From Deroplatys truncata (lineage: Eukaryota > Arthropoda > Insecta > Mantodea > Mantidae), in contig CM060985.1 of the NCBI GenBank assembly GCA_030765065.1, positions 176,082,096 through 176,146,095 on the forward strand: DNA of 64,000 nt. The letters are read 5' to 3'. Both the position numbers and the translations under genes were made by a program. The notes beneath the pieces were generated by a model. That model made no database searches, was not told the DNA's origin, and worked only from the letters and a program-made list of their open reading frames with translations. Of the stretch, positions 1 to 64,000 are shown piece by piece (the stretch's first letter is position 1; each line of letters opens with the position of its first letter).

Positions 1-300
1 ATGCAATTCTAAAAATTTTCAGTATCGCACTCGTGCTTTTCTTAATTGGCGAGTTGCAATTCGGTTTTGTTTTTCTTATAGTCATACAAAGAGCACGAAA
101 TTTCAAAGCCATTGCATAGCGACACATTCTTTAAAAATCTGACTATCGCTTTAACTACTGCATTCTGCAACGATTATGTGTAGATGTGTAATTATCTGCA
201 TCAACAAGAAATAGATCGAATGGAAATTTTTGTTAGAATAGTTTCTAGTCGAGGGAGTAGAGAACGTCACGTGAATGCAACCCAAAATATTTTTAATGTT
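1..300 (+). repeat. Dispersed repeat family, type C, 3' part
   Basis: This is the 3' portion of a diverged copy (type C) of the window's dominant dispersed repeat. It has the block 'catacaaagagcacgaaat' and a terminal block 'gtagagaacgtcacgtgaat', matching the same parts of the copy at 53580-53900. It is non-coding. The 5' part lies outside the window. Confidence 0.6.
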
Positions 301-724
301 TAAGATATGAAGTCATATAATCTAAATAATTGATAAGTCTATATTATACTAGCTGGATTACACAATGTTGCACGGGTGGCTTTTAAACCCCGATGACGAT
401 ATAATAATTTAAGTTACCTTCCCTGCTCCCTTTCTTTATGAAGCTACAAGACATTAAAATACTCTCAGGACACTATAAAGCACAAATTAAAAACCCTGAG
501 AAGCCACTATGCAAAAGCACTGTTGAACAATCACAAATACCACAGTTTGTAATGAGGATTTTTCGTGAACGCAGCTGAATTACTCTCACGTTGTCATATT
601 TGGGCTGCCTCATGCCTATTTATTGACAAAATATCAGTCAGGAAGGAATAAAGCCAGTTTAAGTAACGTAAATATAACCTTGTTATATTTGCTACAAATT
701 ATAAGAAGCTTCCTAAAGCTTTTT
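301..724. other. Stretch without a recognised gene
   Basis: No credible open frame. Around 349-390 the sequence 'tatactagctgga' followed by a short GC-rich block resembles a motif common at the ends of insect retroelement debris, but this is too short to classify. The last ~60 bp before 725 weakly resemble the start of a type B repeat in reverse orientation. Confidence 0.3.
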
Positions 725-1568
725 ACTTTCTCTACTACGTATACTAAGTAGGGGAAGTATTGTATTCCATTCAAAAATTCGATACCGAGATTTCACCGGA
801 AATATATGTTTTGAGACTCCTTGAATCCAAAAAAGCATTTTTGGAAACATGTCCGTGTGTGTCTGTGTGTGTATCTGTGAACAGCATAACTCAGAAACGA
901 ACGGTCGGATAAACACCAAACTTGGTATTTAGCTTCAGTATCTTCCAGAGATGCGACACGAAGGTTTTCAAGAAAATCCCCACCACAGATTACCCTTTAC
1001 ATGGAACATTTTTCGAAAATTTTAATTTTCTCAAAAATGGCTATAACGATTTTCATTAAAATATCATATGTTTAAGATATTTTCATGACAAATGAAATGT
1101 ATATCTCGAATTTTCTTGGAATGTCTCCAAAAGTATTCTTCATTGTGAACGACTTTTACATAACTGGTAAACCATAAGCGATAGACAAAATTTTACTTCA
1201 CAAAAAATGTAGATAGCGTTAACATACACAATTTTATGTCATATACATTCTTTTTGTTGGGTGAACCATTTTAGAGATATTGCTTGTTATTCGCTTAAAT
1301 TTTCCAATACTTATACTTTTACTCAAATTCGTTATTCATTTTTTTTGTCCTGGTAATGCAAAGAGAATGGAATACACCACATAGCAACCAGCTCTTAAAA
1401 TATTTGACTATACTTAAAGCCTACCATATTCCTCTTGCATCCACAAGAAAATTAGCAACAAGATTAACATCTCGATATCTCGATTAACATGAAGCATATG
1501 GAGAATAGGCGTTTGTAAAAGTAGTTTGTACAAGAGTAGAGAAAGTCATGTAAACGTAACGCATCAGA
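725..1568 (+). mobile_element. HINE-like non-autonomous element, type A, full length
   Basis: Representative full-length type A copy, about 845 bp. It starts ACTTTCTCTACTACGTAT, has a (GT)n-rich tract near 855-885, the near-palindrome 'accaaacttggt' near 920, a C-rich block near 990, and the inverted terminal motif 'agtagagaaagt' at about 1535-1546. It ends in a short hairpin and CAGA followed by T's. No frame is open for a protein. Placement of the 3' inverted motif about 22 bp inside the end, plus the terminal hairpin, is the arrangement described for Helentron-associated elements; that assignment is inference. The flanking DNA on the right is type B in reverse orientation, so this copy sits inside a B copy. 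Confidence 0.75.
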
Positions 1569-2120
1569 TTTTGTTTCTATCTGCTACATTTTAATCCAGT
1601 TCCTTATAGATACAAAGAGAACAGAACTTGACGCTATATGCTGGCGTCAAAATTCCATACTGTTTCCATGACATCGCGAGGAACAAGTGAATGTTGACAG
1701 GATTTGAAAAGTTTGATCAAGTAATGAACAATTCGAACCATTAATAACAGATATATCAGAAATGGCTTATGGTACAAAAAGCTTATTTGAAATAAATTGT
1801 AGGTTTTAAAGAGATCTACATTTTCTGTATACTACGTTTTCGTCTATCGCCTAACGTTTACCACTTATACAAAGTTATACAAAATTTTATTCGGAATGAA
1901 GTAGACTTTATAGGCTATTCCCATAAAATTGAAGGTATACATTTAACTTTTCATGTACATATCTTTAAACATAAATATGTTCGAAAAGGGTTTCATATAA
2001 AGGGTAGATGGGGTGGTGGATATTCTTCAAAAATCTTCGTGTCGCATTTTTGGAAGTTACGGAAATTAAATACCAAGTTTGGTATTTATAGAAGTTTCGT
2101 TTCTGAGTTATGCAATCGGA
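1569..2120 (-). repeat. Type B repeat, reverse, interrupted by the A copy
   Basis: Diverged type B sequence in reverse orientation. It contains the B-specific block 'gacgctatatgctggc' followed by 'ccatactgtttccatgacat', and further on the shared 'accaagtttggtatttat'. It continues the B copy entered by the A element at 725-1568. Part of the usual sequence after 'taatcc' is deleted. Confidence 0.65.
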
Positions 2121-2744
2121 GTATTATGGCAAAACGTATGGATATTAGCTTCGTCTTATTTGTTACTCTTATGGTAGTAATGTTTGAGTACCTTACAGAC
2201 CTTTGTTGTCGTTGTGTTGAATCCCTTTGTGTCATTTTATATCAATACACAATATTAATAAGCAACAGTAATATTTGGTCTGGTTTGATGCTGTTGTCAC
2301 AGTCTAATATACTAATAAACGGCAAATTTTGTTTAGTTTCTCAAATCTAGGCGATTATAGCGCCTTTACATTTGCGCAAGCATAGCCACAGGTGGATTAG
2401 CTGTTATAATGATTTATTTGACTGCGATATTATTCCATGATTAATGACGGAGAGCAGATTAACGAATAATGTGTGAGCTCGCTGTTCCTTTGTTATTTTG
2501 TGAGGCCGAGAAAACATAAGTAATTGTTATTATGTTGGCAGTGTTCGATCTACTGTCCATTCCAAACCAGAGTGCCTTTCACTGAAAACAAACTCTTTGT
2601 ATTATCCGCGCGAAAGTAGTTCACAATCCCCGCCCATAATGGCTGCTTGTTCCCCTCTCACGTGCTTGTTGAACACTATTTAAGTCTATAAAAAGGCGCC
2701 CTGCGTGAGAATCAGTTCAAAATGCAACTTGAGGTAACAATCGA
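2121..2744. other. Stretch without a recognised gene
   Basis: The 103-codon open frame at 2039-2350 starts inside repeat DNA and resembles no family I know, so I do not call it a gene. The stretch holds one arm (2550-2573) of a perfect 24-bp inverted repeat whose other arm is at 4003-4026. Confidence 0.3.
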
Positions 2745-3112
2745 GGTATCTCAAAATTCAAAACCTTCTCAATGTTGAAATGAATGAAGATCTTTTCCCA
2801 TATTTCCAAATGTGATGGTATCTGAATAGATTTGAGTAGTTTTATCTCTTGTCCAATCTCATGGTTGCTATTCCAAAAATGATTAGCTACTGATTTCTAA
2901 ATCTAAAAATTAGATTAAGTGAACACCAAAGAAATATAAAATTGAAACAAACAGATAGATCAGCAGTAGCTAATCATTTTTGGAATAGCAACCATGAGAT
3001 TGGACAAGAGATAAAACTACTCAAATCTATTCAGATACCATCACATTTGGAAATATGGGAAAAGATCTTCATTCATTTCAACATTGAGAAGGTTTCGAAT
3101 TTTGAGATACCA
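2745..3112. repeat. Palindrome with ~150-bp arms made of GIY-YIG coding sequence
   Basis: Positions 2745-2897 are the reverse complement of about 2960-3112, separated by a ~60-bp spacer. I see only a 3-base indel and a substitution or two between the arms. Both arms carry the end of a Penelope-like GIY-YIG coding region. Penelope-like elements are known for partial inverted and tandem copies produced on insertion, which would explain the fold-back. Confidence 0.85.
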
Positions 3113-3460
3113 CCGACAGACCACTTAATGCAGTTGATCCATTTAAACAACAAAAGAAAAAATAGAAGTTCCCAAGGTTCTCCACAGAGGGCAGCAAACT
3201 CAAGATCAAGTGTTTTCAAGACTTTTCAACAGAATGCAGACCAATTACATCACAAGAGAGAAGAAAGAAGCATGATGAGTGACCAACAGACAACACAGAG
3301 GGCAGCAACAGCTTTAAGTTCCAAGGTTTCCCAACAGAGGGCAGAAATAACATTTAATGAAAAGCTTCATGGGGAGAGGGGAGAGGGAGATCCGTCAGTC
3401 GGATTCATAGCTGAAGATGAGAGAAACATCTCTCAAAAACGCTCCTGCCATAACACCTAG
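2909..3460 (+). pseudogene. Penelope-like element, GIY-YIG endonuclease C-terminus plus tail
   Basis: The frame reads IRLSEHQRNIKLK, then SAVANHFWNSNHEI, then HLEIWEKIFIH. This matches the C-terminal half of the GIY-YIG endonuclease of Penelope-like retroelements: a conserved Arg, Ser-Ala-x-Ala-x-His and a late Glu that coordinates metal. The N-terminal GIY and YIG strands and the reverse transcriptase are absent, so this is a 5'-truncated copy. After the domain the frame runs about 110 further codons through a low-complexity tail in which QRAA/QQRA recurs three times (DNA 'cagagggcag'). It ends at TAG near 3460. A second copy of the same family is at 26505-26745 on the other strand. I am fairly sure of the domain and less sure of the tail. 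Confidence 0.7.
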
Positions 3461-4404
3461 CGCACATATGTGATGTGAATTTACATTTTCCGACTCAAAA
3501 AACTTTAAAAGTTTATTCGCAGTACACGCACTTTCGTCTGCCATGTGAGCTCAAGTACCAAGTGACTAAATCACTAGATTTGACCTGAGCTGAGCATATG
3601 TGTGTTAGTGTATTATGTATGACTTCGCTTATCATATATCCTGTGTTACGCAAAGTGTTTATTCGGTACTCAGATAGCACCTCTGGGAATTCATTGCTGC
3701 ATTTCTTGTATATGAAGAGAGTGGCAGTCATGCATACGGTTGGTATTAACAAGCAAGATGCTCTCGGCGTTAGCGTAACAGCAAACGAAAATCATATTTT
3801 GTAATTTCTTAACAGCTAATATATATCCATTACCTTTAGCGTGAATTCTTATAAGCGCAATAAAATGTGTAGTTCTATACCTTTCCTGCTTTAATACTTC
3901 ATAATAGCAGACATGTATTAAGCAACCATTTTGGTTGGCGTAAGAGTGTGTTTTTGGGTTCGTGACAAGCAGAAGCACGTGCTTCTGTTTACATCAGAGG
4001 GAACTCTGGTTTGGAATGGACAGTAGGCAAAACTTATACTACTTCCGCCAAAGATATCCCAACGGATCGAGTTAGCAGTATCATATTATCTGTGGAGTGG
4101 TCATGTATACAAGGTGGCAAAATCTCAACTCTGGCGTCCCATCAGGAGTGGGGGGGGGTCTCGGATTAATGATAGCATCTGAAAAGTGTTCAGTATGGTT
4201 CATTAAAACGTTGTTCGATCTGAAAATTCTCAAGGAAAATACAGCCCAGTAATGGTAAACTAATGTGCCATGCCATTTGTCGCCGAACGGTGAAATATAT
4301 TGCCACTTTACCTCAGAGATTATTCTCTGGGAGTCACTTCCTACTACGGAGGAGCCTGTATCGTCATATTCTTTTGAGACGTTCTTTTGAATATAGAGGA
4401 CAGA
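3461..4404. other. Stretch without a recognised gene
   Basis: Small overlapping open frames on both strands (3513-3978) share no family signature. A G9 run lies at about 4149. Nothing else recognised apart from the inverted-repeat arm at 4003-4026. Confidence 0.3.
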
Positions 4405-4776
4405 AATCCTAACCTACTTTGGAAGAATATCTGGAGAGTTTCTGGACACGCCAAAATCTCTACGGACTGGAAGACCTCCGTCTACAACAATGCTATAATA
4501 CCCACAGCGGTAAAGCAATACCAACACAGCATTTGCAGTTCACCGTGTTGTTCCCGTCGCTAAAACATTGATACCCTTCATCACCAGTTCACAACCTGCA
4601 TTCCCAAAACTTGGCACTGGATCCAACATAAACTTCGGTGTATTTCTATGGCGGAGAACCCCAATACCATTCACAAGACTATCCTACAACTCGATATACG
4701 GATTAATCGTCATGTATTTGTCCAAATGGGGTATCTCATTACATGCTGCGGGATCCCACTTTGCAGAATTTTCTGA
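4405..4776 (+). pseudogene. Non-LTR retrotransposon ORF2, C-terminal fragment
   Basis: One frame of about 123 codons with a single stop reads NPNLLWKNIW, then STDWKTSVYNNAIIPTA, then a Cys-rich CSSPCCS, then HHQFTTC and TWHWIQHKLR. This order (W-x-x-W, a 'tawK..vY..i...ptA' helix, a zinc-knuckle-like Cys/His cluster and a trailing 'WiQhkLr') is what follows the reverse transcriptase in some insect non-LTR elements. The RT core with its YADD motif is missing. The copy is short, stop-containing and unlinked to other retroelement pieces, so it is an old fragment. Confidence 0.55.
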
Positions 4777-4989
4777 CAGACCATCCGACCTGGCTCAAAA
4801 CGAAAAACACGAGAAACACTTTGCTACCCGGTCCTAACTTAGACATTATTAGTTTTCAAGAGGAGATATCTATTAAAATAGCTAAAATTCATAGATTCTT
4901 TTTGGTCACAAGAATGTGAAATTTTGTACACATTGTGAAAACTGGCTCATAGTTTTTTTACTATTTTTAATTGAACAGAATAAAAAAAA
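4777..4989. other. Short unrecognised stretch
   Basis: AT-rich, with no credible frame and no recognised repeat until the type A copy begins in an A-run at 4990. Confidence 0.3.
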
Positions 4990-5662
4990 TCTGATGTGTT
5001 ACTCTCACATGACTTTCCCTACTCTTGTACAAACTATTTTTTACAAACTCTTATTCTCCATATGCTTCACGTTAATCGATATGTTAATCTTATTGCTAAT
5101 TTTCTTGTAGATGCAAGGGGAATATGGTAGCTTTTAAGCGATAGTCAAATATTTTAAGAGCTGGTTGGTATGTGGAATATTCCATTCTCTTTGCATGTCC
5201 AGGACAAGAAAAATGAATAACGAATTTGAGAAAAAGTATAAGTATTGGAAAATTTAAGGGAATAACAAGCAATACCTCGAAAACAGTTCTCTCAACAAAA
5301 AAAGTGTATATGACATAAATTGTGTATTTTAACGCAATCTACATTTTTTTGTGTAGTAAAATTTTGTCTATCTCTTATGGTTTACCAGTTATGCAAAAGT
5401 CGTTCACAATGAAGAATACTTTTGGAGACATTCCCTGAAAATTCGAGATATACATTTCATTTGTCATGAAAATATCTTAAACATATGATATTTTAATCAA
5501 AATTGTTAGCCAGTTTTGAGAAAATTAAAATTTTTGAAAAATGTTCCATGTTAAGTGTTATCAGGGGTGGGGGGATTTTCTTGAAAACCTTCGTGTCGCA
5601 TCTCTGGAAGATACTGAACCTAAATACCAAATCCCCTACTTACTATACGTAGTAGAGAAAGT
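4990..5662 (-). mobile_element. HINE-like type A, reverse, internally deleted
   Basis: Begins TCTGATGTGTTACTCTCACA after an A-run and ends with AGTAGAGAAAGT. At about 5630 the sequence jumps from 'aaataccaaatc' to 'ccctacttactatacg', so the ~200 bp holding the (CA)n tract and the 'ccggtgaaatctcggtat' block are lost. Both ends are intact. Confidence 0.75.
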
Positions 5663-6576
5663 AAAATCCTGAAAAAAGATCTATTACGATAATCATTGAG
5701 AAAGATGTAGATGATCTTGTCAGCTTCTGTAGGCATTACGTAAAATTAAATAACTATTAGTGTGAAATGGGGCGAAATTTGGAATTCTAAGCTAGACAGT
5801 AATTTGTGTCGTATGTCGAAGGTTATCTGCGCCAGGTTCGGTCGAACTTGGTGCAACGGTGTAGAAGCCTATACACACAAACACTGTCTTCACATAACAG
5901 TTTATGAAACACTTAAGCTTACTGTACTTACGAGAAAGAAGAATCCTAAGAGCTGATGCGAGATTTTTGAGAAACCGTGAAGGATTACTAGGGGTTCACT
6001 GTCGAAGTTTAATAGGAGAAAAGATTATACAAAATACATAAATGGTTGGCTTATTTAGGTCATATAGATATATGTGGAGTACCCAAATAAGGCCTAAAGT
6101 TACACATCAGTCAAAAGGTGGTGGCCAGATGATGTGAAATGTTTACCTTTATCTCAAATTTTGAACGTGAGATGCTGTTGATATTTCCTAAAGCTGCTGT
6201 TATTGGAATTTTCTCAAGTACTTTAGAAACGTTAATATTTTAAAACAACACTTACTCTAAACGAAGAGCAAAAACATCCCAAGAGGTGTAAGCATTTTAC
6301 AGCCTCACAATGGATACATATAAAAGAGTTAGGATTTATCAGCAGCCACCTCTGCATAGGCTGTCATTTGGGTTGCCTGTCACGTTAGAACGTTAGAGAT
6401 AAGCTCCTTATTTGCGAGCGAAGCATGAGATACTAATAAAACTGAAAGACACTTCCAGAATATGAAAGGGGGCTGCAATATGGCTCGTGTGTTTAAACAA
6501 CAAGGGGCGTATAGGGGAGAAACACTGTGTCTGTAGGGCACAGACTTGTCGCTAAATAATATATACTTAATAATAA
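5663..6576. other. Stretch without a recognised gene
   Basis: Short frames only (for example 5762-5956 and 6380-6595 reverse), without recognisable motifs. No repeat noted. Confidence 0.3.
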
Positions 6577-6659
6577 TCTGATGTGATACATTCACATGAC
6601 TTTCTCTACCCTCTATCGTGTATTACTGGGTATACAATCAAGTCTTGCTAAAGCTTATT

Positions 6660-7505
6660 ACTTTCTCTACTACGTATAGTAGGTAGGGGAAGTATTGTAT
6701 TCCAACCAAAAATTCGATACCGAGATTTCACCGGAAATATATGTTTTGAGGCCCCCTGAATCCAAAAAAAGCATTTTTGGAAACATGTCCGCGTTTGTGT
6801 CTATGTATGTGTGTGTCTGTGTCTGTGAACAGCATAACTCAGAAACGAACAGTCGGATAGACACCAAACTTGGTATTTAGGTTCAGTATCTTCCAGAGAT
6901 GCGACACGGAAGTTTTTAAAAAAATCCCCCCACCCCAGATTACCGTTTACATTGAATATTTTTCAAAAATTTTAATTTTCTCAGAAATGGCTCTAAGGAT
7001 TTTGATTAAAATATCGTATGTTTAAGATAGTTTCATGACAAATGAAATGTATATCTCGAATTTTCTGGGAATGTCTCCAAAAGTATTCTTCATTGTGAAC
7101 GACTTTTGCATAACTGGTAAACCACAAGAGATAGACAAAATTTTACTACACAAAAAATTTAGATCGCGTTAAAATACACAATTTATGTCATATACATTTT
7201 TTTGTTGAGTGAACCATTTTCGAGATATTGCTTGTTATTCCCTTAAGTTTTCCAATAATTTTTCTCAAATGGGAATTGGTTATTCATTTTTTTGTCCTGG
7301 TAATGCAAAGAGAATGGAATACTCCACATAGCAACCAGCTCTTAAAAGATTTGACAATCGCTCAAAGTCTACCAATTGCCTTGCATCTACAAGAAAATTA
7401 CAATAAGATTCACATCTCGATTAACATGACGCATATGGAGAATAAGCGTATGTAAAAATAGTTTGTATAGGAGTAGAGAAAGTCATATGAGTGTAACACA
7501 TCAGA
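6660..7505 (+). mobile_element. HINE-like type A, full length, inside type B
   Basis: Starts ACTTTCTCTACTACGTAT and ends AGTAGAGAAAGTCATATGAG...ACATCAGA. It lies between 'aaagcttat' and 'tttgtttctatgtacc' of a type B copy. The A copy at 725-1568 has nearly the same flanks, so both entered B at the same T-rich position. Confidence 0.8.
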
Positions 7506-7854
7506 TTTGTTTCTATGTACCACATTTTAATCCAAATAAACCAATACAGAAACAGCTACATTATACATTACGTTATAGATACAAAGTGAACAGCGATAGT
7601 CAAATGTTTAACAACTGGACGCTATATGCTGGCCTTAAAATTCCATATTGTTTCCATGACACCGCGAGAAACAACTGAAAATTCACAGGAATTTAAAAGA
7701 ATGGCAAGTATTGAACAATTCGAACCATTATTAAGGGTATCTCGGAAATGGCAGATACCCCAAAAAGGTTATTTGATATGAACTGTGTTTTTTCAAGAGA
7801 TCTACTTGTTTTTCGTTCTTTCTTTCCGTGTGTGTGTAGTGCGTTTTCGTCTAT

Positions 7855-8147
7855 CGTTCAGTCAGTAGAGCTCCTGCCTGCTGTGCGAGAGGTCCCGGGT
7901 TCAATTCCTTGCTGAGGTGGGAATTTTTCCTTAGCCAAGATTATTCCCTATCCTTCCCAGGGTCTGGAAGTATGAATGAGGGTGTGAATGTGTGTATAAA
8001 GTAATAATCAAAAAGCAAAGTGCAAGAAACCCAACAAGAGAATACGAGTTAATACCATTGCTAAGAGTGAATAAGTTGCAAAGGAAAAGTCGCCGATAAG
8101 AACAATGCAGTTAAAGGTGGGGTATAAATGGAACTAATAAAAAGAAG
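7855..8147 (+). mobile_element. tRNA-derived SINE (S4)
   Basis: A tRNA-like head runs from about 7855: 'cagtcagtagagctcctgc' fits an A box and 'gggttcaattcc' (7897-7908) fits a B box for RNA polymerase III. A ~200-bp unrelated body follows. The unit sits inside the type B copy. I saw no second copy in the window, so family membership rests on the tRNA-like head and the interrupted host repeat. Confidence 0.6.
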
Positions 8148-8639
8148 ATTATACAAAATTCCTTTCGATTGAAGAGGACTTCAAAGGATACACCCAGAAA
8201 ATTCAAGTATACATTTTATTTGTCGTGTAAATACCTTTAATATATCGTATTTTAATCAAAATCACTAGAGGCATATTTTAGAAAATAAAAAATGTTCCGT
8301 GTAAAGACTAATTTTGGGTGGGGAATTCTCTTAAAAGTCTTTGTGTCGTATCTTTGAAAGATACTGAACTTAAATAACAAACTTGGTGTTTATCCGACTT
8401 TTCGTTTTTGAATTATGCTGTGCACAGACACTGCTCTTTTTGGATTCTGGGAGTCTCAAAACATGTATGTCCGTTGTAATTTCGGTATCAAATTTTTAGT
8501 TTGAGTGAAATACCTCCTCTACCTACTAGGTGCATAGTAGAGGAAATAATAATAACTTATACACACAGCGCTTTTGATTTCATTTTTGGGTACACCTGTA
8601 CCTCTTCTCCTAGGAGGACAACATTCCTAAACCAAAAAT

Positions 8640-9440
8640 TCTGATGTGTTACACTCACATGACTTTCTCTACTCTTGTAAAACTATTTTTAGAAATGCGT
8701 ATTCTCCATCTACTTCATGTTAATCGAGATAAACATTTGCAGAAACTATCTTATTCCTAATTTTCTTGTAGATTTAAGGGGAATATATATTTACAAGGGC
8801 AATATAGAAAAACAGTAGCCTTTAAGCATATACATATCTCTTAATAGCTGGTTGCTAGGTGCAGCACCATTCCCTTTGTCACAGATTAATACTCTTTGCA
8901 TATCCAAGACAAAAAAATGAATAACGAATTCCCATTTGAGAAAATAAGTATTGAAAAATTTAAGGGAATACCAAGTAATATCTCGAAAATGGTTCACTCA
9001 ACAAAAAAATGTATATGACATAAATTGTGTATTTTAACGCGATCTACATTTTTTGTGTAGTAAAAGTTTGTCTATCTCTTATGGTTTACCAGTTATACAA
9101 AAGTCGTTCATAATGAAGAATACTTTTGGAGACATTCCTAGGAAATTCAAGATATACATTTTATTTGTCATGAAAATATCTTAAACATATGATATATTAA
9201 TGAAAATCGTTAGAGCCATTTTTGAGAAAATTAAAATTTTCGAAAAATCTTCGATGTAAAGGGTAATTTGGGGTGCGGGGATTTTGTTGAAAACCTTTGT
9301 GTCTCATCTTTGAAAATACTGAACCTAAATACCAAGTTTGGTGTTTATCCGACTGTTTGTTTCTGAGTTATGCTGTTCACAGAGACACACACAGACAGAT
9401 ACACAAACACACACACACACGGACATGTTTCCAAAAATGC
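8640..9440 (-). mobile_element. HINE-like type A, reverse, truncated at its 5' end
   Basis: Starts TCTGATGTGTTACACTCACA and is colinear with other A copies through the (CA)n tract at about 9380-9420 and 'ggacatgtttccaaaaatgc'. There it stops abruptly, losing the ~130 bp that should lead to AGTAGAGAAAGT. Unrelated sequence with a candidate exon follows immediately. Confidence 0.75.
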
Positions 9441-9483
9441 CAGTAGAACAGTGTTTTCCACAACTGACTTGCATTTTCCCCAG

Positions 9484-9544
9484 TAGACAAGAAGGAGATC
9501 TCAAAGCCTGGGACTTATTCAGTGGAGAATCACTGGTCGGGATG
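9484..9544 (+). CDS. Candidate host exon encoding a WD40-repeat segment
   Basis: The 61-bp segment reads, after one leading base, RQEGDLKAWDLFSGESLVGM. This fits the end of a WD40 repeat (acidic residue, small hydrophobic, x-WD, then L-x-x-G-x-x-L). It is bounded by a good acceptor (pyrimidine-rich 'ttgcattttccccag', ending 9483) and a consensus donor GTGAGT (9545-9550), with a branch-point-like CTGAC at 9464-9468. As drawn, the upstream intron would be phase 2 and the downstream one phase 0. No neighbouring exon is visible in the window, which fits a gene with repeat-filled introns. Which WD40 gene it belongs to cannot be told from 20 residues. It could also be an exapted or pseudogene fragment. 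Confidence 0.45.
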
Positions 9545-10558
9545 GTGAGTAACAATTTAATTATATGGAATTTTAAACTTTCTCTTTGGTCTCGTATTTA
9601 TTTAATAACATAAAAGCTACTAGTATTCACTAGACGGCGGATTAGAGTAACCTGGTCCATGATTTAAATTACCGATGCAGAGAGGATAATGCCTTGACAC
9701 GTGTCCCCTGGGTACAGGCGGTGGCTAAAGAAAAATACTGTACTAGGCTTGATGTTCAGTTTAATAAACACAGTAAGAAATGTATCAGACAGTGACTGAT
9801 ATAAGTGTGCTATCCGTATGCACCTGTTACCTCTTGCAATGTGGAAAGGGGTTTCTCACTATAGAGTTTTTGTTTAAGTGAGAGACGGAGAACGTTCACT
9901 TTCGATAATATCAGCATGTGCATTGTTGTCTACTATAATGCACATTCTATGCATTATTTACTTTACATATATGTAAAATGTGGTCTTCCAGAACGGAACA
10001 AAACATTAACAGTAGTCATAAACAACATTGTATACGCATTCTTTTGATACACCTGTACGAGTACCATAGGCACGCGCCCGTTGTTTACATCTGGACTCAC
10101 CCTCACTCCAACATAAACAGGTTACAGTATAAGGCGAATTAATACGGACAATCTGATAGCGTTTGATAGTGATCACATATTGCAGAAACTCTTAACATAC
10201 ACAGCGAAATAAGGTGAAGCTGGTAAATGCATAGTTTCTGCACTCCCAGGCCCATAAGACATATATAGTCTGCGACCACAAAGAAAACCAATATTCTGGG
10301 TTGTTAATTAAAAACTATCGCCTCTAGTAGTTTGATTTGAACATGAATACAATGGAAATAAATCAAAACTTCCTTACATGAACTTTATTAGAATATATTC
10401 TTATTGGTATCGCATGCGTATCGTAGAGTTGTATACAGATTCGATTCTCTTTTGTTTTCTGTGGAGTGACAACTATTTTATACTCCGTGGCAGTCTAACC
10501 TAAAGTTAAAGGCCTTCTTCGCAATGTGTTCTTATTCAAGGGTTTTGTAAATCTTCTT
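9545..10558. other. Stretch without a recognised gene
   Basis: Low-copy-looking DNA. It contains an isolated palindrome GACACGTGTC near 9696-9705, the same decamer that recurs in the minisatellite at 54.5 kb. The block at about 10455-10530 ('gtggagtgacaactatttta') resembles one at 43265-43320, so part is an unclassified dispersed repeat. Confidence 0.3.
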
Positions 10559-11417
10559 ACTTCCTCCATTACATACTTAGAGTAAGTAGAGAAGCTATCG
10601 CATTCGATCAAAAATAATTCAATATCGAGATTTTACCGGAAATATATGTTTGAGACCTCTGAGTCCAAATAAAGCATTATTGGTGACATGTCCGTGTGTC
10701 TGTGAATATCATAAGTAAACAATGAAAATTCGGATAAATACCAAACTTTGTATTTAGGTTCAATACCTTCCAAAGATGCTACAAGATTATGTTCAACGAA
10801 ATCTCTCCACCCTAGACTACTCTTTACATGGGACATTTTTCGAAATTTTTTGTTTTCTAAAAATGGCTCTATCGGTTTTGATTAAAATACCATATATGAA
10901 ATATATTTACATGACAAATAAATGTATATCTTGAATTTTTGGGGAACAGCCTGTGAAGTCCTCTTCATTCAGAAGGAATTTTGTATAACCTTGCATAACG
11001 GTAAACGTTAAGCGATAGACGAAAACGTGCTTCACATAAATGTGGATCTGTACAAAACATACAATTTATTTCAAATGGTTTCTTTGTGGCATAAGCCATT
11101 TCTGAGATATCCGTTACTAAATGTTTGAATTGTTCAATAGTTATTGTTTTGAAGTCCCATCGATTTTCAGTTGTTTCTCGCGATGTCATGGAAACAGTAT
11201 GGAATTTTAAGGCCAGCATATAGCGTTCAGTTGTTAAACATTTGACTATCGCTGTTCTCTTTGTATCCATAACGAAATGTGTAATGTAGCTGTTTCTGTA
11301 AATGTTTATTTGGATTAAAATGTGGTAGATAAAAAGTAAGCTTTAGTAGGAATAATCTGTATATCCACCAATAAACCATAGAGGTAGAGAAAGTCATGCA
11401 AATGCATCACAATCAGA
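10559..11417 (+). mobile_element. HINE-like type B, near full length, uninterrupted
   Basis: The cleanest type B copy, about 860 bp. Its start 'acttcctccattacatac' is diverged. It has a reduced GT tract, then the B-specific 'gttgtttctcgcgatgtcat' and 'ggccagcatatagcgt', and ends 'gtagagaaagtcatgc'...'atcaga'. It is colinear with type A over the first ~500 bp and differs in the 3' third. It is a useful reference for recognising the interrupted B copies. Confidence 0.75.
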
Positions 11418-11760
11418 TTTCCAGAAAAGGCGTCGCGTGTGTGCGCGCATGAACAGATAAGTCTGTTAAATACCGAAGTTGCTGTTTATGTTTAGTGCTT
11501 TCCAAGGCTGTTACACAAGATTTTCCTGAAAATCTCTTCACCGCAAACCACCCTTTACATGGAAAATGTTTGATAATTTTTTATTTAATCAAAAATGTAG
11601 ATCTCATTAAACCACATCACTTCTATCAAATAAAATATTTTGAGGCGTTATCCATTTCTAAAGTATTCTTTGTTGTAAGTTTGAAGTTTTGAATACTTAT
11701 GTTTAAGTGGTAGGCCGCTATTCCTTCTTTCTCGTGGTCATGCATTCAGAGCCATCTCAA
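11418..11760 (+). repeat. Diverged family fragment, type C
   Basis: Shows the usual order in degraded form: GT-rich tract, 'gataagtctgttaaatacc', 'caccctttacatggaaaa', 'atgtagatctcattaaa', 'tctcgtggtcatgcattc'. Large internal deletions. Non-coding. Confidence 0.5.
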
Positions 11761-12002
11761 AGGGACCCACGTTTTAAAAATCACATTATGGCTTTAACCT
11801 CTACAGTGGTTTTGCTTCACACTCAGCTACTGCACGGTGGGACTCCCGCCGAAACACTTACAATTCTCCCTCACATTCTCACAGTTACAAATACAATGAT
11901 AATAAGCACATACCTTATCATAAAAGATTTTGGAAATGTTGTCCCTCTATCCACACATTTCTGACTTCTTCCCAAGAAACACTTATTCACCTCGAAGGTT
12001 CA

Positions 12003-12545
12003 ATATGCAGTGGTATCTGGCTATTTTACGGCACAGGATTTGTAGGAATGGTCCCGGGTTCGGTACTAGTTCAGGGTTCTTTGTATGGATCTTGGATCTC
12101 GGGTTAGTGGTGAATACGACTGTTTGTTTTCCTGCTCGTTTATTTACCGTCACCGTTTCAACATTTGATTCCTGCTATTTCTTCGACACACACACACGCT
12201 TCATGTCATCTCGCCTAATCGCCGACACTTTTCTGACAACAATCTCTAATGAACTACCACGGCCAAGTGTGTATTCTAAAATCTTCTGTTTCTCTGTTTC
12301 AAACGTTCTATATCTCCCCATTCCACTATCACACTATCACTTGATTGCTAGCTTCTTTCATTGGAGGCCTAAGGCTATCTGGCTTTTGGCGAACATTGAC
12401 CCTTTTCTACCTCTGCGTTCCAGCAACCTAACGGGACACTTAACAACAGAGGGAAAAACCACCCGTTTCCGTCCAATGATGGCACCGTCGCAACTCAACC
12501 CTTCGCTAAATTTACAGTCACACTCGCTTTCCAGTTTTATTTAAC
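12003..12545 (+). mobile_element. Long tRNA-headed SINE (S2), plus copy
   Basis: The head 'tggtatctggctattttacg' then 'ggaatggtcccgggttcggt' has A- and B-box-like elements of a tRNA promoter. A ~470-bp body follows. The whole unit matches 17940-18462 in reverse complement, including 'acgactgtttg', a CA/TG-rich middle and a late 'ggcaccgtc' block. A second colinear copy makes this a repeat, so the 204-codon open frame crossing it (11930-12544) should not be read as a protein gene. Confidence 0.7.
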
Positions 12546-12699
12546 ACTATCCTTACTGTTATTGATATTTATTCCCCCTAAGATTATGATTTTATTTAAC
12601 TAATGAAAATGTACTGCTTCAAATATCTGAAATTGAGTGAGTATAACGCCTGATTTTTCACTGTTCTCCCATAGTATGGGGATGCGTTGCATATGTTTT

Positions 12700-13100
12700 G
12701 TTTTAAGTCACACACAGAGTTAAATCAGGGGATCCTGAGGGCCATAATCATTTACTAATTACCCTATCTTCAAAAATGCCCTGTATTACATTTAACGATC
12801 CATCGACTGTATGAGTGGTAGCATAGTCTTGTTGGAAAACTACAGACTGGCATTAGTATCGGTCAGGTGTTCAAAAAATAGTGTGAGCAAGTCATTCTTG
12901 TACCTCTGCCTTTAGGTCCTATTATTCCGTATGCATTTACTGCACACCAATTTTCGCGTCATGCAAGGAAATCTTGTGTGTAAAATCGGGTTTCTCTGTA
13001 CTCCAATATATGTTATTTTACGACGAAACATAGTCATATAAATGGAGCCAGCTTTATCACAAAACAATATTAAGCTTGGGTCAATTACTCTTATCATTTC
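12700..13100 (-). pseudogene. Transposase fossil (DD37-39D-like Tc1/mariner relative)
   Basis: Read on the minus strand across three frames: ILFCDKA (first acidic site region), then NNIYWSTEKPDFTHKISLHD, WCAVNAYGIIGP, RYKNDLLTLFFEHLTD, VFQQDYATTHTVDGSLNVIQ and LWPSGSPDLT. The order matches the catalytic half of insect transposases with FQQD...SPDLTP(C/Y)D motifs. At least two frameshifts and two stops are present. The same kind of protein is at 39525-41280. I see no terminal repeats for this copy. Confidence 0.6.
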
Positions 13101-13626
13101 AAAAAATCCACCAACAGAAATTTAAACGACTCTGATAATAATATGAAAAATAAACCCCCATATATTGGGAGAACTAACAGAAAATATCAGGTGAAGACTC
13201 ACTCAATTTCTGATATTAAACTCTCAAGTGTGAACAAACATTCCCTGAGAAGACACCAGAAATGTGTAGATAGAGAAGGACATCTCTTATGATAACGTGT
13301 GCTTATTATCATTGTAATTGTAACTATGACAATGTGAGGCAGTTGCGGGGGTGTTATTAACTGTTTTGACCTGAATCAGAGGTGCGGTGCCAGGCGCGAG
13401 AACAGACATGCGGTAGCAGTAGTCTAAACGAAAAGTACTGTATATCCTTGTTTTAAAATTAAGTACCGTTTTAATATTTTGCCGCTGCAGTCTAGATTTT
13501 GAGCATGCGCGATCACTTCCTCCTTTCATTAGGAAGACAGACGCAGTTGGAGGATCGTCAGTATGTTTTCCCGTTGTTAGGGAGTTTTGAAACGTTCAAA
13601 ACAATCTAACGATCCGCCGAGTGTGA

Positions 13627-13996
13627 AGTCGTATACGTTTTTTGAATGCAAGAAATGTTACGCCAGCAAACATTCATCGCCAGATTTATGCGGAAACAAT
13701 AATGAGTGACAATGCTCGGCCACACACAGCCAAACAAATTCAAGATCTGATGGCATTATTTGCTTGGGAACAATTCGATCACACTCCCTAAAGTCCGCAT
13801 TTGGCACCGATTTTCATCTGCTTCTTTATCTAAGGAAATTATTTGGCGGAAAGCGTTTCAACGACGATGATGTGAAACAAAAAGTGCAGACTTGGCTTTC
13901 ATCACAGGCGGCATCATTCTTTGATGAAGACATACAAAAGCTGGTTTCTCGTTATGAAAAGTGTCTGAAAAACGGCGGCGACTATGTGGAGAAAAA

Positions 13997-14000
<4 letters not shown>
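13627..14000 (+). pseudogene. Mariner transposase, internally deleted
   Basis: The frame reads SRIRFLNARNVTPANIHRQI, an N-terminal mariner helix-turn-helix segment. It then joins directly (...ETIMSD/NARPHTA...) to the second catalytic motif DNARPH. About 500 bp including the first catalytic Asp is missing at this join, which keeps the frame. A TAA stop follows after HTP, a 2-base loss shifts the frame at LAP, and the C-terminus continues as LRKLFGGKRF, SSQAASFFDE, YEKCLKNGGDYVEKK and TAG. It cannot make transposase. The stop codon merges into the (AGT)n tract. Confidence 0.75.
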
Positions 14001-14067
<67 letters not shown>

Positions 14068-14088
14068 TGTAGTAGTAGTAGTAGTAGG
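13997..14088 (+). repeat. (AGT)n microsatellite
   Basis: About 30 near-perfect AGT repeats with one interruption (TTGT near 14067). The array begins at the AAAAAGTAG end of the mariner C-terminus. Poly-Val, poly-Ser and poly-Thr frames through it are artefacts. Confidence 0.95.
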
Positions 14089-15756
14089 ACTAGGGCTTTT
14101 ATTGTGCACAGTTTCTGTCTCCTTTTCTACAATACAACAATCATATGGGCCTCATTGCCGTACACGCTTTTCCTGTTCTATAATCTAACACTTGTGTATA
14201 ATACTAAATATATACTCACTATATATACATAAGTATGTACTATGAAAACTAACATAATGAAGGAAGAGAAAAAATAATAATAAGCATGAATTACAACTAT
14301 ATTACAAATATATACAGTGCTCCGACCCTTAAAAACTCGCTCTTATGTACGGCCCCCCTCTTCCGTTCTCCAGAGTAATTAGCCTCCTTTTCCGAATCTT
14401 AGACAAAAAAAGAACCCATTTTATGACAGCCCGAGCCCAGCATTACATCCAAGCAGACCTCCATTTACCTACCGGACTCCAGAAACTGTGCTGATAAATA
14501 TTGTTTCTTAGCAATTCCATTTCCTTGTACCGAGTCAGAATATGATTCCATATTTCCCTTTCACCACAGAGTGGAACATATTCTCACTCCGATATTAGAT
14601 AATTTGTTGCCAAATCTTTATGCTTTATTAGATTTTTTTATTAGAATTGTTTTCTTTAATAATATTTGTTTTTAGAATAATTTTTATTTTAAATGATTTA
14701 ATTATTTTTATTGAGTGGGAGATTGTTAGATTAAATTCTAGCCACGCCAACCTCTCGCGTACAGTTATCTAACTCCCCCAGCCCCGCGCTATTATACACT
14801 GTAAGTTAAGTGAAATTTTAGCCGTACATTGTCATTCTAAATTCTGTCTGTCAATATCACGTATCGCCTCTAAATTATCATTCCGCTACGTCTGAAGTCC
14901 CTCCCCTGTAGGCAAATGTACCAATGAATGATAATAAAGTGCTTGGAAAATAATGTTCTGTTATTTGTTTTAAAAAATTATCCATACTGTGTTTAAAAGC
15001 ACTTGTGTTTACAAATTTTCTCTATAATCTTATATAGTCTGGACACTTCTCCAACTTTTGTTACACAAGAAAAGGGGGAGGAGTTGTATGTGTCATTTTA
15101 CAATTAGGTAGATGTATTAGCAATCAGAGACACATCCTTCTCAATAATTTTGATGCTATATAGTTTCGGCTGTAGAGTACAAGTGTGATAAAGCTGAAAA
15201 AAGGCAGGCCATAAACAAGGGATCTGTCCCAGCATAGCCATTAATATGTATTTTCAGCTTATTCCGACTAATGGACTCGCTGCTGGTGTTTTATGGATCT
15301 TGAAGAGAACAATGAGGGAACGGCGCCCCTTAGAGGACGGGGCTCTTGTCTGTATTAAAGCTGTGAATCTGGATTAAAATAGTTCGCCGTGTTTTATCCC
15401 ATTATTTCAAGTACCCTAAAGTGTTTTCGCATTAAAATTGACAGCTCCTAAATTTACTGACACCGTAACACAGTGCTGGATATGATTTATGGAAGGGTTG
15501 TAAGAGCTTGCAGGGGAGTTAGGAGGGTGGAATGCAAAGGAAGGAAACAAATTCGATACACGTACACACTGCAGGATCGACGCTGTTTTACTGGTGGAAA
15601 CAGAAACATGTAAAAAAATATCGCAACATCTGGCGTGCAACATTCGGGACAAAAGTGTTAGGAAAGTTGCAGAAGAATTTCATTGGTTAGTGGTTCATAT
15701 CAGGGCTCATTATTGCCATCTTCCGAATAAATAGCGATAGGAATTAAAAAACATCT
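14089..15756. other. Stretch without a recognised gene
   Basis: About 1.7 kb with only short frames. 14731-14960 runs from TGTTAGATTAAATTC to a polyadenylation signal AATAAA (about 14934), so it might be a solo LTR or a processed 3' end, but no CA terminus or duplicated target is visible. Nothing else recognised. Confidence 0.25.
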
Positions 15757-15961
15757 CATGTGTTACTTTCATATGACTATCTCCACCCACTCATCAACAA
15801 ACTGTTATAAAAGTTTATCCTTCTATCTACTTCATTTTAATCAGGATAAACGTTTGTAGAAATGGTTTTATTACGTATTTCGTTGTAGGTACAATGGCAA
15901 TAGTGGGAATATTTAGGCAATATTTTAAGACCTCGTCGCTATGATATGTCTTTAGAATGTC

Positions 15962-16232
15962 GTCCTCCGTGGTGTAGTGATTATCATGCTAGCCTCTAGA
16001 TCCCGAGGTCACCGGTTCAAACCCGGGGGAGGGCGATGGATTTTTTTTCGGGAGTAAATATCCTTAACATGGCTTCCTTCGGAAGGGAAGTAAAGCTGGT
16101 GGTCCCGTGTCGTAGACTTATGGCATGTAAAAGAACCTCAAGCCTGATAGAGGCCTCTGAGAAAAATTACCGGTCTTTCACGCCCAATATAGAATGGACT
16201 ATAGTAGTTAAAGAGCATCTATAAATGGAACT
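15962..16232 (+). mobile_element. tRNA-derived SINE (S3)
   Basis: The head 'cctccgtggtgtagtgatta' fits an acceptor stem and A box. 'ccggttcaaacccggg' (about 16012-16027) is a strong T-arm/B box. A ~200-bp body follows, ending near 'agcatctataaatgg'. The unit interrupts a type C repeat. A 62-codon frame inside it is incidental. Confidence 0.7.
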
Positions 16233-16551
16233 CAATATAGGTTTGTCCTTAAAACTCCGTTCTTCCTATATGACCACGAGAAGAAAAACTGAATAACTAC
16301 TTCTTATTTAAAAAACAGTATAAGCAGGATATAATTCAAACCAATAGTAAGGAATATCTCCGTAAAAGTTGACAGATTGTGTGCTTTAACGAGGTATATA
16401 GTTTTTATGTCGTAAGGTTTTGTTTATCTCTTACGCCTTATAAAGACATTCAGAATGAATACATCTTCACTGGCTGTTACCAGAAAACTCAAGATATACA
16501 TTTAATTTGTCATGAAAGTATGTTAAACGTATCCCCTTTATTACAGAGGGA

Positions 16552-17030
16552 ACTCGAAACCTATCCAGAGTAGACATATGCGTTCCACAAGGAAGGTTTA
16601 CGCGAGAGGAGACACCGGGCGGCCGGATCCAGGAATGACAATACAGCAATGACAGGATCTTTATGTTTCCAGATATAGATACCCCGGTAGTGGCCAGGCA
16701 GACACCGGGGACACAAACTGACACAGAGGGGGTGCAACGCCCCTCAAGAGGCAGCGAGCCGAAAACGGAGGGATGGAGAGAGTTACAAACAGTATCTTTT
16801 TCCCCTGACACGCTGTACCGTAACACCTTCACCGATGATGGGTTAATGAAACGAAGAATGGAACAAAATGGAGAGACAGGAAATTCGGAGACTGAAAGAA
16901 ACCACTACAGTATTCACCTGACACACCAGGAAACCCCGAAAAAACCTATGGGTCAGAGTAGGGGGTTGTCGAGATCGATCCCGAATACGGCTCACAGACG
17001 TTACCGTCTGATCACCCTGCTCGGCACTTC
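16552..17030 (-). mobile_element. SINE family S1, reverse copy
   Basis: Reverse complement of the unit at 45765-46270. The head (right end) has 'cgtattcgggatcgatctcg' and 'ctactctgacccatag'. The far end has 'ctggaaacataaagatcctg' and 'ggccgcccggtgtctcctct'. It sits within a type C repeat. Frames of 121 and 124 codons here lie inside the SINE and are not genes. Confidence 0.75.
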
Positions 17031-17199
17031 AATCTAAATCATTACTGCCATTTTTGAGCAAGCCCCTATTTTCTTGAAATTCTTTGTGCCGTATCTTTGG
17101 AAGATGCTGAAATTAAGTATTAAGTTTGGTATTTATCAGAAGTTTCTTTTTTGAGTTATACTGTTCACAAACACTCGCGAACCTTTTACTAAAAGTTTG

Positions 17200-17830
17200 T
17201 GTTACAATCGCATGACTTTCTCTACCCTTATCGCTTACTAGAGGATATACAAACCATTCCTACTAATTTGTTTTTCTATCTACTACATTCTAATCCAAAT
17301 AAACCTTTACAGAAATAGCTACATTACACATTACGTTATAAATACAAAGAGAACTGCGATTGTCAAATGTTTAACAACTGGACGCTATATGCTGACCTTA
17401 AAATTCCATACTGTTTCCACGACATCGCGAGATATAATTGAAGAGGACTTAGTGCAGAGGACTTCATGATCGTGTCCCAGAAAATTCAAGATATACGTTT
17501 TATTTGGCATATAAATGTGTTTAAGGTGTGTTTTAATCAAAATCGTTAGGCATTTCTGAGAAATCAAAAGATTCGAAAAATATTTCAGTAAAGAGTAGTT
17601 TGGGGTGGTTTGGTATTTAGCTTGATACTTATCCGATATTTTGTTTTTGAGTTATGCTGTTCTAAATCATGCATACACACAGATACACAGACATTTTTAT
17701 AACAATATTTTTCTGCTTCAAGGGCCTCAAAACATGTATTTACGGTAAAATCTTGATGTCGAATTTTTTAGTAAAAAGCAATACCTTCTCTATCTCCTAT
17801 GTACGCGGTAGAGCGAGACAGTACGTTCTA
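17200..17830 (-). repeat. Type B repeat, reverse, with internal deletion
   Basis: Starts 'gtgttacaatcgcatgactt', then 'tttttctatctactacattc', the B signature 'gacgctatatgctgacct', then jumps after 'cgcgagatataattg' to the 'gaggacttcatgatc' block. It ends near 'tatgtacgcggtagag'. This copy shows the uninterrupted B sequence at the position where A copies lie at 725 and 6660. Confidence 0.7.
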
Positions 17831-17939
17831 CGTATCTAAATATAAAATGATAACCGTAGAGAAAATAAATATTAATAACAGTAGGAATGGTATTATTCAA
17901 TAACACTGGGAAGTGAGTATTATATGTATAGGTGAATAT

Positions 17940-18462
17940 GGGTTAAAAGACGGTGCCAGCAGCAGGCAGGAAAGGGGTTGGTTTTCCCCTCTCAATTGTA
18001 GCTAAGTGAGAGTAGAATTCGCTTTGTTAGTGTACCGTTAGGTCGCCTGAAAACCAGATATGTTAACAAAGGGCCAATGCACTCATAGACCCAGACATCC
18101 AATAAGAAAGAAGGTAGAAATCTTGTGATGGTGAAATAAGGAGATAGGAAATTTGAAATAAAGAAACACGAGATTTTATAAAACACTTTCTCATGGTATT
18201 TCCTTGGAGGTTGTTCAGAAAATAAATGTTAGTGCCGGTGGATAGGCGCGATTGTATGAAGCACAGCAACAAAGAAATGCGTGCGTGTGTAATATCAGGG
18301 ATCGATTTTAAAATGGTGAAGCGAAATAAAGGGGCAGGAAAATGAAACAGTCGTATTAACCAATCCTAGATACAAGACCTATGTAAGTTCCTGAGCTAGC
18401 ATCGAACCCGGGACCATTCCTGAAAATGTCGTGCCGCCAACTGGTACCGCCGCAAGAGGGAG
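17940..18462 (-). mobile_element. Long tRNA-headed SINE (S2), reverse copy
   Basis: Colinear reverse complement of 12003-12545. On the minus strand it opens 'ggcggtaccagttggcggc', then 'ggaatggtcccgggttcgat' (B box), then 'atacgactgtttcattttcc', and ends with 'ggcaccgtcttttaaccc'. Divergence between the copies is obvious, so the family is not recent. Confidence 0.7.
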
Positions 18463-18469
18463 TAAAATA

Positions 18470-19252
18470 TCCGATGTGATACACTCACATGACTTTCTCT
18501 ACTCTTGTAAAAACTATTTTTACAAACCCTTATTTTTCATATGCTTCATGTTAATCGAGATTTTAATCTTATTGCTAATTTTCTTGTTGATGCAAGGGGA
18601 ATTGGTAGGTTTTAAGCGATAGTCAAATGTTTTAAGAGCTGGTTGCTATGTGGAGTATACCATTCTCTTTGCACTACCAGCACAAAAAATGAATAACGAA
18701 TTTCCATATGAGAGAAAGTATAAGTATTGGAAAATTTAAGGGAATAACAAGCAATATCTCGAAATTGGTTCACTTAACAAAAAAAATGTATATAACATAC
18801 ATTGTGTATTTTAACGCGATCTATTTTGTCTATCTCTTATGGTTTACCAGTTATGCAAAAGTCGTTCACAATGAAGAATACTTTGGGAGACATTCCCGGA
18901 AAATTCAAGATATACATTTTATTTGTCACAAAAGTATCTTAAACATATGATATTTTAATCAAAATTTTCTAAAAATGTTGCATGTAAAGGGTAATCTGGG
19001 GTGGGGGATTTTCTTGAAAACCTTCGTATCGCATCTCTGGAAGATACTGAACCTAGATCCAAGTTTGGTGTTTATCCGACTGTTCGTTTCTGAGTTATGC
19101 TGTTCACAGACACACACAGGCATGTTTCCAAAAATGCTGTTTTTTTTGGATTCAGGGGAGTCTCAAAACATATATTTCCGGTGAAATCTCGGTATTGAAT
19201 TTTTGGGTGGAATACAATACTTCCCCTAGATACTATACGTAGTAGAGAAAGT
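18470..19252 (-). mobile_element. HINE-like type A, reverse
   Basis: Starts TCCGATGTGATACACTCACA and ends TAGTAGAGAAAGT next to AAAAA. The CA tract is short ('cacacacagg' near 19112) and a ~60-bp block around 'cgagccatttttgag' is missing. Both ends are present. Confidence 0.75.
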
Positions 19253-19410
19253 AAAAATTGACTATCGCTTTATTTCTGTATGGTACAACAAAATGTGAAT
19301 TTAGGTTTTATTTGGATAAAGAAGAACGATAGAGTAATAAGCTGTTATAAGAGTGGTTTCAGAAGAGTGAGTAGAGAAGTCATGTGAATGTAACACATTC
19401 TATTTTGTTT
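19253..19410 (+). repeat. Type C 3' tail
   Basis: Short forward piece running from 'attgactatcgctttatttc' to 'gagtagagaagtcatgtgaa'. It shows the family's terminal block, directly adjoining the A copy before it. Confidence 0.5.
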
Positions 19411-19646
19411 ATATTAGAGTCATGGAAATTGTTTTCATGTAGTTAATCTCATAATATGTTTTTCACATACGTATTTAGATATTCCCTTCCTACGGTTACC
19501 ATGACACTCAAAATTGCTTTTAACATGCGGTATACGCCTGCAGTGCCATTATCTCTCCGCTGCGGTTACAGTAATGCCAAACGGGTAGATTAGATTTTAT
19601 TCCTCTTTGAAAGCTTGGTGTAACTGCGATGCAGCTGTATATTTTT

Positions 19647-20484
19647 ACCTTCTCTACTACACATAGTAAGTAGGGAAGTATTGCATTCCACTCAAAAAAA
19701 TCGATATCGAGGGTTCAGCGCAAATACATGCTTTTAGGTACCCTGAATCTAAATAAAACAGTTTTGAAAACATGTTCTTAAGTGTGTCTGTCTGTGAACA
19801 GCATAACTCAAAACCGAAAAGTCGGATAAATACCAAACTTGGTATTTGAGTTCAGTGTCTTCCAAGGATGCAACACTGAGATTTTAAAGAAAATTCCCTT
19901 ACCTATACCAGAGTACCCTTTACATGGAACATTTTTCGAGAATTTTGATTTTCTCAAAAATGGCCCTAACGATTTTGATTAAAATATATATTTAAGATAT
20001 TTTTATGGCAAACGAAATGGTTAACTTGAATTTTCTGGAATTGTCCCCCAAAGTCCTTTTCGTTCTGAATGACTTTTACATAACAGGTAAACCGTAAGGG
20101 ATACAAAATTTTTACTACACAAAAGATGTAGATCTCGCTAAAACACACAATTTATACATTCACATTCTTTTGCAGAGTGAACCATTTCCGAGTTATTCCT
20201 TGTTATTTATTTGAATTTCCCAATATTTATGGGAATTCGTTATTCCTTTTTTATGTCTTGGACATACAAAGAGAATGGAATGCTGCACATAGCAACCAGC
20301 TCTTAAAATATTTGACTATCGCTTAAAGCCTACCATATTCCTCTTGCACTTACAAGAAAATTAACAATAAGATAGAGTCTGCAAATGTTTATTTCGATTA
20401 TCATGGAGCATATGGAGAATAAGCGTTTGTAAAAATAGTTTGTACAAGAGTAGAGAAAGTCATGTGAGTGCAACACACCATATT
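19647..20484 (+). mobile_element. HINE-like type A, forward, full length
   Basis: Starts 'accttctctactacacatag' and ends 'agtagagaaagtcatgtgag' plus 'acacaccata'. The GT tract is reduced to 'gtgtgtctgtctg'. Sequence order is otherwise standard. Confidence 0.75.
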
Positions 20485-20609
20485 TTTAGTTGATTTACCA
20501 ATAATCGCATTTTGGTGCTCATTTCAAAATTTCATCTTCCTTCCGCAATTTGTGCTTCCTCAAAAGAGGATTAGTGTAAATTTTTAGTCCATGAAAACCG
20601 AATAAGAAA

Positions 20610-20890
20610 TCTCATTTTACGTTCACATGACATTCTCTGCCCACTATGGAAGATTACTTTTTTTTATCTCTTTCACTTTATTCGAGATAACATTTGCAGA
20701 AACAACTGCATTACACTTTTCGTTATGAACACAAAGAGAGTAGCGATAGTCAAATGTTTAAAACCTGGTTGCTATACATGACCTTAAATTTTCATAACAT
20801 CGCGAAAAACAAGGCATTAAAAGAATGAGAACAAATGTCTCAGAAATGGCTGATACCACAAGTTTGCTTGAAATAAATTTATAAGGAAAT
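20610..20890 (-). repeat. Type B fragment, reverse
   Basis: Contains 'cacatgacattctctgccca', 'acacaaagagagtagcgata', 'cataacatcgcgaaaaac' and 'tctcagaaatggctgatacc' in B reverse order. Truncated after 'cttgaaataaattta'. Confidence 0.55.
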
Positions 20891-21084
20891 TTGTTGAGTA
20901 AATTTAAATTTAGGACCTTAAAATGACCACCATAATGTCTTTAAACAAAACACGACTAATGGAATTTACTTTCCCCCATAATGTCAAGCAACTTTTATTC
21001 AAGGCATTTCTTTCTACAACGCTTAGTTTTGGAGATATTGTACAGTCTCAACTTAAATGGTCCATCCTGTATACCCCTGCTTTT

Positions 21085-21245
21085 ATAAGTGACGGGCAGA
21101 TGGCAGCTTCGACACTTCTCCACAGAGGCCTGTAAAAGGCAACTGTACCTATGGTTCTGTATGCGACAGGTACATAGCAGCTTCGGCAGGTGCCCACAGA
21201 GGCCTCTAAGAGGCAATAGTACCTCTACTTCTGTTCGTGACGGTG
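21085..21245 (+). repeat. Short piece of the ~76-bp minisatellite
   Basis: Two degenerate units with 'cagatggcagcttcgacact', 'ccacagaggcct' and 'ggcaactgtacctatggttc'. Same family as 54490-56165. Short frames across it on either strand are repeats, not genes. Confidence 0.7.
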
Positions 21246-21469
21246 AGGCAGTAGTTTTAACACTTACATGATTTTCAGTCAAATGATATAAATATAAATT
21301 CAATAATAGCCCGCCTTAAAGTAATATGTGTATGCAACAGTATATAAAAAGTGTATATTACAGTCATTGCATATGTTTATATTATTATATCTATGTGTAA
21401 TAATGTTATGTGACTACATTACGTAATTTAATAATGTAGGAGCTGTGAGATAAATAAGTTAAAAGTTGC

Positions 21470-21900
21470 TAACAATGAGGTAACAATGAGGTAACCCAGA
21501 GGCAATAAGAGTTTGAAAGTTTAAATGCTACTAGTCATTATGGGAGAAACAATAATGTAAATTTAGTGACAGTTTATAAAATAGCCAATCAACAACCAGA
21601 AAAAGCTTTAGTAAAATGAAGGTGTCCTATTGGAGTAGGATTAGCCAATCAGAAACTGAAAAGGAGAAACATTTACAAATTTAGAAGTCGTTGCCTGCAG
21701 ACAGCGTTACTAACCAGACTCAAAAAGTGTCCTCGAAAGAAGTATAATACGTATTCGTTTGAGACGGAAAATAGTTTACGTGTTAAAAACGGCAAGTATT
21801 TAATAAAAAACATCTGACAGCTCTCTCTATATCAGTGAAGTGTTATTTAAATGGTATCAAGCATTAACAAAAGGAGTGAAGTAAAACTATAATCTGCGTA
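21470..21900 (+). promoter_or_regulatory. LTR-like promoter stretch (uncertain)
   Basis: Two CCAAT boxes ('agccaatcaacaacc' about 21581 and 'tagccaatcagaaactg' about 21644) lie upstream of a TATA-like 'gaagtataatacg' (about 21739). Downstream at 22215 is 'attggcgcccaaaacgtggg', similar to primer-binding-site regions of some LTR retrotransposons. This could be a degraded solo LTR, but termini and target duplications are not visible. Confidence 0.2.
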
Positions 21901-22089
21901 AGCCTACATTCTTGTCGCATCACAACCCTGCTAAGAGAAACATGTCTCTAACAATAATACTGACGCAGCCGAGGCAAACAAATATATAATATTTAAAGAA
22001 ACAGTCAAATTACAAAGTTAATATTTTTTTAAACTTGGGGCAAAAGCCACCTGAAGGTACATTTGGGGTGAAGGCTACCGGAAACTGTT

Positions 22090-22340
22090 TACTATACGTG
22101 CGGTTGCAACTACTACAAGTTCGGCTCTCCAACAGATGAAATATAATAGAACTCCTTCAATACAAACAACTTCAAATCGGCTTTCCATACGTGGGCCAAA
22201 CTCTTACAACAAAATAACATCTTCAAATTGGCGCCCAAAACGTGGGGCAGGAAATAACATCTTCAAATTGGCTTCCATACGTGGAGCTAAATAAATTACT
22301 TTCACAAGTTGGCGCAAAACCGTGGGGCAGAAACTACTTC
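22090..22340 (+). repeat. Degenerate ~40-bp tandem repeat
   Basis: Four to five units built on 'cttcaaattggcgcccaaaa' then 'cgtggggcaggaaataacat' (variants 'ggctttccatacgtgggcc', 'ggcttccatacgtggagct', 'ggcgcaaaaccgtggggca'). Units are 40-50 bp. It leads straight into minisatellite sequence at 22340. Confidence 0.65.
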
Positions 22341-22580
22341 TCAACGGGCAGTAGGTAGCTTCGACACGGGTCCACAGCAACCTTAGTACTAGACAGCTGT
22401 ATCTCTGCTTCTGTACGCGACAGGTACATAGCAGCTTCGGCAGGTGCCCACAGAGGACTCTGACAGGCAACTGTACCTCTGTTTCTATACATGACTGGCA
22501 GATGTCAGCCTCGACAAGTGTTTACGGAGACCTCGGTGCCAGGCAACTGTGCGTCTGCTTCTACATGTGCCGGGTAGATG
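22341..22580 (+). repeat. Piece of the ~76-bp minisatellite
   Basis: About three units: 'ggtagcttcgacacgggtcc', 'agcagcttcggcaggtgccc', 'tcagcctcgacaagtgttta', each followed by 'ggcaactgt' or 'agacagctgt' and 'ctgcttct'. More diverged than the main array at 54490-56165. Confidence 0.75.
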
Positions 22581-22639
22581 GCATCAGGATGCCATCCAGG
22601 CCACCTTCTTTCATTATGTATATATAGCAGAACATTCGC

Positions 22640-22800
22640 TGTTACCATCTATCCCAATATTTAGTATTGTTTTTTACTTAAGGTGGAACCTTGGATGATA
22701 GTGTTAAATACCCAAACCTACTCACCTGGTCGGACCAGGGTTTTGAACTCGGGATCTTCCGAATGTGGGCCACAGAGATATCCCACTCAGCACTTACAAC
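22640..22800 (-). repeat. Tail block following the minisatellite, with B-box-like motif
   Basis: 'cttaaggtggaaccttggat' near 22677 resembles 'cttaaggtagagctttggga' near 56247, which also follows a minisatellite array. On the minus strand 'cgagttcaaaaccctggtcc' looks like a tRNA T-arm. The paired occurrence suggests that array and tail belong to one repeat unit. Confidence 0.45.
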
Positions 22801-22889
22801 ATTCATCGATATCCAAACGTGAAGCTTTCATAAAATTCTGCAGATCGTAGGTGTTTTATTATTATGTATTATAAAATTTTATTTTTTCT

Positions 22890-24455
22890 AATATGTATTA
22901 AAGTGGAAGAAGGATTGTATTGCGCTCAATGACGAGATTTTACTGGAAATATATCTTTTAAGGTACGCTGAACCCGAAATTGTATTTTTAGAAGAAGGCC
23001 CGTGTCTGTGTGCAAATATCTTCCAGTGATCCAACACCACAAACTATCCTTTATACGGAAAATTCAACATTCTTTATTTTCTAAAAACTGACCAACTTTT
23101 TAACTAAAATAGCGTACATTAAAGTGCCTATGAACTCCTCTTCATTTGGAAGGAATTTTGTATAATCATGTATAACTGGTAACCGTTAAGAGATAGACAA
23201 GGGCGTACTACACAAAAAAATCTGACGTGTTAGACTCACATGACCTTCTCTACTCTTGTACAAACTATTTTTACAAACACTCATTCTCCATATCCTTCAT
23301 GTTAATCGAGATATTAATCTTATTGCTAATTTTCTTGTAGGTGCAAGGAGAATATGGTAGGCTTTAAGCGATAGTCAAATATTTTAAGAGCTGGTTGCTA
23401 TGTGGAGTATTCCATTCTCTTTGTGTGTCCAGGACATAAAAAAAGAATAACGAATTTGGGAAAAATATAAGTATTGGAAAATTTAAGGGAATAACTAGCA
23501 ATATCTCGAAAATGGTTCACTCAACAACAACAAAAAATGTATATGACAAACTGTGTCTTTTAACGTGATCTACATTTTTTGTGTAGTAAAATTTTGTCTA
23601 TCCCTTATGGCTTACCAGTTATGCAAACGTCGTTCACAATGAAGAATACTTTTGGAGACATTACCAGAGAATTCAAGATATACATTTTATTTTTCATGAA
23701 AGTATCTTAAACATATGATATTTTAATCAAAATCGTTAGAGCCATTTTTGAGAAAATTAAAATTTTCGAAAAATGATCCATGTAAAGGGTAATCTGGGGT
23801 GGGGGGATTTTCTTGAAAACCTTCGTGTCGTATCTCTGGAAGATACTGAACCTAAACACCAAGCTTGGTGTTTACCCGATTGTTCGTTTCTGGGTTATGC
23901 TGTTCACAGACAGACAGACACACACACACATACGGACATGTTTCCAAAAATGCTTTTTTGGATTCAGTGCACCTCAAAACATGTATTTGCTGTGAAATCT
24001 CGGTATCGAATTTTTGGGTGGAATACAATACTATCGCTACTTACTATACGCAGTAAAGAAAGTAAAAGTTTAGATCTGTTTAAAACACACAATTTATTTA
24101 AAATAATTGTTTTTTGGCATGAGCCATTTCTAAAATATCCGTTACTAATGACTCGAATAGTTCAGTACTTAGCCAATTATTTTAAAATTCTCTACATGTT
24201 CAGTTGTTTCTCGCGATGTCATGGAAACAGTATGGAATTTTAAGGCCAGCATATAGCGTCCAGTTGTTAAACATTTGACTATCGCTGTTCTCTTTGTATC
24301 TATAATGAAATGTGTAATGTAGCTGTTTCTGTAAAGGTTTATCTGGATTAAAATTAAGTGGATGGGAAGATAAATTTTCGTAAGTATAATTTGTATAACC
24401 GCTAATGAACGATAGTGAGTAGAGAAAGTAATGTGAATGAAACAACATTTTTAAT
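22890..24455 (+). mobile_element. Type B repeat, forward, split by a type A copy
   Basis: Left part 22890-23220 runs from a degenerate head through 'agagatagacaagggcgtac' to 'tacacaaaaaaa'. Right part 24064-24455 resumes at 'tttagatctgtttaaaacac', then the B signature 'gttgtttctcgcgatgtcat' and 'gagtagagaaagtaatgtga'. Type B normally reads 'acacaaaaaatgtagatc' here, so the A copy entered that A-run. Confidence 0.75.
23221..24063 (-). mobile_element. HINE-like type A, reverse, inside type B
   Basis: Starts TCTGACGTGTTAGACTCACA and ends CAGTAAAGAAAGT. CA tract at about 23915-23930. The insertion point in B is the same as that of the A copy at 47094-47982. The 156-codon frame starting at 23773 lies inside this repeat. 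Confidence 0.8.
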
Positions 24456-25170
24456 GAATATAATGTTTATTTTACATATGTGTAACTAATGTTTTATTTT
24501 ATAAAGTAATCAGAAATATATAAGTCTATTACACTACCTATAGAAGAAATAGATACATGCGTCAGCGTGACTGCTCGCTTCGGTGAGCACACGCCGACAG
24601 GGGATGTAATTACAGGTACAAAACCACAAACAACGAGAGAGCACTAAAAATAAACAAAGTAAGGGGGTGATAAAAACCTTCAAATGAATTCTATGCACTC
24701 TGTATTCTGTTTAATGTGAAAACCTATTTACCACAGAAAATATACGCTCTATATGTTGTATGCACCGTGGCGAGTGCTGCTTTGAGATCCTAGGCTGCCT
24801 GTGTTACATTTGTGGCTTTCTCTACCCACTCTCGCTTATGTTAAAAAGCTTATTTTACACAAGGTTAGCTTTTATATTCATGTTATTCGGGATAAGTGTT
24901 TTAAAAACAATCTCATCGTTGTACGTACTTGTTGGCAACGATACGAGTGCGTGCGGTGAGAAGAGGAAGTAATCAGTTACTGAAAAAGTGGGCGGGGTAT
25001 CGGAAGCACAGTGAGGTAAAGAAAACATACGCTGTTTCATTTACTAGCGAGGCTAAGACGTGTAAACTGAGGCAGTATTTTATTTGACAACACTGTGAAT
25101 GCCAGAGTGATTCTAGTGAAAATTAACATGATTGTATGACAATGATTTTAGATGTTTGTTAGCTATAAGC
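24456..25170. other. Stretch with a type C scrap, otherwise unrecognised
   Basis: 24800-24915 resembles the reverse start of a type C copy ('ggctttctctacccactctc', then 'ttcgggataagtgtttt'). The 70-codon frame at 24760 overlaps it and is probably incidental. 24560-24605 has a small imperfect palindrome 'gcgtgactgctcgc'/'gagcacacgc'. No gene seen. Confidence 0.3.
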
Positions 25171-25780
25171 ATTGTTAGGAAATAAATTTACACGGCCTCA
25201 CTGAAACTAACGATAGGAGTGGGTAACAATGAAGCGATAGGGTGGGTTGTTTATTAATTAGAAGAGACAAACAAATGGCGTCAGGGTAGCGCGCCTTTCT
25301 TTAGAAATGGAGGGAATATCTTCCCTAGAGCATATGTTTTAGTAATTATGATTGGATTATAAAACAGACGCTAATGTTGGCGCGATTTAGTAACCAATAG
25401 CAGCTCTATTATAATGTTTAGACATATCGGGGTGAGAGAGTATAAATTCTTGAGCCAAAAGCAAGTATCGGCAGTTCTACAGAATTATTCAGGAGGTAAA
25501 CGTCCCGCAGTTCTAAGGAAGCATTCACGAAGTACACATTACGCAATTCTACAGAATCTCTCGCGTCGTAAAGTTAGTTATAAAACTGTGAAATACGTGA
25601 ATTAATAGTGCGCAGTAAATAAGTGATTGTAGTTACATTCAGAAATATAACAGATTCAGTCAGGCGTGTATCAAGATTAAATATGTGAAATTAATTAAGT
25701 GTAACGGCAATAAAAGTGTAAAAACAAATTCTTTTATCAGTGTTATCCTTTAGTAACAACTCCTTTCCGTTTACACGCCC
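25170..25780 (+). promoter_or_regulatory. LTR-like promoter/polyadenylation block (uncertain)
   Basis: From TGTTAGGAAATAAATTTACA to 'tttccgtttaca'. It holds a CCAAT box ('gtaaccaatagcagc' about 25392), a TATA box ('gagtataaattcttgag' about 25438) and AATAAA (about 25709). A ~60-bp internal repeat ('gcagttctacagaa', 'gcagttctaaggaa', 'gcaattctacagaa') lies between TATA and the polyA signal. The order is that of an LTR, but the 5-bp flanks differ, so a solo LTR is only one reading. Confidence 0.25.
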
Positions 25781-26504
25781 TGATCAGAGATATTTGCTCG
25801 ACTGAGTAATAATAGCTAGCCGGAGGACAAAAAACCCAAAATTCAAAATAGTAAAACAATAACAGGCGCTCAGCAAAAAAAGATAACACGACAGGTTACT
25901 GCGACAAAATATAGTACTGTTTTCATTGTGGGACTGTGCATTCCCTACCGCCTTGCCCCTCGGTCCACCTGATCCCTAGTCTTGATGACGTTAGGCCATT
26001 GTCAAAAAGTAGTGGCGCCCTCCTCTATGTGCACTCATACCGTGCCCGGCTAGTACAAGAGGAATACTAAGATTGAAGCGGTAATCAATTCTTATAAAAA
26101 GCGAGTCGCTGTATGTTGACTTTAAAATTTCACAGCGACTTGGAACTTAAAAAATGTAAAGTATTTAGTAATAACACCTTACTTAAACTTAACTTCCTTT
26201 AACACAGTAGGACATATCGGATGGTGAATGAACGAAATAGTTGAAACGATGCTCAAATGGGCCGGGGTACCAAGAGCTTAGAGTTATCCGACATTCCTTT
26301 TCTCGGGTTAAAGTAAGACCCCGGGAAAAACCTGGTAAACAACCCTAATCGATATTTGAATTTGAGTCGTTATTTTTTTAATTCACATCAGAGCGCTCGA
26401 TGGTAACTAGAAGCGCTTTCCAGAGACATGTTTCTCTCATCTTCAACTTAGGCCGACTACCGTCTCGTTCACTCCCCTGACGCCAAGAAGTATTTTCTTA
26501 GACG
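25781..26504. other. Stretch without a recognised gene
   Basis: No credible frame and no repeat recognised. Confidence 0.3.
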
Positions 26505-26745
26505 ATTCTTCTGCCCTCTGTTGTGAAGGATTTGAAACTTGTAGTGTTGGGTTTGTTGCCATCTGTAGTGAAGTTTGGGAACTCATCTGTCTTCTTCTTC
26601 TCTCTTGTAATCTGTAGGCGGTATTTCAAAATTCAAAGCATTCTTGATGTAGAGGTGGATGAAAATCTTCTCCCAAATTTCCAAGTGTGAAGGAATCTGT
26701 AAAGGTTTTAATAATTTTATCTCTTGTCAAATTCTACAGACAAGG
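26505..26745 (-). pseudogene. Penelope-like GIY-YIG fragment, second copy
   Basis: The minus strand reads QEIKLLKPLQIPSHLEIWEK then IFIHLYIKNALNFEIPPT. It is nearly identical in protein to the end of the domain at 2909-3460. It continues into the same low-complexity tail ('caacagagggcag' at about 26514-26526 in reverse). Only ~40 codons of the domain remain. The 5' cut lies next to the Tc1 insertion at 26756. Confidence 0.7.
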
Positions 26746-27013
26746 TTTACTTATACACTATGTGATCAAAAGTATCCGGACTTTCCCACAAACATAGGTT
26801 TTTAATCTTAGGTGCATTGTGCTGCCACCTACTGCCTGGTACTCATTATCCGCGACCTCAGTAGTCATTAGACATTGTGAAATAGCAGAATTTGACGCTC
26901 CGTGGAACTCACGGACTTCCAGCGTGGTCAGGTGATTGGGTGTCACTTGTGTAAAAGTCTGTACGCGAGATTTCCACACTTCTAAACATCCCTAGGTCCA
27001 CTGTTTCTGATGT

Positions 27014-28264
27014 GATAGTGAAGTGGAAACGTGAAGCGACATGTACAGCACAAAAGTGTACAGGCCGACCTCGTCTGTTGACTTGACAAAGACCGCCGAC
27101 ATTTGAAGAGGGTCGTAAAGAGTAGTAGGCAGACATCTATCCAGACCATCACACAGGAATTCCAAACTGCATCAGGATCCACTCCAAGTATTATGACAGT
27201 TAGGCGTGAGGTGAGAAACCATGGTCGAGCGGCTGCTCATAAGGCACAAATCACGCAGGAAAATGCCAAATGACGCCTCGCTTGGTGTAAGGAGCGTCAA
27301 CATTACACGATTGAACAGTGGCAAAACGTTGTGTGGAGTGACGAATCACCCCACACAAGACGACAAGACATAGTGAAGTGGAAACGTGAAGGGACATATA
27401 CAGCACAAAAGCGTACAGGTCGACCTTGTCTGTTGACTGACAGAGACCGCCGACATTTGAAGAGGGTCGTAAAGAGTAATAGGCAGACATCTATCCAGAC
27501 CATCACACAGGAATTCCAAACTGCATTAGGATCCACTCCAAGTACAGGCGTGAGGTGAGAAACCCTGGATTCTATGGTCGAGCGACTGCTATAAGCCGCA
27601 CATCACGCAGGAAAATGCCAAACGATGCCTCGCTTGATGTAAGGAGCGTCAACATTACACGATTGAACAGTGGCAAAACGTTGTGTGGAGTGACGAATGA
27701 CGGTGCACAATGTGGCGATCCGATGGCAAGGTGTGGCTATGGCGAATGCCCGGTGAACGTCATCTGCCAGCGTGTGTAGTGCCAACAGTGAAATTCGGAG
27801 GTGGTGGTGTTATGGTGTGGTCGTGTTTTTCCTGGAGGGGGCTTGCACCTCTTGTTGTTTTGCGTGGCACGATCACAGCGCAGACCTGCATTGATATTTT
27901 AAGCACCTTCTTGCTTTCCACTGTTGAAGAGCAATTCGGGAATGGCGATTACATCTTTCGACACGATCGAGCACCTGTTCATACTGCACGAGCTGTGGCG
28001 GAGTGGTTACACAACGATAACATCCCTGTAATGGACTGGCCTGCACAGAGTCCTGACTAGAATCCTATAGAACACATTTGGGATGTTTTGGAACGCCGAC
28101 TTCGTGCCAGGCCTCACCGACCTACATCGATACCTCTCCTCAGTTCCGCACTCCGTGAAGAATGGGCTGCCATTCCCCAAGAAAGCTTTCAGCACCTAAC
28201 TGAAAGTGTGCCTGCGAGAGTGAACGCTGTCATTAAGGTTAAGAATGGGCCAACACCATATTGA
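27014..28264 (+). pseudogene. Tc1 transposase (DD34E), disrupted
   Basis: Cut-and-paste transposase. Recognisable parts: DIVKWKREGTYTAQKRTGRP (DNA-binding linker), VVWSDE (first catalytic Asp, around 27690), VKFGGGGVMVWSCFS, HDRAPVHTARAV (second Asp) and SPD*NPIEHIWD, where the expected Leu codon is TAG. The final Glu lies 34 residues after the second Asp. It ends with KNGPTPY. Frameshifts occur around 27550-27700. The DNA-binding/linker region is present twice (see the duplication). No functional protein is possible. Confidence 0.85.
27016..27700 (+). repeat. Direct duplication inside the Tc1 gene
   Basis: About 335 bp starting 'atagtgaagtggaaacgtga' occurs at 27020 and again at 27370, an offset of about 350 bp. 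Both end near 'gtgtggagtgacgaat'. The copies differ at many sites and by indels (for example 'tattatgacagt' only in the first). They therefore look like two diverged Tc1 copies joined by recombination, or an old duplication. Confidence 0.85.
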
Positions 28265-28346
28265 CTTTCAGCATTACCGATGGTGGGTGTCACGAACTTG
28301 TACGTCATTTTCAGCCAGGTTTCCGGATACTTTTGACCACGTAGTG

Positions 28347-28815
28347 AATGTAAGAGACTTCAGCTGAGAACAGTGCTACATCTCTCACAGGACAAGCTCC
28401 TGTGAAAAAGCATATTGACACGATGGGAGTATTTCAGGGTAATTTAGATTGTACAAGAAAGAAACTGATACACCCCAGTAATATATATATATATATTTTT
28501 GGAGGGGGAAATGTTTTTAGAAGCAGAATAATTTGAACCTATATCTGTTATGAGACTGCACTCCTTGGTAAAGGGTGCAGGCATAATGAAATGGCTTTCA
28601 AACGATACAGGTAGCACAATAAGTCCAAAGCTGAAGTACGTCCGGAGCAATGACGGAAATCTGTATCCAGAAAGACAATACAAGACTTTTTAAATATTTA
28701 CAACTTTTCCAAGTGCTAACGCCATTCATTTTTTCTCCTTGCCACAAAATGTCATAGCCAGCACTTGCGACTCTCTTCTATATAACGAAATTCGTAAATG
28801 TGTAATGAGATTATA
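28347..28815. other. Stretch without a recognised gene
   Basis: Contains an (AT)8 tract at about 28480-28496. The minus-strand frame at 28444-28683 crosses it and shows no family signature. Confidence 0.3.
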
Positions 28816-30092
28816 CGAGGGTAGTCCAGAAAGTCCCAGACTTTTTGGGCTATCGTGGCGATGAGTAGAACTAGAGCCCCATCTTGGTGTCAGAACGTTC
28901 CTACATTCAGTACGCATCCAGCTTTGGTAGCGTGAGGACTGTGCATTCGTTATTATGCGCTCTGTGAGTTGTTATAATGTGCGCTGTAATAGAAAATCCC
29001 GCCAATTGTGAAGTGGGGTCTGTGATTAGGTTTCTGTTGGCTAAAAAGAACAAACCAATTGACATTTATCGTCAACTTTGCGATGTTTACGGGCAGGGAA
29101 TAATGAGTGAAAGTCGAGTCAGACAATGGTGGATTGATTTTAAAAATAGCCATACCAATGTTCACGACGAGAATCGCCTTGTGACTGATGAACTGTCAAT
29201 GCAAATCAATGACAAAATTCGTGAAAATCGTCGTTTCACGATGACAGAACTTTCGGAACATTTTCCCCAAATTTCACGGAAGTTGGTGCATCAAATTGTG
29301 GTGGAGAAGCTTGTTTACCACAAATTTTGTGCTAGGTGGGTTCCGAAAATCCTAACCGAAGACCATAAAAAACAGAGACTGGCTGCAGCACTGACCTTCC
29401 TCCAAGATTTCAACAATATGGTAACGCTTTACTCGATCGTATCGTAACCGGGGACGAGACTTGGGTGAAGCATGTCAATTGTGAAACAAAACAGCAGTCG
29501 ATGGAATGGCGACACACACACATTCTCCCAAGAAACCAAGAAAGTGTTTGCAAACGCTGTCAGCAAGTTAGGTCATGCCTACTGTGTTTTGGGACGCTAA
29601 GGGAGTTCTTCTCTCAGAGAGGTATTGTGAAACACTAAGGAAGTTAAGGGGCGTGCCATACAAAATAATCGTCGGGGAAAACCTAGCACCAAGGTGTTGT
29701 TTCTTCACGACAATGCACGCCCACACACGGCCAATCGTACCCAAACACTCTTGGATATGAGATGTTTGACCATCCACCACAATCCGGATTTGGCGCCGAG
29801 CGACTACCACCTCTTCTCAGCGACGAAGAAATGGCTCGGTACACAACGCTTTGATACTGACGCTGAACTGCATGCCGATGTAAACCAGTGGTTGAACTCG
29901 CAGGCGGCAGGTTTCTACACAGAGAGTATTGAAAAACTTGTGCCACGGTATGATAAATGCCTCAATTTGAATGGCGATTATGTATAAAAATAGCTTAAGA
30001 GTGCACTTTTCAAATGTTGATAATAAACGTTGATATTTGCATTTTGTTAATTGATTATTTCAAAACGTCTGGGACTTTCTGGATTACCCTCG
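28816..30092 (+). mobile_element. Mariner transposon, complete ends
   Basis: Left end CGAGGGTAGTCCAGAAAGTC (preceded by TA) and right end, in reverse, CGAGGGTAATCCAGAAAGTC (followed by CA) are ~27-bp inverted repeats. Total length is about 1277 bp, the usual size for mariner. It carries one degraded transposase gene. Confidence 0.9.
28977..29987 (+). pseudogene. Mariner transposase (DD34D), disrupted
   Basis: N-terminus MCAVIENPANCEVGSVIRFL continues through the two helix-turn-helix regions (IYRQLCDVYG, RQWWIDFKNS, MTELSEHFP) to DFNNM in one frame of ~150 codons. A frameshift follows near 29419. The catalytic domain continues as RIVTGDETWV (first Asp), MPTVFWDAKGVLL, an in-frame loss of ~20 residues, RYCETLRKLRG, FLHDNARPHTAN (second Asp) and LAPSDYHLF (third Asp, 34 residues on). 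It ends in YDKCLNLNGDYV and TAA. All three Asp codons survive, so only frameshifts and the deletion disable it. Confidence 0.85.
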
Positions 30093-30607
30093 CATCTCTA
30101 TTAACGAGAAGTAGATAGAAATAAATTAAATTGAGATTTATTTATTTTTTCCTTTCTCTAGTTAATCATTCCCCTATCTAATGTGTACAATTAAATGAAA
30201 TTAATTCTTTGCCTTGTGTCAGCGTTTGCCAGTGATTCAGTTCCCGTTTACGCTATACAGAAACCGCACATCTCAATCGCTTCACTGCGTGGGCCATATT
30301 TTACAAGGCATGTTTATCCTTGCAAATGTAGATTTTTGAAGGGTGCAGAAGACAAAGGGTGCTTGTCTTCGAGGCATGAACAGCACAGCCATGTACGGTA
30401 TGCGAGGCGCTATCCAATAAAGATTATTATCGCTCCTAAGCATCAAACTGTATGTCGTCAGCATGTCTTGAAGCAGATATGGCATGCTTTGCAAACCCCA
30501 TGCAATGTGCTCCTGTTTCAAGATAGTACGTGTAGCGAACTATCTTTATTTATATTGTGTGTTTTCATTCATTTCATAAACACGTGCGGTAAAATGTTTT
30601 CCCAAAG
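30093..30607. other. Stretch with one unassigned open frame (30195-30632, +)
   Basis: A 145-codon frame starts MKLILCLVSAFASDSVPVYA, which looks like a secretion signal. No homology is recognised, the last ~25 codons run into the dispersed repeat, and a 79-codon frame overlaps on the other strand. I treat it as probably incidental. Confidence 0.2.
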
Positions 30608-31378
30608 TTTTATTACCTTCTCTCCTACTTAGGTATAGTAAATAGAGTAGGTATTGCTTTCCAAATCACCAAAAATACAACTTTTGAAGCTACCTAATAA
30701 ACAAATGAGATGTCCTTACCCTACCCTACCTGCGTACACAAGCTATTGTTACGAAATCTTACTTTTTATCTACTTAATCGTAATCAAGACAAGCCTTTCC
30801 GAAAATAGCTGCATTATACATTTCGTTGTAGATATAAAGGGAACAGCGACAATTCGAACAATGGATTTCTCGGAAATGGCTTACGCCACACAAAAATATA
30901 TTTGAAATAAATGGTGTGTTTTAAAGAGATGTATATTTCTTGTGTAGTACGTTTTCGCCTATCGCTTATCGTTTACCAGTTATACAAGATTATAGAAAAT
31001 TCCTTCCGAATGAAGAGGACTTCATAGGCTGTTCCAAGAAAATTCAAGATATATATTTTATTTGCCAGTAAATTGGCAATTTAATCAAAATCGCTAGAGC
31101 CATTTTTGGAGGAAAAAATTGAAAAGTGCTCCATGTAAAGGACATTTTGGGGTGGGAAGATATTCTTGGAAATCCTCGTGTCACATATTTGGAAGAGTAA
31201 GTGAACTTAAGCACCAGGTTTTGTATTTATCTGACCTTTCGTTTTTGAGTTATGCTGTTCAAAGACAGATACACACGGACCTGTTTCTAATTTTTTTTCC
31301 AGGGACCTCAAAACATTTTATTTCCGTTGAAATGTCGACATCGAATTATTGGTTGTCAGATACGTGGTAGAAAAAGTA
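30608..31378 (-). mobile_element. Type B repeat, reverse, preceded by a head scrap
   Basis: 30608-30690 is a forward head fragment ('accttctctcctacttagg'). From about 30755 the sequence is type B in reverse: 'aatcgtaatcaagacaagcc', 'gatataaagggaacagcgac', 'cgcctatcgcttatcgttta', 'gggtgggaagatattcttgg'. It ends near 'atacgtggtagaaaaagt'. The B signature block at 'gacgctatatgc' is deleted. Confidence 0.65.
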
Positions 31379-31394
31379 ACTATACTCGCAGCAC

Positions 31395-31715
31395 GTCTAG
31401 AAACAGATGTATGTGTTTGGTATGTGTGTATGAACAGCGCAAATCAGTATCGAAGAGTAGGCTAAATAAACAAACTTGGTATTTAATATATTACGTTTTA
31501 GAAATGCGACACGGAGATTTTCAATAAAATCCGCTACCCCCAAACTACCCTCTACATGGAACATTTTTCATTTTCTAAAAAATGGTTCAAACTATTTTGA
31601 TTAAAATACCACATTCTAGAGATATTTACATGAGAAATAAAATGTAAATTTCGTTTTCTTTGGTAAACGTTATGCGATAGAATGTTTAAAACACGCAATT
31701 GAGGACTGGAATTCT
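31395..31715 (+). repeat. Type B fragment, forward
   Basis: Forward order: 'gtgtgtatgaacagcgcaaa', 'aaacaaacttggtatttaat', 'ccctctacatggaacatttt', then shortened to 'aacgttatgcgatag' and 'aaacacgcaattgagg'. Together with the preceding reverse copy it forms a head-to-head pair. Confidence 0.6.
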
Positions 31716-31909
31716 TTAAGTTATTTATTTATTTATTTATTTGTGCTAGCAATCTTCCTTAGAATATGGCTATACATCAGCCCAAGCTGTTATCTTGCCA
31801 TATTCTACCCATATTACACTCTTATTATAACATAAAATGATGATAATAATACAAATAGTAGTGAAAATAATAGTAATGATACCAAAATAATAATCTTATA
31901 GTACTAATG

Positions 31910-31910
<1 letters not shown>

Positions 31911-31952
<42 letters not shown>
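31911..31952 (+). repeat. (AAT)n microsatellite, tail of the RT element
   Basis: About 14 ATA/AAT units. It lies just beyond the stop codon of the reverse-oriented retrotransposon (31984), i.e. where RTE-like non-LTR elements carry short-repeat 3' tails. A further (TTAT)n tract is at about 31719-31742. Confidence 0.9.
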
Positions 31953-31983
31953 TAATTACTTAACTTAACATCACTTGATGAAA

Positions 31984-34382
31984 TTAATTTACATCTCTTT
32001 TTATTGTCCATAACCATTTCTTTTTACTTTCTCTACTAAGTATAGAAAGTAGGGGAAGTATTGCATTCCACCCAAAAATTCGATACCGAGATTTCACCGG
32101 AAATACATGTTTTGAGACCTCCTGAATCCACAAAAAGCATTTTTGGAAACATGTCCGTGTGTGTGTCTGTGTGTGTGTGTGTGTCTGTGTGTGTGTGTGT
32201 CCGTGAACAGCATAACTCAAAAACTAACAGTCGGATAAACACCAAACTTGGTATTTGCGTTCAGTATCTTCCAGAGATGCGACACGAAGATTTTCAAGAA
32301 AATCCCCCCACCCCAGACTACCCTTTACTTGGAACATTTTTCGAAAATTTTAATTTTCTCAAAAATGGCTCTAACGATTTTGATGAAAATATCATATGTT
32401 TAAGATAAGGTCATGAGAAATGAAATGTATATCTCGAAATTTCTGGGAATGTCCCCAAAAGTATTCTTCAATATGAACGACTTTTGCATAACTGGTAAAC
32501 CATAAGAGTTAGACAAAATTTTACTACACAAAAAATGTAGATCGCGTTAAAATACACAACTTATATCATATACATGTTTTTTGTTGAGTGAACCGTTTTC
32601 GAGATATTGCTTGTTATTTCCTTAAATTTTCCAATACTTATACTTTTTCTCAAATTCGTTATTCATTTTTTTATGTCCTGGACATGCAAAGAGAATGGAA
32701 TGCGCCACATAGCAACCAGCGTTAAAATATTTGACTATCGCTTAAAAGCTACCATATTCCCCTCGCATCTACAAGAAAATTACAAATAAGATTGACATCT
32801 CGATATCTCGATTAACATGAAGCATATGGAGAATAAGCGTTTGTAAAAATAGTTTTTACAAGAGTAGAGAAAGTCATGTGAGTGTAACACATCAGATTTT
32901 TTACTTTGGACAGATACTCTCCTACCTTTTTACTATCCTTGTTAAAAATCTTACTTAAAGCTACTTTCCTGTCCCGTTTTAACCATTTCCCATTTATAGC
33001 TACCTTTCTCCAATGCTGTGTACCTTTACAGTCAAAAACGATATGTTATAAATCTTCTCTTTCCCCACATATTGGGCACTGATTCTGTGGGAACCCATTT
33101 CTCATTCCTATTAGTCTCCATACACCTGCTCGTTCCCAGGCAATACTTTCTCTTTGTTCCCTATTTGAGTTATCCACATAATGTTCTCTAGCCCATACAT
33201 TTTTTATTAATATATATGATTCCAAGAACTTTTCTTCCGATGCTACTAAATGAATTTTGTATCTCGATATTTTCAAACCTCTGCCTAGCTTCTTTCCAAA
33301 AACCCTTAACATTATTTTCCCTCCTTCTCCAGATTTCCCCTAAACCACTATTTTCCAAATTCGTTTGTATACTATAACTCCACCCATTTTCTTTAAGCTC
33401 CTTTCTTGGAATTCCAAACACTGCCTCAACAAGTTATTCACTTCTAAATTTAATAGTCTGTACCAATATTTGAGAGCTTTCTCCATTATTACCCCTTTCG
33501 CCCCACTCTCTGCATTTCAATTAGAGCAAATTCCTTAATTGTAGCATTTGGCAGGCCTAAAACTTCTCTGCAGAAACTCCTATGTACCATATCTATCTCT
33601 TCCCAGCCTCGTTCTACTCCCCATATTTTACTTCCATATAACATTTTTGCTTCAACTACTGTGTTATATATTTTCTCTAGCCATTTAACATTTATATCTG
33701 GTATTCTATATTTGCACCCTCTAATCGCTGACATTGCCCCTTTCCCCTTTGTCAATACCAGTTTCTTCTGTTTCTCCCATTTTTCACCCCCATCCATTTT
33801 AACCCCTAAATATATACAATCTCTGACCACTTTATATTCCTTCTCTCCATTCATCCACTTTTCATACTTGCCCAGTTTGGCACCTTTCTTAAACACTATA
33901 ATTTGAGTCTTCTCTTGATTTACTTTCAGATTCCACTCATCACAGCATTTATTCATTTGCTGTAGGGACTGCTTCAAACCAATCGTTGAAACTGATCCTA
34001 TCACTAAATCATCAGCGAATAATAACCCAGGGATTGATACCTTATTTATCATAGGCAACCAATTATTATTCCTTCCTATCTCAGTGAGGATATCATCAAT
34101 ATACAGATTAAACAACACTGGACTTTACTTACATCCTTGTCGTAACCCCTTCCTTTGGTTTACTTCTTTTGTCACCAATCCTACTCCTACTTTCACACAA
34201 AATGTTTTGTCCTTGTATAGAGCTTTAAATAAATTCACCATCTGTTGACTTACTCCCTTCCTCAAGAGTTTGTGCCACAACAAATTTAAATCAATGCGGT
34301 CATACGCTTTCTCCAAATCAACAAATGCCATGTATAATTTTCCCCTTTTTTCTTTTAAATGCTTATCCACCAGAGTTTTAAG
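31984..34382 (-). pseudogene. Non-LTR retrotransposon reverse transcriptase, split by a type A element
   Basis: Minus-strand RT starting inside the palm: LYMAFVDLEKAYDRI (first catalytic Asp region), GLRQGC, then LFADDLV (catalytic FADD), a thumb-like stretch, then MLYGSKIWGVERGWEEID. The C-terminus has CPICGERED, HIVFDC and KWLKRDRKVALSKIF, a Cys/His knuckle. Several frameshifts and stops occur (a TAA before HIVFDC, and a TAA after GLRQGCK). The last codons are interrupted: ...EYLSKVK at 32897-32920, then the 870-bp type A element, then KKWLWTIKRDVN and TAA at 31984. Upstream domains (endonuclease, RT fingers) are absent, as in 5'-truncated copies. Confidence 0.85.
32026..32896 (+). mobile_element. 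HINE-like type A, full length, inside RT gene
   Basis: Starts ACTTTCTCTACTAAGTATAG and ends AGTAGAGAAAGTCATGTGAG...ACATCAGA. It has T5 on the left and T6 on the right. GT tract at about 32157-32202. Because the interrupted RT frame can be rejoined, this copy fixes both element ends to within the T-run. Confidence 0.9.
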
Positions 34383-34627
34383 TTATTAAGTGACAAAGCA
34401 TTACGTTTTAATTATAAGTATGTATGTTTTAATTAATTATTTTTATTGGTTCTACGTCGAAATACAGTATTCTAACAAAACTATTTACCTTATTAAGCAA
34501 ATGGCATTGAGCTGAAAAGCATGTAAATTAATATTTAAATCTGAAATTGGAAAAAGTGTTAATTCCACATTTTGATTTATTCTAAAACGAGTTATGTCAC
34601 TGAACTTACAAAGATATATCTTTGAAA

Positions 34628-36007
34628 TACACCGCCGTTTCTGAAAATTGCAGCGCCAAGAAGGAAACGAATGAATTCAATAGCACATGTTAGGCACATG
34701 TCAAGTAACAAATGATAAATGTTTCAAATCTATACATGACCTTTGAGCCCTAATATTCAGTATTTGGTGTGGCCTCCATGCGCTGCAATTAGAGCTGCTA
34801 TACGCCGTGGCATTGAATCAAAAAGGTTCTGAATAAATTTCTGAGGGATTTCCCTCCACGCAGTTTGTATTGGAGCCTTCCGTGACACTGGTTACTGGAG
34901 CACCGTGACGCACCAACCATATCCCAGGCATGTTCGATGGGTGACATGTCAGGTGAACGTGCAGGCCAGGGAAGCAATGGTACCTATGGTTCCTCGAAGA
35001 AGGCTTGTACATTCCTGGCAATATGTGGCCGGGAATTGTCCTGTTGAAATGTGGCCTGTGGAGATGCCTAAAGCAGGGGGAGTACCTCAGGCTGTACAGC
35101 CACCGTTAGGTACCGGTTGCTCTTCAAAGTGCCCTCAATTCGTAGGAGGCGAGATCGGTTGTTGTAACCAATGGCACCCCAAACCATCAAACCTGGTGAT
35201 TGTCCGCTATACCGCTCAACAATGCAGCCCTCCAGGTTGCGCTCACCACGGTACCGCCCGACACGTATGCGGCCATCACTGTAGGACACGTTGAAGCGGG
35301 ACTCGTCCAAAAAGGCTACATTTTGCCACTCACACCCCAGTGTAGATGTTCACGTGCCCATTGTAGTCGGAGAAGCTTGTGGTTTCTGGACATGGAAACC
35401 GACGTAATGACATGCATGCAACCAGTCGAACCTGCAGCAGACGGCGACGAACCGTTGATGCAGACAGGTTCACACCTGTTGCAGTGCTTCAGCGTCGAGC
35501 CAACACTGCGGATAAAGTGTATGGTCCGTTATGGCCATGCGGACAAGGTGACGGTCATCCCGTGCTGTGGTCATGTTCCGTGGTCCAGCACCCACTCTTC
35601 GCTGTCTACGACCTTCATCTATCCACTGCTTCCACAAACGCATCGCTGTCGTAGCATCATGCCCTGCACAAGCCGAAATGTCACGGTAAGACAAACCCGC
35701 TTCCTGGAGACCGATCATTCTACCCCGTTCGAACTCACTTACATGCCGATATGGCTCCCTTTGACGTTGAAGAGGCATGCTGGCACTCACTTTATTGCTT
35801 CCACCTTTTTGACAGCTCTGCACTGACTACAATGGACGCAACGTTGTCGGACTGACACGAGAGGGCTCTGCTCGGCCTACGTGTACCCCATCTCTCTGCA
35901 AACCTAATCACTTATTGCTTGCACTCTCTTCTACATTTCTACCAAGTTTGGAGTTATTCGGGAGATTCTTTCTTGGTGTTGCAATTTTCACAAACGGCAG
36001 TGAAGTA
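34628..36007 (-). mobile_element. Tc1-like transposon, reverse
   Basis: Inverted ends: left 'ccgccgtttctgaaaattgc' then 'agcgccaagaa' (34631-34665); right in reverse 'ctgccgtttgtgaaaattgc' then 'aacaccaagaa' (about 35966-36000). Both lie near a TA. Length about 1.38 kb. It carries one transposase gene on the minus strand. Confidence 0.8.
34754..35823 (-). pseudogene. Tc1-like transposase (DD34E), disrupted
   Basis: Minus strand: FERGRMIGLQEAGLSYRDIS and HDATTAMRLWKQWIDEGR (paired-like DNA-binding region), GPRNMTTARDDRHLVRMA, then after a degraded stretch DESRFNVSYSDGRIRVGRYR (first Asp; expected Ser before it reads Leu), GLMVWGAIGY, FQQDNSRPHIARNVQAFF (second Asp) and SPDMSPIEHAWDMV (Glu). 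It ends MPRRIAALIAAHGGHTKY. At least two in-frame stops (after VLPLL and FFEEP) and further frame breaks between 35310 and 35470. Confidence 0.85.
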
Positions 36008-36309
36008 ATAATAAAACTAAAATGTCTTTATTAAATTTACATAATTTGTCACTAATAAATCTAAACCACACTGAAATGAGAACTGCCAACATTAACAATG
36101 TTGATTTACATTTATCAGTGATGTTATCAAGGTAGCAGTTAACACCTTTTAGGTGGCCATGATTGCTGGAATTAACACCAATGTCAGCTCGAAGATGACA
36201 AACAGGAACACAGCACTTTTGGGAGGAAAATGGCCTTGGCTTAAAGCTCCTTTTGTAAAGAAATGTCTCGATATGGTACATTTTGGCACTTAACACCTTT
36301 GAGAATTCC

Positions 36310-36670
36310 AATCCTCAATTTATTTCAAATACATTTTTTACGGCGTATGCCATTTCCGAGATATCCGTTATTAATGGTACAAATTGTTCATTTCTTGGTC
36401 ACTCTTTGAAATCCTTTCAACATTGAACTGTTTCTCGCGATATCATGGAAACAGTATGGAATTTTAAGGCCAGCATATAGCGTCCAGTTGTTAAACATTT
36501 GACTATCGCTGTTCTCTTTGTATCTACAACGAAATGTATAATGTAGCTATTTCTGTAAAGGTTTATCTTAATAATCCTGAAGCCCATAAAAGGAGAAGCC
36601 TTGGCTAGAATAGTTTATGGAAGCTATATAAAAGTAAGCGATATTGGGTAGAGAAAGTCATGTGAATGTA
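36310..36670 (+). repeat. Type B 3' part
   Basis: Forward 3' half: 'gccatttccgagatatccgt', 'gtttctcgcgatatcatgga', 'ggccagcatatagcgtccag', ending 'gggtagagaaagtcatgtga'. The 5' half is missing. It directly follows ~300 bp of unrecognised DNA after the Tc1 element. Confidence 0.65.
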
Positions 36671-37013
36671 GTGGTGGTGGTGGTGGAGTGGAGTTTAAGG
36701 GCCCGTCGACAGCTAGGTCATTTGGGCCCAGTGAATGTAGTAAACACATCTTCTTAATGGGCACTAGATTCATTAGCTGAACTTTTTGGCCTTCTCTACA
36801 ATTTGCTTTCATTCTGTACGATCTTTGATCAGTTCGGTCCAATTTAGTATCTGCATGTTTTTCAGGTCTGACTCTTGATCTGGAATCGAGAGGCTTCCAT
36901 CTGTATATTCTTTTAACAGTTCTCTCATCTGGAATTCTATGTAAGAGCCCAAACCATCTTAGTCCCTGTGCTGTTATAAAATTTATGATGGTTTGTTTTT
37001 ACTTTCTCTACTA

Positions 37014-38300
37014 AGAGGGGAACTATTTATTTTAAGCCTTGGCAACCCTGAATGTTGTAGGTGCCATCTGAGTTTTCAATGGAAAGCTTGACATTTTTGA
37101 CCACAATTTACTTCAAACATTTTGTCAATAGTGCGTCATTTGTTTTGTTTACACAACTTGAAAATTGTGTGTCAACAAAAACATGGAATTAACTCGTGAA
37201 AATGTCCGTGCAATGATTTATTACGACTTTCGACGTGGATTATCAAGACAAGAGTGCATCGATCAACTAACTTCCACATTTGGCGACGAAGCTCCATCCT
37301 TTGCCACTGTGAATCGCTGGTATAACGAATTTAATCGTGGCCACCGTTCGCCCAATGATAAAGTTCGTGAAGGTCGTCCAAAATCAGTTGTTGTGCCAGA
37401 AAACATTGATGCTGTGCAAAAACTAATAATGAAAGATCGTCATACGACATATTGTGAGATTGAGGCAACTCTAGGCATTAGTTCCACTAGCATATATAAA
37501 ATATTGCATGATTATTTAGCCGTGAAAAAAGTTTGCTCTCGTTGGATCCCACATAATGTGACGCAATCTCAAAAAGATGCACGTGTCGATTGGTGTACAA
37601 AAATGCTCAAAAAATACAATGGCGGTGCCTCAAAAGACGTATATAAGATTGTAACAGGTGACGAATCATGGATCTATGCGTATGAGCCGGAACGTAAACA
37701 ACAGTCGACTGTATGGTTGTTTCAAGATGAAGCAAATCCAACAAAAGTTGTTCGCACTCGAAGCACTTCGAAGCAAATGGTTGCCTACTTTTCCAACAAA
37801 ACTGGCCATGTGGCAACAGTGCCTTTAGAAGAACGTAAAACGGTCAATGCCGAATGGTACACAACCATTTCTTTGCCGGAAGTCTTCGGTGAAGTAAGGA
37901 AAACCAACAAGAACCGTAGGATCGTTCTTCATCAAGACAATGCGAGCGCACACAAATCTCGTCTAACAACAGAGTATTTGAAGGCTCAAAAAATCGAATT
38001 GATGGGTTATCCGCCATAGAGTCCTGATTTGGCACCCAATGACTTCTTTTTGTTCCCGAACATCAAGAATAAATTCGTGAACAACGATTTTCGTTGGCAG
38101 AAAAAGCCGTTGATGCCTTCAAAAACCATGTTTTGGAGGTGTCTCAAGAAGACTGGAATAAATGCTTTGACAAATGGTTCAAACGGCTGCAAAAGTGTAC
38201 TGATCATAAAGAAGAATATTTTGAAAAACAACAAAGCAGTTTTCAAACAGAAATTACTTTGTTTTAATTATTAGGCTCAAAATATAAATAATGCCCCTCG
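37014..38300 (+). mobile_element. Mariner transposon, nearly intact
   Basis: Ends: left AGAGGGGAACTATTTATTTT, right in reverse CGAGGGGCATTATTTATATT, both continuing to a ..GCC box. The target TA survives on the left (37012-37013) and reads TG on the right. Length about 1287 bp. It inserted at the TA of CTACTACGTA in the A element. Confidence 0.9.
37183..38267 (+). pseudogene. Mariner transposase (DD34D), one stop and one frameshift
   Basis: ATG at 37183 opens MELTRENVRAMIYYDFRRGL, with two helix-turn-helix motifs (QECIDQL..FATVNRWYNEF; EIEATLGISSTSIYKILHDY) and the linker WIPHNVTQSQK. Catalytic Asp residues are in VTGDESW, LHQDNASAH and LAPNDFF (34 residues between the last two). The only defects I find are TAG for the expected Tyr in GYPP*SPDLAP (38017-38019) and a frameshift near 38090; beyond it VDAFKNHVLEVSQEDWNKCF leads to a normal end at TAA 38265. 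It is the best-preserved protein gene in the window. Confidence 0.9.
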
Positions 38301-39776
38301 TGCGTATACTAAGTAGGGGACGTATTTTATTCCACCCAAAAATTTGATACCGAGATTTCACCGAAAATACTTGTTTTGAGACCCCTGAATCCAAAAGAAG
38401 CATTTTTGGAAACATGTCCATGTGTGTCTGTGAGTGTGTGTGTCTTTGAGCAGCATAACTCAGAAACGAACAGTCAGATAAGCACCAAACTTAGTATTTA
38501 GGTTCAGTATCTTCCAGAGAAGCAACACAAACGTTTTCAAGAAACACAGAACATTTTTCGAAAATTTTAATTTTCTCAAAAATGGCTCTAACGATTTTGA
38601 TTAAAATATCATGTTTAAGATATTTTCATGACAAATGAAATGTATATCTTGAATTTTCTGGGAACTCTCCAAAAGTATTGTTCATTGTGAACGACTTTTG
38701 CATAACTGGTAAACCATAAGAAATAGACAAAATTTTACTACACAATAATGTAGATCGCGTTAAAATACACAATTTATGTCATATACATTTTTTGTTGTTG
38801 AGTGAACTATTTTCGAGATATTGCTTGTTATTCCCTTAAATTTTCCAATGCTTATGCTTTTACTCAAATGGAAATTATTTTTTCTTCTTTTTTATGTCCT
38901 GGACATACAAAGAGAATGGAATACACCACAAAGTAATCAGCTCTTAATAGATTTGACTATCGCTTAAAATGAAGCATATGGAGAGTAAGAGTTTGTAAAA
39001 ATAGTTTGTACAAGAGTAGAGAAAGTCGTGTGAGTGTGACACATCAGTTTTTTTATTGTGTGGCTCGTCATTTCTCACGGTCCTCCATTGCCCTCTATCT
39101 TTAATTGGTCCGTATATTCATATTAAAATCTTCTGCCTTTGCGATTCTTTAAGCACCCAAATTTCACAGCCGTAAGTTACTACAGGCCTTATAATAGTGT
39201 TGTAAATTGTTAGTTATTTTGTGAGAGCTTACTAGTGAGTTAAAACTCCTAGCTGCAGTGAAACTAATTCCTCAGTTTTAAAGGTTGTTTAGACAACGTA
39301 CTCTGGCGGGATTACAACTGTGTAAATTAAAACAGACTTTTGAACACACATTTTGAAGACCACCATTTACTACGGGGACAACAGATAAAACAGCAACGCT
39401 GTTAGTGGCGCTGGCTCGCGGTCGTGCGCCGCTCTCCTCCCGAGACTCCAGCAGCTTTCTTCATACCCATACATTAAAGTCCATTACATGATTCTAAGGT
39501 CGGTGAGCGCTGTGTGTGAAGCTAGAATAATTTGACCCTATTTTCTTTCACGAAATAATTAATGCTGCGCGGTACCCCATGCAGCACCTTTTCTCTCAAT
39601 TGAAGATGAACGAATGCACGGCGTATTTCAACAAGACGGGGCTACATCTCACACAGATCTGGATTCTTTGACTACAATTATTGCTGACGTCTTTGCAGAG
39701 TGAGTGATCAGTGTAAGGTTGTGGCCCACGTGATCACTAGACCTCACGCCCTACAATTTTTTCTTACTTATAGGGT

Positions 39777-41048
39777 ATTAAACAATGGGGTTTGGTGGTA
39801 AACTTTAATAAAACAAAAACAATGGCTTTCAAAAATGGCTGTGTGTGTATAATAGTGACAAAAATCGTATTACAACGGCTATAACTACAAAACGTTAAAC
39901 ATTTCTCCTATTTAGGAGTAATGTTTAATATGAGAGGAAACTGGAACAAACATCTATCAGTAACTAACTATAAAGCACGAGGGCAGTTAAATGAATTATT
40001 GCGTGCCCTTTCACGGATACCTTCTGTAACTATAGACACATTAGAAGAGATGTATAACTCTATGATAAGGCCGATTGTGTTATACGGAAGTGAAATCTGG
40101 GGATGGGAAAGAGCAGAGCATGTAAATAAAACACAGGTAGCATTTTGGAAAAGAGTTCTTGGAGTTTCACAAGGCACATCAAATTCTGGGGTATTGAGGG
40201 AGGTGGGATGTTATGAAGACACAATACACTGTAAAATAAGAGCAGTGAAGTACTGGCTGAGGCTGATGCAGGGGGATAACTCCACACTACAATCCAAGTG
40301 TTATAAATACCAGCGAGAAAACCTGTCTCCTAAGTTTTGGGCAGCTGATTTGGAAAGAGGTTTGAGGAGAATAGGAATGGGGTCAGCGTGGCAAAGAGCT
40401 GAAACAAATGACAAAACATATGAAAAAGTGTCAAAAGAAGACTAAGAGACATCAACCAACAGGACATAGAATCGAATTGTAAAATTAAACCTTCTCTAAG
40501 TCCAGAAAATGAAATAAAATTGAATTGGGGTAAAGAGACATATATACTAAACTTAGGAAGAAAGGAAAGATCAGGAATGGCATGGTTTAGACTGCGGGGG
40601 GAGGGCCTGGAGGGCAATGAGAATGACTGACGATTCTGGCAGGAGAATTTGCCCATTCTGTGATTTAGATGAGGACTCTGTACATATTTTGGCGGAATGT
40701 GTACAGTGGGAGAACTAGCGAACACTTAAACTGAAAGAAAAATTCTTAAGTCCCTCAAGAAAGGGATTGGCATGTTGGGAGCTACTGGCTGACCAGTAGA
40801 ACTGGCAAAACATTAACAATTTCTTGGCTAAAGTGCGCGAAACTAGGTCAAAATTCTTGAGTTAGACGAAGGTAATTTATTTATTTTTTCCTTTTTCTTG
40901 TTCTTTTTTGTTTTCTTTTCTTTTTATGTTGTTTATTTTGTCACCATACTTGTATCTTAAATATGCATGTACGGTCAATGACCCATGCACTAAATACTTG
41001 TGTAATAACTTCAATAAGTTGAAACGAATAAAGATACCTTATCTATCT
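39777..41048 (+). mobile_element. 5'-truncated non-LTR retrotransposon with 11-bp target duplication
   Basis: Bounded by ACTTATAGGGT (39766-39776) and ACTTGTAGGGT (41049-41059), an 11-bp target duplication with one change. The insert begins directly inside coding sequence, as expected for incomplete reverse transcription, and ends after 'aataaagataccttatctat'. Confidence 0.85.
39778..40865 (+). pseudogene. Non-LTR RT, C-terminal part
   Basis: KQWGLVVNFNKTKTMAFKNG, a break, then HFSYLGVMFNMRGNWNKHLS, the post-YADD region. An open frame at 39921-40445 continues MIRPIVLYGSEIWGWERAEH, KRVLGVSQGTSNSGVLREVG and VKYWLRLMQG. It goes on with stops through a Cys/His knuckle CPFCDLDEDSVHILAEC to TAG at 40863. 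Distinct from the element at 31984-34382, although the domain order is the same. The catalytic YADD is upstream of the truncation, so no enzyme is encoded. Confidence 0.75.
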
Positions 41049-41280
41049 ACTTGTAGGGTGATTTAAAAGTCAAGCTTCATAACCAAAATTCCCAAACTTC
41101 ACCAAAAACTGCAAAATAGTATACGGCAAGCAATAACCAACATTTCCCAAAAAGAGCTGCATGAATCACAATCTGTTAAGACGCAGCAATGCCTGTCTCA
41201 GCACAAAGAGAACGTTTCAGACATCATATTTAAAAAGTTAAGCAATGTAAGCGACATTTGGTATTGTGATTTGTGAAATA

Positions 41281-41556
41281 ATAATAGTGCTAGTTGGCCT
41301 TGTCCGTTCATCTTATTAGTTTCGATGCATATGACGGTTCCGCGGGGATGAAGTGTCGGTGGTCGCGTCCGCGACCCAGGGCCACTATCGGCGTTGTCAC
41401 TTAATCCTATGACCCTGTAGTAATATTTATGTAACTAAAAAGCTTTCAACGTGTTTTGCTATTATTCAAAAGGTGCCAGATAGTTCTATTTGCTCTTCAA
41501 ATTCAACTAAAATCATCAAAGTATTGAGAGAACGTAGGTTTTCACGGCCGGATTCA
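41281..41556. other. Short unrecognised stretch
   Basis: A GC-rich patch at 41338-41400 ('cgcgtccgcgaccc') stands out from AT-rich surroundings. No frame or family recognised. Confidence 0.25.
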
Positions 41557-42821
41557 GTATAACTGGAAGTTATTTCCGGGCTGTTTTACCGCGGTTTGCT
41601 TGGAGATAGATGTTCTAGACTTTTCGTCTACAACTACGGTTTGTGCAGTACTTCTAGTCGACGAATTAGGCGATATATGTATCTCCTCCCTACAGGCGAG
41701 TCATGAGGGAACGTAGGCCTGCACGGCCGTAGTAACACCTTTGAGGTAGCTGGATCCCTCCCACCAGCCGATCGGCACCTGGACCAACAGCCCTCTTAGT
41801 ATAAGTATAGCAGCAGGAACAACCGTCATTTTTACCTTCTGGCTGGACAAAACCCGTGATATACGGAGGGTCATTCGTGGTCTTCCGGTCGACGCAGCGG
41901 TGGGAGATATGGAGGCAGATCTCATCCGCCAGGGTATCACCAGGCCGGCTACCAACGGGCAAGGGCTCGAAGTCCCTCTCCCCCTCTTCTTAGTTTGTAG
42001 TGAGTTGGCCTCTCCGGAGGCCAAGATTGATGGAGTCACCTCCATCTGTTACATCCGGGCTAGCGTAGAACCGTCCCACGGCTCTGGCGCACCTCCCCAA
42101 TGCCACCGGTGTCTGGGATTTAACCATTCCAGTCACTTCTACTACTGTCCCTGCGCTGGCGCTCACCCCAAAGAGGTCTGACTCCGTGCTCCCACCGATG
42201 TGCCGACCTATGCAAACTGCAAGGGCGTGCACGTCGCCTGCCTAGGAGGCTGCCCAACAAGAAAGGCGGTAATTGCTTCCAGAAGGTCACCACCTGCTAA
42301 CACTCAGAGTAGGCAACTTTCAAGGTAACCCAACCGGGGCCTTCAACAACGGAGCAACCCAGGCAGCAGGATGCAACACCAGCAGCGACCCTCATATGCC
42401 GCAGTGTCATAGAGGACCGCAGATGGCTCTGGCAGATCACGAGCAAATACACAACAGCCGCAAAAACAACGCCAGTTCCAGTCACCCGGACTCAAACCCG
42501 CCCCAAAAGGGCGAGGGGACGCCGGGCGACTCAGGAGCCGAACTCAGACCACGTCTCCCCGCACGATCGTGGTGCTTCCACGCGCGCGGGACAGTCGGGA
42601 CGGGGCAACACACTGATGAACCGGCGCCTCAACGCCCCTCCCCCTCCTCCCAGCCATCCAAGACCAACACCCCCACCCACCCACTGTCCCGCAGCATCCT
42701 GATGTGTTTAGAAGACTTCGACAGCGCCAGAAGATGTCTACCTAGTTGTAGACGAAACGTCTGGAACATCTATCTCCAGCGGACCACAGCAAAACAGCCC
42801 GGAAATAACTTCCAGTTATAC
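41557..42821 (+). mobile_element. Unit with ~80-bp terminal inverted repeats enclosing a gag-like fragment
   Basis: 41557-41636 and about 42742-42820 are reverse complements over ~80 bp, with mismatches: 'gtataactggaagttatttc', 'cgggctgttttaccg', 'tggagatagatgttctagac', 'cgtctacaacta'. The interior is GC-rich compared with flanks. A shorter echo, 'gagagaacgtag' (41526) and 'gagggaacgtag' (41706), occurs near the left arm. I cannot tell whether this is a fold-back transposon that captured coding sequence, or two opposed copies of a short repeat flanking a retrotransposon piece. Confidence 0.65.
41816..42330 (+). pseudogene. Gag-like ORF1 fragment of a non-LTR element (PRE_C2HC/zinc knuckles)
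   Basis: TVIFTFWLDKTRDIRRVIRG then LPVDAAVGDMEADLIRQGI matches the RNA-binding fold before the knuckles in arthropod ORF1 proteins. PPQCHRCLGFNHSSHFYYCP then TYANCKGVHVACLGGCPTRK gives CCHC-type knuckles, the first degraded. A stop lies after AHPKEV (about 42180). The longer frame at 42273-43025 is a different register and is not credible as a gene. Codon use is GC-rich compared with neighbours. Confidence 0.65.
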
Positions 42822-43912
42822 ATCAAAGTTTTGTTTATGGGTTTAAATTTAACTTTTTCTATTTTAAACATTTGTATTAAATTCAGTATTTACAACATAT
42901 TTAGCGTTTTAAGAACAAAACTTTGTGATTACCAGGTAGGCTCCTTTTCCCTTCCAAGGTATATCTCCCCTAGCTGTCATGACGTCAGTAAACTGCAGCA
43001 AAGAAAACTCAAGCACGCTCCGTAATGGACACAAGTTTCTCTGTTTATACCATTCATTAACATACCCTGCTAATGATCTTAAATATAACAACAAACCTTA
43101 CACGAGGGTAATTAAACTGTTTTAGCAATGGTATCGTACCGTCATAAGAAGGTTTGTTTCTATTTTGTTTTGCTGTGTCTTGATAGCTAAATCGTGACCA
43201 TTTATAAATATTACTTGGAGTGGAATATCCGCGGCATTTGCGTTATTTTATTTGCATTTCTGTTGAGTGATAACTATTTTCTACTCCATGGCATTCTCTA
43301 CTAAAGTCAAGGTCTTCTTTGCAGGTTTTTCTTTTATAACTCCAATGTCCTCGCGTTTGAGTAGAATGGTTTGTAAATAATTTTTATACCTTTAGCAATT
43401 TATGAAATGAAATTACGGGGTGCTTACAGACCATTTCCATGAAAAGAATAGGGCTTTAAAATGGTGAAAGAACTGTCAGAGTCGGTTGAGTAGTTCTTGA
43501 GATTCACCTATATTAAGACACGCGTTTTCTGCCTTTATAACGTCGGTGTAGTTATATAGACATTAATACAAATATTTACATCATTCGTTTACGTGCAGGA
43601 GCTGAGTAATAACTCTTTTGTTTTATGAATGGCAAGATAACAGATGTTTTGCCTTCAGAGTTGATATATCAACCCGGACAAAAGGAAGCAAGAGAGAATG
43701 TAGCATAGCAACGGACATTAGCGGTGCTGTTACCTCCCTAGGGACGCCGAAGTTGAACATACACAAGATCTATGGTCTTCCCCTCTTGCATTACCCTCAC
43801 AAGAAACACCAGAAAACAGATGCTTACAGAGAATAACTGTAATTTAAACTTTCTATTACCCTTGCTCCTTTTTTATTTCCTTGTCATACCCAGCTTCTAT
43901 AAAGTCCCACTT
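42822..43912. other. Stretch without a recognised gene
   Basis: 43265-43320 resembles 10470-10530 (dispersed repeat). 43430-43510 ends with 'gttgagtagttcttgagatt', similar to the 3' ends of some insect non-LTR elements. 43690-43740 ('gtagcatagcaacggac') resembles 56710-56745. No gene. Confidence 0.25.
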
Positions 43913-44004
43913 TTATACGCTACATGTGAAAATTAATGAAGCATTCTTTATTATTATGCGTTCAGAATTAGTAAGTACGTATTGACGATATTGTGAATGT
44001 GCAG

Positions 44005-44845
44005 TTTTCACTGTTACTTCACTAAAGTGATTTAGTTCAGTTTTTACTGTCACTTCACTAAGGTGATTTAGTTCAGTTTTCACTGTCACTTCACTAAAGT
44101 GATTTAGTTCAATTTTTACTGTCACTTCACTAAGGTGATTTAGTTCAGTTTTTACTGTCACTTCACTAAGCTGATTTAGTTCAGTTTTCACTGTCACTTC
44201 AACAGTCGAATTTAGTTCAGTTTTCACTGTCACTTCACTAAAGTGATTTAGTTCAGTTTTCACTGTCACTTCAACAGTCGAATTTAGTTCAGTTTTCAAT
44301 GTCACTTCACTAAAGTGATTTAGTTGAATATTCACTATCACTTCACTAGAGTGATTTACTTCAGTTTTCACTGTCACTTTACTAAGGTGATTTACTTCAG
44401 TTTTCACTGTCACTTCAACAGTCGAATTTAGTTCAGTATTCACTGTCACTTCACTAAAGAGATTTAGTTCAGTTTTCACTATCACTTCAACAGTCGAATT
44501 TAGTTCGGTTTTCACTGTCACTTCACTAAACTGATATAGTTCAGTTTTCACTGTCACTTCAATAGTCGAATTTAGTTTAGTTTTCACTGTCACTTCACTA
44601 TTGTGATGCAGTTCAATTTTTGCTGTTACTTTACGAATGTGATTTAGTTTAATTTTCACTGTCACCTCCAAAATATTATTTAGTTCAATTTTCACTAATG
44701 TTATTTAGTTCAATGTACACTAACATTTCAATAATGCGATTTGGTTCAGTTTTCACTGTCACCTCACCAATGTGATTTACTTCAGCTCAATTTTCACTGC
44801 CACTACAGTAATGTGATTTAGTAAAGTTTTTACAGTGATGTAGGG
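44005..44845 (-). repeat. 36-bp minisatellite; minus strand open for 260 codons (43913-44695)
   Basis: About 22 units of 36 bp (for example 'gtgatttagttcagttttca' then 'ctgtcacttcactaaa'). Some units alternate with a variant holding 'caacagtcgaatttag'. Because 36 is a multiple of three, the minus strand is open from about 44695 to 43913 and reads a 12-residue repeat, consensus VTVKTELNHFSE, alternating with VTVKTELNSTVE. The array's right end (44700-44845) is degenerate and closed. I see no promoter, splice sites or homology, so I report an array with coding potential, not a gene. Confidence 0.9.
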
Positions 44846-44864
44846 TATTTTAATAAGTTTGATA

Positions 44865-45180
44865 GTGGCATTTTTGCAAAGATTAAAAGCTTCAAACAAG
44901 TATTCGAAGTAAAGGATAGGGGTAGGCGATTTTCTTGAAAATCTTCATGTCGCATCTTTGGAATTTACTGCATTTAAAATACCAAGTTTGGTATTTAATC
45001 GCTTTTTCGTTTTAGAATTTCTCTTTTCTGAGCCACACACAAAGATGTCTTAGTTAAAACGTTATTTTGGAATAAAGGGGCCTCGAAACATGTATTTTGG
45101 CTGAAACCTTGTTATAAAATTTTTGGAAGAATTGCAATACCTACTCTATCTTCCAGGTACTGGTGGAGAGAGTAAACGTT
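44865..45180 (-). repeat. Type C 5' part, reverse
   Basis: Reverse order: 'cgatttcttgaaaatc'-like block, 'ataccaagtttggtatttaa', 'ggggcctcgaaacatgtatt', ending 'ggtggagagagtaaac'. The CA tract is nearly absent. Confidence 0.55.
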
Positions 45181-45764
45181 GTTCAAAATGTTCAAGATTT
45201 TGATTGTACTTATAACCATGAATACTAATAGGCTAATAAATAACTCTTTATGGCACTGTGAATCATGAGTAACAGTGCTAGGTTTGTATGCTTGAACCAA
45301 ACTGATAATTGTACGGAGCTGATACCAGCAGACATGGACTCCAGGAAACCTTGAAACATCACGAGGCATAGGAAGTTGTTATCTCAGTCTTCCTATTTAG
45401 GAAACTGGAGGTACAACTTAACAAAAACATTCACGTGTGTCACAGTTTCCTTCAGTTTTCTGTGATATATTTCCGTTCGCGGAGACCAACTTGGATCGAA
45501 GTTTTCTTATCTGATCCAGACAAAACTGGTGAAGAGGTCATGGGGGAAGAGACAGACAGAGAGAGAATGGATGAACGCCAAAGTGACAACGATAGTTGAA
45601 AGTCTCAAAAGAGAACTATAAATATGTTTGACTATTATTACATTCAATTGAATTAATAACAATTATCAAGTTAATCAAAGGAACGATTTTTTTCTGAAGA
45701 AACTTCTATGTAATCTAGATATGTATTTTTTTGAAAAAAAAGCCTGATGTATTACATTCACAAG
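45181..45764. other. Stretch without a recognised gene
   Basis: The minus-strand 85-codon frame at 45112-45369 starts in unique DNA, ends in repeat and has no recognisable motif. 45735-45764 reads 'gcctgatgtattacattcac', a type C reverse start cut off by the SINE. Confidence 0.3.
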
Positions 45765-46270
45765 CCTTACCGAGCGGAATGACCCAGGCGGCAACGTTCC
45801 TGGTCTGCATTCGGGACGGTCTGGGTTCGATCTCCGGCTGACGCCCACTCTGACCCATGAATTTTTCGTGGTTTCCCCGGGTCGGTAAGCGAACACTGAC
45901 GTGGTTCGTCTTGTACCAAGCTCTTCTGCACCACCTTTTCTATACCCACCATCTTCCTTCAGGGTTATAGGACCAGGAAGCTGGCTGTGGGCTCAGTGTG
46001 GGTTTCTTCTTGATGCCTTCCAGGGATCGCTAGATTGGATACCCACCTGTAGAATCCTTCGGGCAGGTGCTCCTTTTGAGACCCCCCGGAGGCTCGGGGT
46101 CTAATGGGTGGGCTCGAGCGGCGTTGAAGGCGTTCAATTTGGAAACATTAGGGACCCCGTCCCCGCATCATCGGGATCTGGTCAACATCCGGATCTCTCC
46201 CCTCATCCCTCCCTCCCTCTCAGGAATCACGGTGGTCACAGAAGCGGCCGGATGGCGGTACAATGCTCTG
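45765..46270 (+). mobile_element. SINE family S1, plus copy (reference)
   Basis: The head 'ccttaccgagcggaatgacc' then 'gacggtctgggttcgatctc' resembles a tRNA promoter (B box about 45824-45835). Next come 'actctgacccatgaattttt' and 'cgtggtttccccgggtcgg'. The 3' part includes 'ttggaaacattagggacccc' and 'atctctcccctcatccctcc'. Matches 16552-17030, 48016-48504 and 60065-60516 in reverse, so at ~500 bp this is an unusually long SINE with four copies here. Frames of 60-100 codons in it are incidental. Confidence 0.75.
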
Positions 46271-46370
46271 CCCCGGTTTCTTACCATTACCTTTACTAAA
46301 TGTTTTAAAAGTGAATCGCTATGTAATGGATTTCATTTACCTTTCACTTTGAATGAACACAAAGTTTCTG

Positions 46371-46805
46371 ATGGTTAAAACTAACAATAAAGAATATCTC
46401 GGTAATGGTTAATGGTAAGTTTTGCTTATCTTTTATAATTTACAAGTTATACTATATTCCTTCAAACAGAGAGAACTTCACGGGCTGTTCTCAGAACAGT
46501 TAGGAGATACATTTTATTTGTTACGGAAATATCTTAAAGATGTATTTCAATCAAAATCTTTAGAGGCAGCTTAGAAAATTAAAAGAAAGGGCAAATTGTT
46601 TATTAAAGATTTATGTTTGTTGTAGCCCTTGGAAGATTCTGAACTTAAATATCAAGTTTATATATTTAACCGACTTTTAATTTTTGAGTTATCCGTTCAA
46701 AGACTCGGATTTTTATCTAAAAATACTTTCTTATCTTCTGAATACACGGCGTCTCAAAACGTGTATTTTTGTGAAATCTCAGAATCGAATTTTTGAGTGG
46801 AACAT
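46371..46805 (-). repeat. Type C repeat, reverse
   Basis: 'gttaaaactaacaataaaga', 'tttgcttatcttttataatt', 'taggagatacattttatttg', 'tcaagtttatatatttaacc', ending 'gaatcgaatttttgagtgga'. Its start may be the piece at 45735-45764, separated by the SINE. Confidence 0.55.
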
Positions 46806-47093
46806 TTTGAGGCCCTCTGAATAAAATAGAAATGTTTAGAGAGGTAAGCGAGTGTGTGTGTGTGTGTGTGTGTTTAAATACCAACTTGATATTTATGTTC
46901 AGTATCTTTTAAAGGTGCGATATGAAAGCTTTCAAGAAAATCCCGCAAACCAAAACTAAAGTTTACATGGAAAAATGTTCATAATTTTTTTATTTTATGA
47001 CAAATGGCTCTTACTATTTTGATTAAAATATTATTTATTAAACATATTTATATAATCTTGTATAACTGTAAACGTTAAGTGATAGACAAAAAA

Positions 47094-47787
47094 TCTAATG
47101 TGTTACACTCACATGACTTTCTCTACTCTTGTACAAACTATTTTTACAAACGCTTATTCTCCATATGCTTCATGTTAATCGAGATATCGAGATGATAATC
47201 TTATTGGTAATTTTCTTGTAGATGCAAGGGGAATATGGTAGGGTTTAAGTGATAGTCAAATGTTTTAAGAGCTGCTTGCTATGTGGAGTATTCCACTCTT
47301 TTTGTATGTCCAGGACATAAAATAAATGAATAACGAATTTGAGAAAAGGTATAAGTATTGGAACATTTAAGGGAATAACAAGCAATATCTCTAAAATGGT
47401 TCACTCAACAAAAATGTATATGACATAAATTATGCATTTTAACGCGATCTACATCTTTTCTGTGGTAAACTTTTGTCTATCTCTTATGGTTTACCATTTT
47501 ACCAAAAGTCGTTCACAATGAACAATACTTATGGAGACATTCCCAGAAAATTCAAGATATACATTTTATTTGTCATAAAAATATCTTAAACATATGATAT
47601 TTTAAAGAAAATCGTTAGAGCCATTTTTGAGAAAATTAAAATTTGCGAAAAATGTTCTATGTAAAGGGTAGTCTGGGGTTGGGGGATTTTCTTGAAATCC
47701 TTCGTGTCACATTTCTGGAAGATGCTGAACCTAAATACCAAATTTGGTGTTTATCCGACTGTTCGTTTCTGAGTTATGCTGTTCACA

Positions 47788-47845
<58 letters not shown>

Positions 47846-47982
47846 GACACACGGACATGTTTCCAAAAATGCTTTTCTTGGATTCTGGGGATCCCAAAAC
47901 ATGTATTTCCGGTGAAATCTCGGTATCGAATTTTTGGGTGGAATACAATACTCCCCTACATACTATACGTAGTAGAGAAAGT
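47094..47982 (-). mobile_element. HINE-like type A, reverse, inside type B
   Basis: Starts TCTAATGTGTTACACTCACA and ends AGTAGAGAAAGT. It carries the longest CA tract of the family here (about 47786-47842). The same B position is used as by the A copy at 23221-24063. Confidence 0.85.
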
Positions 47983-48015
47983 AAAAATGTAGATCTCTTT
48001 AAAACACACAATTTA

Positions 48016-48504
48016 GGATAGCGCAGGACTAGAAGCGGAGGGTGGGATGAAGTGAGAGGAGACAGAGGGCGGTCGGATCAGTGAGGCACGACAGGCAGAG
48101 GGCAGGGTCCCTACTGTTTACAGATTTGAACCCTCCCGGTGCTGGCTGGAGCAGTCCGCGTCCCTCCCCCCTGGGGATTTACACATCCCCTGGTGCCCCG
48201 GGATCCATAGACCACTCACAGCCCGGATGACGAAGGTTTCTTTAGAGCATCCTTTTCCCCTATCATGCACACGCCGAGTGCTCCCGCCGACACTTGCAAC
48301 CCTAAAAGACAGCAAACAGATGAAAGATGAAGTTAAATGAGAATGGAGATGAAATGGAGGGACAAGAATTTCGGGGGATTTAGTGATACTTCCCAGCATT
48401 TGTCTGGCCCATGGGTCAGGAAGGTGCCCACGGAAATCGAACCCACGACCTCCCGAATGTGAACCACAAACGTTAGCGCCTGCGCCATCCGGATCGGTAA
48501 CATA
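48016..48504 (-). mobile_element. SINE family S1, reverse copy in type B
   Basis: The minus strand begins near 48500 with 'ccggatggcgcaggcgctaa', then 'cgggaggtcgtgggttcgat' (B box) and 'cctgacccatgggccagac'. It ends with 'gtaaacagtagggaccctgc' and 'gaccgccctctgtctcctct'. Flanked by 'acacaattt' (left) and 'atacaattt' (right), a probable ~9-bp target duplication. The 129-codon minus-strand frame is inside it. Confidence 0.75.
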
Positions 48505-48690
48505 CAATTTATTTCAAATATTTTTTATTGCATCAGCCAATTCTAAGGTAGCCGTTATTAATGTGTTCAATATTTTATAATTCGCTTAAAGTTCTGTCAC
48601 GATTCAGTTGTTTCTCGCGATGTCATGGAAACAGTATGGAATTTTAAGGCCAGCATATAGCGTCCAGTTCCTTATAATTTGATTATCTGT

Positions 48691-49294
48691 TCAAATAAGG
48701 ACGGAAGCACGATTATTGTTTACGATAAAGAAGCGAGATATTCCTAGATCTAAAGAAAAAAAGTAATGGATAAATGGCAGACGAAATGGGGCAACACTAC
48801 GAAAGCAACTATATGTAAAGCATTCTTGCCGTATCTATAATAGCGACTCAAATTTTCAATAAAAGCAGAAGTAATGGCAATGATATTTGAACATAGGGTT
48901 TTAAAAACACACCTCCACTCTTTCAAGATAATTGCAACCCTAGGAAAAGGAAGGAATATTATGAATAATCAAATAAATAAAAGAGGAAGAAGTTGGCCTC
49001 CACCTACAGTTGATTTAGTAAATAAATATGTGAAATGATTCATGAAATTTATAAAAAGTATACATTTCGAAAAATTAGTAACGTAAGTAGTATGGATAAT
49101 AAAAATAACAAATTAAGAAAAACACGAAAGTATAAAAATTATACTTAAATGGTTTTATATTCAACAAGTTGTGTAAAATTATTATTGACAAAGTTATATA
49201 AAATTGTTTATAATACACGTAGTACTACTGTAAATGTAGTGAAGTATGTTGTTAAATAAATTAGTGAAAGAAAATGTTCCCTAATAAGTAATGT
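48691..49294. other. Stretch without a recognised gene
   Basis: AT-rich with many A-runs. No credible frame and no family recognised. Confidence 0.3.
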
Positions 49295-50497
49295 CGGTTT
49301 TTAAGGTTTGGTGTTATATAACATAAATTGGTTTGTTTTGGTTCGCCAATGCTATTTACAGGATGCCTTGACTAGTATTGTGTATATTGCGAGAATGTGT
49401 CAGTCGTCACTTGTTAATACACAATCACAAAATGGAAGCTACAAAGTTTATGGTTAGAGTCCTTCTAAAGCACTACTGGAAACAAGATTATAAAGCTGCT
49501 GCCGCGGCTCAAAGAATATGTGAAGTCGAAGGAGAAGGTGTCGTTAGTGAGCGTGTGGCACAACGATGGTTCCAACGTTTCAACACTGGAGAAGAAAACG
49601 CTCAAGATTTACCACGTTCTGGAAGACTTAAATTATGAGATATTGAGAATACATGCAGAGTTATGGAAGAAAATCTGCAAAAAAGTACTCGTAGACTATC
49701 AGAAGAACTTGGTCCATCAAAAGATGCCATACATCGCCAGATTAAGAAATTTTGAAAATCAAACCGAAGCTGTAGAACTCTACCTCATGAATTGACACCT
49801 GATCAAGCTCAACGTAGAGTGGATATCTGTCGTCAGCTTATTGGTAATCCTATGGATGATAGATTTATCAGGAGAATTTCACATGTGATGAAAAATGTGT
49901 CTATTACCGCAACCGTGACGCTTCAAAACAGTGGTCAGTCCCCATCAGCCTGCCAAAGTCATCGCTAAAAATCTGTTCGGCTCCAAAGTGAAGTTATGTG
50001 TCTTGTAGAATTTTGAAGGAGTGATTCACTGGGAGTTTGTTCTAACCGGGCGTGCAGATCTTAATTCTCAACAACTAGAACGAGTTCATCAAATTTTAAG
50101 ACGGAGATACCCAGCATTAGTTAAACGAAACAGAGTTCCCTTGCAGCAGGACAATGCAACACCCCATACTACAAGAACAACCATGACAAACATTTAGGAA
50201 TTGGAAGGGGTCGAACTGCTACACACACAGCATACAGTCCTGATCTTGCGCCTTCAGATTACCATCTGTTTCGATCCATGACCTATTTCTTGCGTGGAAG
50301 AAATTTCGAAAACTTTGACTGTGTGGAAGTAGGTCTCGCCGAATTCTTTGCTGCAAAAATCAAAGACTGGTACTGTCGCGGGATAATACTTTGAAGAGTA
50401 GTTTAACACTTATGTGGTAACATTGATCTCTCAAACTATAGGGCTCTATTTTTTTGTGATATTGCCTACAATGATTATGTGGCAACCTTAAACGCCG
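49295..50497 (+). pseudogene. Mariner-type element with degraded transposase
   Basis: The protein begins MEATKFMVRVLLKHYWKQDY at 49432, continues AAAAAQRICEVEGEGVVSER, VAQRWFQRFNTGEENAQDLP, then after a stop STRRLSEELGPSKDAIHRQI and VDICRQLIGNPMDDRFIRRI. The catalytic part is broken: the first Asp region (HVMKNVS) is unrecognisable by motif, QCNTPYY stands where QDNA is expected, but AYSPDLAPSDYHLF and LRGRNFENFD are clear. Weak inverted ends: 'cggtttttaaggtt' (49295) and in reverse 'cggcgtttaaggtt' (50497). Many frameshifts. Confidence 0.75.
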
Positions 50498-50870
50498 AGC
50501 TATGTGTTACATGAACGTTTGTGTTTGTTGTGAAAACGCGCCTTTGTAATTGTTGCTAACCATTGTTACAAATTTATCTGGAAGGCTTCGTAGACCGGTG
50601 TTACTGTTAACCAATATTTTGCGTACCTCTGATCTCTTATTTTAAAAAAAAGTCGTCGTTATTTTCTGGTATATTACAAGCAATAAGTTCACTCTCTTAG
50701 TAAACAATCACTGTTAAGTGGCATTTCATTTCAGCACCTTAATGTAAATGTGTCGCGCCGAAATCAGCTGATAGTTCACACAACCTTCATACGTTTCTAA
50801 TAAGTGTTTTCTTTACTTAATTGTAATTTGTTGTTTAAAATATTTTATTATATTAAAAACATTAAACATA

Positions 50871-51786
50871 TGAGGTGGGATCAAAAAGTTTCCGGAATGG
50901 CTTCACAACAATGCTGATGCTGGGATTTCTTTAATTCTTACCCAGACTATACATCCAGCGTTCCTTCAAGATAAAAACGAGAGTTCACCTGACTTCCTGT
51001 GACCATACAGTGACGAGGTAGACGCTCTGAATTGCATGTGCTGCGATTTTTCCGCGTAGCAAAAATGTTAGATTACGAAGAACAAAGCACGAACATCAAA
51101 TTTTGCTTTAAACTCGGTACAACTGCAACAGAAGCCTATGAAATGTTAAGAACATCTTATGGAGAGGACGTTATGGGCAAAAGTCAAGCATTTAAGTGGT
51201 TTTCGAAATTTAAAAGCGGTGTGACATCAGTTAAAGATGCAGTTCGTTCGGGGCGACCCTATTCCAGCAAAACTGATGAAAATATCACTCAGGTGGGGGA
51301 AATGATCTTAAATGATAGGCGAGTTACAATAAGAGAACTTTCTGACTCATTAGGACTCTCATTTGGAAATGTTCAAAGCATTTTGAAAGACAATCTGGAC
51401 ATGTTCCTGCATCATGATAACGAGACCGCGCACAAACCCCTTTCTGTTCGCCAATTTTTGGATAAAAATAGGATGAATACTGTTCCCCATCCCGCCTATT
51501 CTCCAGATTTGGCACCAGCGGACGTTTTTTCTTTTCCTGCGACTTAAAATGTGGCTCCGAGGACACCGTTTTGAGGACATTGATGTCATCCATCGCGAAT
51601 CGCAGAAGGCTCTGAAATGTTGAAAGAAGAGGACTTCCAGAGGTGCTTCCAGCAGTGGCAGAAGCGCTGGGACAAGTGTATCAACTCCCAAGGAGACTAC
51701 TTCGAGGGTGACAGTGCAGATTAGACAAAACAAACTGTTGTGTAGTATTTATGGCGTCATTCCGGAAACTTTTTGATCACACCTCG
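50871..51786 (+). mobile_element. Internally deleted mariner with intact ends
   Basis: Ends: TGAGGTGGGATCAAAAAGTT (50871) and in reverse CGAGGTGTGATCAAAAAGTT (ends 51786), both followed by TCCGGAATG, with TA on each side. The gene from 51065 reads MLDYEEQSTNIKFCFKLGTT, then AFKWFSKFKSGVTSVKDAVR, LSDSLGLSFGNVQSILKDNL, and jumps to DMFLHHDNETAHKPLSVRQF and SPDLAPADVFSF. About 130-140 residues including the first catalytic Asp are missing with the frame kept. A later frameshift follows. At 916 bp it could move only with help from a full copy elsewhere. Confidence 0.9.
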
Positions 51787-51984
51787 TATAATTATATATA
51801 AGTAAATTCAATACTGTAGTGAAAATGGGCAGATAAAATCAAATAAGAATTACAAGGTCTGAGAGACCGATGCTACCTATAACCTGACAAAATTTATGTT
51901 AACCACTTGTGGGTTAATTCCTTGTCAGAAAACGTTCCAATTATGTTTTGCTTAAAATTTGACATTACTTATGATACACCATCT

Positions 51985-52125
51985 ATATATAACAAAATCT
52001 ATAATGTAGCTATTTCTGCAAAGGTTTATCTCGATTAAAATGAAGTAGGTGGGAAAATAAACTTTTATAAGAATAATTTTTAAACGATATAGGGTAGAGA
52101 AGGTTACGTGCAAGCAATCAGATAC
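51985..52125 (+). repeat. Type B/C 3' tail
   Basis: 'gtagctatttctgcaaaggt', 'ttatctcgattaaaatgaag', 'gggtagagaaggttacgtgc'. Short terminal fragment only. Confidence 0.5.
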
Positions 52126-52685
52126 TTCTCAATGTATTTGGCGCCCAAAATTCCGTGACACCTTTAAATTTAAAGGGCATAAAGAAAGAACATGAAAGGT
52201 CAAGCAATGGAAAATACTCCACGGTTGTTTCAAATTTAGTTAGGAAACGAAGGCGATTTTAATGACGTCGATGCTGAGGATAATGAGAGAGTTGCTGCAA
52301 AAAGTTCCGAGTAAAAATATGATTAACGTGTTCTCTCTTCATGACTGAAAGGTATTCTATTACTTGTGCAGGCCACAGCCGCTTCTCCTTGTTCCTTTCA
52401 TTTGAGTGCAGACTCGACCTAATTCCAGCTTATTACAAGTTCGTCTCTCCTGGCACAATAGAATCAGATCCTTAACAAAGGCGACAAAAGACAGACCTGG
52501 GAACCTCGTTAACGGGGACTGTTTGCAGACCATAAGCACCTGTACTCCCTACATATATCTTAAACAAGCATTTCTACACTATACAAATCGAAATTTACTA
52601 CACTAATTCCGTAAATATCCCTACGTAAAGTTTATACATATTACAGCATTGCATTAACCTTAAAATTATGTTCGTCTCCAACGTA
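52126..52685. other. Stretch without a recognised gene
   Basis: The 66-codon frame at 52406 has no signature. No repeat recognised. Confidence 0.3.
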
Positions 52686-54125
52686 GTCTCCTACTTTTTG
52701 CTTTCTCTATCCCGCACCTGGTAGATACAGAAGTTATTGTATTACACCTCAAAAATTCATATCGGGACTTCACCGGAAATACATGTTTTGAGGACATTTG
52801 AATATAAAAAGGAAAATGACTGCCAACGAATCAATATAAAAATTTTTATCGATATTTTACAAATTCGAGCGCTATCTAAACAGTCTGATGCGGAACACTT
52901 ACATGACCTCTACTCTTGTAAAACTATTTTTACAAACGCTTATTCTCTATCTACTTCATGTTATTGATAATTTTCCTGTAGATGCAAGGGGAATATGGTA
53001 GCCTTTAAGCGATAGTCAAATATTTTAACGCTGGTTGCTATGTGGCGCATTCCATTCTCTTTGCATGTGCAGGACATAAAAGAATGAATAACGAATTCAC
53101 ATTTGAGAAAAAGTATAATTATTGGAAATTTCAAACAAATAGCAAGGAATATCTTGGAAATGGCTCTCTTCATAAAAAAGATGTACATGACATAAGTTGT
53201 GTATTTTAACAAGCTCTACATGTTTTACGTAGAAAAATTTTGTCTATCTGTTACAGTTTACCATTTACGCAAACGCCATTCAGAAAGAAGAGGATTTTTG
53301 AGGACATCTCTAAAAAATTCAAGATATACATTATATTTTTTATATAATATCTTAATTATATGATATTTTAATCAAAATTGTTTGAGAAATTTTTCAGAAA
53401 ATCGAAGTTTTCATAAAATGTTCCATGCAAAGTGTAGTCTGATGTTAAGGGATTTTCTTGAAATCTGGATGTCGCATCTTTGAAAGATACCGAATCTAAA
53501 AACCAACTTTGGTATTTATTGGACTTTCTCGGTATCGAATGTTTAGGTGGAATGCCATACTTCCCCTACTCACTATAGCCTTTGTAAGAACGGTTCGTAT
53601 ACCCACTAATAAATGATAGAGGGTAGAGAAGGGTGTGTGAAAGAAGCACATCAGATATTTTTTTTCTTGTGGTCATGCAAAGAGCATGGAATTTCAAAGT
53701 CATCTTATAGTGACCTCTTATAAAAAAAATCTGACGCTTTAGCGTACTGTATTCTTTTATATATCTACAATGAAATGTCCAGTGGAACTTTATCTCGATT
53801 AAAGGAAGTAGATAGAACAAGCTTTAGTAAGAATAGTTCGTATAAAAGTGAGCAGAGAATTTCATGTGAATGCGACACAAAACATTTTTCAAACCGTTAT
53901 CGCTCTTTAGTTGTTTCTCGCGATGGTAAGGAGTGAAGATGGAATTAAAACGCCAGTATATAGCCAAACGTGTAACGAAATATGCAATGGAAAGAATTTA
54001 TGCAAACGTTTATCTCAATTAACTTGAAGTAACTATAAGTATAAGGGTTTTTAACGTATAGTTTGTAGAAGCTATATAAAATAGTGGTTGGAGAAAGTCA
54101 TGTGAATGTAACATCAGATTTTTTT
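52686..54125. repeat. Cluster of family pieces (types A and C)
   Basis: 52690-52805: forward head ('gctttctctatcccgcac', 'tcaccggaaatacatgtttt'). 52880-53578: type A in reverse, lacking the CA region, ending 'ccctactcactata' without the AGTAGAGAAAGT motif. 53580-53900: type C forward tail with 'cttgtggtcatgcaaagagc' and 'gagcagagaatttcatgtga'. 53905-54125: another forward tail with 'gtttctcgcgatggtaag' and 'ttggagaaagtcatgtgaat'. All non-coding. Confidence 0.65.
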
Positions 54126-54489
54126 ACGTCCAATTCAAGTTTCCTACTATGCTGATAAAGCTCAGTGAAGTTACTGAAGAGAAATATATGAAATCTAAGA
54201 CTGAAGACAGAAAAATTTTAGGGATTACATTTTAAGTATTTTTTTTTACTGATTTTTCTGATCCTTTTCAGCTTTTTAAAGACAAAACATGTTCTTAGGA
54301 GCTGACGTAATTTCAAATGTATAACTGGTATAGTTATGATCTTTTATCTCTATTTTACCTCGATTTAACTACGTGGTCATAACGCGAAGGATCTGTTAAG
54401 AGATAGCTCGTGGCTCGGTGGCGAATAGTTAACTTTCTAGGTCTCATCCCGGTACCATACCATATTGCTTCGTCATATGTCTACACAAG
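54126..54489. other. Short unrecognised stretch before the minisatellite
   Basis: AT-rich, with no frame. A T8 run is at about 54241. Nothing recognised. Confidence 0.3.
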
Positions 54490-56165
54490 ACTTGTTGCTA
54501 GGTAACCGTTTTACCTGCCTCTATACGTGGCGGCAGATAGCAGCTTCGACACGTGTGCAAATAGACCTTAGTGCTAGGCAACTGTACCTCTGCTTCTATA
54601 CGTGACGGTAGTTGGCAGCTTCGACACTTGTTCCACAGAAGCCTTAGTGTCAGGCAACTGCACCTCTGCTTCTATACGTGACGCACAGGTGGTAGCTTCG
54701 ACACGTGTTCACAGATACCATGTTTCAGGCAACTGTACATGGCAGACAGATGTTAGTTTCAACACGTGGGAGGCCTTAGTGCGAGACAGCTGTATCTCTA
54801 CTTCTTTACATGACGAGCAAAGACAGCTTCGACGTGTATCCGCAGAGACCTTAGTGTCAGGAAACTGCACTTTTGCTTCTGTATGTGATGGACAGATGGC
54901 AGCTTCGACACGTGTTCGCCTTAGTGTTAAGCAACTGTACTTCTGCTTCTATATGAGGTGGACAAATGGTAGCTTCGACACGTGTCCACGGAGGCCTTAG
55001 CGCCAGGCAACTGTACTTCTATTTCTATATGAGACGGACAGATGGTAGCTTCGACACGTGTCCACGGAGGCCTTAGTGTCAGGCAACTACACCCCTGCTT
55101 CTATACGTGACGCACAGGTGGTAGCTTCGACACGTGTTCACAGATACCATGTTTCAAGCAACTGTACATGGGAGACAGATGTTAGTTTCAACACGTGTGA
55201 GGCCTTAGTGCGAGACAGGTGTATCTCTACTTCTTTACGTGACGGGCAAAGACAGCTTCGACGTGTATCCGCAAAGACCTTAGTGTCAGGAAACTGCACT
55301 TTTGCTTCTGTATGTGATGGACAGATGGCAGTTTCGACACGTGTTCGCCTTAGTGTTAAGCAACTGTACTTCTGCTTCTATACATGACGGGCAGATGGCA
55401 GCTTCGACGTGTGTCCACACAGACAGTGTGAGGCAACTGTACCTCTGCTTCTATTTGAGGTGGACAGATAGTAGCTTCGACACGTGTCCACGGACGCCTT
55501 AGCGCCAGGCAACTGTACTTCTATTTCTATATGAGACGGACAGATGGTAGCTTCGACACGTATCTCTACTTCTTTACGTGACGGGCAAAGACAGCTTCGA
55601 CGTGTATCCGCAAAGACCTTAGTGTCAGGAAACTGCACTTTTGCTTCTGTATGTGATGGACAGATGGCAGTTTCGACACGTGTTCGCCTTAGTGTTAAGC
55701 AACTGTACTTCTGCTTCTATACATGACGGGCAGATGGCAGCTTCGACGTGTGTCCACACAGACAGTGTGAGGCAACTGTACCTCTGCTTCTATATGAGGT
55801 GGACAGATAGTAGCTTCGACACGTGTCCACGGACGCCTTAGCGCCAGGCAACTGTACTTCTATTTCTATATGAGACGGACAGATGGTAGCTTCGACACGT
55901 GTCCACGGAGGCCTTAGCGCCAGGCAACTGTACTTCTATTTCTATATGAGACGGACAGATGGTAGCTTCGACACATATCCACGGAAGCCTTAGCGCCAGG
56001 CAACTGCACTTCTACTTCTATATGAGACGGACAGATGGTAGCTTCGACACGTGTCCACGGAGGCCTTAGCGCGAGACAACTGTACCTCTGCTTCTATATG
56101 AGACGGACAGATGGTAGCTTCGACATGTTTCCACAGACAACCGTGCGAGACAACTGCACGGAGTG
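54490..56165 (+). repeat. ~76-bp minisatellite array with higher-order duplications
   Basis: About 20 units of roughly 76 bp with the frame 'gacagatggtagcttcgaca', 'cgtgtccacggaggcctta', 'gcgccaggcaactgta', 'cttctatttctatatgag'. Many units contain the perfect palindrome GACACGTGTC (core CACGTG). Larger blocks repeat: about 55222-55560 recurs at 55561-55899 (offset 339 bp, nearly identical), and a block starting near 54681 recurs near 55110 (offset 429 bp, more diverged). Open frames of 60-132 codons here repeat the same peptide and are not genes. Confidence 0.9.
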
Positions 56166-56209
56166 CCGTCTAGACTGCCTCCGTGAATAGATGTCAAGAG
56201 TATTAGCTA

Positions 56210-56390
56210 TTTACATATATTTTCTATTTTATTATTATTTTAGTCTTAAGGTAGAGCTTTGGGACGTGGTACTAAATGTCGAATCCATTATTATCATGAT
56301 GACTGACAGAAACCACGAAAGACGTTAGTCAGATTAGTCGACCCGTGGGATTTGAACACGGGAGCTCCAGTATTTATGATTTTCTACTGA
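56210..56390 (-). repeat. Tail block following the minisatellite, with B-box-like motif
   Basis: 'cttaaggtagagctttggga' matches the block at 22677 that also follows minisatellite units. The minus strand has 'ctcccgtgttcaaatcccac', close to a tRNA T-arm/B box, then 'gggtcgactaatctgac'. Possibly the head of a reverse-oriented SINE. Confidence 0.45.
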
Positions 56391-56829
56391 AGAACTTCAA
56401 AGTGTATCACAGGTAAGAGACCCGAACAGTGCAGTATAGATTCATCCTAAAGTTGGATCAAGTGTGTTAAAGGAATTGGGGGCTATTATGTCTTTACGTT
56501 TGCTAATAAAACTCTCCCGCCCCCTTTCCAATCAATTTATAAAACCTTAAGCTGAATATTGCGCTCTAATGGTATGCCTATTCTCCATTCCTTCCCTTGC
56601 CTAATGGTTAGTCGTACGGAAAACGCTAACGAGCCATATCAGCCAGCTGGTGTTCTGGTAATTGCACCGTTTGGAATAAAACTGCTAAGAAGTTGCACGG
56701 GGAGAGAAGCTGTAGCATAGCAACCGACTGGCAGTGATGCTATTAAATAGTTCAGTAACCGCCTTCTATATATTCCGTATACTCAGTGTTTGGAAACTGA
56801 GTCAGTCACTAGGTTTTAGCTACATTTTT
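56391..56829. other. Stretch without a gene; CCAAT/TATA pair
   Basis: 'ccaatcaatttataaaacc' at about 56528-56546 has adjacent CCAAT-like and TATA-like motifs, but no downstream gene or LTR limits are visible. 56710-56745 resembles 43690-43740. Confidence 0.25.
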
Positions 56830-57960
56830 ACCTTCTCTACACATACACAGTTGTAGACAAGGTACTGCATTTCACCCAAAAATTCGATATTGAAATTTCT
56901 CTGGCAATACATTTTTTCAAACCACCTGTATTCCAAAAAAAGTTATTTTTACTATCTCTAGCATATACCTAGTAGATAGAGTAGTTATTGCATTCCACCC
57001 AAAAATTCAAGCGCCAGATTTCATCGAAAACACATGTTTTGAGTCCCCCAGAAAAGAAAGGAAAATAAAAGAATTTTAGAAAACGTCCGCGCAAGTGATG
57101 TGTGAACAGTTGAACCGAAAAAGAAATGTCAATAAATAAAAAACTTGGTGATAAAGTGTTCCAAAGAAGTGACAAGGAGATTTTTAAGAAAATCACCCAA
57201 CCCCAAACTATCTTTTACATACAATGTTTTCGAAATTACCGATCTTCGTAAAATGACAGGATTTTGTTTAAAATACCAAATGTTTAATTGATTTGGATGA
57301 AACATAAAACGTAAATCTCGAATTTCTTAGGAACAGCCTCCAAAATCCTTTTCATTCAAAGGAATTTTTTAGAATTTTGTATAAATCGTAAACTTTGTGG
57401 AATAGACACTACACAAGAAATTAGATCTGTTGATAATTTATTTAAAAAATCTTTTTCGTGGCATTAGCCATTTCCGAGGTATTGTTTGTTATTGGTTTGA
57501 ATTTTTCATTACTCCTGTAATTTTCAAGTGCTGTTGATATTCGGTTTTCTCCCGATGTCATAGAAGGAAAGTGGAATCTCTAGGCCAGGATACAGCGACT
57601 AGCTATTAAAGCATTTACTATCGATTCGGTTTCTTCTATTCCTCTCGTATCTATAATGAAATGTATAGTGAAACTATTTCTGCAAGGTTTTATCGGGATT
57701 AACTTAGCGTAGATAGGGAAATAAGCTTTCATAGGAAAAGTTTGTGGAAGGTGTATAAAAGTAAACGATAGTAGGTAGAGGATATCATGCGAATGTCTCA
57801 CATGAGATTTTTGGAATAGGGTTCTGTGTGTTTGTGTCTAAACAGATAACTCAAAATTGAAATTTTTGATAAATACTAAGTCTTTTATTTCAGTTCAGCA
57901 TCTCCGAAAGATACAACATGAAGATTTCCCCACTCAATATATTTTACAGAATCATTTGTC
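56830..57960 (+). repeat. Type C copies, forward, tandem pieces
   Basis: A first head at 56835-56940 ('accttctctacacatacac', 'caaaaattcgatattgaaat') is followed by a second head at 56950 ('actatctctagcatatacct') that continues to a tail at 57790 ('gtaggtagaggatatcatgc'). 57815-57960 begins a third, truncated piece ('gtgtgtttgtgtctaaacag'). The consecutive heads suggest insertion of one copy near the start of another. Confidence 0.6.
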
Positions 57961-59302
57961 GCTTCTAACCCCCTTCCTGGGCGTTGGACACGTTGCCAGC
58001 ACAGGAACACCCAGTGTCGTCATTCCTGACGTAGCTGTAGTAGAACGACATAAGCTCGTCTCCATGGCTACTACTGGCTGGCTTGCCTACGTCACCAATC
58101 GCAGCGCTCTCCTAGACCTATGAAGGAGCGTGAAGCTCCCGGGCAGGTAGAGACTGCAGTCATCCACGAGACGGAGCCAGCAGACTGCCAGAGCACCTAG
58201 CTCTGCTTTTGACTCTGGCGAGATTTTAGCGTATCTTGACCAAGGTTAATGTTTCGGCCGCTTTAAAAAGTTCTATCACGTGTTTTCGGTAACCAATTCA
58301 AAATTTACTTTTTTACTGTTGGTGCAAAACTCTTTAAATTCGCAGGGGAAACATTTTTTTAATGTGTGATTTTGTATTCATACTGCACTTGCAGCTTAAG
58401 AAAATAAAATACTTGTATCAGGAATTATTGTAAAACAGAGTGAACATTGTAGCGAAAGGTGAAAGAGAAAACACGAGAATCTTTGTACTTGAAGCGTGTT
58501 AACCTTAAGATTGCTAAAGAATTGCTAAGATTGTTAAAGTAAGTCTATCTATATAAACAGTTACTATATTTGTATGAATATTTTAAAGCTAACTTCTACA
58601 CAAATCCAAACCTCTGGGCTAAGAGGATACTGTAGTGGATCAATCTGAGCGCTGGGGATTGCGTCAGATGTGGTAACCGAGCAGAAAGTGTTGAAAAGCG
58701 GTTACCTCAACAAGGGCTTGCTCATGAATGCAAAGTCAGCATTTGCGAAAGTATTTATACCGCGGGTGGTCTGTCACGGGTGTCGTCTAACGTACGTGGT
58801 CTATCACACGACGTCCGTCTGACATCCACCCTCGGCCGAAGACCATAAACTGATACGGGGTGCCTCATACAACCCCCGCCCTAACGAGCCACCAGTGCTT
58901 CCATCTCGTCAGCAGTTATCTAGGTAAGAATGCTTCAACACTAAGTTCTGTTTTCACGGGCTTCACCCCGTCTAAGTTGCCCGACTGCGGGCCTTATGTA
59001 ATTACGCTAAAAGCAAATACAACTTATTGGGTCTATGCATCCCCTGTGCATTAATTAGCTACCCCTGTCCTGGAACGCCACCCTGGCCTACCAACCATCC
59101 TGGTACCGAAGCATCCCCCTACCTCTGAGCTATCACCCCTAATGTAAACAACTACTGCGGGTAACCACCCCGGTAGGAGTGTTACAATATTTCAAGTGTG
59201 GTAGGTGAATGGGCCAAGCAGCTCCATTACATATATATGTACTGTGTAATTGCAAGTCAATAAGTTCTGTAATGCATTACAAAAAGTCACCGGTATATAA
59301 AG
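57961..59302. other. GC-richer stretch without a recognised gene
   Basis: 57975-58240 is GC-rich with small open frames of no recognisable family. 58600-59170 is also less AT-rich, with repeated 'ggtggtctgtcacgg'/'cgtggtctatcacac'. 'ctaggtaagaat' at about 58919 resembles a splice donor, but no exon can be supported. The proximity to the tRNA-derived sequence at 59303 would fit a degraded LTR. Confidence 0.25.
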
Positions 59303-59363
59303 TGGTAGCAGAGCGTGGTTTCGTTCCACGGGCTTCTGGGTTATGGGCCCAGCACGCTTCCAA
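59303..59363 (-). tRNA. Initiator tRNA-Met fragment with CCA (pseudo-tRNA)
   Basis: The minus strand reads 'ggaagcgtgctgggcccata', 'acccagaagcccgtggaac', 'gaaaccacgctctgctacca'. This matches eukaryotic initiator tRNA-Met from the end of the D arm through the anticodon arm (CTGGG-CCCATAA-CCCAG, anticodon CAT with the initiator-type C33), T arm and acceptor strand, plus a genomic CCA. The 5' acceptor strand and D stem are absent, so it is not a functional gene. The encoded CCA means the sequence came from a mature tRNA by reverse transcription. It may be a truncated retropseudogene, or an over-long primer-binding site of an LTR element that uses this tRNA. Confidence 0.7.
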
Positions 59364-59374
59364 CGCTTTTAGTA

Positions 59375-60064
59375 AAATGAAAACTGTCGAAAATATTTCC
59401 ATGTAAAGCGTAATACCAAGTTTGGTATTTAAGCAAATTTTCATTTTATACTGATGCTGTTCACACACATAAATGGACCTTTTTGTAAAAATAGTTTTTG
59501 AGTTCAGGGGACCTCAAAACATGTATTTCTAATGAAATCTCAAAATCAAATTTTTGTGTGGAATACAGTAGTTACTTCCCCTTTCCTACTATAGGTAGGT
59601 GGTAGAGAAAGTAAAATTCGGGCCAATAACAATGAATATCTCGAAAATGGTTAGTGCCACAGAAAATTATTTGCTTTAATTACGATGCTTCACGAGATCT
59701 ACAAAATTTAATAAATCATCATTTTTATATATCTTAAAGTTTACCAATTATGCAAAAGTAGTTCAGAATGAGGATACCTTCAAATGCTATTTGCAGAAAA
59801 TTCAAGATAAATATTTTATTTGCATTCAAATATCTTGAACATAAACTTTTTAATCAAAGTCGTCAGAGCGACTTAAAAAATAGAAAGACCAAATTCGGTA
59901 TTTAACTGACTTTCCCTTTTTTTATTTAACCTGTTCACATACAAGCACACATGGGCCTTCTTCAGAAGTGCTATTTTGGATTCATGGGGCCTCAAAACGT
60001 GCATTACTGTTAAAATCTTGACAACGAAATTTTGGTTGTATTGCAGTATTTGTATTTAGTACAG
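59375..60064 (-). repeat. Type B/C pieces, reverse
   Basis: 59375-59620 runs from 'gaaaatatttccatgtaaag' to 'gtggtagagaaagtaaaa', i.e. the 5' third of a copy in reverse. 59622-60064 is a second piece ('caataacaatgaatatctcg', 'ctcaaaacgtgcattact') without the terminal motif. Both are diverged. Confidence 0.6.
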
Positions 60065-60516
60065 GTACATACGGATAGAAGGGCCGCCACAATTGGAGCA
60101 AAGCACCGCATGCTTGCTTCCGGCCCTTTGTGCTTATACTGTGGGAAGGAAGGGCGAGGTGAGAGAACCGAAGGGCTACTAGATGCGGATGACGAGTGCG
60201 GAAGTATATGGGGGATCCCTAACGTTTTCAGTTCGAAGCCCATCTACAAGCCACTAACTATAGGGGATCTACTAGAAGGGGCATCCAGCCAGACGCGGGT
60301 CATAAATGGTCATCCCCACCACCAGCCGCGAAACGCCTGGCCCTATAAGATGATAATGAAGGAAATTATGTGTATAGGAACTGAGGTAAGGGGATTCTTG
60401 GTAGAAGATTCGCCTACCTACCCGGTGAAACCACGAAAAACCCATGGGGCAGCGTGGGCGGTCACCGGAGATTGACCCGAATGCGCGGCCCCACTTCGCT
60501 CGGTCAGTGGAGAAAG
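60065..60516 (-). mobile_element. SINE family S1, reverse copy
   Basis: The minus strand opens near 60516 with 'tgaccgagcgaagtggggcc', 'gcgcattcgggtcaatctcc', 'cacgctgccccatgggtttt' and 'tcgtggtttcaccgggtagg'. It ends with 'ctgaaaacgttagggatccc'. Colinear with 45765-46270. The 147- and 154-codon frames crossing it are incidental. Confidence 0.7.
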
Positions 60517-61090
60517 AAAATATGCAACTTACTGTACCTATGCTTCTTTGAAGGGGAGGGTTTAATCCTTTGTTTGGAATTTCCTTCAGGGGGAATGTAT
60601 AAACGTGAGAGAATAGAATATTTATGAACCATAACGTTCCATTTCCACACTTTGATAGATGTTGGCTACATACACTGTCGGAAGAAGAAAAACATAAAAC
60701 ACAGAGCGACATTCGGATTTGATGCGGACAATACATCCTCTGCGTAGTCTCTTTTTCTTCTTTTCTTTATTTTCCCCCTACGATGTGGATGCACAATTCA
60801 CAGGTTGTCACTGGTGAAAGAATCGCCGCAGTAAAACTGCAATTTTAAACACTGTTATGTTCATAATGCCCATCAAAATATATCGCCGGTTATTCCATTT
60901 TATTACGTTCTGTCACTATGACAATTACTTTACCCTTTGTGTCACCTCCACATGTCTAAAACAAAAACAGCAAACCCGTGCGGCAGCACATCGCATCATT
61001 ACAAATACCCTTAAACGCTAAACAGTGATTTTTTCAGTGTTCTATAGAAAATTGCAATTTTTCATTTCAGCTTTTCGTTTCTCGGCTTTT
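60517..61090. other. Stretch without a recognised gene
   Basis: No credible frame and no repeat recognised. Confidence 0.3.
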
Positions 61091-62706
61091 ATTGGTTTCT
61101 CTACTAACCAAATATAGTAAGTAGAGGAAGTATTGCATTCCACATAACAATTTGTTACCGAGATTTCTAGCCTCTGTAAAAGAAAAGCTGATCACATGAA
61201 CTTCTCTAACCTCTTGGGTATACAAATTGTTGTTACAGAAAGTCAATTCCCTATCTGCTTCATTTTAACTAAGACAAACCTTTACGGAAATACCTAACAA
61301 AGAAAACACAAAAATTTTGGGAAAAAAGATCTTTATATCTCTATATAGTTTCCTTTCAGCTCGATACATTTTCCCAGCGATGTTCAAACGCTTCGACACC
61401 CTGTTTATAGTGAGAACAGTGGAGTTCTGCAAAATAGCCATCAACTGCAAACTCTACCTCTTCATTGTTGGCAAATCTTTTAACACGAAGCCATTTCTTC
61501 AACTTTGGAAACAGAAAATAATCAGCGAGGACTAAGTCTGGCGAATAGGGTGCTTGAGGAAGCAATTCGAACTTTAACTCATTGATTTTGGCCATGGAGA
61601 TAATGGATGTGTGAACTGGTGCATTGCCGTGATGAAATAGAACTTTATTTTTCGCTAAATACGGACATGTTTGCTTAATTTCATCATTCAAACGCTACAA
61701 TAAGTTTGTATAACACTCGCCATTGATTGGCATTTTTGGAGCCAATTCTCCCCTTTTAATCCACCCTTTTGACGTTCCTTCGTCTCAGATGTGAAGTGAT
61801 GGACTCGTGTTTCATCCAGGGTTATGAATGGACGCAAAGAGTCGGCTTTGTTGTAGCAAAACATCGCCAAACACTCGACTGAAACATCCTCACGACTCTG
61901 CTTTTGTTCCATTGTGAGCAAACGCGGGACCAATTTTGCGCAAAGCTTTCTCATGTGTAAAGTTTCAGTTAGTATGCGATGTACAGCACTTTTTGAAATA
62001 CCTACAATGTGTGCTAGCTCGCGCACATTCAGTTGACAGCCATCGAATATCATTTTGTGGATTTTATTCACAATTTCTGGCGTGGTCACCTCATTTGGTC
62101 GACTACTGCGATATTCGTCCTGGCAGCTCGTACGCCCTCGCTTAAACTCTGCCCCCAATATTTTACTGTTGTAAACGAAGGAGCAGACTCCCCCAGAGCA
62201 GAATCTAGCTCAGCTTTAATATTAGTTGGGCTAAGACCTTTCAAATGAAAGTATTGTATCACATAACGATGACCAGTTTTATCTTTGTTCAATATTAATG
62301 GCTGCCAAACAATTACTAAACAACGTAGCATCGTCAAACTTCAAATTTAAGCCTTATAAGATTGGTACATTTTACCACCGTCATATTTTTGAAGCAACCA
62401 TCACTATCTATACCTCAGGTCGGGTTTTTATGGGGCTGCCGTCGGAGAAAGAGAACAGCGATAGTCAAATGTTTAAAAACTGGACGCAATACGCTGACCT
62501 TAAAGTTTCCATTAAATTCCGAGAAACAACTGTAAAAGACAAAGTTATGAACAATTGTAATCATTAAAAGCCGAACTCTCGGAAATGGCTGATGCCAAAG
62601 AAAGGATATTGGAAATAAATAGTGCGTTTTAAATAGATCTATATTTCTTGTTTAATACGTTTTCGTCTCTTCCTTAACGTTTACCAGTTATACAAGATTA
62701 TACGTA
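61091..62706 (-). repeat. Type B pieces around a mariner
   Basis: 61091-61170 is a forward head ('gtttctctactaacc', 'ccacataacaatttgttacc'). 61180-61290 is a B start in reverse ('gctgatcacatgaacttctc', 'ctaagacaaacctttacgga'). 62445-62706 resumes B in reverse ('gaacagcgatagtcaaatgt', 'gtttaccagttatacaagat') and is cut by the transposon at 62707. The reverse pieces flank the mariner and read as one copy when it is removed. Confidence 0.6.
61338..62300 (-). pseudogene. Mariner transposase (DD34D), disrupted
   Basis: Minus strand: VIQYFHLKGLSPTNIKAELD, SAPSFTTVKYWG, FKRGRTSCQDEYRSSRPNEV, VRELAHIVGISKSAVHRILT, LVPRLLTMEQKQSREDVSVE, FITLDETRVHHFTSETKE (first Asp), then a frameshift and a shortened middle. 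The catalytic core resumes NDEIKQTCPYLAKNKVLFHH with GNAPVHTS where DNAPxHTS is expected, so the second catalytic Asp is Gly. It continues ELLPQAPYSPDLVLADYFLF (third Asp), HYKQGVEAFEHRWEN and, in another frame, a C-terminal end near 61338. Several frameshifts. I could not define its terminal repeats. Confidence 0.8.
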
Positions 62707-63965
62707 GGGTTGTTCTATGGTAACAATATCAGACGAGCACAGTAGCTCTGCGCTGAAACATGTGAAACCGAATGAAAGTTCAGCAGTATGAGTGTATCAC
62801 TGTCTTTGCTCGGTTGTGTGCTCTTGTTGTTGCTGTATCAAATGGCGTCAAAAATAGGACTATTATGATATGGGTACATCATTAGCCTTTCCGATGCAAA
62901 ATACTTGTATTCTAAGATTGTTAGAGGCGTGGTTTTACCATATCCAAGAAAGCGATCTCTTGTGCGCCCACAAAAAGGTAAGGCCACAACAGGACTTATC
63001 CCAAAGGGCAAGAAACAGTGAAATCCACAACCGGCCGCCAGTCGCGCCCCGGATATAATTTGGATGGTAAAGGCCCATGTCTCTGAACCAAATACTGCAA
63101 CTCAGCTGGCCATTGTACTGCAGTTAGGGATCTATTTTACTACTGCGAACACCATAATCAACCAGGATTTGAACCTAGAAAAGTGCCATAAGAGCCGGGG
63201 GTATAAGCTGTTGCCAGAACGTGCCACTAACAGCAGAAAGCTGTATGAACGACACCTAGCTGGTGGAAAGTGGATGTTTGTTGTGTTTTAAATGAGGCAT
63301 ATGTTTATCTAAGTGACTGCAACAAACCCTGAACCATATATTACCGATCAAGGGGAGAAAGAAGGTTTGAAAGTTGGTACAAGGAAACTAATGAAACTAT
63401 CCCAAATGGTTTCATGGTAATAGCAAGGTACAGTTACAATGGCAAATTAACCACTGGTTGTGTACATAAAGATGTGAAAAACAACTCGGTATATTATCAC
63501 ACTAACGTCCTGATACCAGTTTTCCAAACAGAAACCCCTGATTTCTATAGTACAGATGTAAATAAAGTCTGGTTGCATCAGGATAAGGCATCAAGCCATA
63601 CGTCTGCTTCAACCTACACATTTTTGGAGAACATAGAGAAATGGGAATACATTCTATACCTTTCAGCGACATCCGTGTTAAGTCATCTGATACATCACCC
63701 ATGGAGTTTTGTGCATTTGGGTTACTGAAAAGAGCCCTTGAAAGCAGACGGCCGCGAACTTTGGATGATCTCTGGAAAGCTGTCCGGAGGAATGGAATAA
63801 ATTGGACGTCCCTATATTTCGTAGCAGTTTGCTCCAGTGGAAGCTGTGCTGCAGATTGATAGCTAAAGCTAAACGCTGCCAGATAGAATATCACAGCTGG
63901 TGGAGGCGTGGCTTTTTATAAGGTAAGGGGTTTTTAAATTTGTTACCATAGATTGTGAACAACCA
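62707..63965 (+). mobile_element. DD41D-like Tc1/mariner element with inverted ends
   Basis: Inverted ends: left GGGTTGTTC-TATGGTAACAA (62707-62728), right in reverse GGTTGTTC then TATGGTAACAA (ends about 63965), with a short extra segment between the two blocks on the right. A TA precedes the left end. It interrupts a type B repeat on its left; I see no continuation of B on the right. Length about 1.26 kb. Confidence 0.75.
62900..63890 (+). pseudogene. Transposase of the DD41D-like element, disrupted
   Basis: Recognisable in several frames: VRPQKGKATTGLIPKGKKQ, IINQDLNLEKCHKSRGYKLL, KLYERHLAGGKWMFVV, LNEAYVYLSDCNKP (first catalytic Asp replaced by Asn), MVIARYSYNGKLTT, NSVYYHTNVLIPVFQTE, VWLHQDKASSHTSASTYTFL (second Asp), MGIHSIPFSDIRVKSSDTSP, then MEFCAFGLLKRALESRRPRT and LLQWKLCCRLIAKAK. 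Taking the acidic residue in SPMEF as the third position gives about 41 residues of spacing, as in the DD41D (rosa) group; that assignment is inference. At least four frame breaks. Confidence 0.75.
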
Positions 63966-64000
63966 TCTGTAATAAGTCTCTCCGAGTAAAAAGGATTTCA

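Follow-up and report, generated by a model that had tools for sequence, protein, structure and literature searches.

The name HINE denotes a Helentron-associated interspersed element. HINE/DINE-1 elements and Helentrons have been described by Thomas, Vadnagara and Pritham in 2014 (PMC4067079), and that paper lists features that recur in the repeat family analyzed here, including subterminal inverted repeats (subTIRs) of 12-15 bp, a short inverted repeat near the 5' subTIR, a 3' palindrome, an internal microsatellite, T-rich targets and extra boundary Ts with no duplication. The likeness extends to the Helentrons themselves, in that non-autonomous copies outnumber a partner encoding Rep, helicase and endonuclease, and in that the Rep motif carries an S. 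The present family differs from the published elements in the position of the 3' subTIR, whose distance to the end is 22 bp (plus Ts) here as compared with 38-60 bp in the mite, and in the deubiquitinase of the partner, which is of the herpes-tegument type. According to the same paper, DINE-1-like families long lacked a matched autonomous partner.

Two other described systems are close. The FoHeli elements of Fusarium, which belong to Helitron2 (PMC5148889), share with this family asymmetric inverted repeats, a 5' hairpin and, in two FoHeli subgroups, a 3' end terminating in T; they also form composites in which several 5' ends are combined with a single 3' end, and these were explained by self-insertion. 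FoHelis are few, lack an endonuclease and have an invariant number of 3' Ts, whereas many thousands of self-insertion junctions are found here. A paper search on Helentrons together with self-insertion retrieved no other study. Composites are already published for Fusarium; it is the scale in this genome that stands out. The VTD-carrying Helentrons (PMC9741609) resemble the coding elements described below in combining a deubiquitinase similar to that of herpesviral teguments with a C-terminal AP endonuclease in a rolling-circle open reading frame (ORF). The zebrafish copies have been shown to be active, whereas the copies reported here are known from sequence alone and differ in carrying a 21-residue repeat region.

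The window, a stretch of 64,000 nucleotides from Deroplatys truncata, is dominated by a family that almost certainly consists of HINEs (DINE-1-like), that is, short non-coding rolling-circle elements for which a Helentron of the same genome, active in recent times, would provide mobilization in trans.

The repeat family and its copies in the window

An 840-bp consensus of the family was built from 8 window copies. With this consensus, 52 BLAST pieces covering 15,590 bp (24.4% of the window) were obtained at E 1e-3, and 15,360 bp in 35 merged segments at E 1e-5; together with three type-B representatives (E 1e-5), it covers 18,448 bp, or 28.8% of the window, in 31 merged segments. The original prediction of a dominant family with more than 30 segments agrees with these counts, and its estimate of close to a third of the window is slightly high compared with the about 24-29% obtained. 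An artefact of chance or of microsatellites was rejected because none of 20 shuffled consensus controls had any window match (0 bp covered), and because ACTTTCTCTACT occurs 267,484 + 270,276 times genome-wide as compared with 1,038 + 974 for the backwards pattern, an excess of about 267-fold.

Complete copies begin with ACTTTCTCTACT, a 12-bp subTIR located at 0 bp, which is present in the window, on both strands, 16 times exactly and 28 times at up to 1 mismatch. Its inverse is placed 22 bp before the end of CAGA, so that the ends of the family are asymmetric, and complete window copies contain ATGTG...CACAT near the 3' end, a (GT)n tract and T-rich flanks. The asymmetric ends, the offset of about 22 bp, the (GT)n tract and the T-rich sites had all been predicted and are visible in the aligned copies; of the predicted terminal hairpin, the sequence is present, but it forms a short stem of 5 bp, and the folded 3' ends (two copies) are no more stable than shuffles (z -0.2, -0.3). 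The two folded 5' ends are more stable than shuffles (z -2.7, -2.1), with ACTTTCTCTACT pairing with AGTAGGGGAAGT in a short inverted repeat near the 5' subTIR. Consistent with the predicted absence of coding capacity, two window ORFs overlapping family copies have no Pfam match at E 0.01. The window contains no tRNA and no Rfam match at gathering score, the 22-bp 5' end of the family has no match among viral contigs, and positions 725-1580 have none among plasmids.

Classification was applied to the 15 window 3' ends that passed the filter, failing ends being left unclassified, and yielded type A (n=10), type B (n=3) and singletons at 256 and 6610; among the three types originally proposed, A and B were recovered and C did not form a distinct cluster in this set. 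Complete type-A copies were identified by consensus alignment at 725..1568 (plus strand) and 18470..19252 (minus strand, 783 bp), by alignment at 32026..32896 (plus strand, with a long (GT)n tract), by alignment and BLAST at 19647..20482 (plus strand, an older copy with 83% identity to the consensus), and at 6660..7505 (plus strand), for which two type-B copies provide paralogous empty sites (11270-11398 and 17208-17338). The copy at 725..1568 has a 3' flank resembling a type-B 3' third and therefore probably landed in an older copy of that type; the empty-site search for this copy returned none. Two further complete type-A copies are surrounded by older family sequence: the one at 23221..24063 (minus strand) occupies an internal T-run in an older copy and has parts of that copy on either side, including the 3' portion of the interrupted type-B element at 24064..24451 (plus strand, 3' subTIR at 24418), and the one at 47094..47982 (minus strand) lies within an older copy (46875-47091 and 47983-48015).

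The remaining type-A copies comprise one that retains both ends but is internally deleted at 4990..5662 (minus strand, 673 bp; consensus alignment and empty-site search), one truncated at the 5' end by about 110 bp at 8640..9440 (minus strand; consensus BLAST) and a nearly complete one at 38303..39047 (plus strand, consensus 14-839 with one gap; BLAST). Type B, identified by BLAST and 3'-end clustering, is represented by a copy with the shared 5' part and a different 3' third at 10574..11416 (plus strand, 3' subTIR at 11383) and by a fragmentary copy at 17193..17813 (minus strand, 3' subTIR starting at 17226). BLAST also detected a degraded copy at 52884..53577 (minus strand, 80%) and old diverged fragments at 30857..31355 (minus strand, 73%), 56862..57513 (plus strand) and 59374..60051 (minus strand).

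Coding elements with the ends of the family

Matches to PF14214 in the source genome (4.29 Gb), which also contains TTAGG repeats, include one group that is homogeneous and has long open frames. In all 10 fetched Rep-bearing loci of this kind, the 5' and 3' ends of the family surround a single ORF of 2,108-2,543 aa; full-length Rep/helicase relatives with the same termini, which the original prediction had proposed to look for, are therefore present, and they support its Helentron/HINE reading. The domain scan covered one coding copy, C9_66068003, and its one large ORF, which encodes Herpes_teg_N (39 bits), DUF6570, Helitron_like_N (PF14214, 100 bits), PIF1 (PF05970, 100.6 bits) and, at the C-terminus, a match to positions 2-117 of 117 of Exo_endo_phos_2 (25.5 bits, E 1.3e-5, below the 27.4-bit cut-off). 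This C-terminal domain holds YQNV, FSET, GDFN and FSDH, which we take to be the four AP-endonuclease motifs. In PDB searches, the PIF1 region matched the Helraiser chain 7lcc (E 1.7e-24), the deubiquitinase of herpes-tegument type had a weak match (E 0.0099), and nothing convincing was retrieved with the endonuclease domain. The Rep motif GSPHEH (VEFQMRGSPHEH) is present in 10/10 young coding copies, and a GSPHxH motif, with S, is given as a Helentron signature in PMC4067079. Rep motif 2 is followed by HMFFWLKD or HMLFWLKD, with no R assignable to the Helentron triplet (F/Y w/l/y/k R).

The 10 coding copies are located at different places in the genome and share 99.10-99.93% identity over 4.45 kb in all 45 pairs, a near-identity which indicates that transposition is recent. 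Their 21-residue repeat region varies in length (63-bp units, 13.9-23.9 copies). Genome-wide, 49 exact 3' ends of the autonomous type were found, 39 of which have a listed Rep match at most 8 kb upstream on the same strand; for the other 10, a Rep match is absent among the matches listed.

Comparison of the HINE consensus with the coding element of about 10 kb aligns positions 1-709 at 90% and 1-620 at 95%; positions 808-840 also align to C9_66068003, and the last 34 bp are near-identical (31/34 bases). Short and coding copies alike are located in T-rich sites. In 9/9 comparisons, the alignments to C9_66068003 end in the T-run directly after CAGA. It is on these coincident alignment boundaries and the fixed 3' end, not on proximity, that the proposed link between HINEs and the Helentron rests; at the density of the family, about two 12-mers are expected per 17 kb anyway. 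Judged from the alignment, type A is no simple deletion derivative of the autonomous element because most of the 3' third differs between the two (last 60 bp: 40/66 aligned columns). What this genome supplies is a matched set of nearly identical long-ORF autonomous Helentrons alongside their parasites, by which the trans-mobilization of HINEs, the choice of ends in rolling-circle transposition and the role of the deubiquitinase become directly testable.

Abundance, self-insertion and stacked ends

An exact internal 14-mer of the family occurs 271,705 times genome-wide, corresponding to about 270,000 copies or 5' parts, and the ratio of HINEs to autonomous elements is near 5,500 to 1 when set against the 49 autonomous 3' ends, a figure derived from exact-word counts in which the 14-mer is also present in stacked 5' parts. 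By estimate, the family accounts for some 13-14% of this genome. Grasshoppers likewise have very large genomes in which Helitrons abound, with 7-20% of the repeat fraction reported in gomphocerines and 17-22% of assemblies in morabines (PMC7486953, PMC7754599); those figures refer to all Helitrons, whereas a single family is concerned here.

One internal T-run of the HINE is filled in about 19,000 cases, with 19,053 5'-side and 13,279 3'-side junctions (controls 0). Head-to-tail joints with at least three T number 7,408 genome-wide (controls 0), as compared with one perfect joint in the genome in which CAGA is followed by ACTTTCTCTACT within 0-2 bases, and tandem copies as bare circle junctions were rejected on this count. 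Stacked 5' ends are found in 9/10 autonomous copies.

In the proposed mechanism, the Rep HUH nuclease would nick at the T/ACTTTC 5' end, PIF1 would unwind the nicked strand, the 3' subTIR and hairpin would signal termination at CAGA, and the freed strand would be inserted at a T-run. As T-runs are also present within the HINE, new copies could land in old ones, and replication from an outer 5' end to an inner 3' end would generate composites with stacked 5' ends. It is tentatively suggested, at somewhat less than even chances, that an internal T-run serves as a standing landing site and that composites with outer 5' ends before the autonomous element are the units now moving. If so, a few dozen Helentrons would be behind the parasites, which number in the hundreds of thousands, as well as the stacked arrays and perhaps also satellites.

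For the stacks, unequal crossing-over or array slippage could substitute for self-insertion followed by rolling-circle mobilization. Near the start of C1, a tandem array (3.4 kb), with a whole family copy inside the satellite unit, shows that element-containing arrays expand, and 43 of the first 100 listed junctions occur in chains with a spacing of 443-671 bp. However, there are thousands of junctions at one internal T-run whose 5' and 3' sides match, and units such as C9_66068003 join an outer 5' end with an inner 3' end, each adjoining non-family sequence, which renders this explanation unlikely, albeit not negligible. A link of non-autonomous Helentrons to tandem repeats has also been described in Crassostrea gigas (PMC7492417), where the mobile elements are reported to carry satellite-like repeats, in contrast to the whole copy inside a satellite unit seen here. 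Read as products of self-insertion, the thousands of junctions would form a large natural data set on replication start and stop sites.

Class of the partner and insertion sites

A partner of the Helitron2 type, without endonuclease, might be considered in place of a Helentron, given that the termini of the two are alike according to PMC5148889 and that the Pfam endonuclease score is sub-threshold, but the nearly full span of the C-terminal domain, with the four motifs kept, makes this highly improbable. That the family is a non-autonomous one of canonical Helitrons (Helitron1), moved by the older Helitrons of the genome, is scarcely credible: degenerate Helitron_like_N copies exist, and RGLPHAH, the Helitron form, is readable in 3/20 older loci (L012, L024, L026), yet the family has ACTTT...CAGA in T-runs instead of TC...CTRR ends and an A^T site, and the young group bearing its ends is of the GSPHEH type. 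The older PF14214 copies were set aside as the partner in view of the motif type and of the ends seen in the young group. The exact subTIR was found in 1/20 older loci as compared with about 9 expected by density, which is no fair test of the older copies, as the loci extend no more than 1.5 kb from Rep in each direction and 0/10 same-sized young loci contain it. MITEs mobilized by a DDE transposase, such as that of the mariner/Tc1 elements common in the window, can practically be dismissed, for although a MITE-like appearance can result from inverted repeats and T-rich flanks, and DDE/Mos1-type transposase fragments are present in the window, the ends are asymmetric (0 vs 22 bp), the four assignable TTATT cases show no fixed duplication, and it is Rep/PIF1 elements that bear the family's ends, in 10/10 fetched loci.

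DDE-encoding relatives and target-site duplications of fixed length had been named in the original prediction as evidence against a Helentron; both were checked, and neither applied. A fixed duplication was rejected on the four copies that have TTATT as the 5' flank and an assignable 3' end (window 6660, C5_31079366, C13_23831875 and C10_14444151): after CAGA they read TTTGTTT or a run of seven to eight T, never TTATT. A duplication had been considered in view of the filled internal sites, which have about four to five T more than empty ones (4-6 T on the 5' side and 5-8 T on the 3' side, against 6-8 T at the empty site); at 6660, an old copy, there is no clear gain in T relative to its empty sites. 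The gain at filled internal sites matches the boundary Ts of Helentrons, described in PMC4067079 as a 'string of Ts (2 to 5) ... part of the element'.

Autonomous partner elements

The original prediction linked the repeats to HINEs of the Helentron type, and this interpretation is now supported with high confidence by autonomous Rep/PIF1 loci of the source genome that carry the family's ends. A genome search for PF14214 yielded at least 152 matches (150 of 291 candidates scored), comprising two sets, broken older copies versus a homogeneous young group. Ten young loci, selected for long frames, were fetched with flanks; in all ten, the family 5' end lies upstream and the family 3' end downstream of one ORF of 2,108-2,543 aa, and the Rep motif is GSPHEH, the Helentron form according to PMC4067079. 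In C9_66068003, the sole copy scanned, the ORF encodes Herpes_teg_N, DUF6570, Rep, PIF1 and an endonuclease with readable motifs, in that order; Helitrons bearing a deubiquitinase domain of the Herpes_teg_N type are placed in the Helentron subclass by PMC9741609. The ten copies occupy different genome positions and share 99.10-99.93% pairwise identity across 4.45 kb. Genome-wide, 49 autonomous 3' ends were counted, 39 of which have an upstream Rep match among the matches listed, and a Rep 24-mer is present 31 times; open frames of at least 2,000 aa are present in 18 of the 59 young-group PF14214 matches listed.

The ORF contains an internal 63-bp (21-residue) repeat of about 14 to 24 copies, differing among elements (C9:66060000-66076999 and nine other loci), which probably explains much of the spread in ORF length. 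Alongside the young Helentrons, loci L009-L028 represent older Helitron_like_N copies, mostly broken, with RGLPHAH in all three that are readable.

Family structure and abundance

The 12-mer ACTTTCTCTACT has 16 exact matches in the window, both strands together. Eight aligned two-ended copies start with TTTT|ACTTTCTCTACTACGTATAGTAAGTAGGGGAAGT, continue through a (GT)n tract and finish with AGTAGAGAAAGTCATGTGAGTGTAACACATCAGA|TTTT. Of the three predicted types differing in the 3' third, A and B were recovered as clusters among 15 window 3' ends (10 and 3, respectively, with two singletons), but C formed no cluster; the autonomous elements have a separate 3' type of their own (10/10). The A consensus covers 24.4% of the window, and 28.8% once three type-B representatives are added.

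Throughout the 4.29-Gb assembly (window, G000:C11:176082096-176146095), ACTTTCTCTACT occurs exactly 537,760 times and the internal 14-mer GAACAGCATAACTC 271,705 times (control, 3). Compared with the window counts of 16 and 9, the mean genome density is 0.50 and 0.45 of that in the window, so that the family would account for roughly 13-14% of the genome, a figure extrapolated by scaling the 28.8% coverage of one window rather than by masking the genome. Among 100 listed 12-mer matches, which span just the first 9 Mb of C1, 29 belong to one array; 40 of the other 71 make 20 inward pairs less than 1.2 kb apart, 18 of them at 793-956 bp.

This region of C1 includes a tandem array about 20 to 122 kb from the contig start, with a unit of about 3.4 kb. 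Each of eight fetched units (L001-L008, G000:C1:19011-45879) holds one complete HINE copy with 90.5-91.3% identity, which suggests a satellite that captured a HINE. Some 15 kb short of the end of C1 lie TTAGG arrays, which suggest an arthropod genome.

Target site and self-insertion

Empty-site matches place three of the eight complete copies (window starts 6660, 23221 and 47094) within older family members, and flank similarity indicates that the copy at 725 probably is as well. The internal target site is GTTATTCA(T)n(A)TGTCC. Empty sites (n=25) have 6-8 T, with a mode of 7, whereas in filled sites the run 5' of the insertion has 4-6 T (n=15) and the run 3' of it 5-8 T (n=10); insertion thus adds about four to five T, with no clear gain at the old copy 6660. 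Simple target-site duplication does not account for this gain, because TTATT flanks are unrepeated in four assignable cases. Among the matches listed genome-wide, 85 of 100 internal 5' junctions have exactly five T and 31 of 42 3' junctions seven or eight. Boundary Ts of the same kind, variable in number and belonging to the element, are described for Helentrons in PMC4067079. Of 100 head-to-tail joints among the matches listed, 96 consist of T alone, and every one of these contains five T or more; only one bare joint was found genome-wide.

Junctions at the internal T-run number 9,486 + 9,567 for the 5' end and 6,610 + 6,669 for the 3' end (backwards controls, 0 for both). On the assumption that 5' ends make up about half of the 537,760 12-mers, roughly 7% of those ends occupy the internal T-run, which provides 7 of about 411 window T-runs of five or more (<2%, the two counts using slightly different patterns). 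This excess may stem from the copying of composites no less than from a preference for the site. Of 100 5' junctions among the matches listed, 43 form chains spaced 443-671 bp. Of the 10 autonomous elements, 9 have at least one additional HINE-type 5' end. Three (C9_66068003, C1_248257786 and C4_193702201) have stacked 5' ends adjoining a single 3' end, an arrangement also reported for several FoHelis in PMC5148889, where the outer 5' end is proposed as start and the first 3' end as stop. The surplus of 5' over 3' junctions fits this proposal, the ratio being only suggestive because the patterns differ in length and variability. HINEs, Helentrons, their viral-type deubiquitinases and composite ends are already known; unusual are the share of a large genome taken by a single family, the ratio near 5,500 to 1 of internal 14-mers to autonomous 3' ends, and tens of thousands of self-insertions next to near-identical long-ORF autonomous copies.

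Other repeats of the window

The window also contains a large tandem array with units of 70-76 bp and 339-429 bp (54515-56138), and a 36-bp tandem repeat in 23 copies (44002-44830) with a repetitive 263-aa open frame on the minus strand. Mariner/Tc1-type transposase pieces (HTH_48, DDE_3 and related) are located at 27701-28060, 28968-29447, 37162-38019 and 51014-51547, and a reverse transcriptase fragment (RVT_1, 48 bits) at 33489-34124 on the minus strand.
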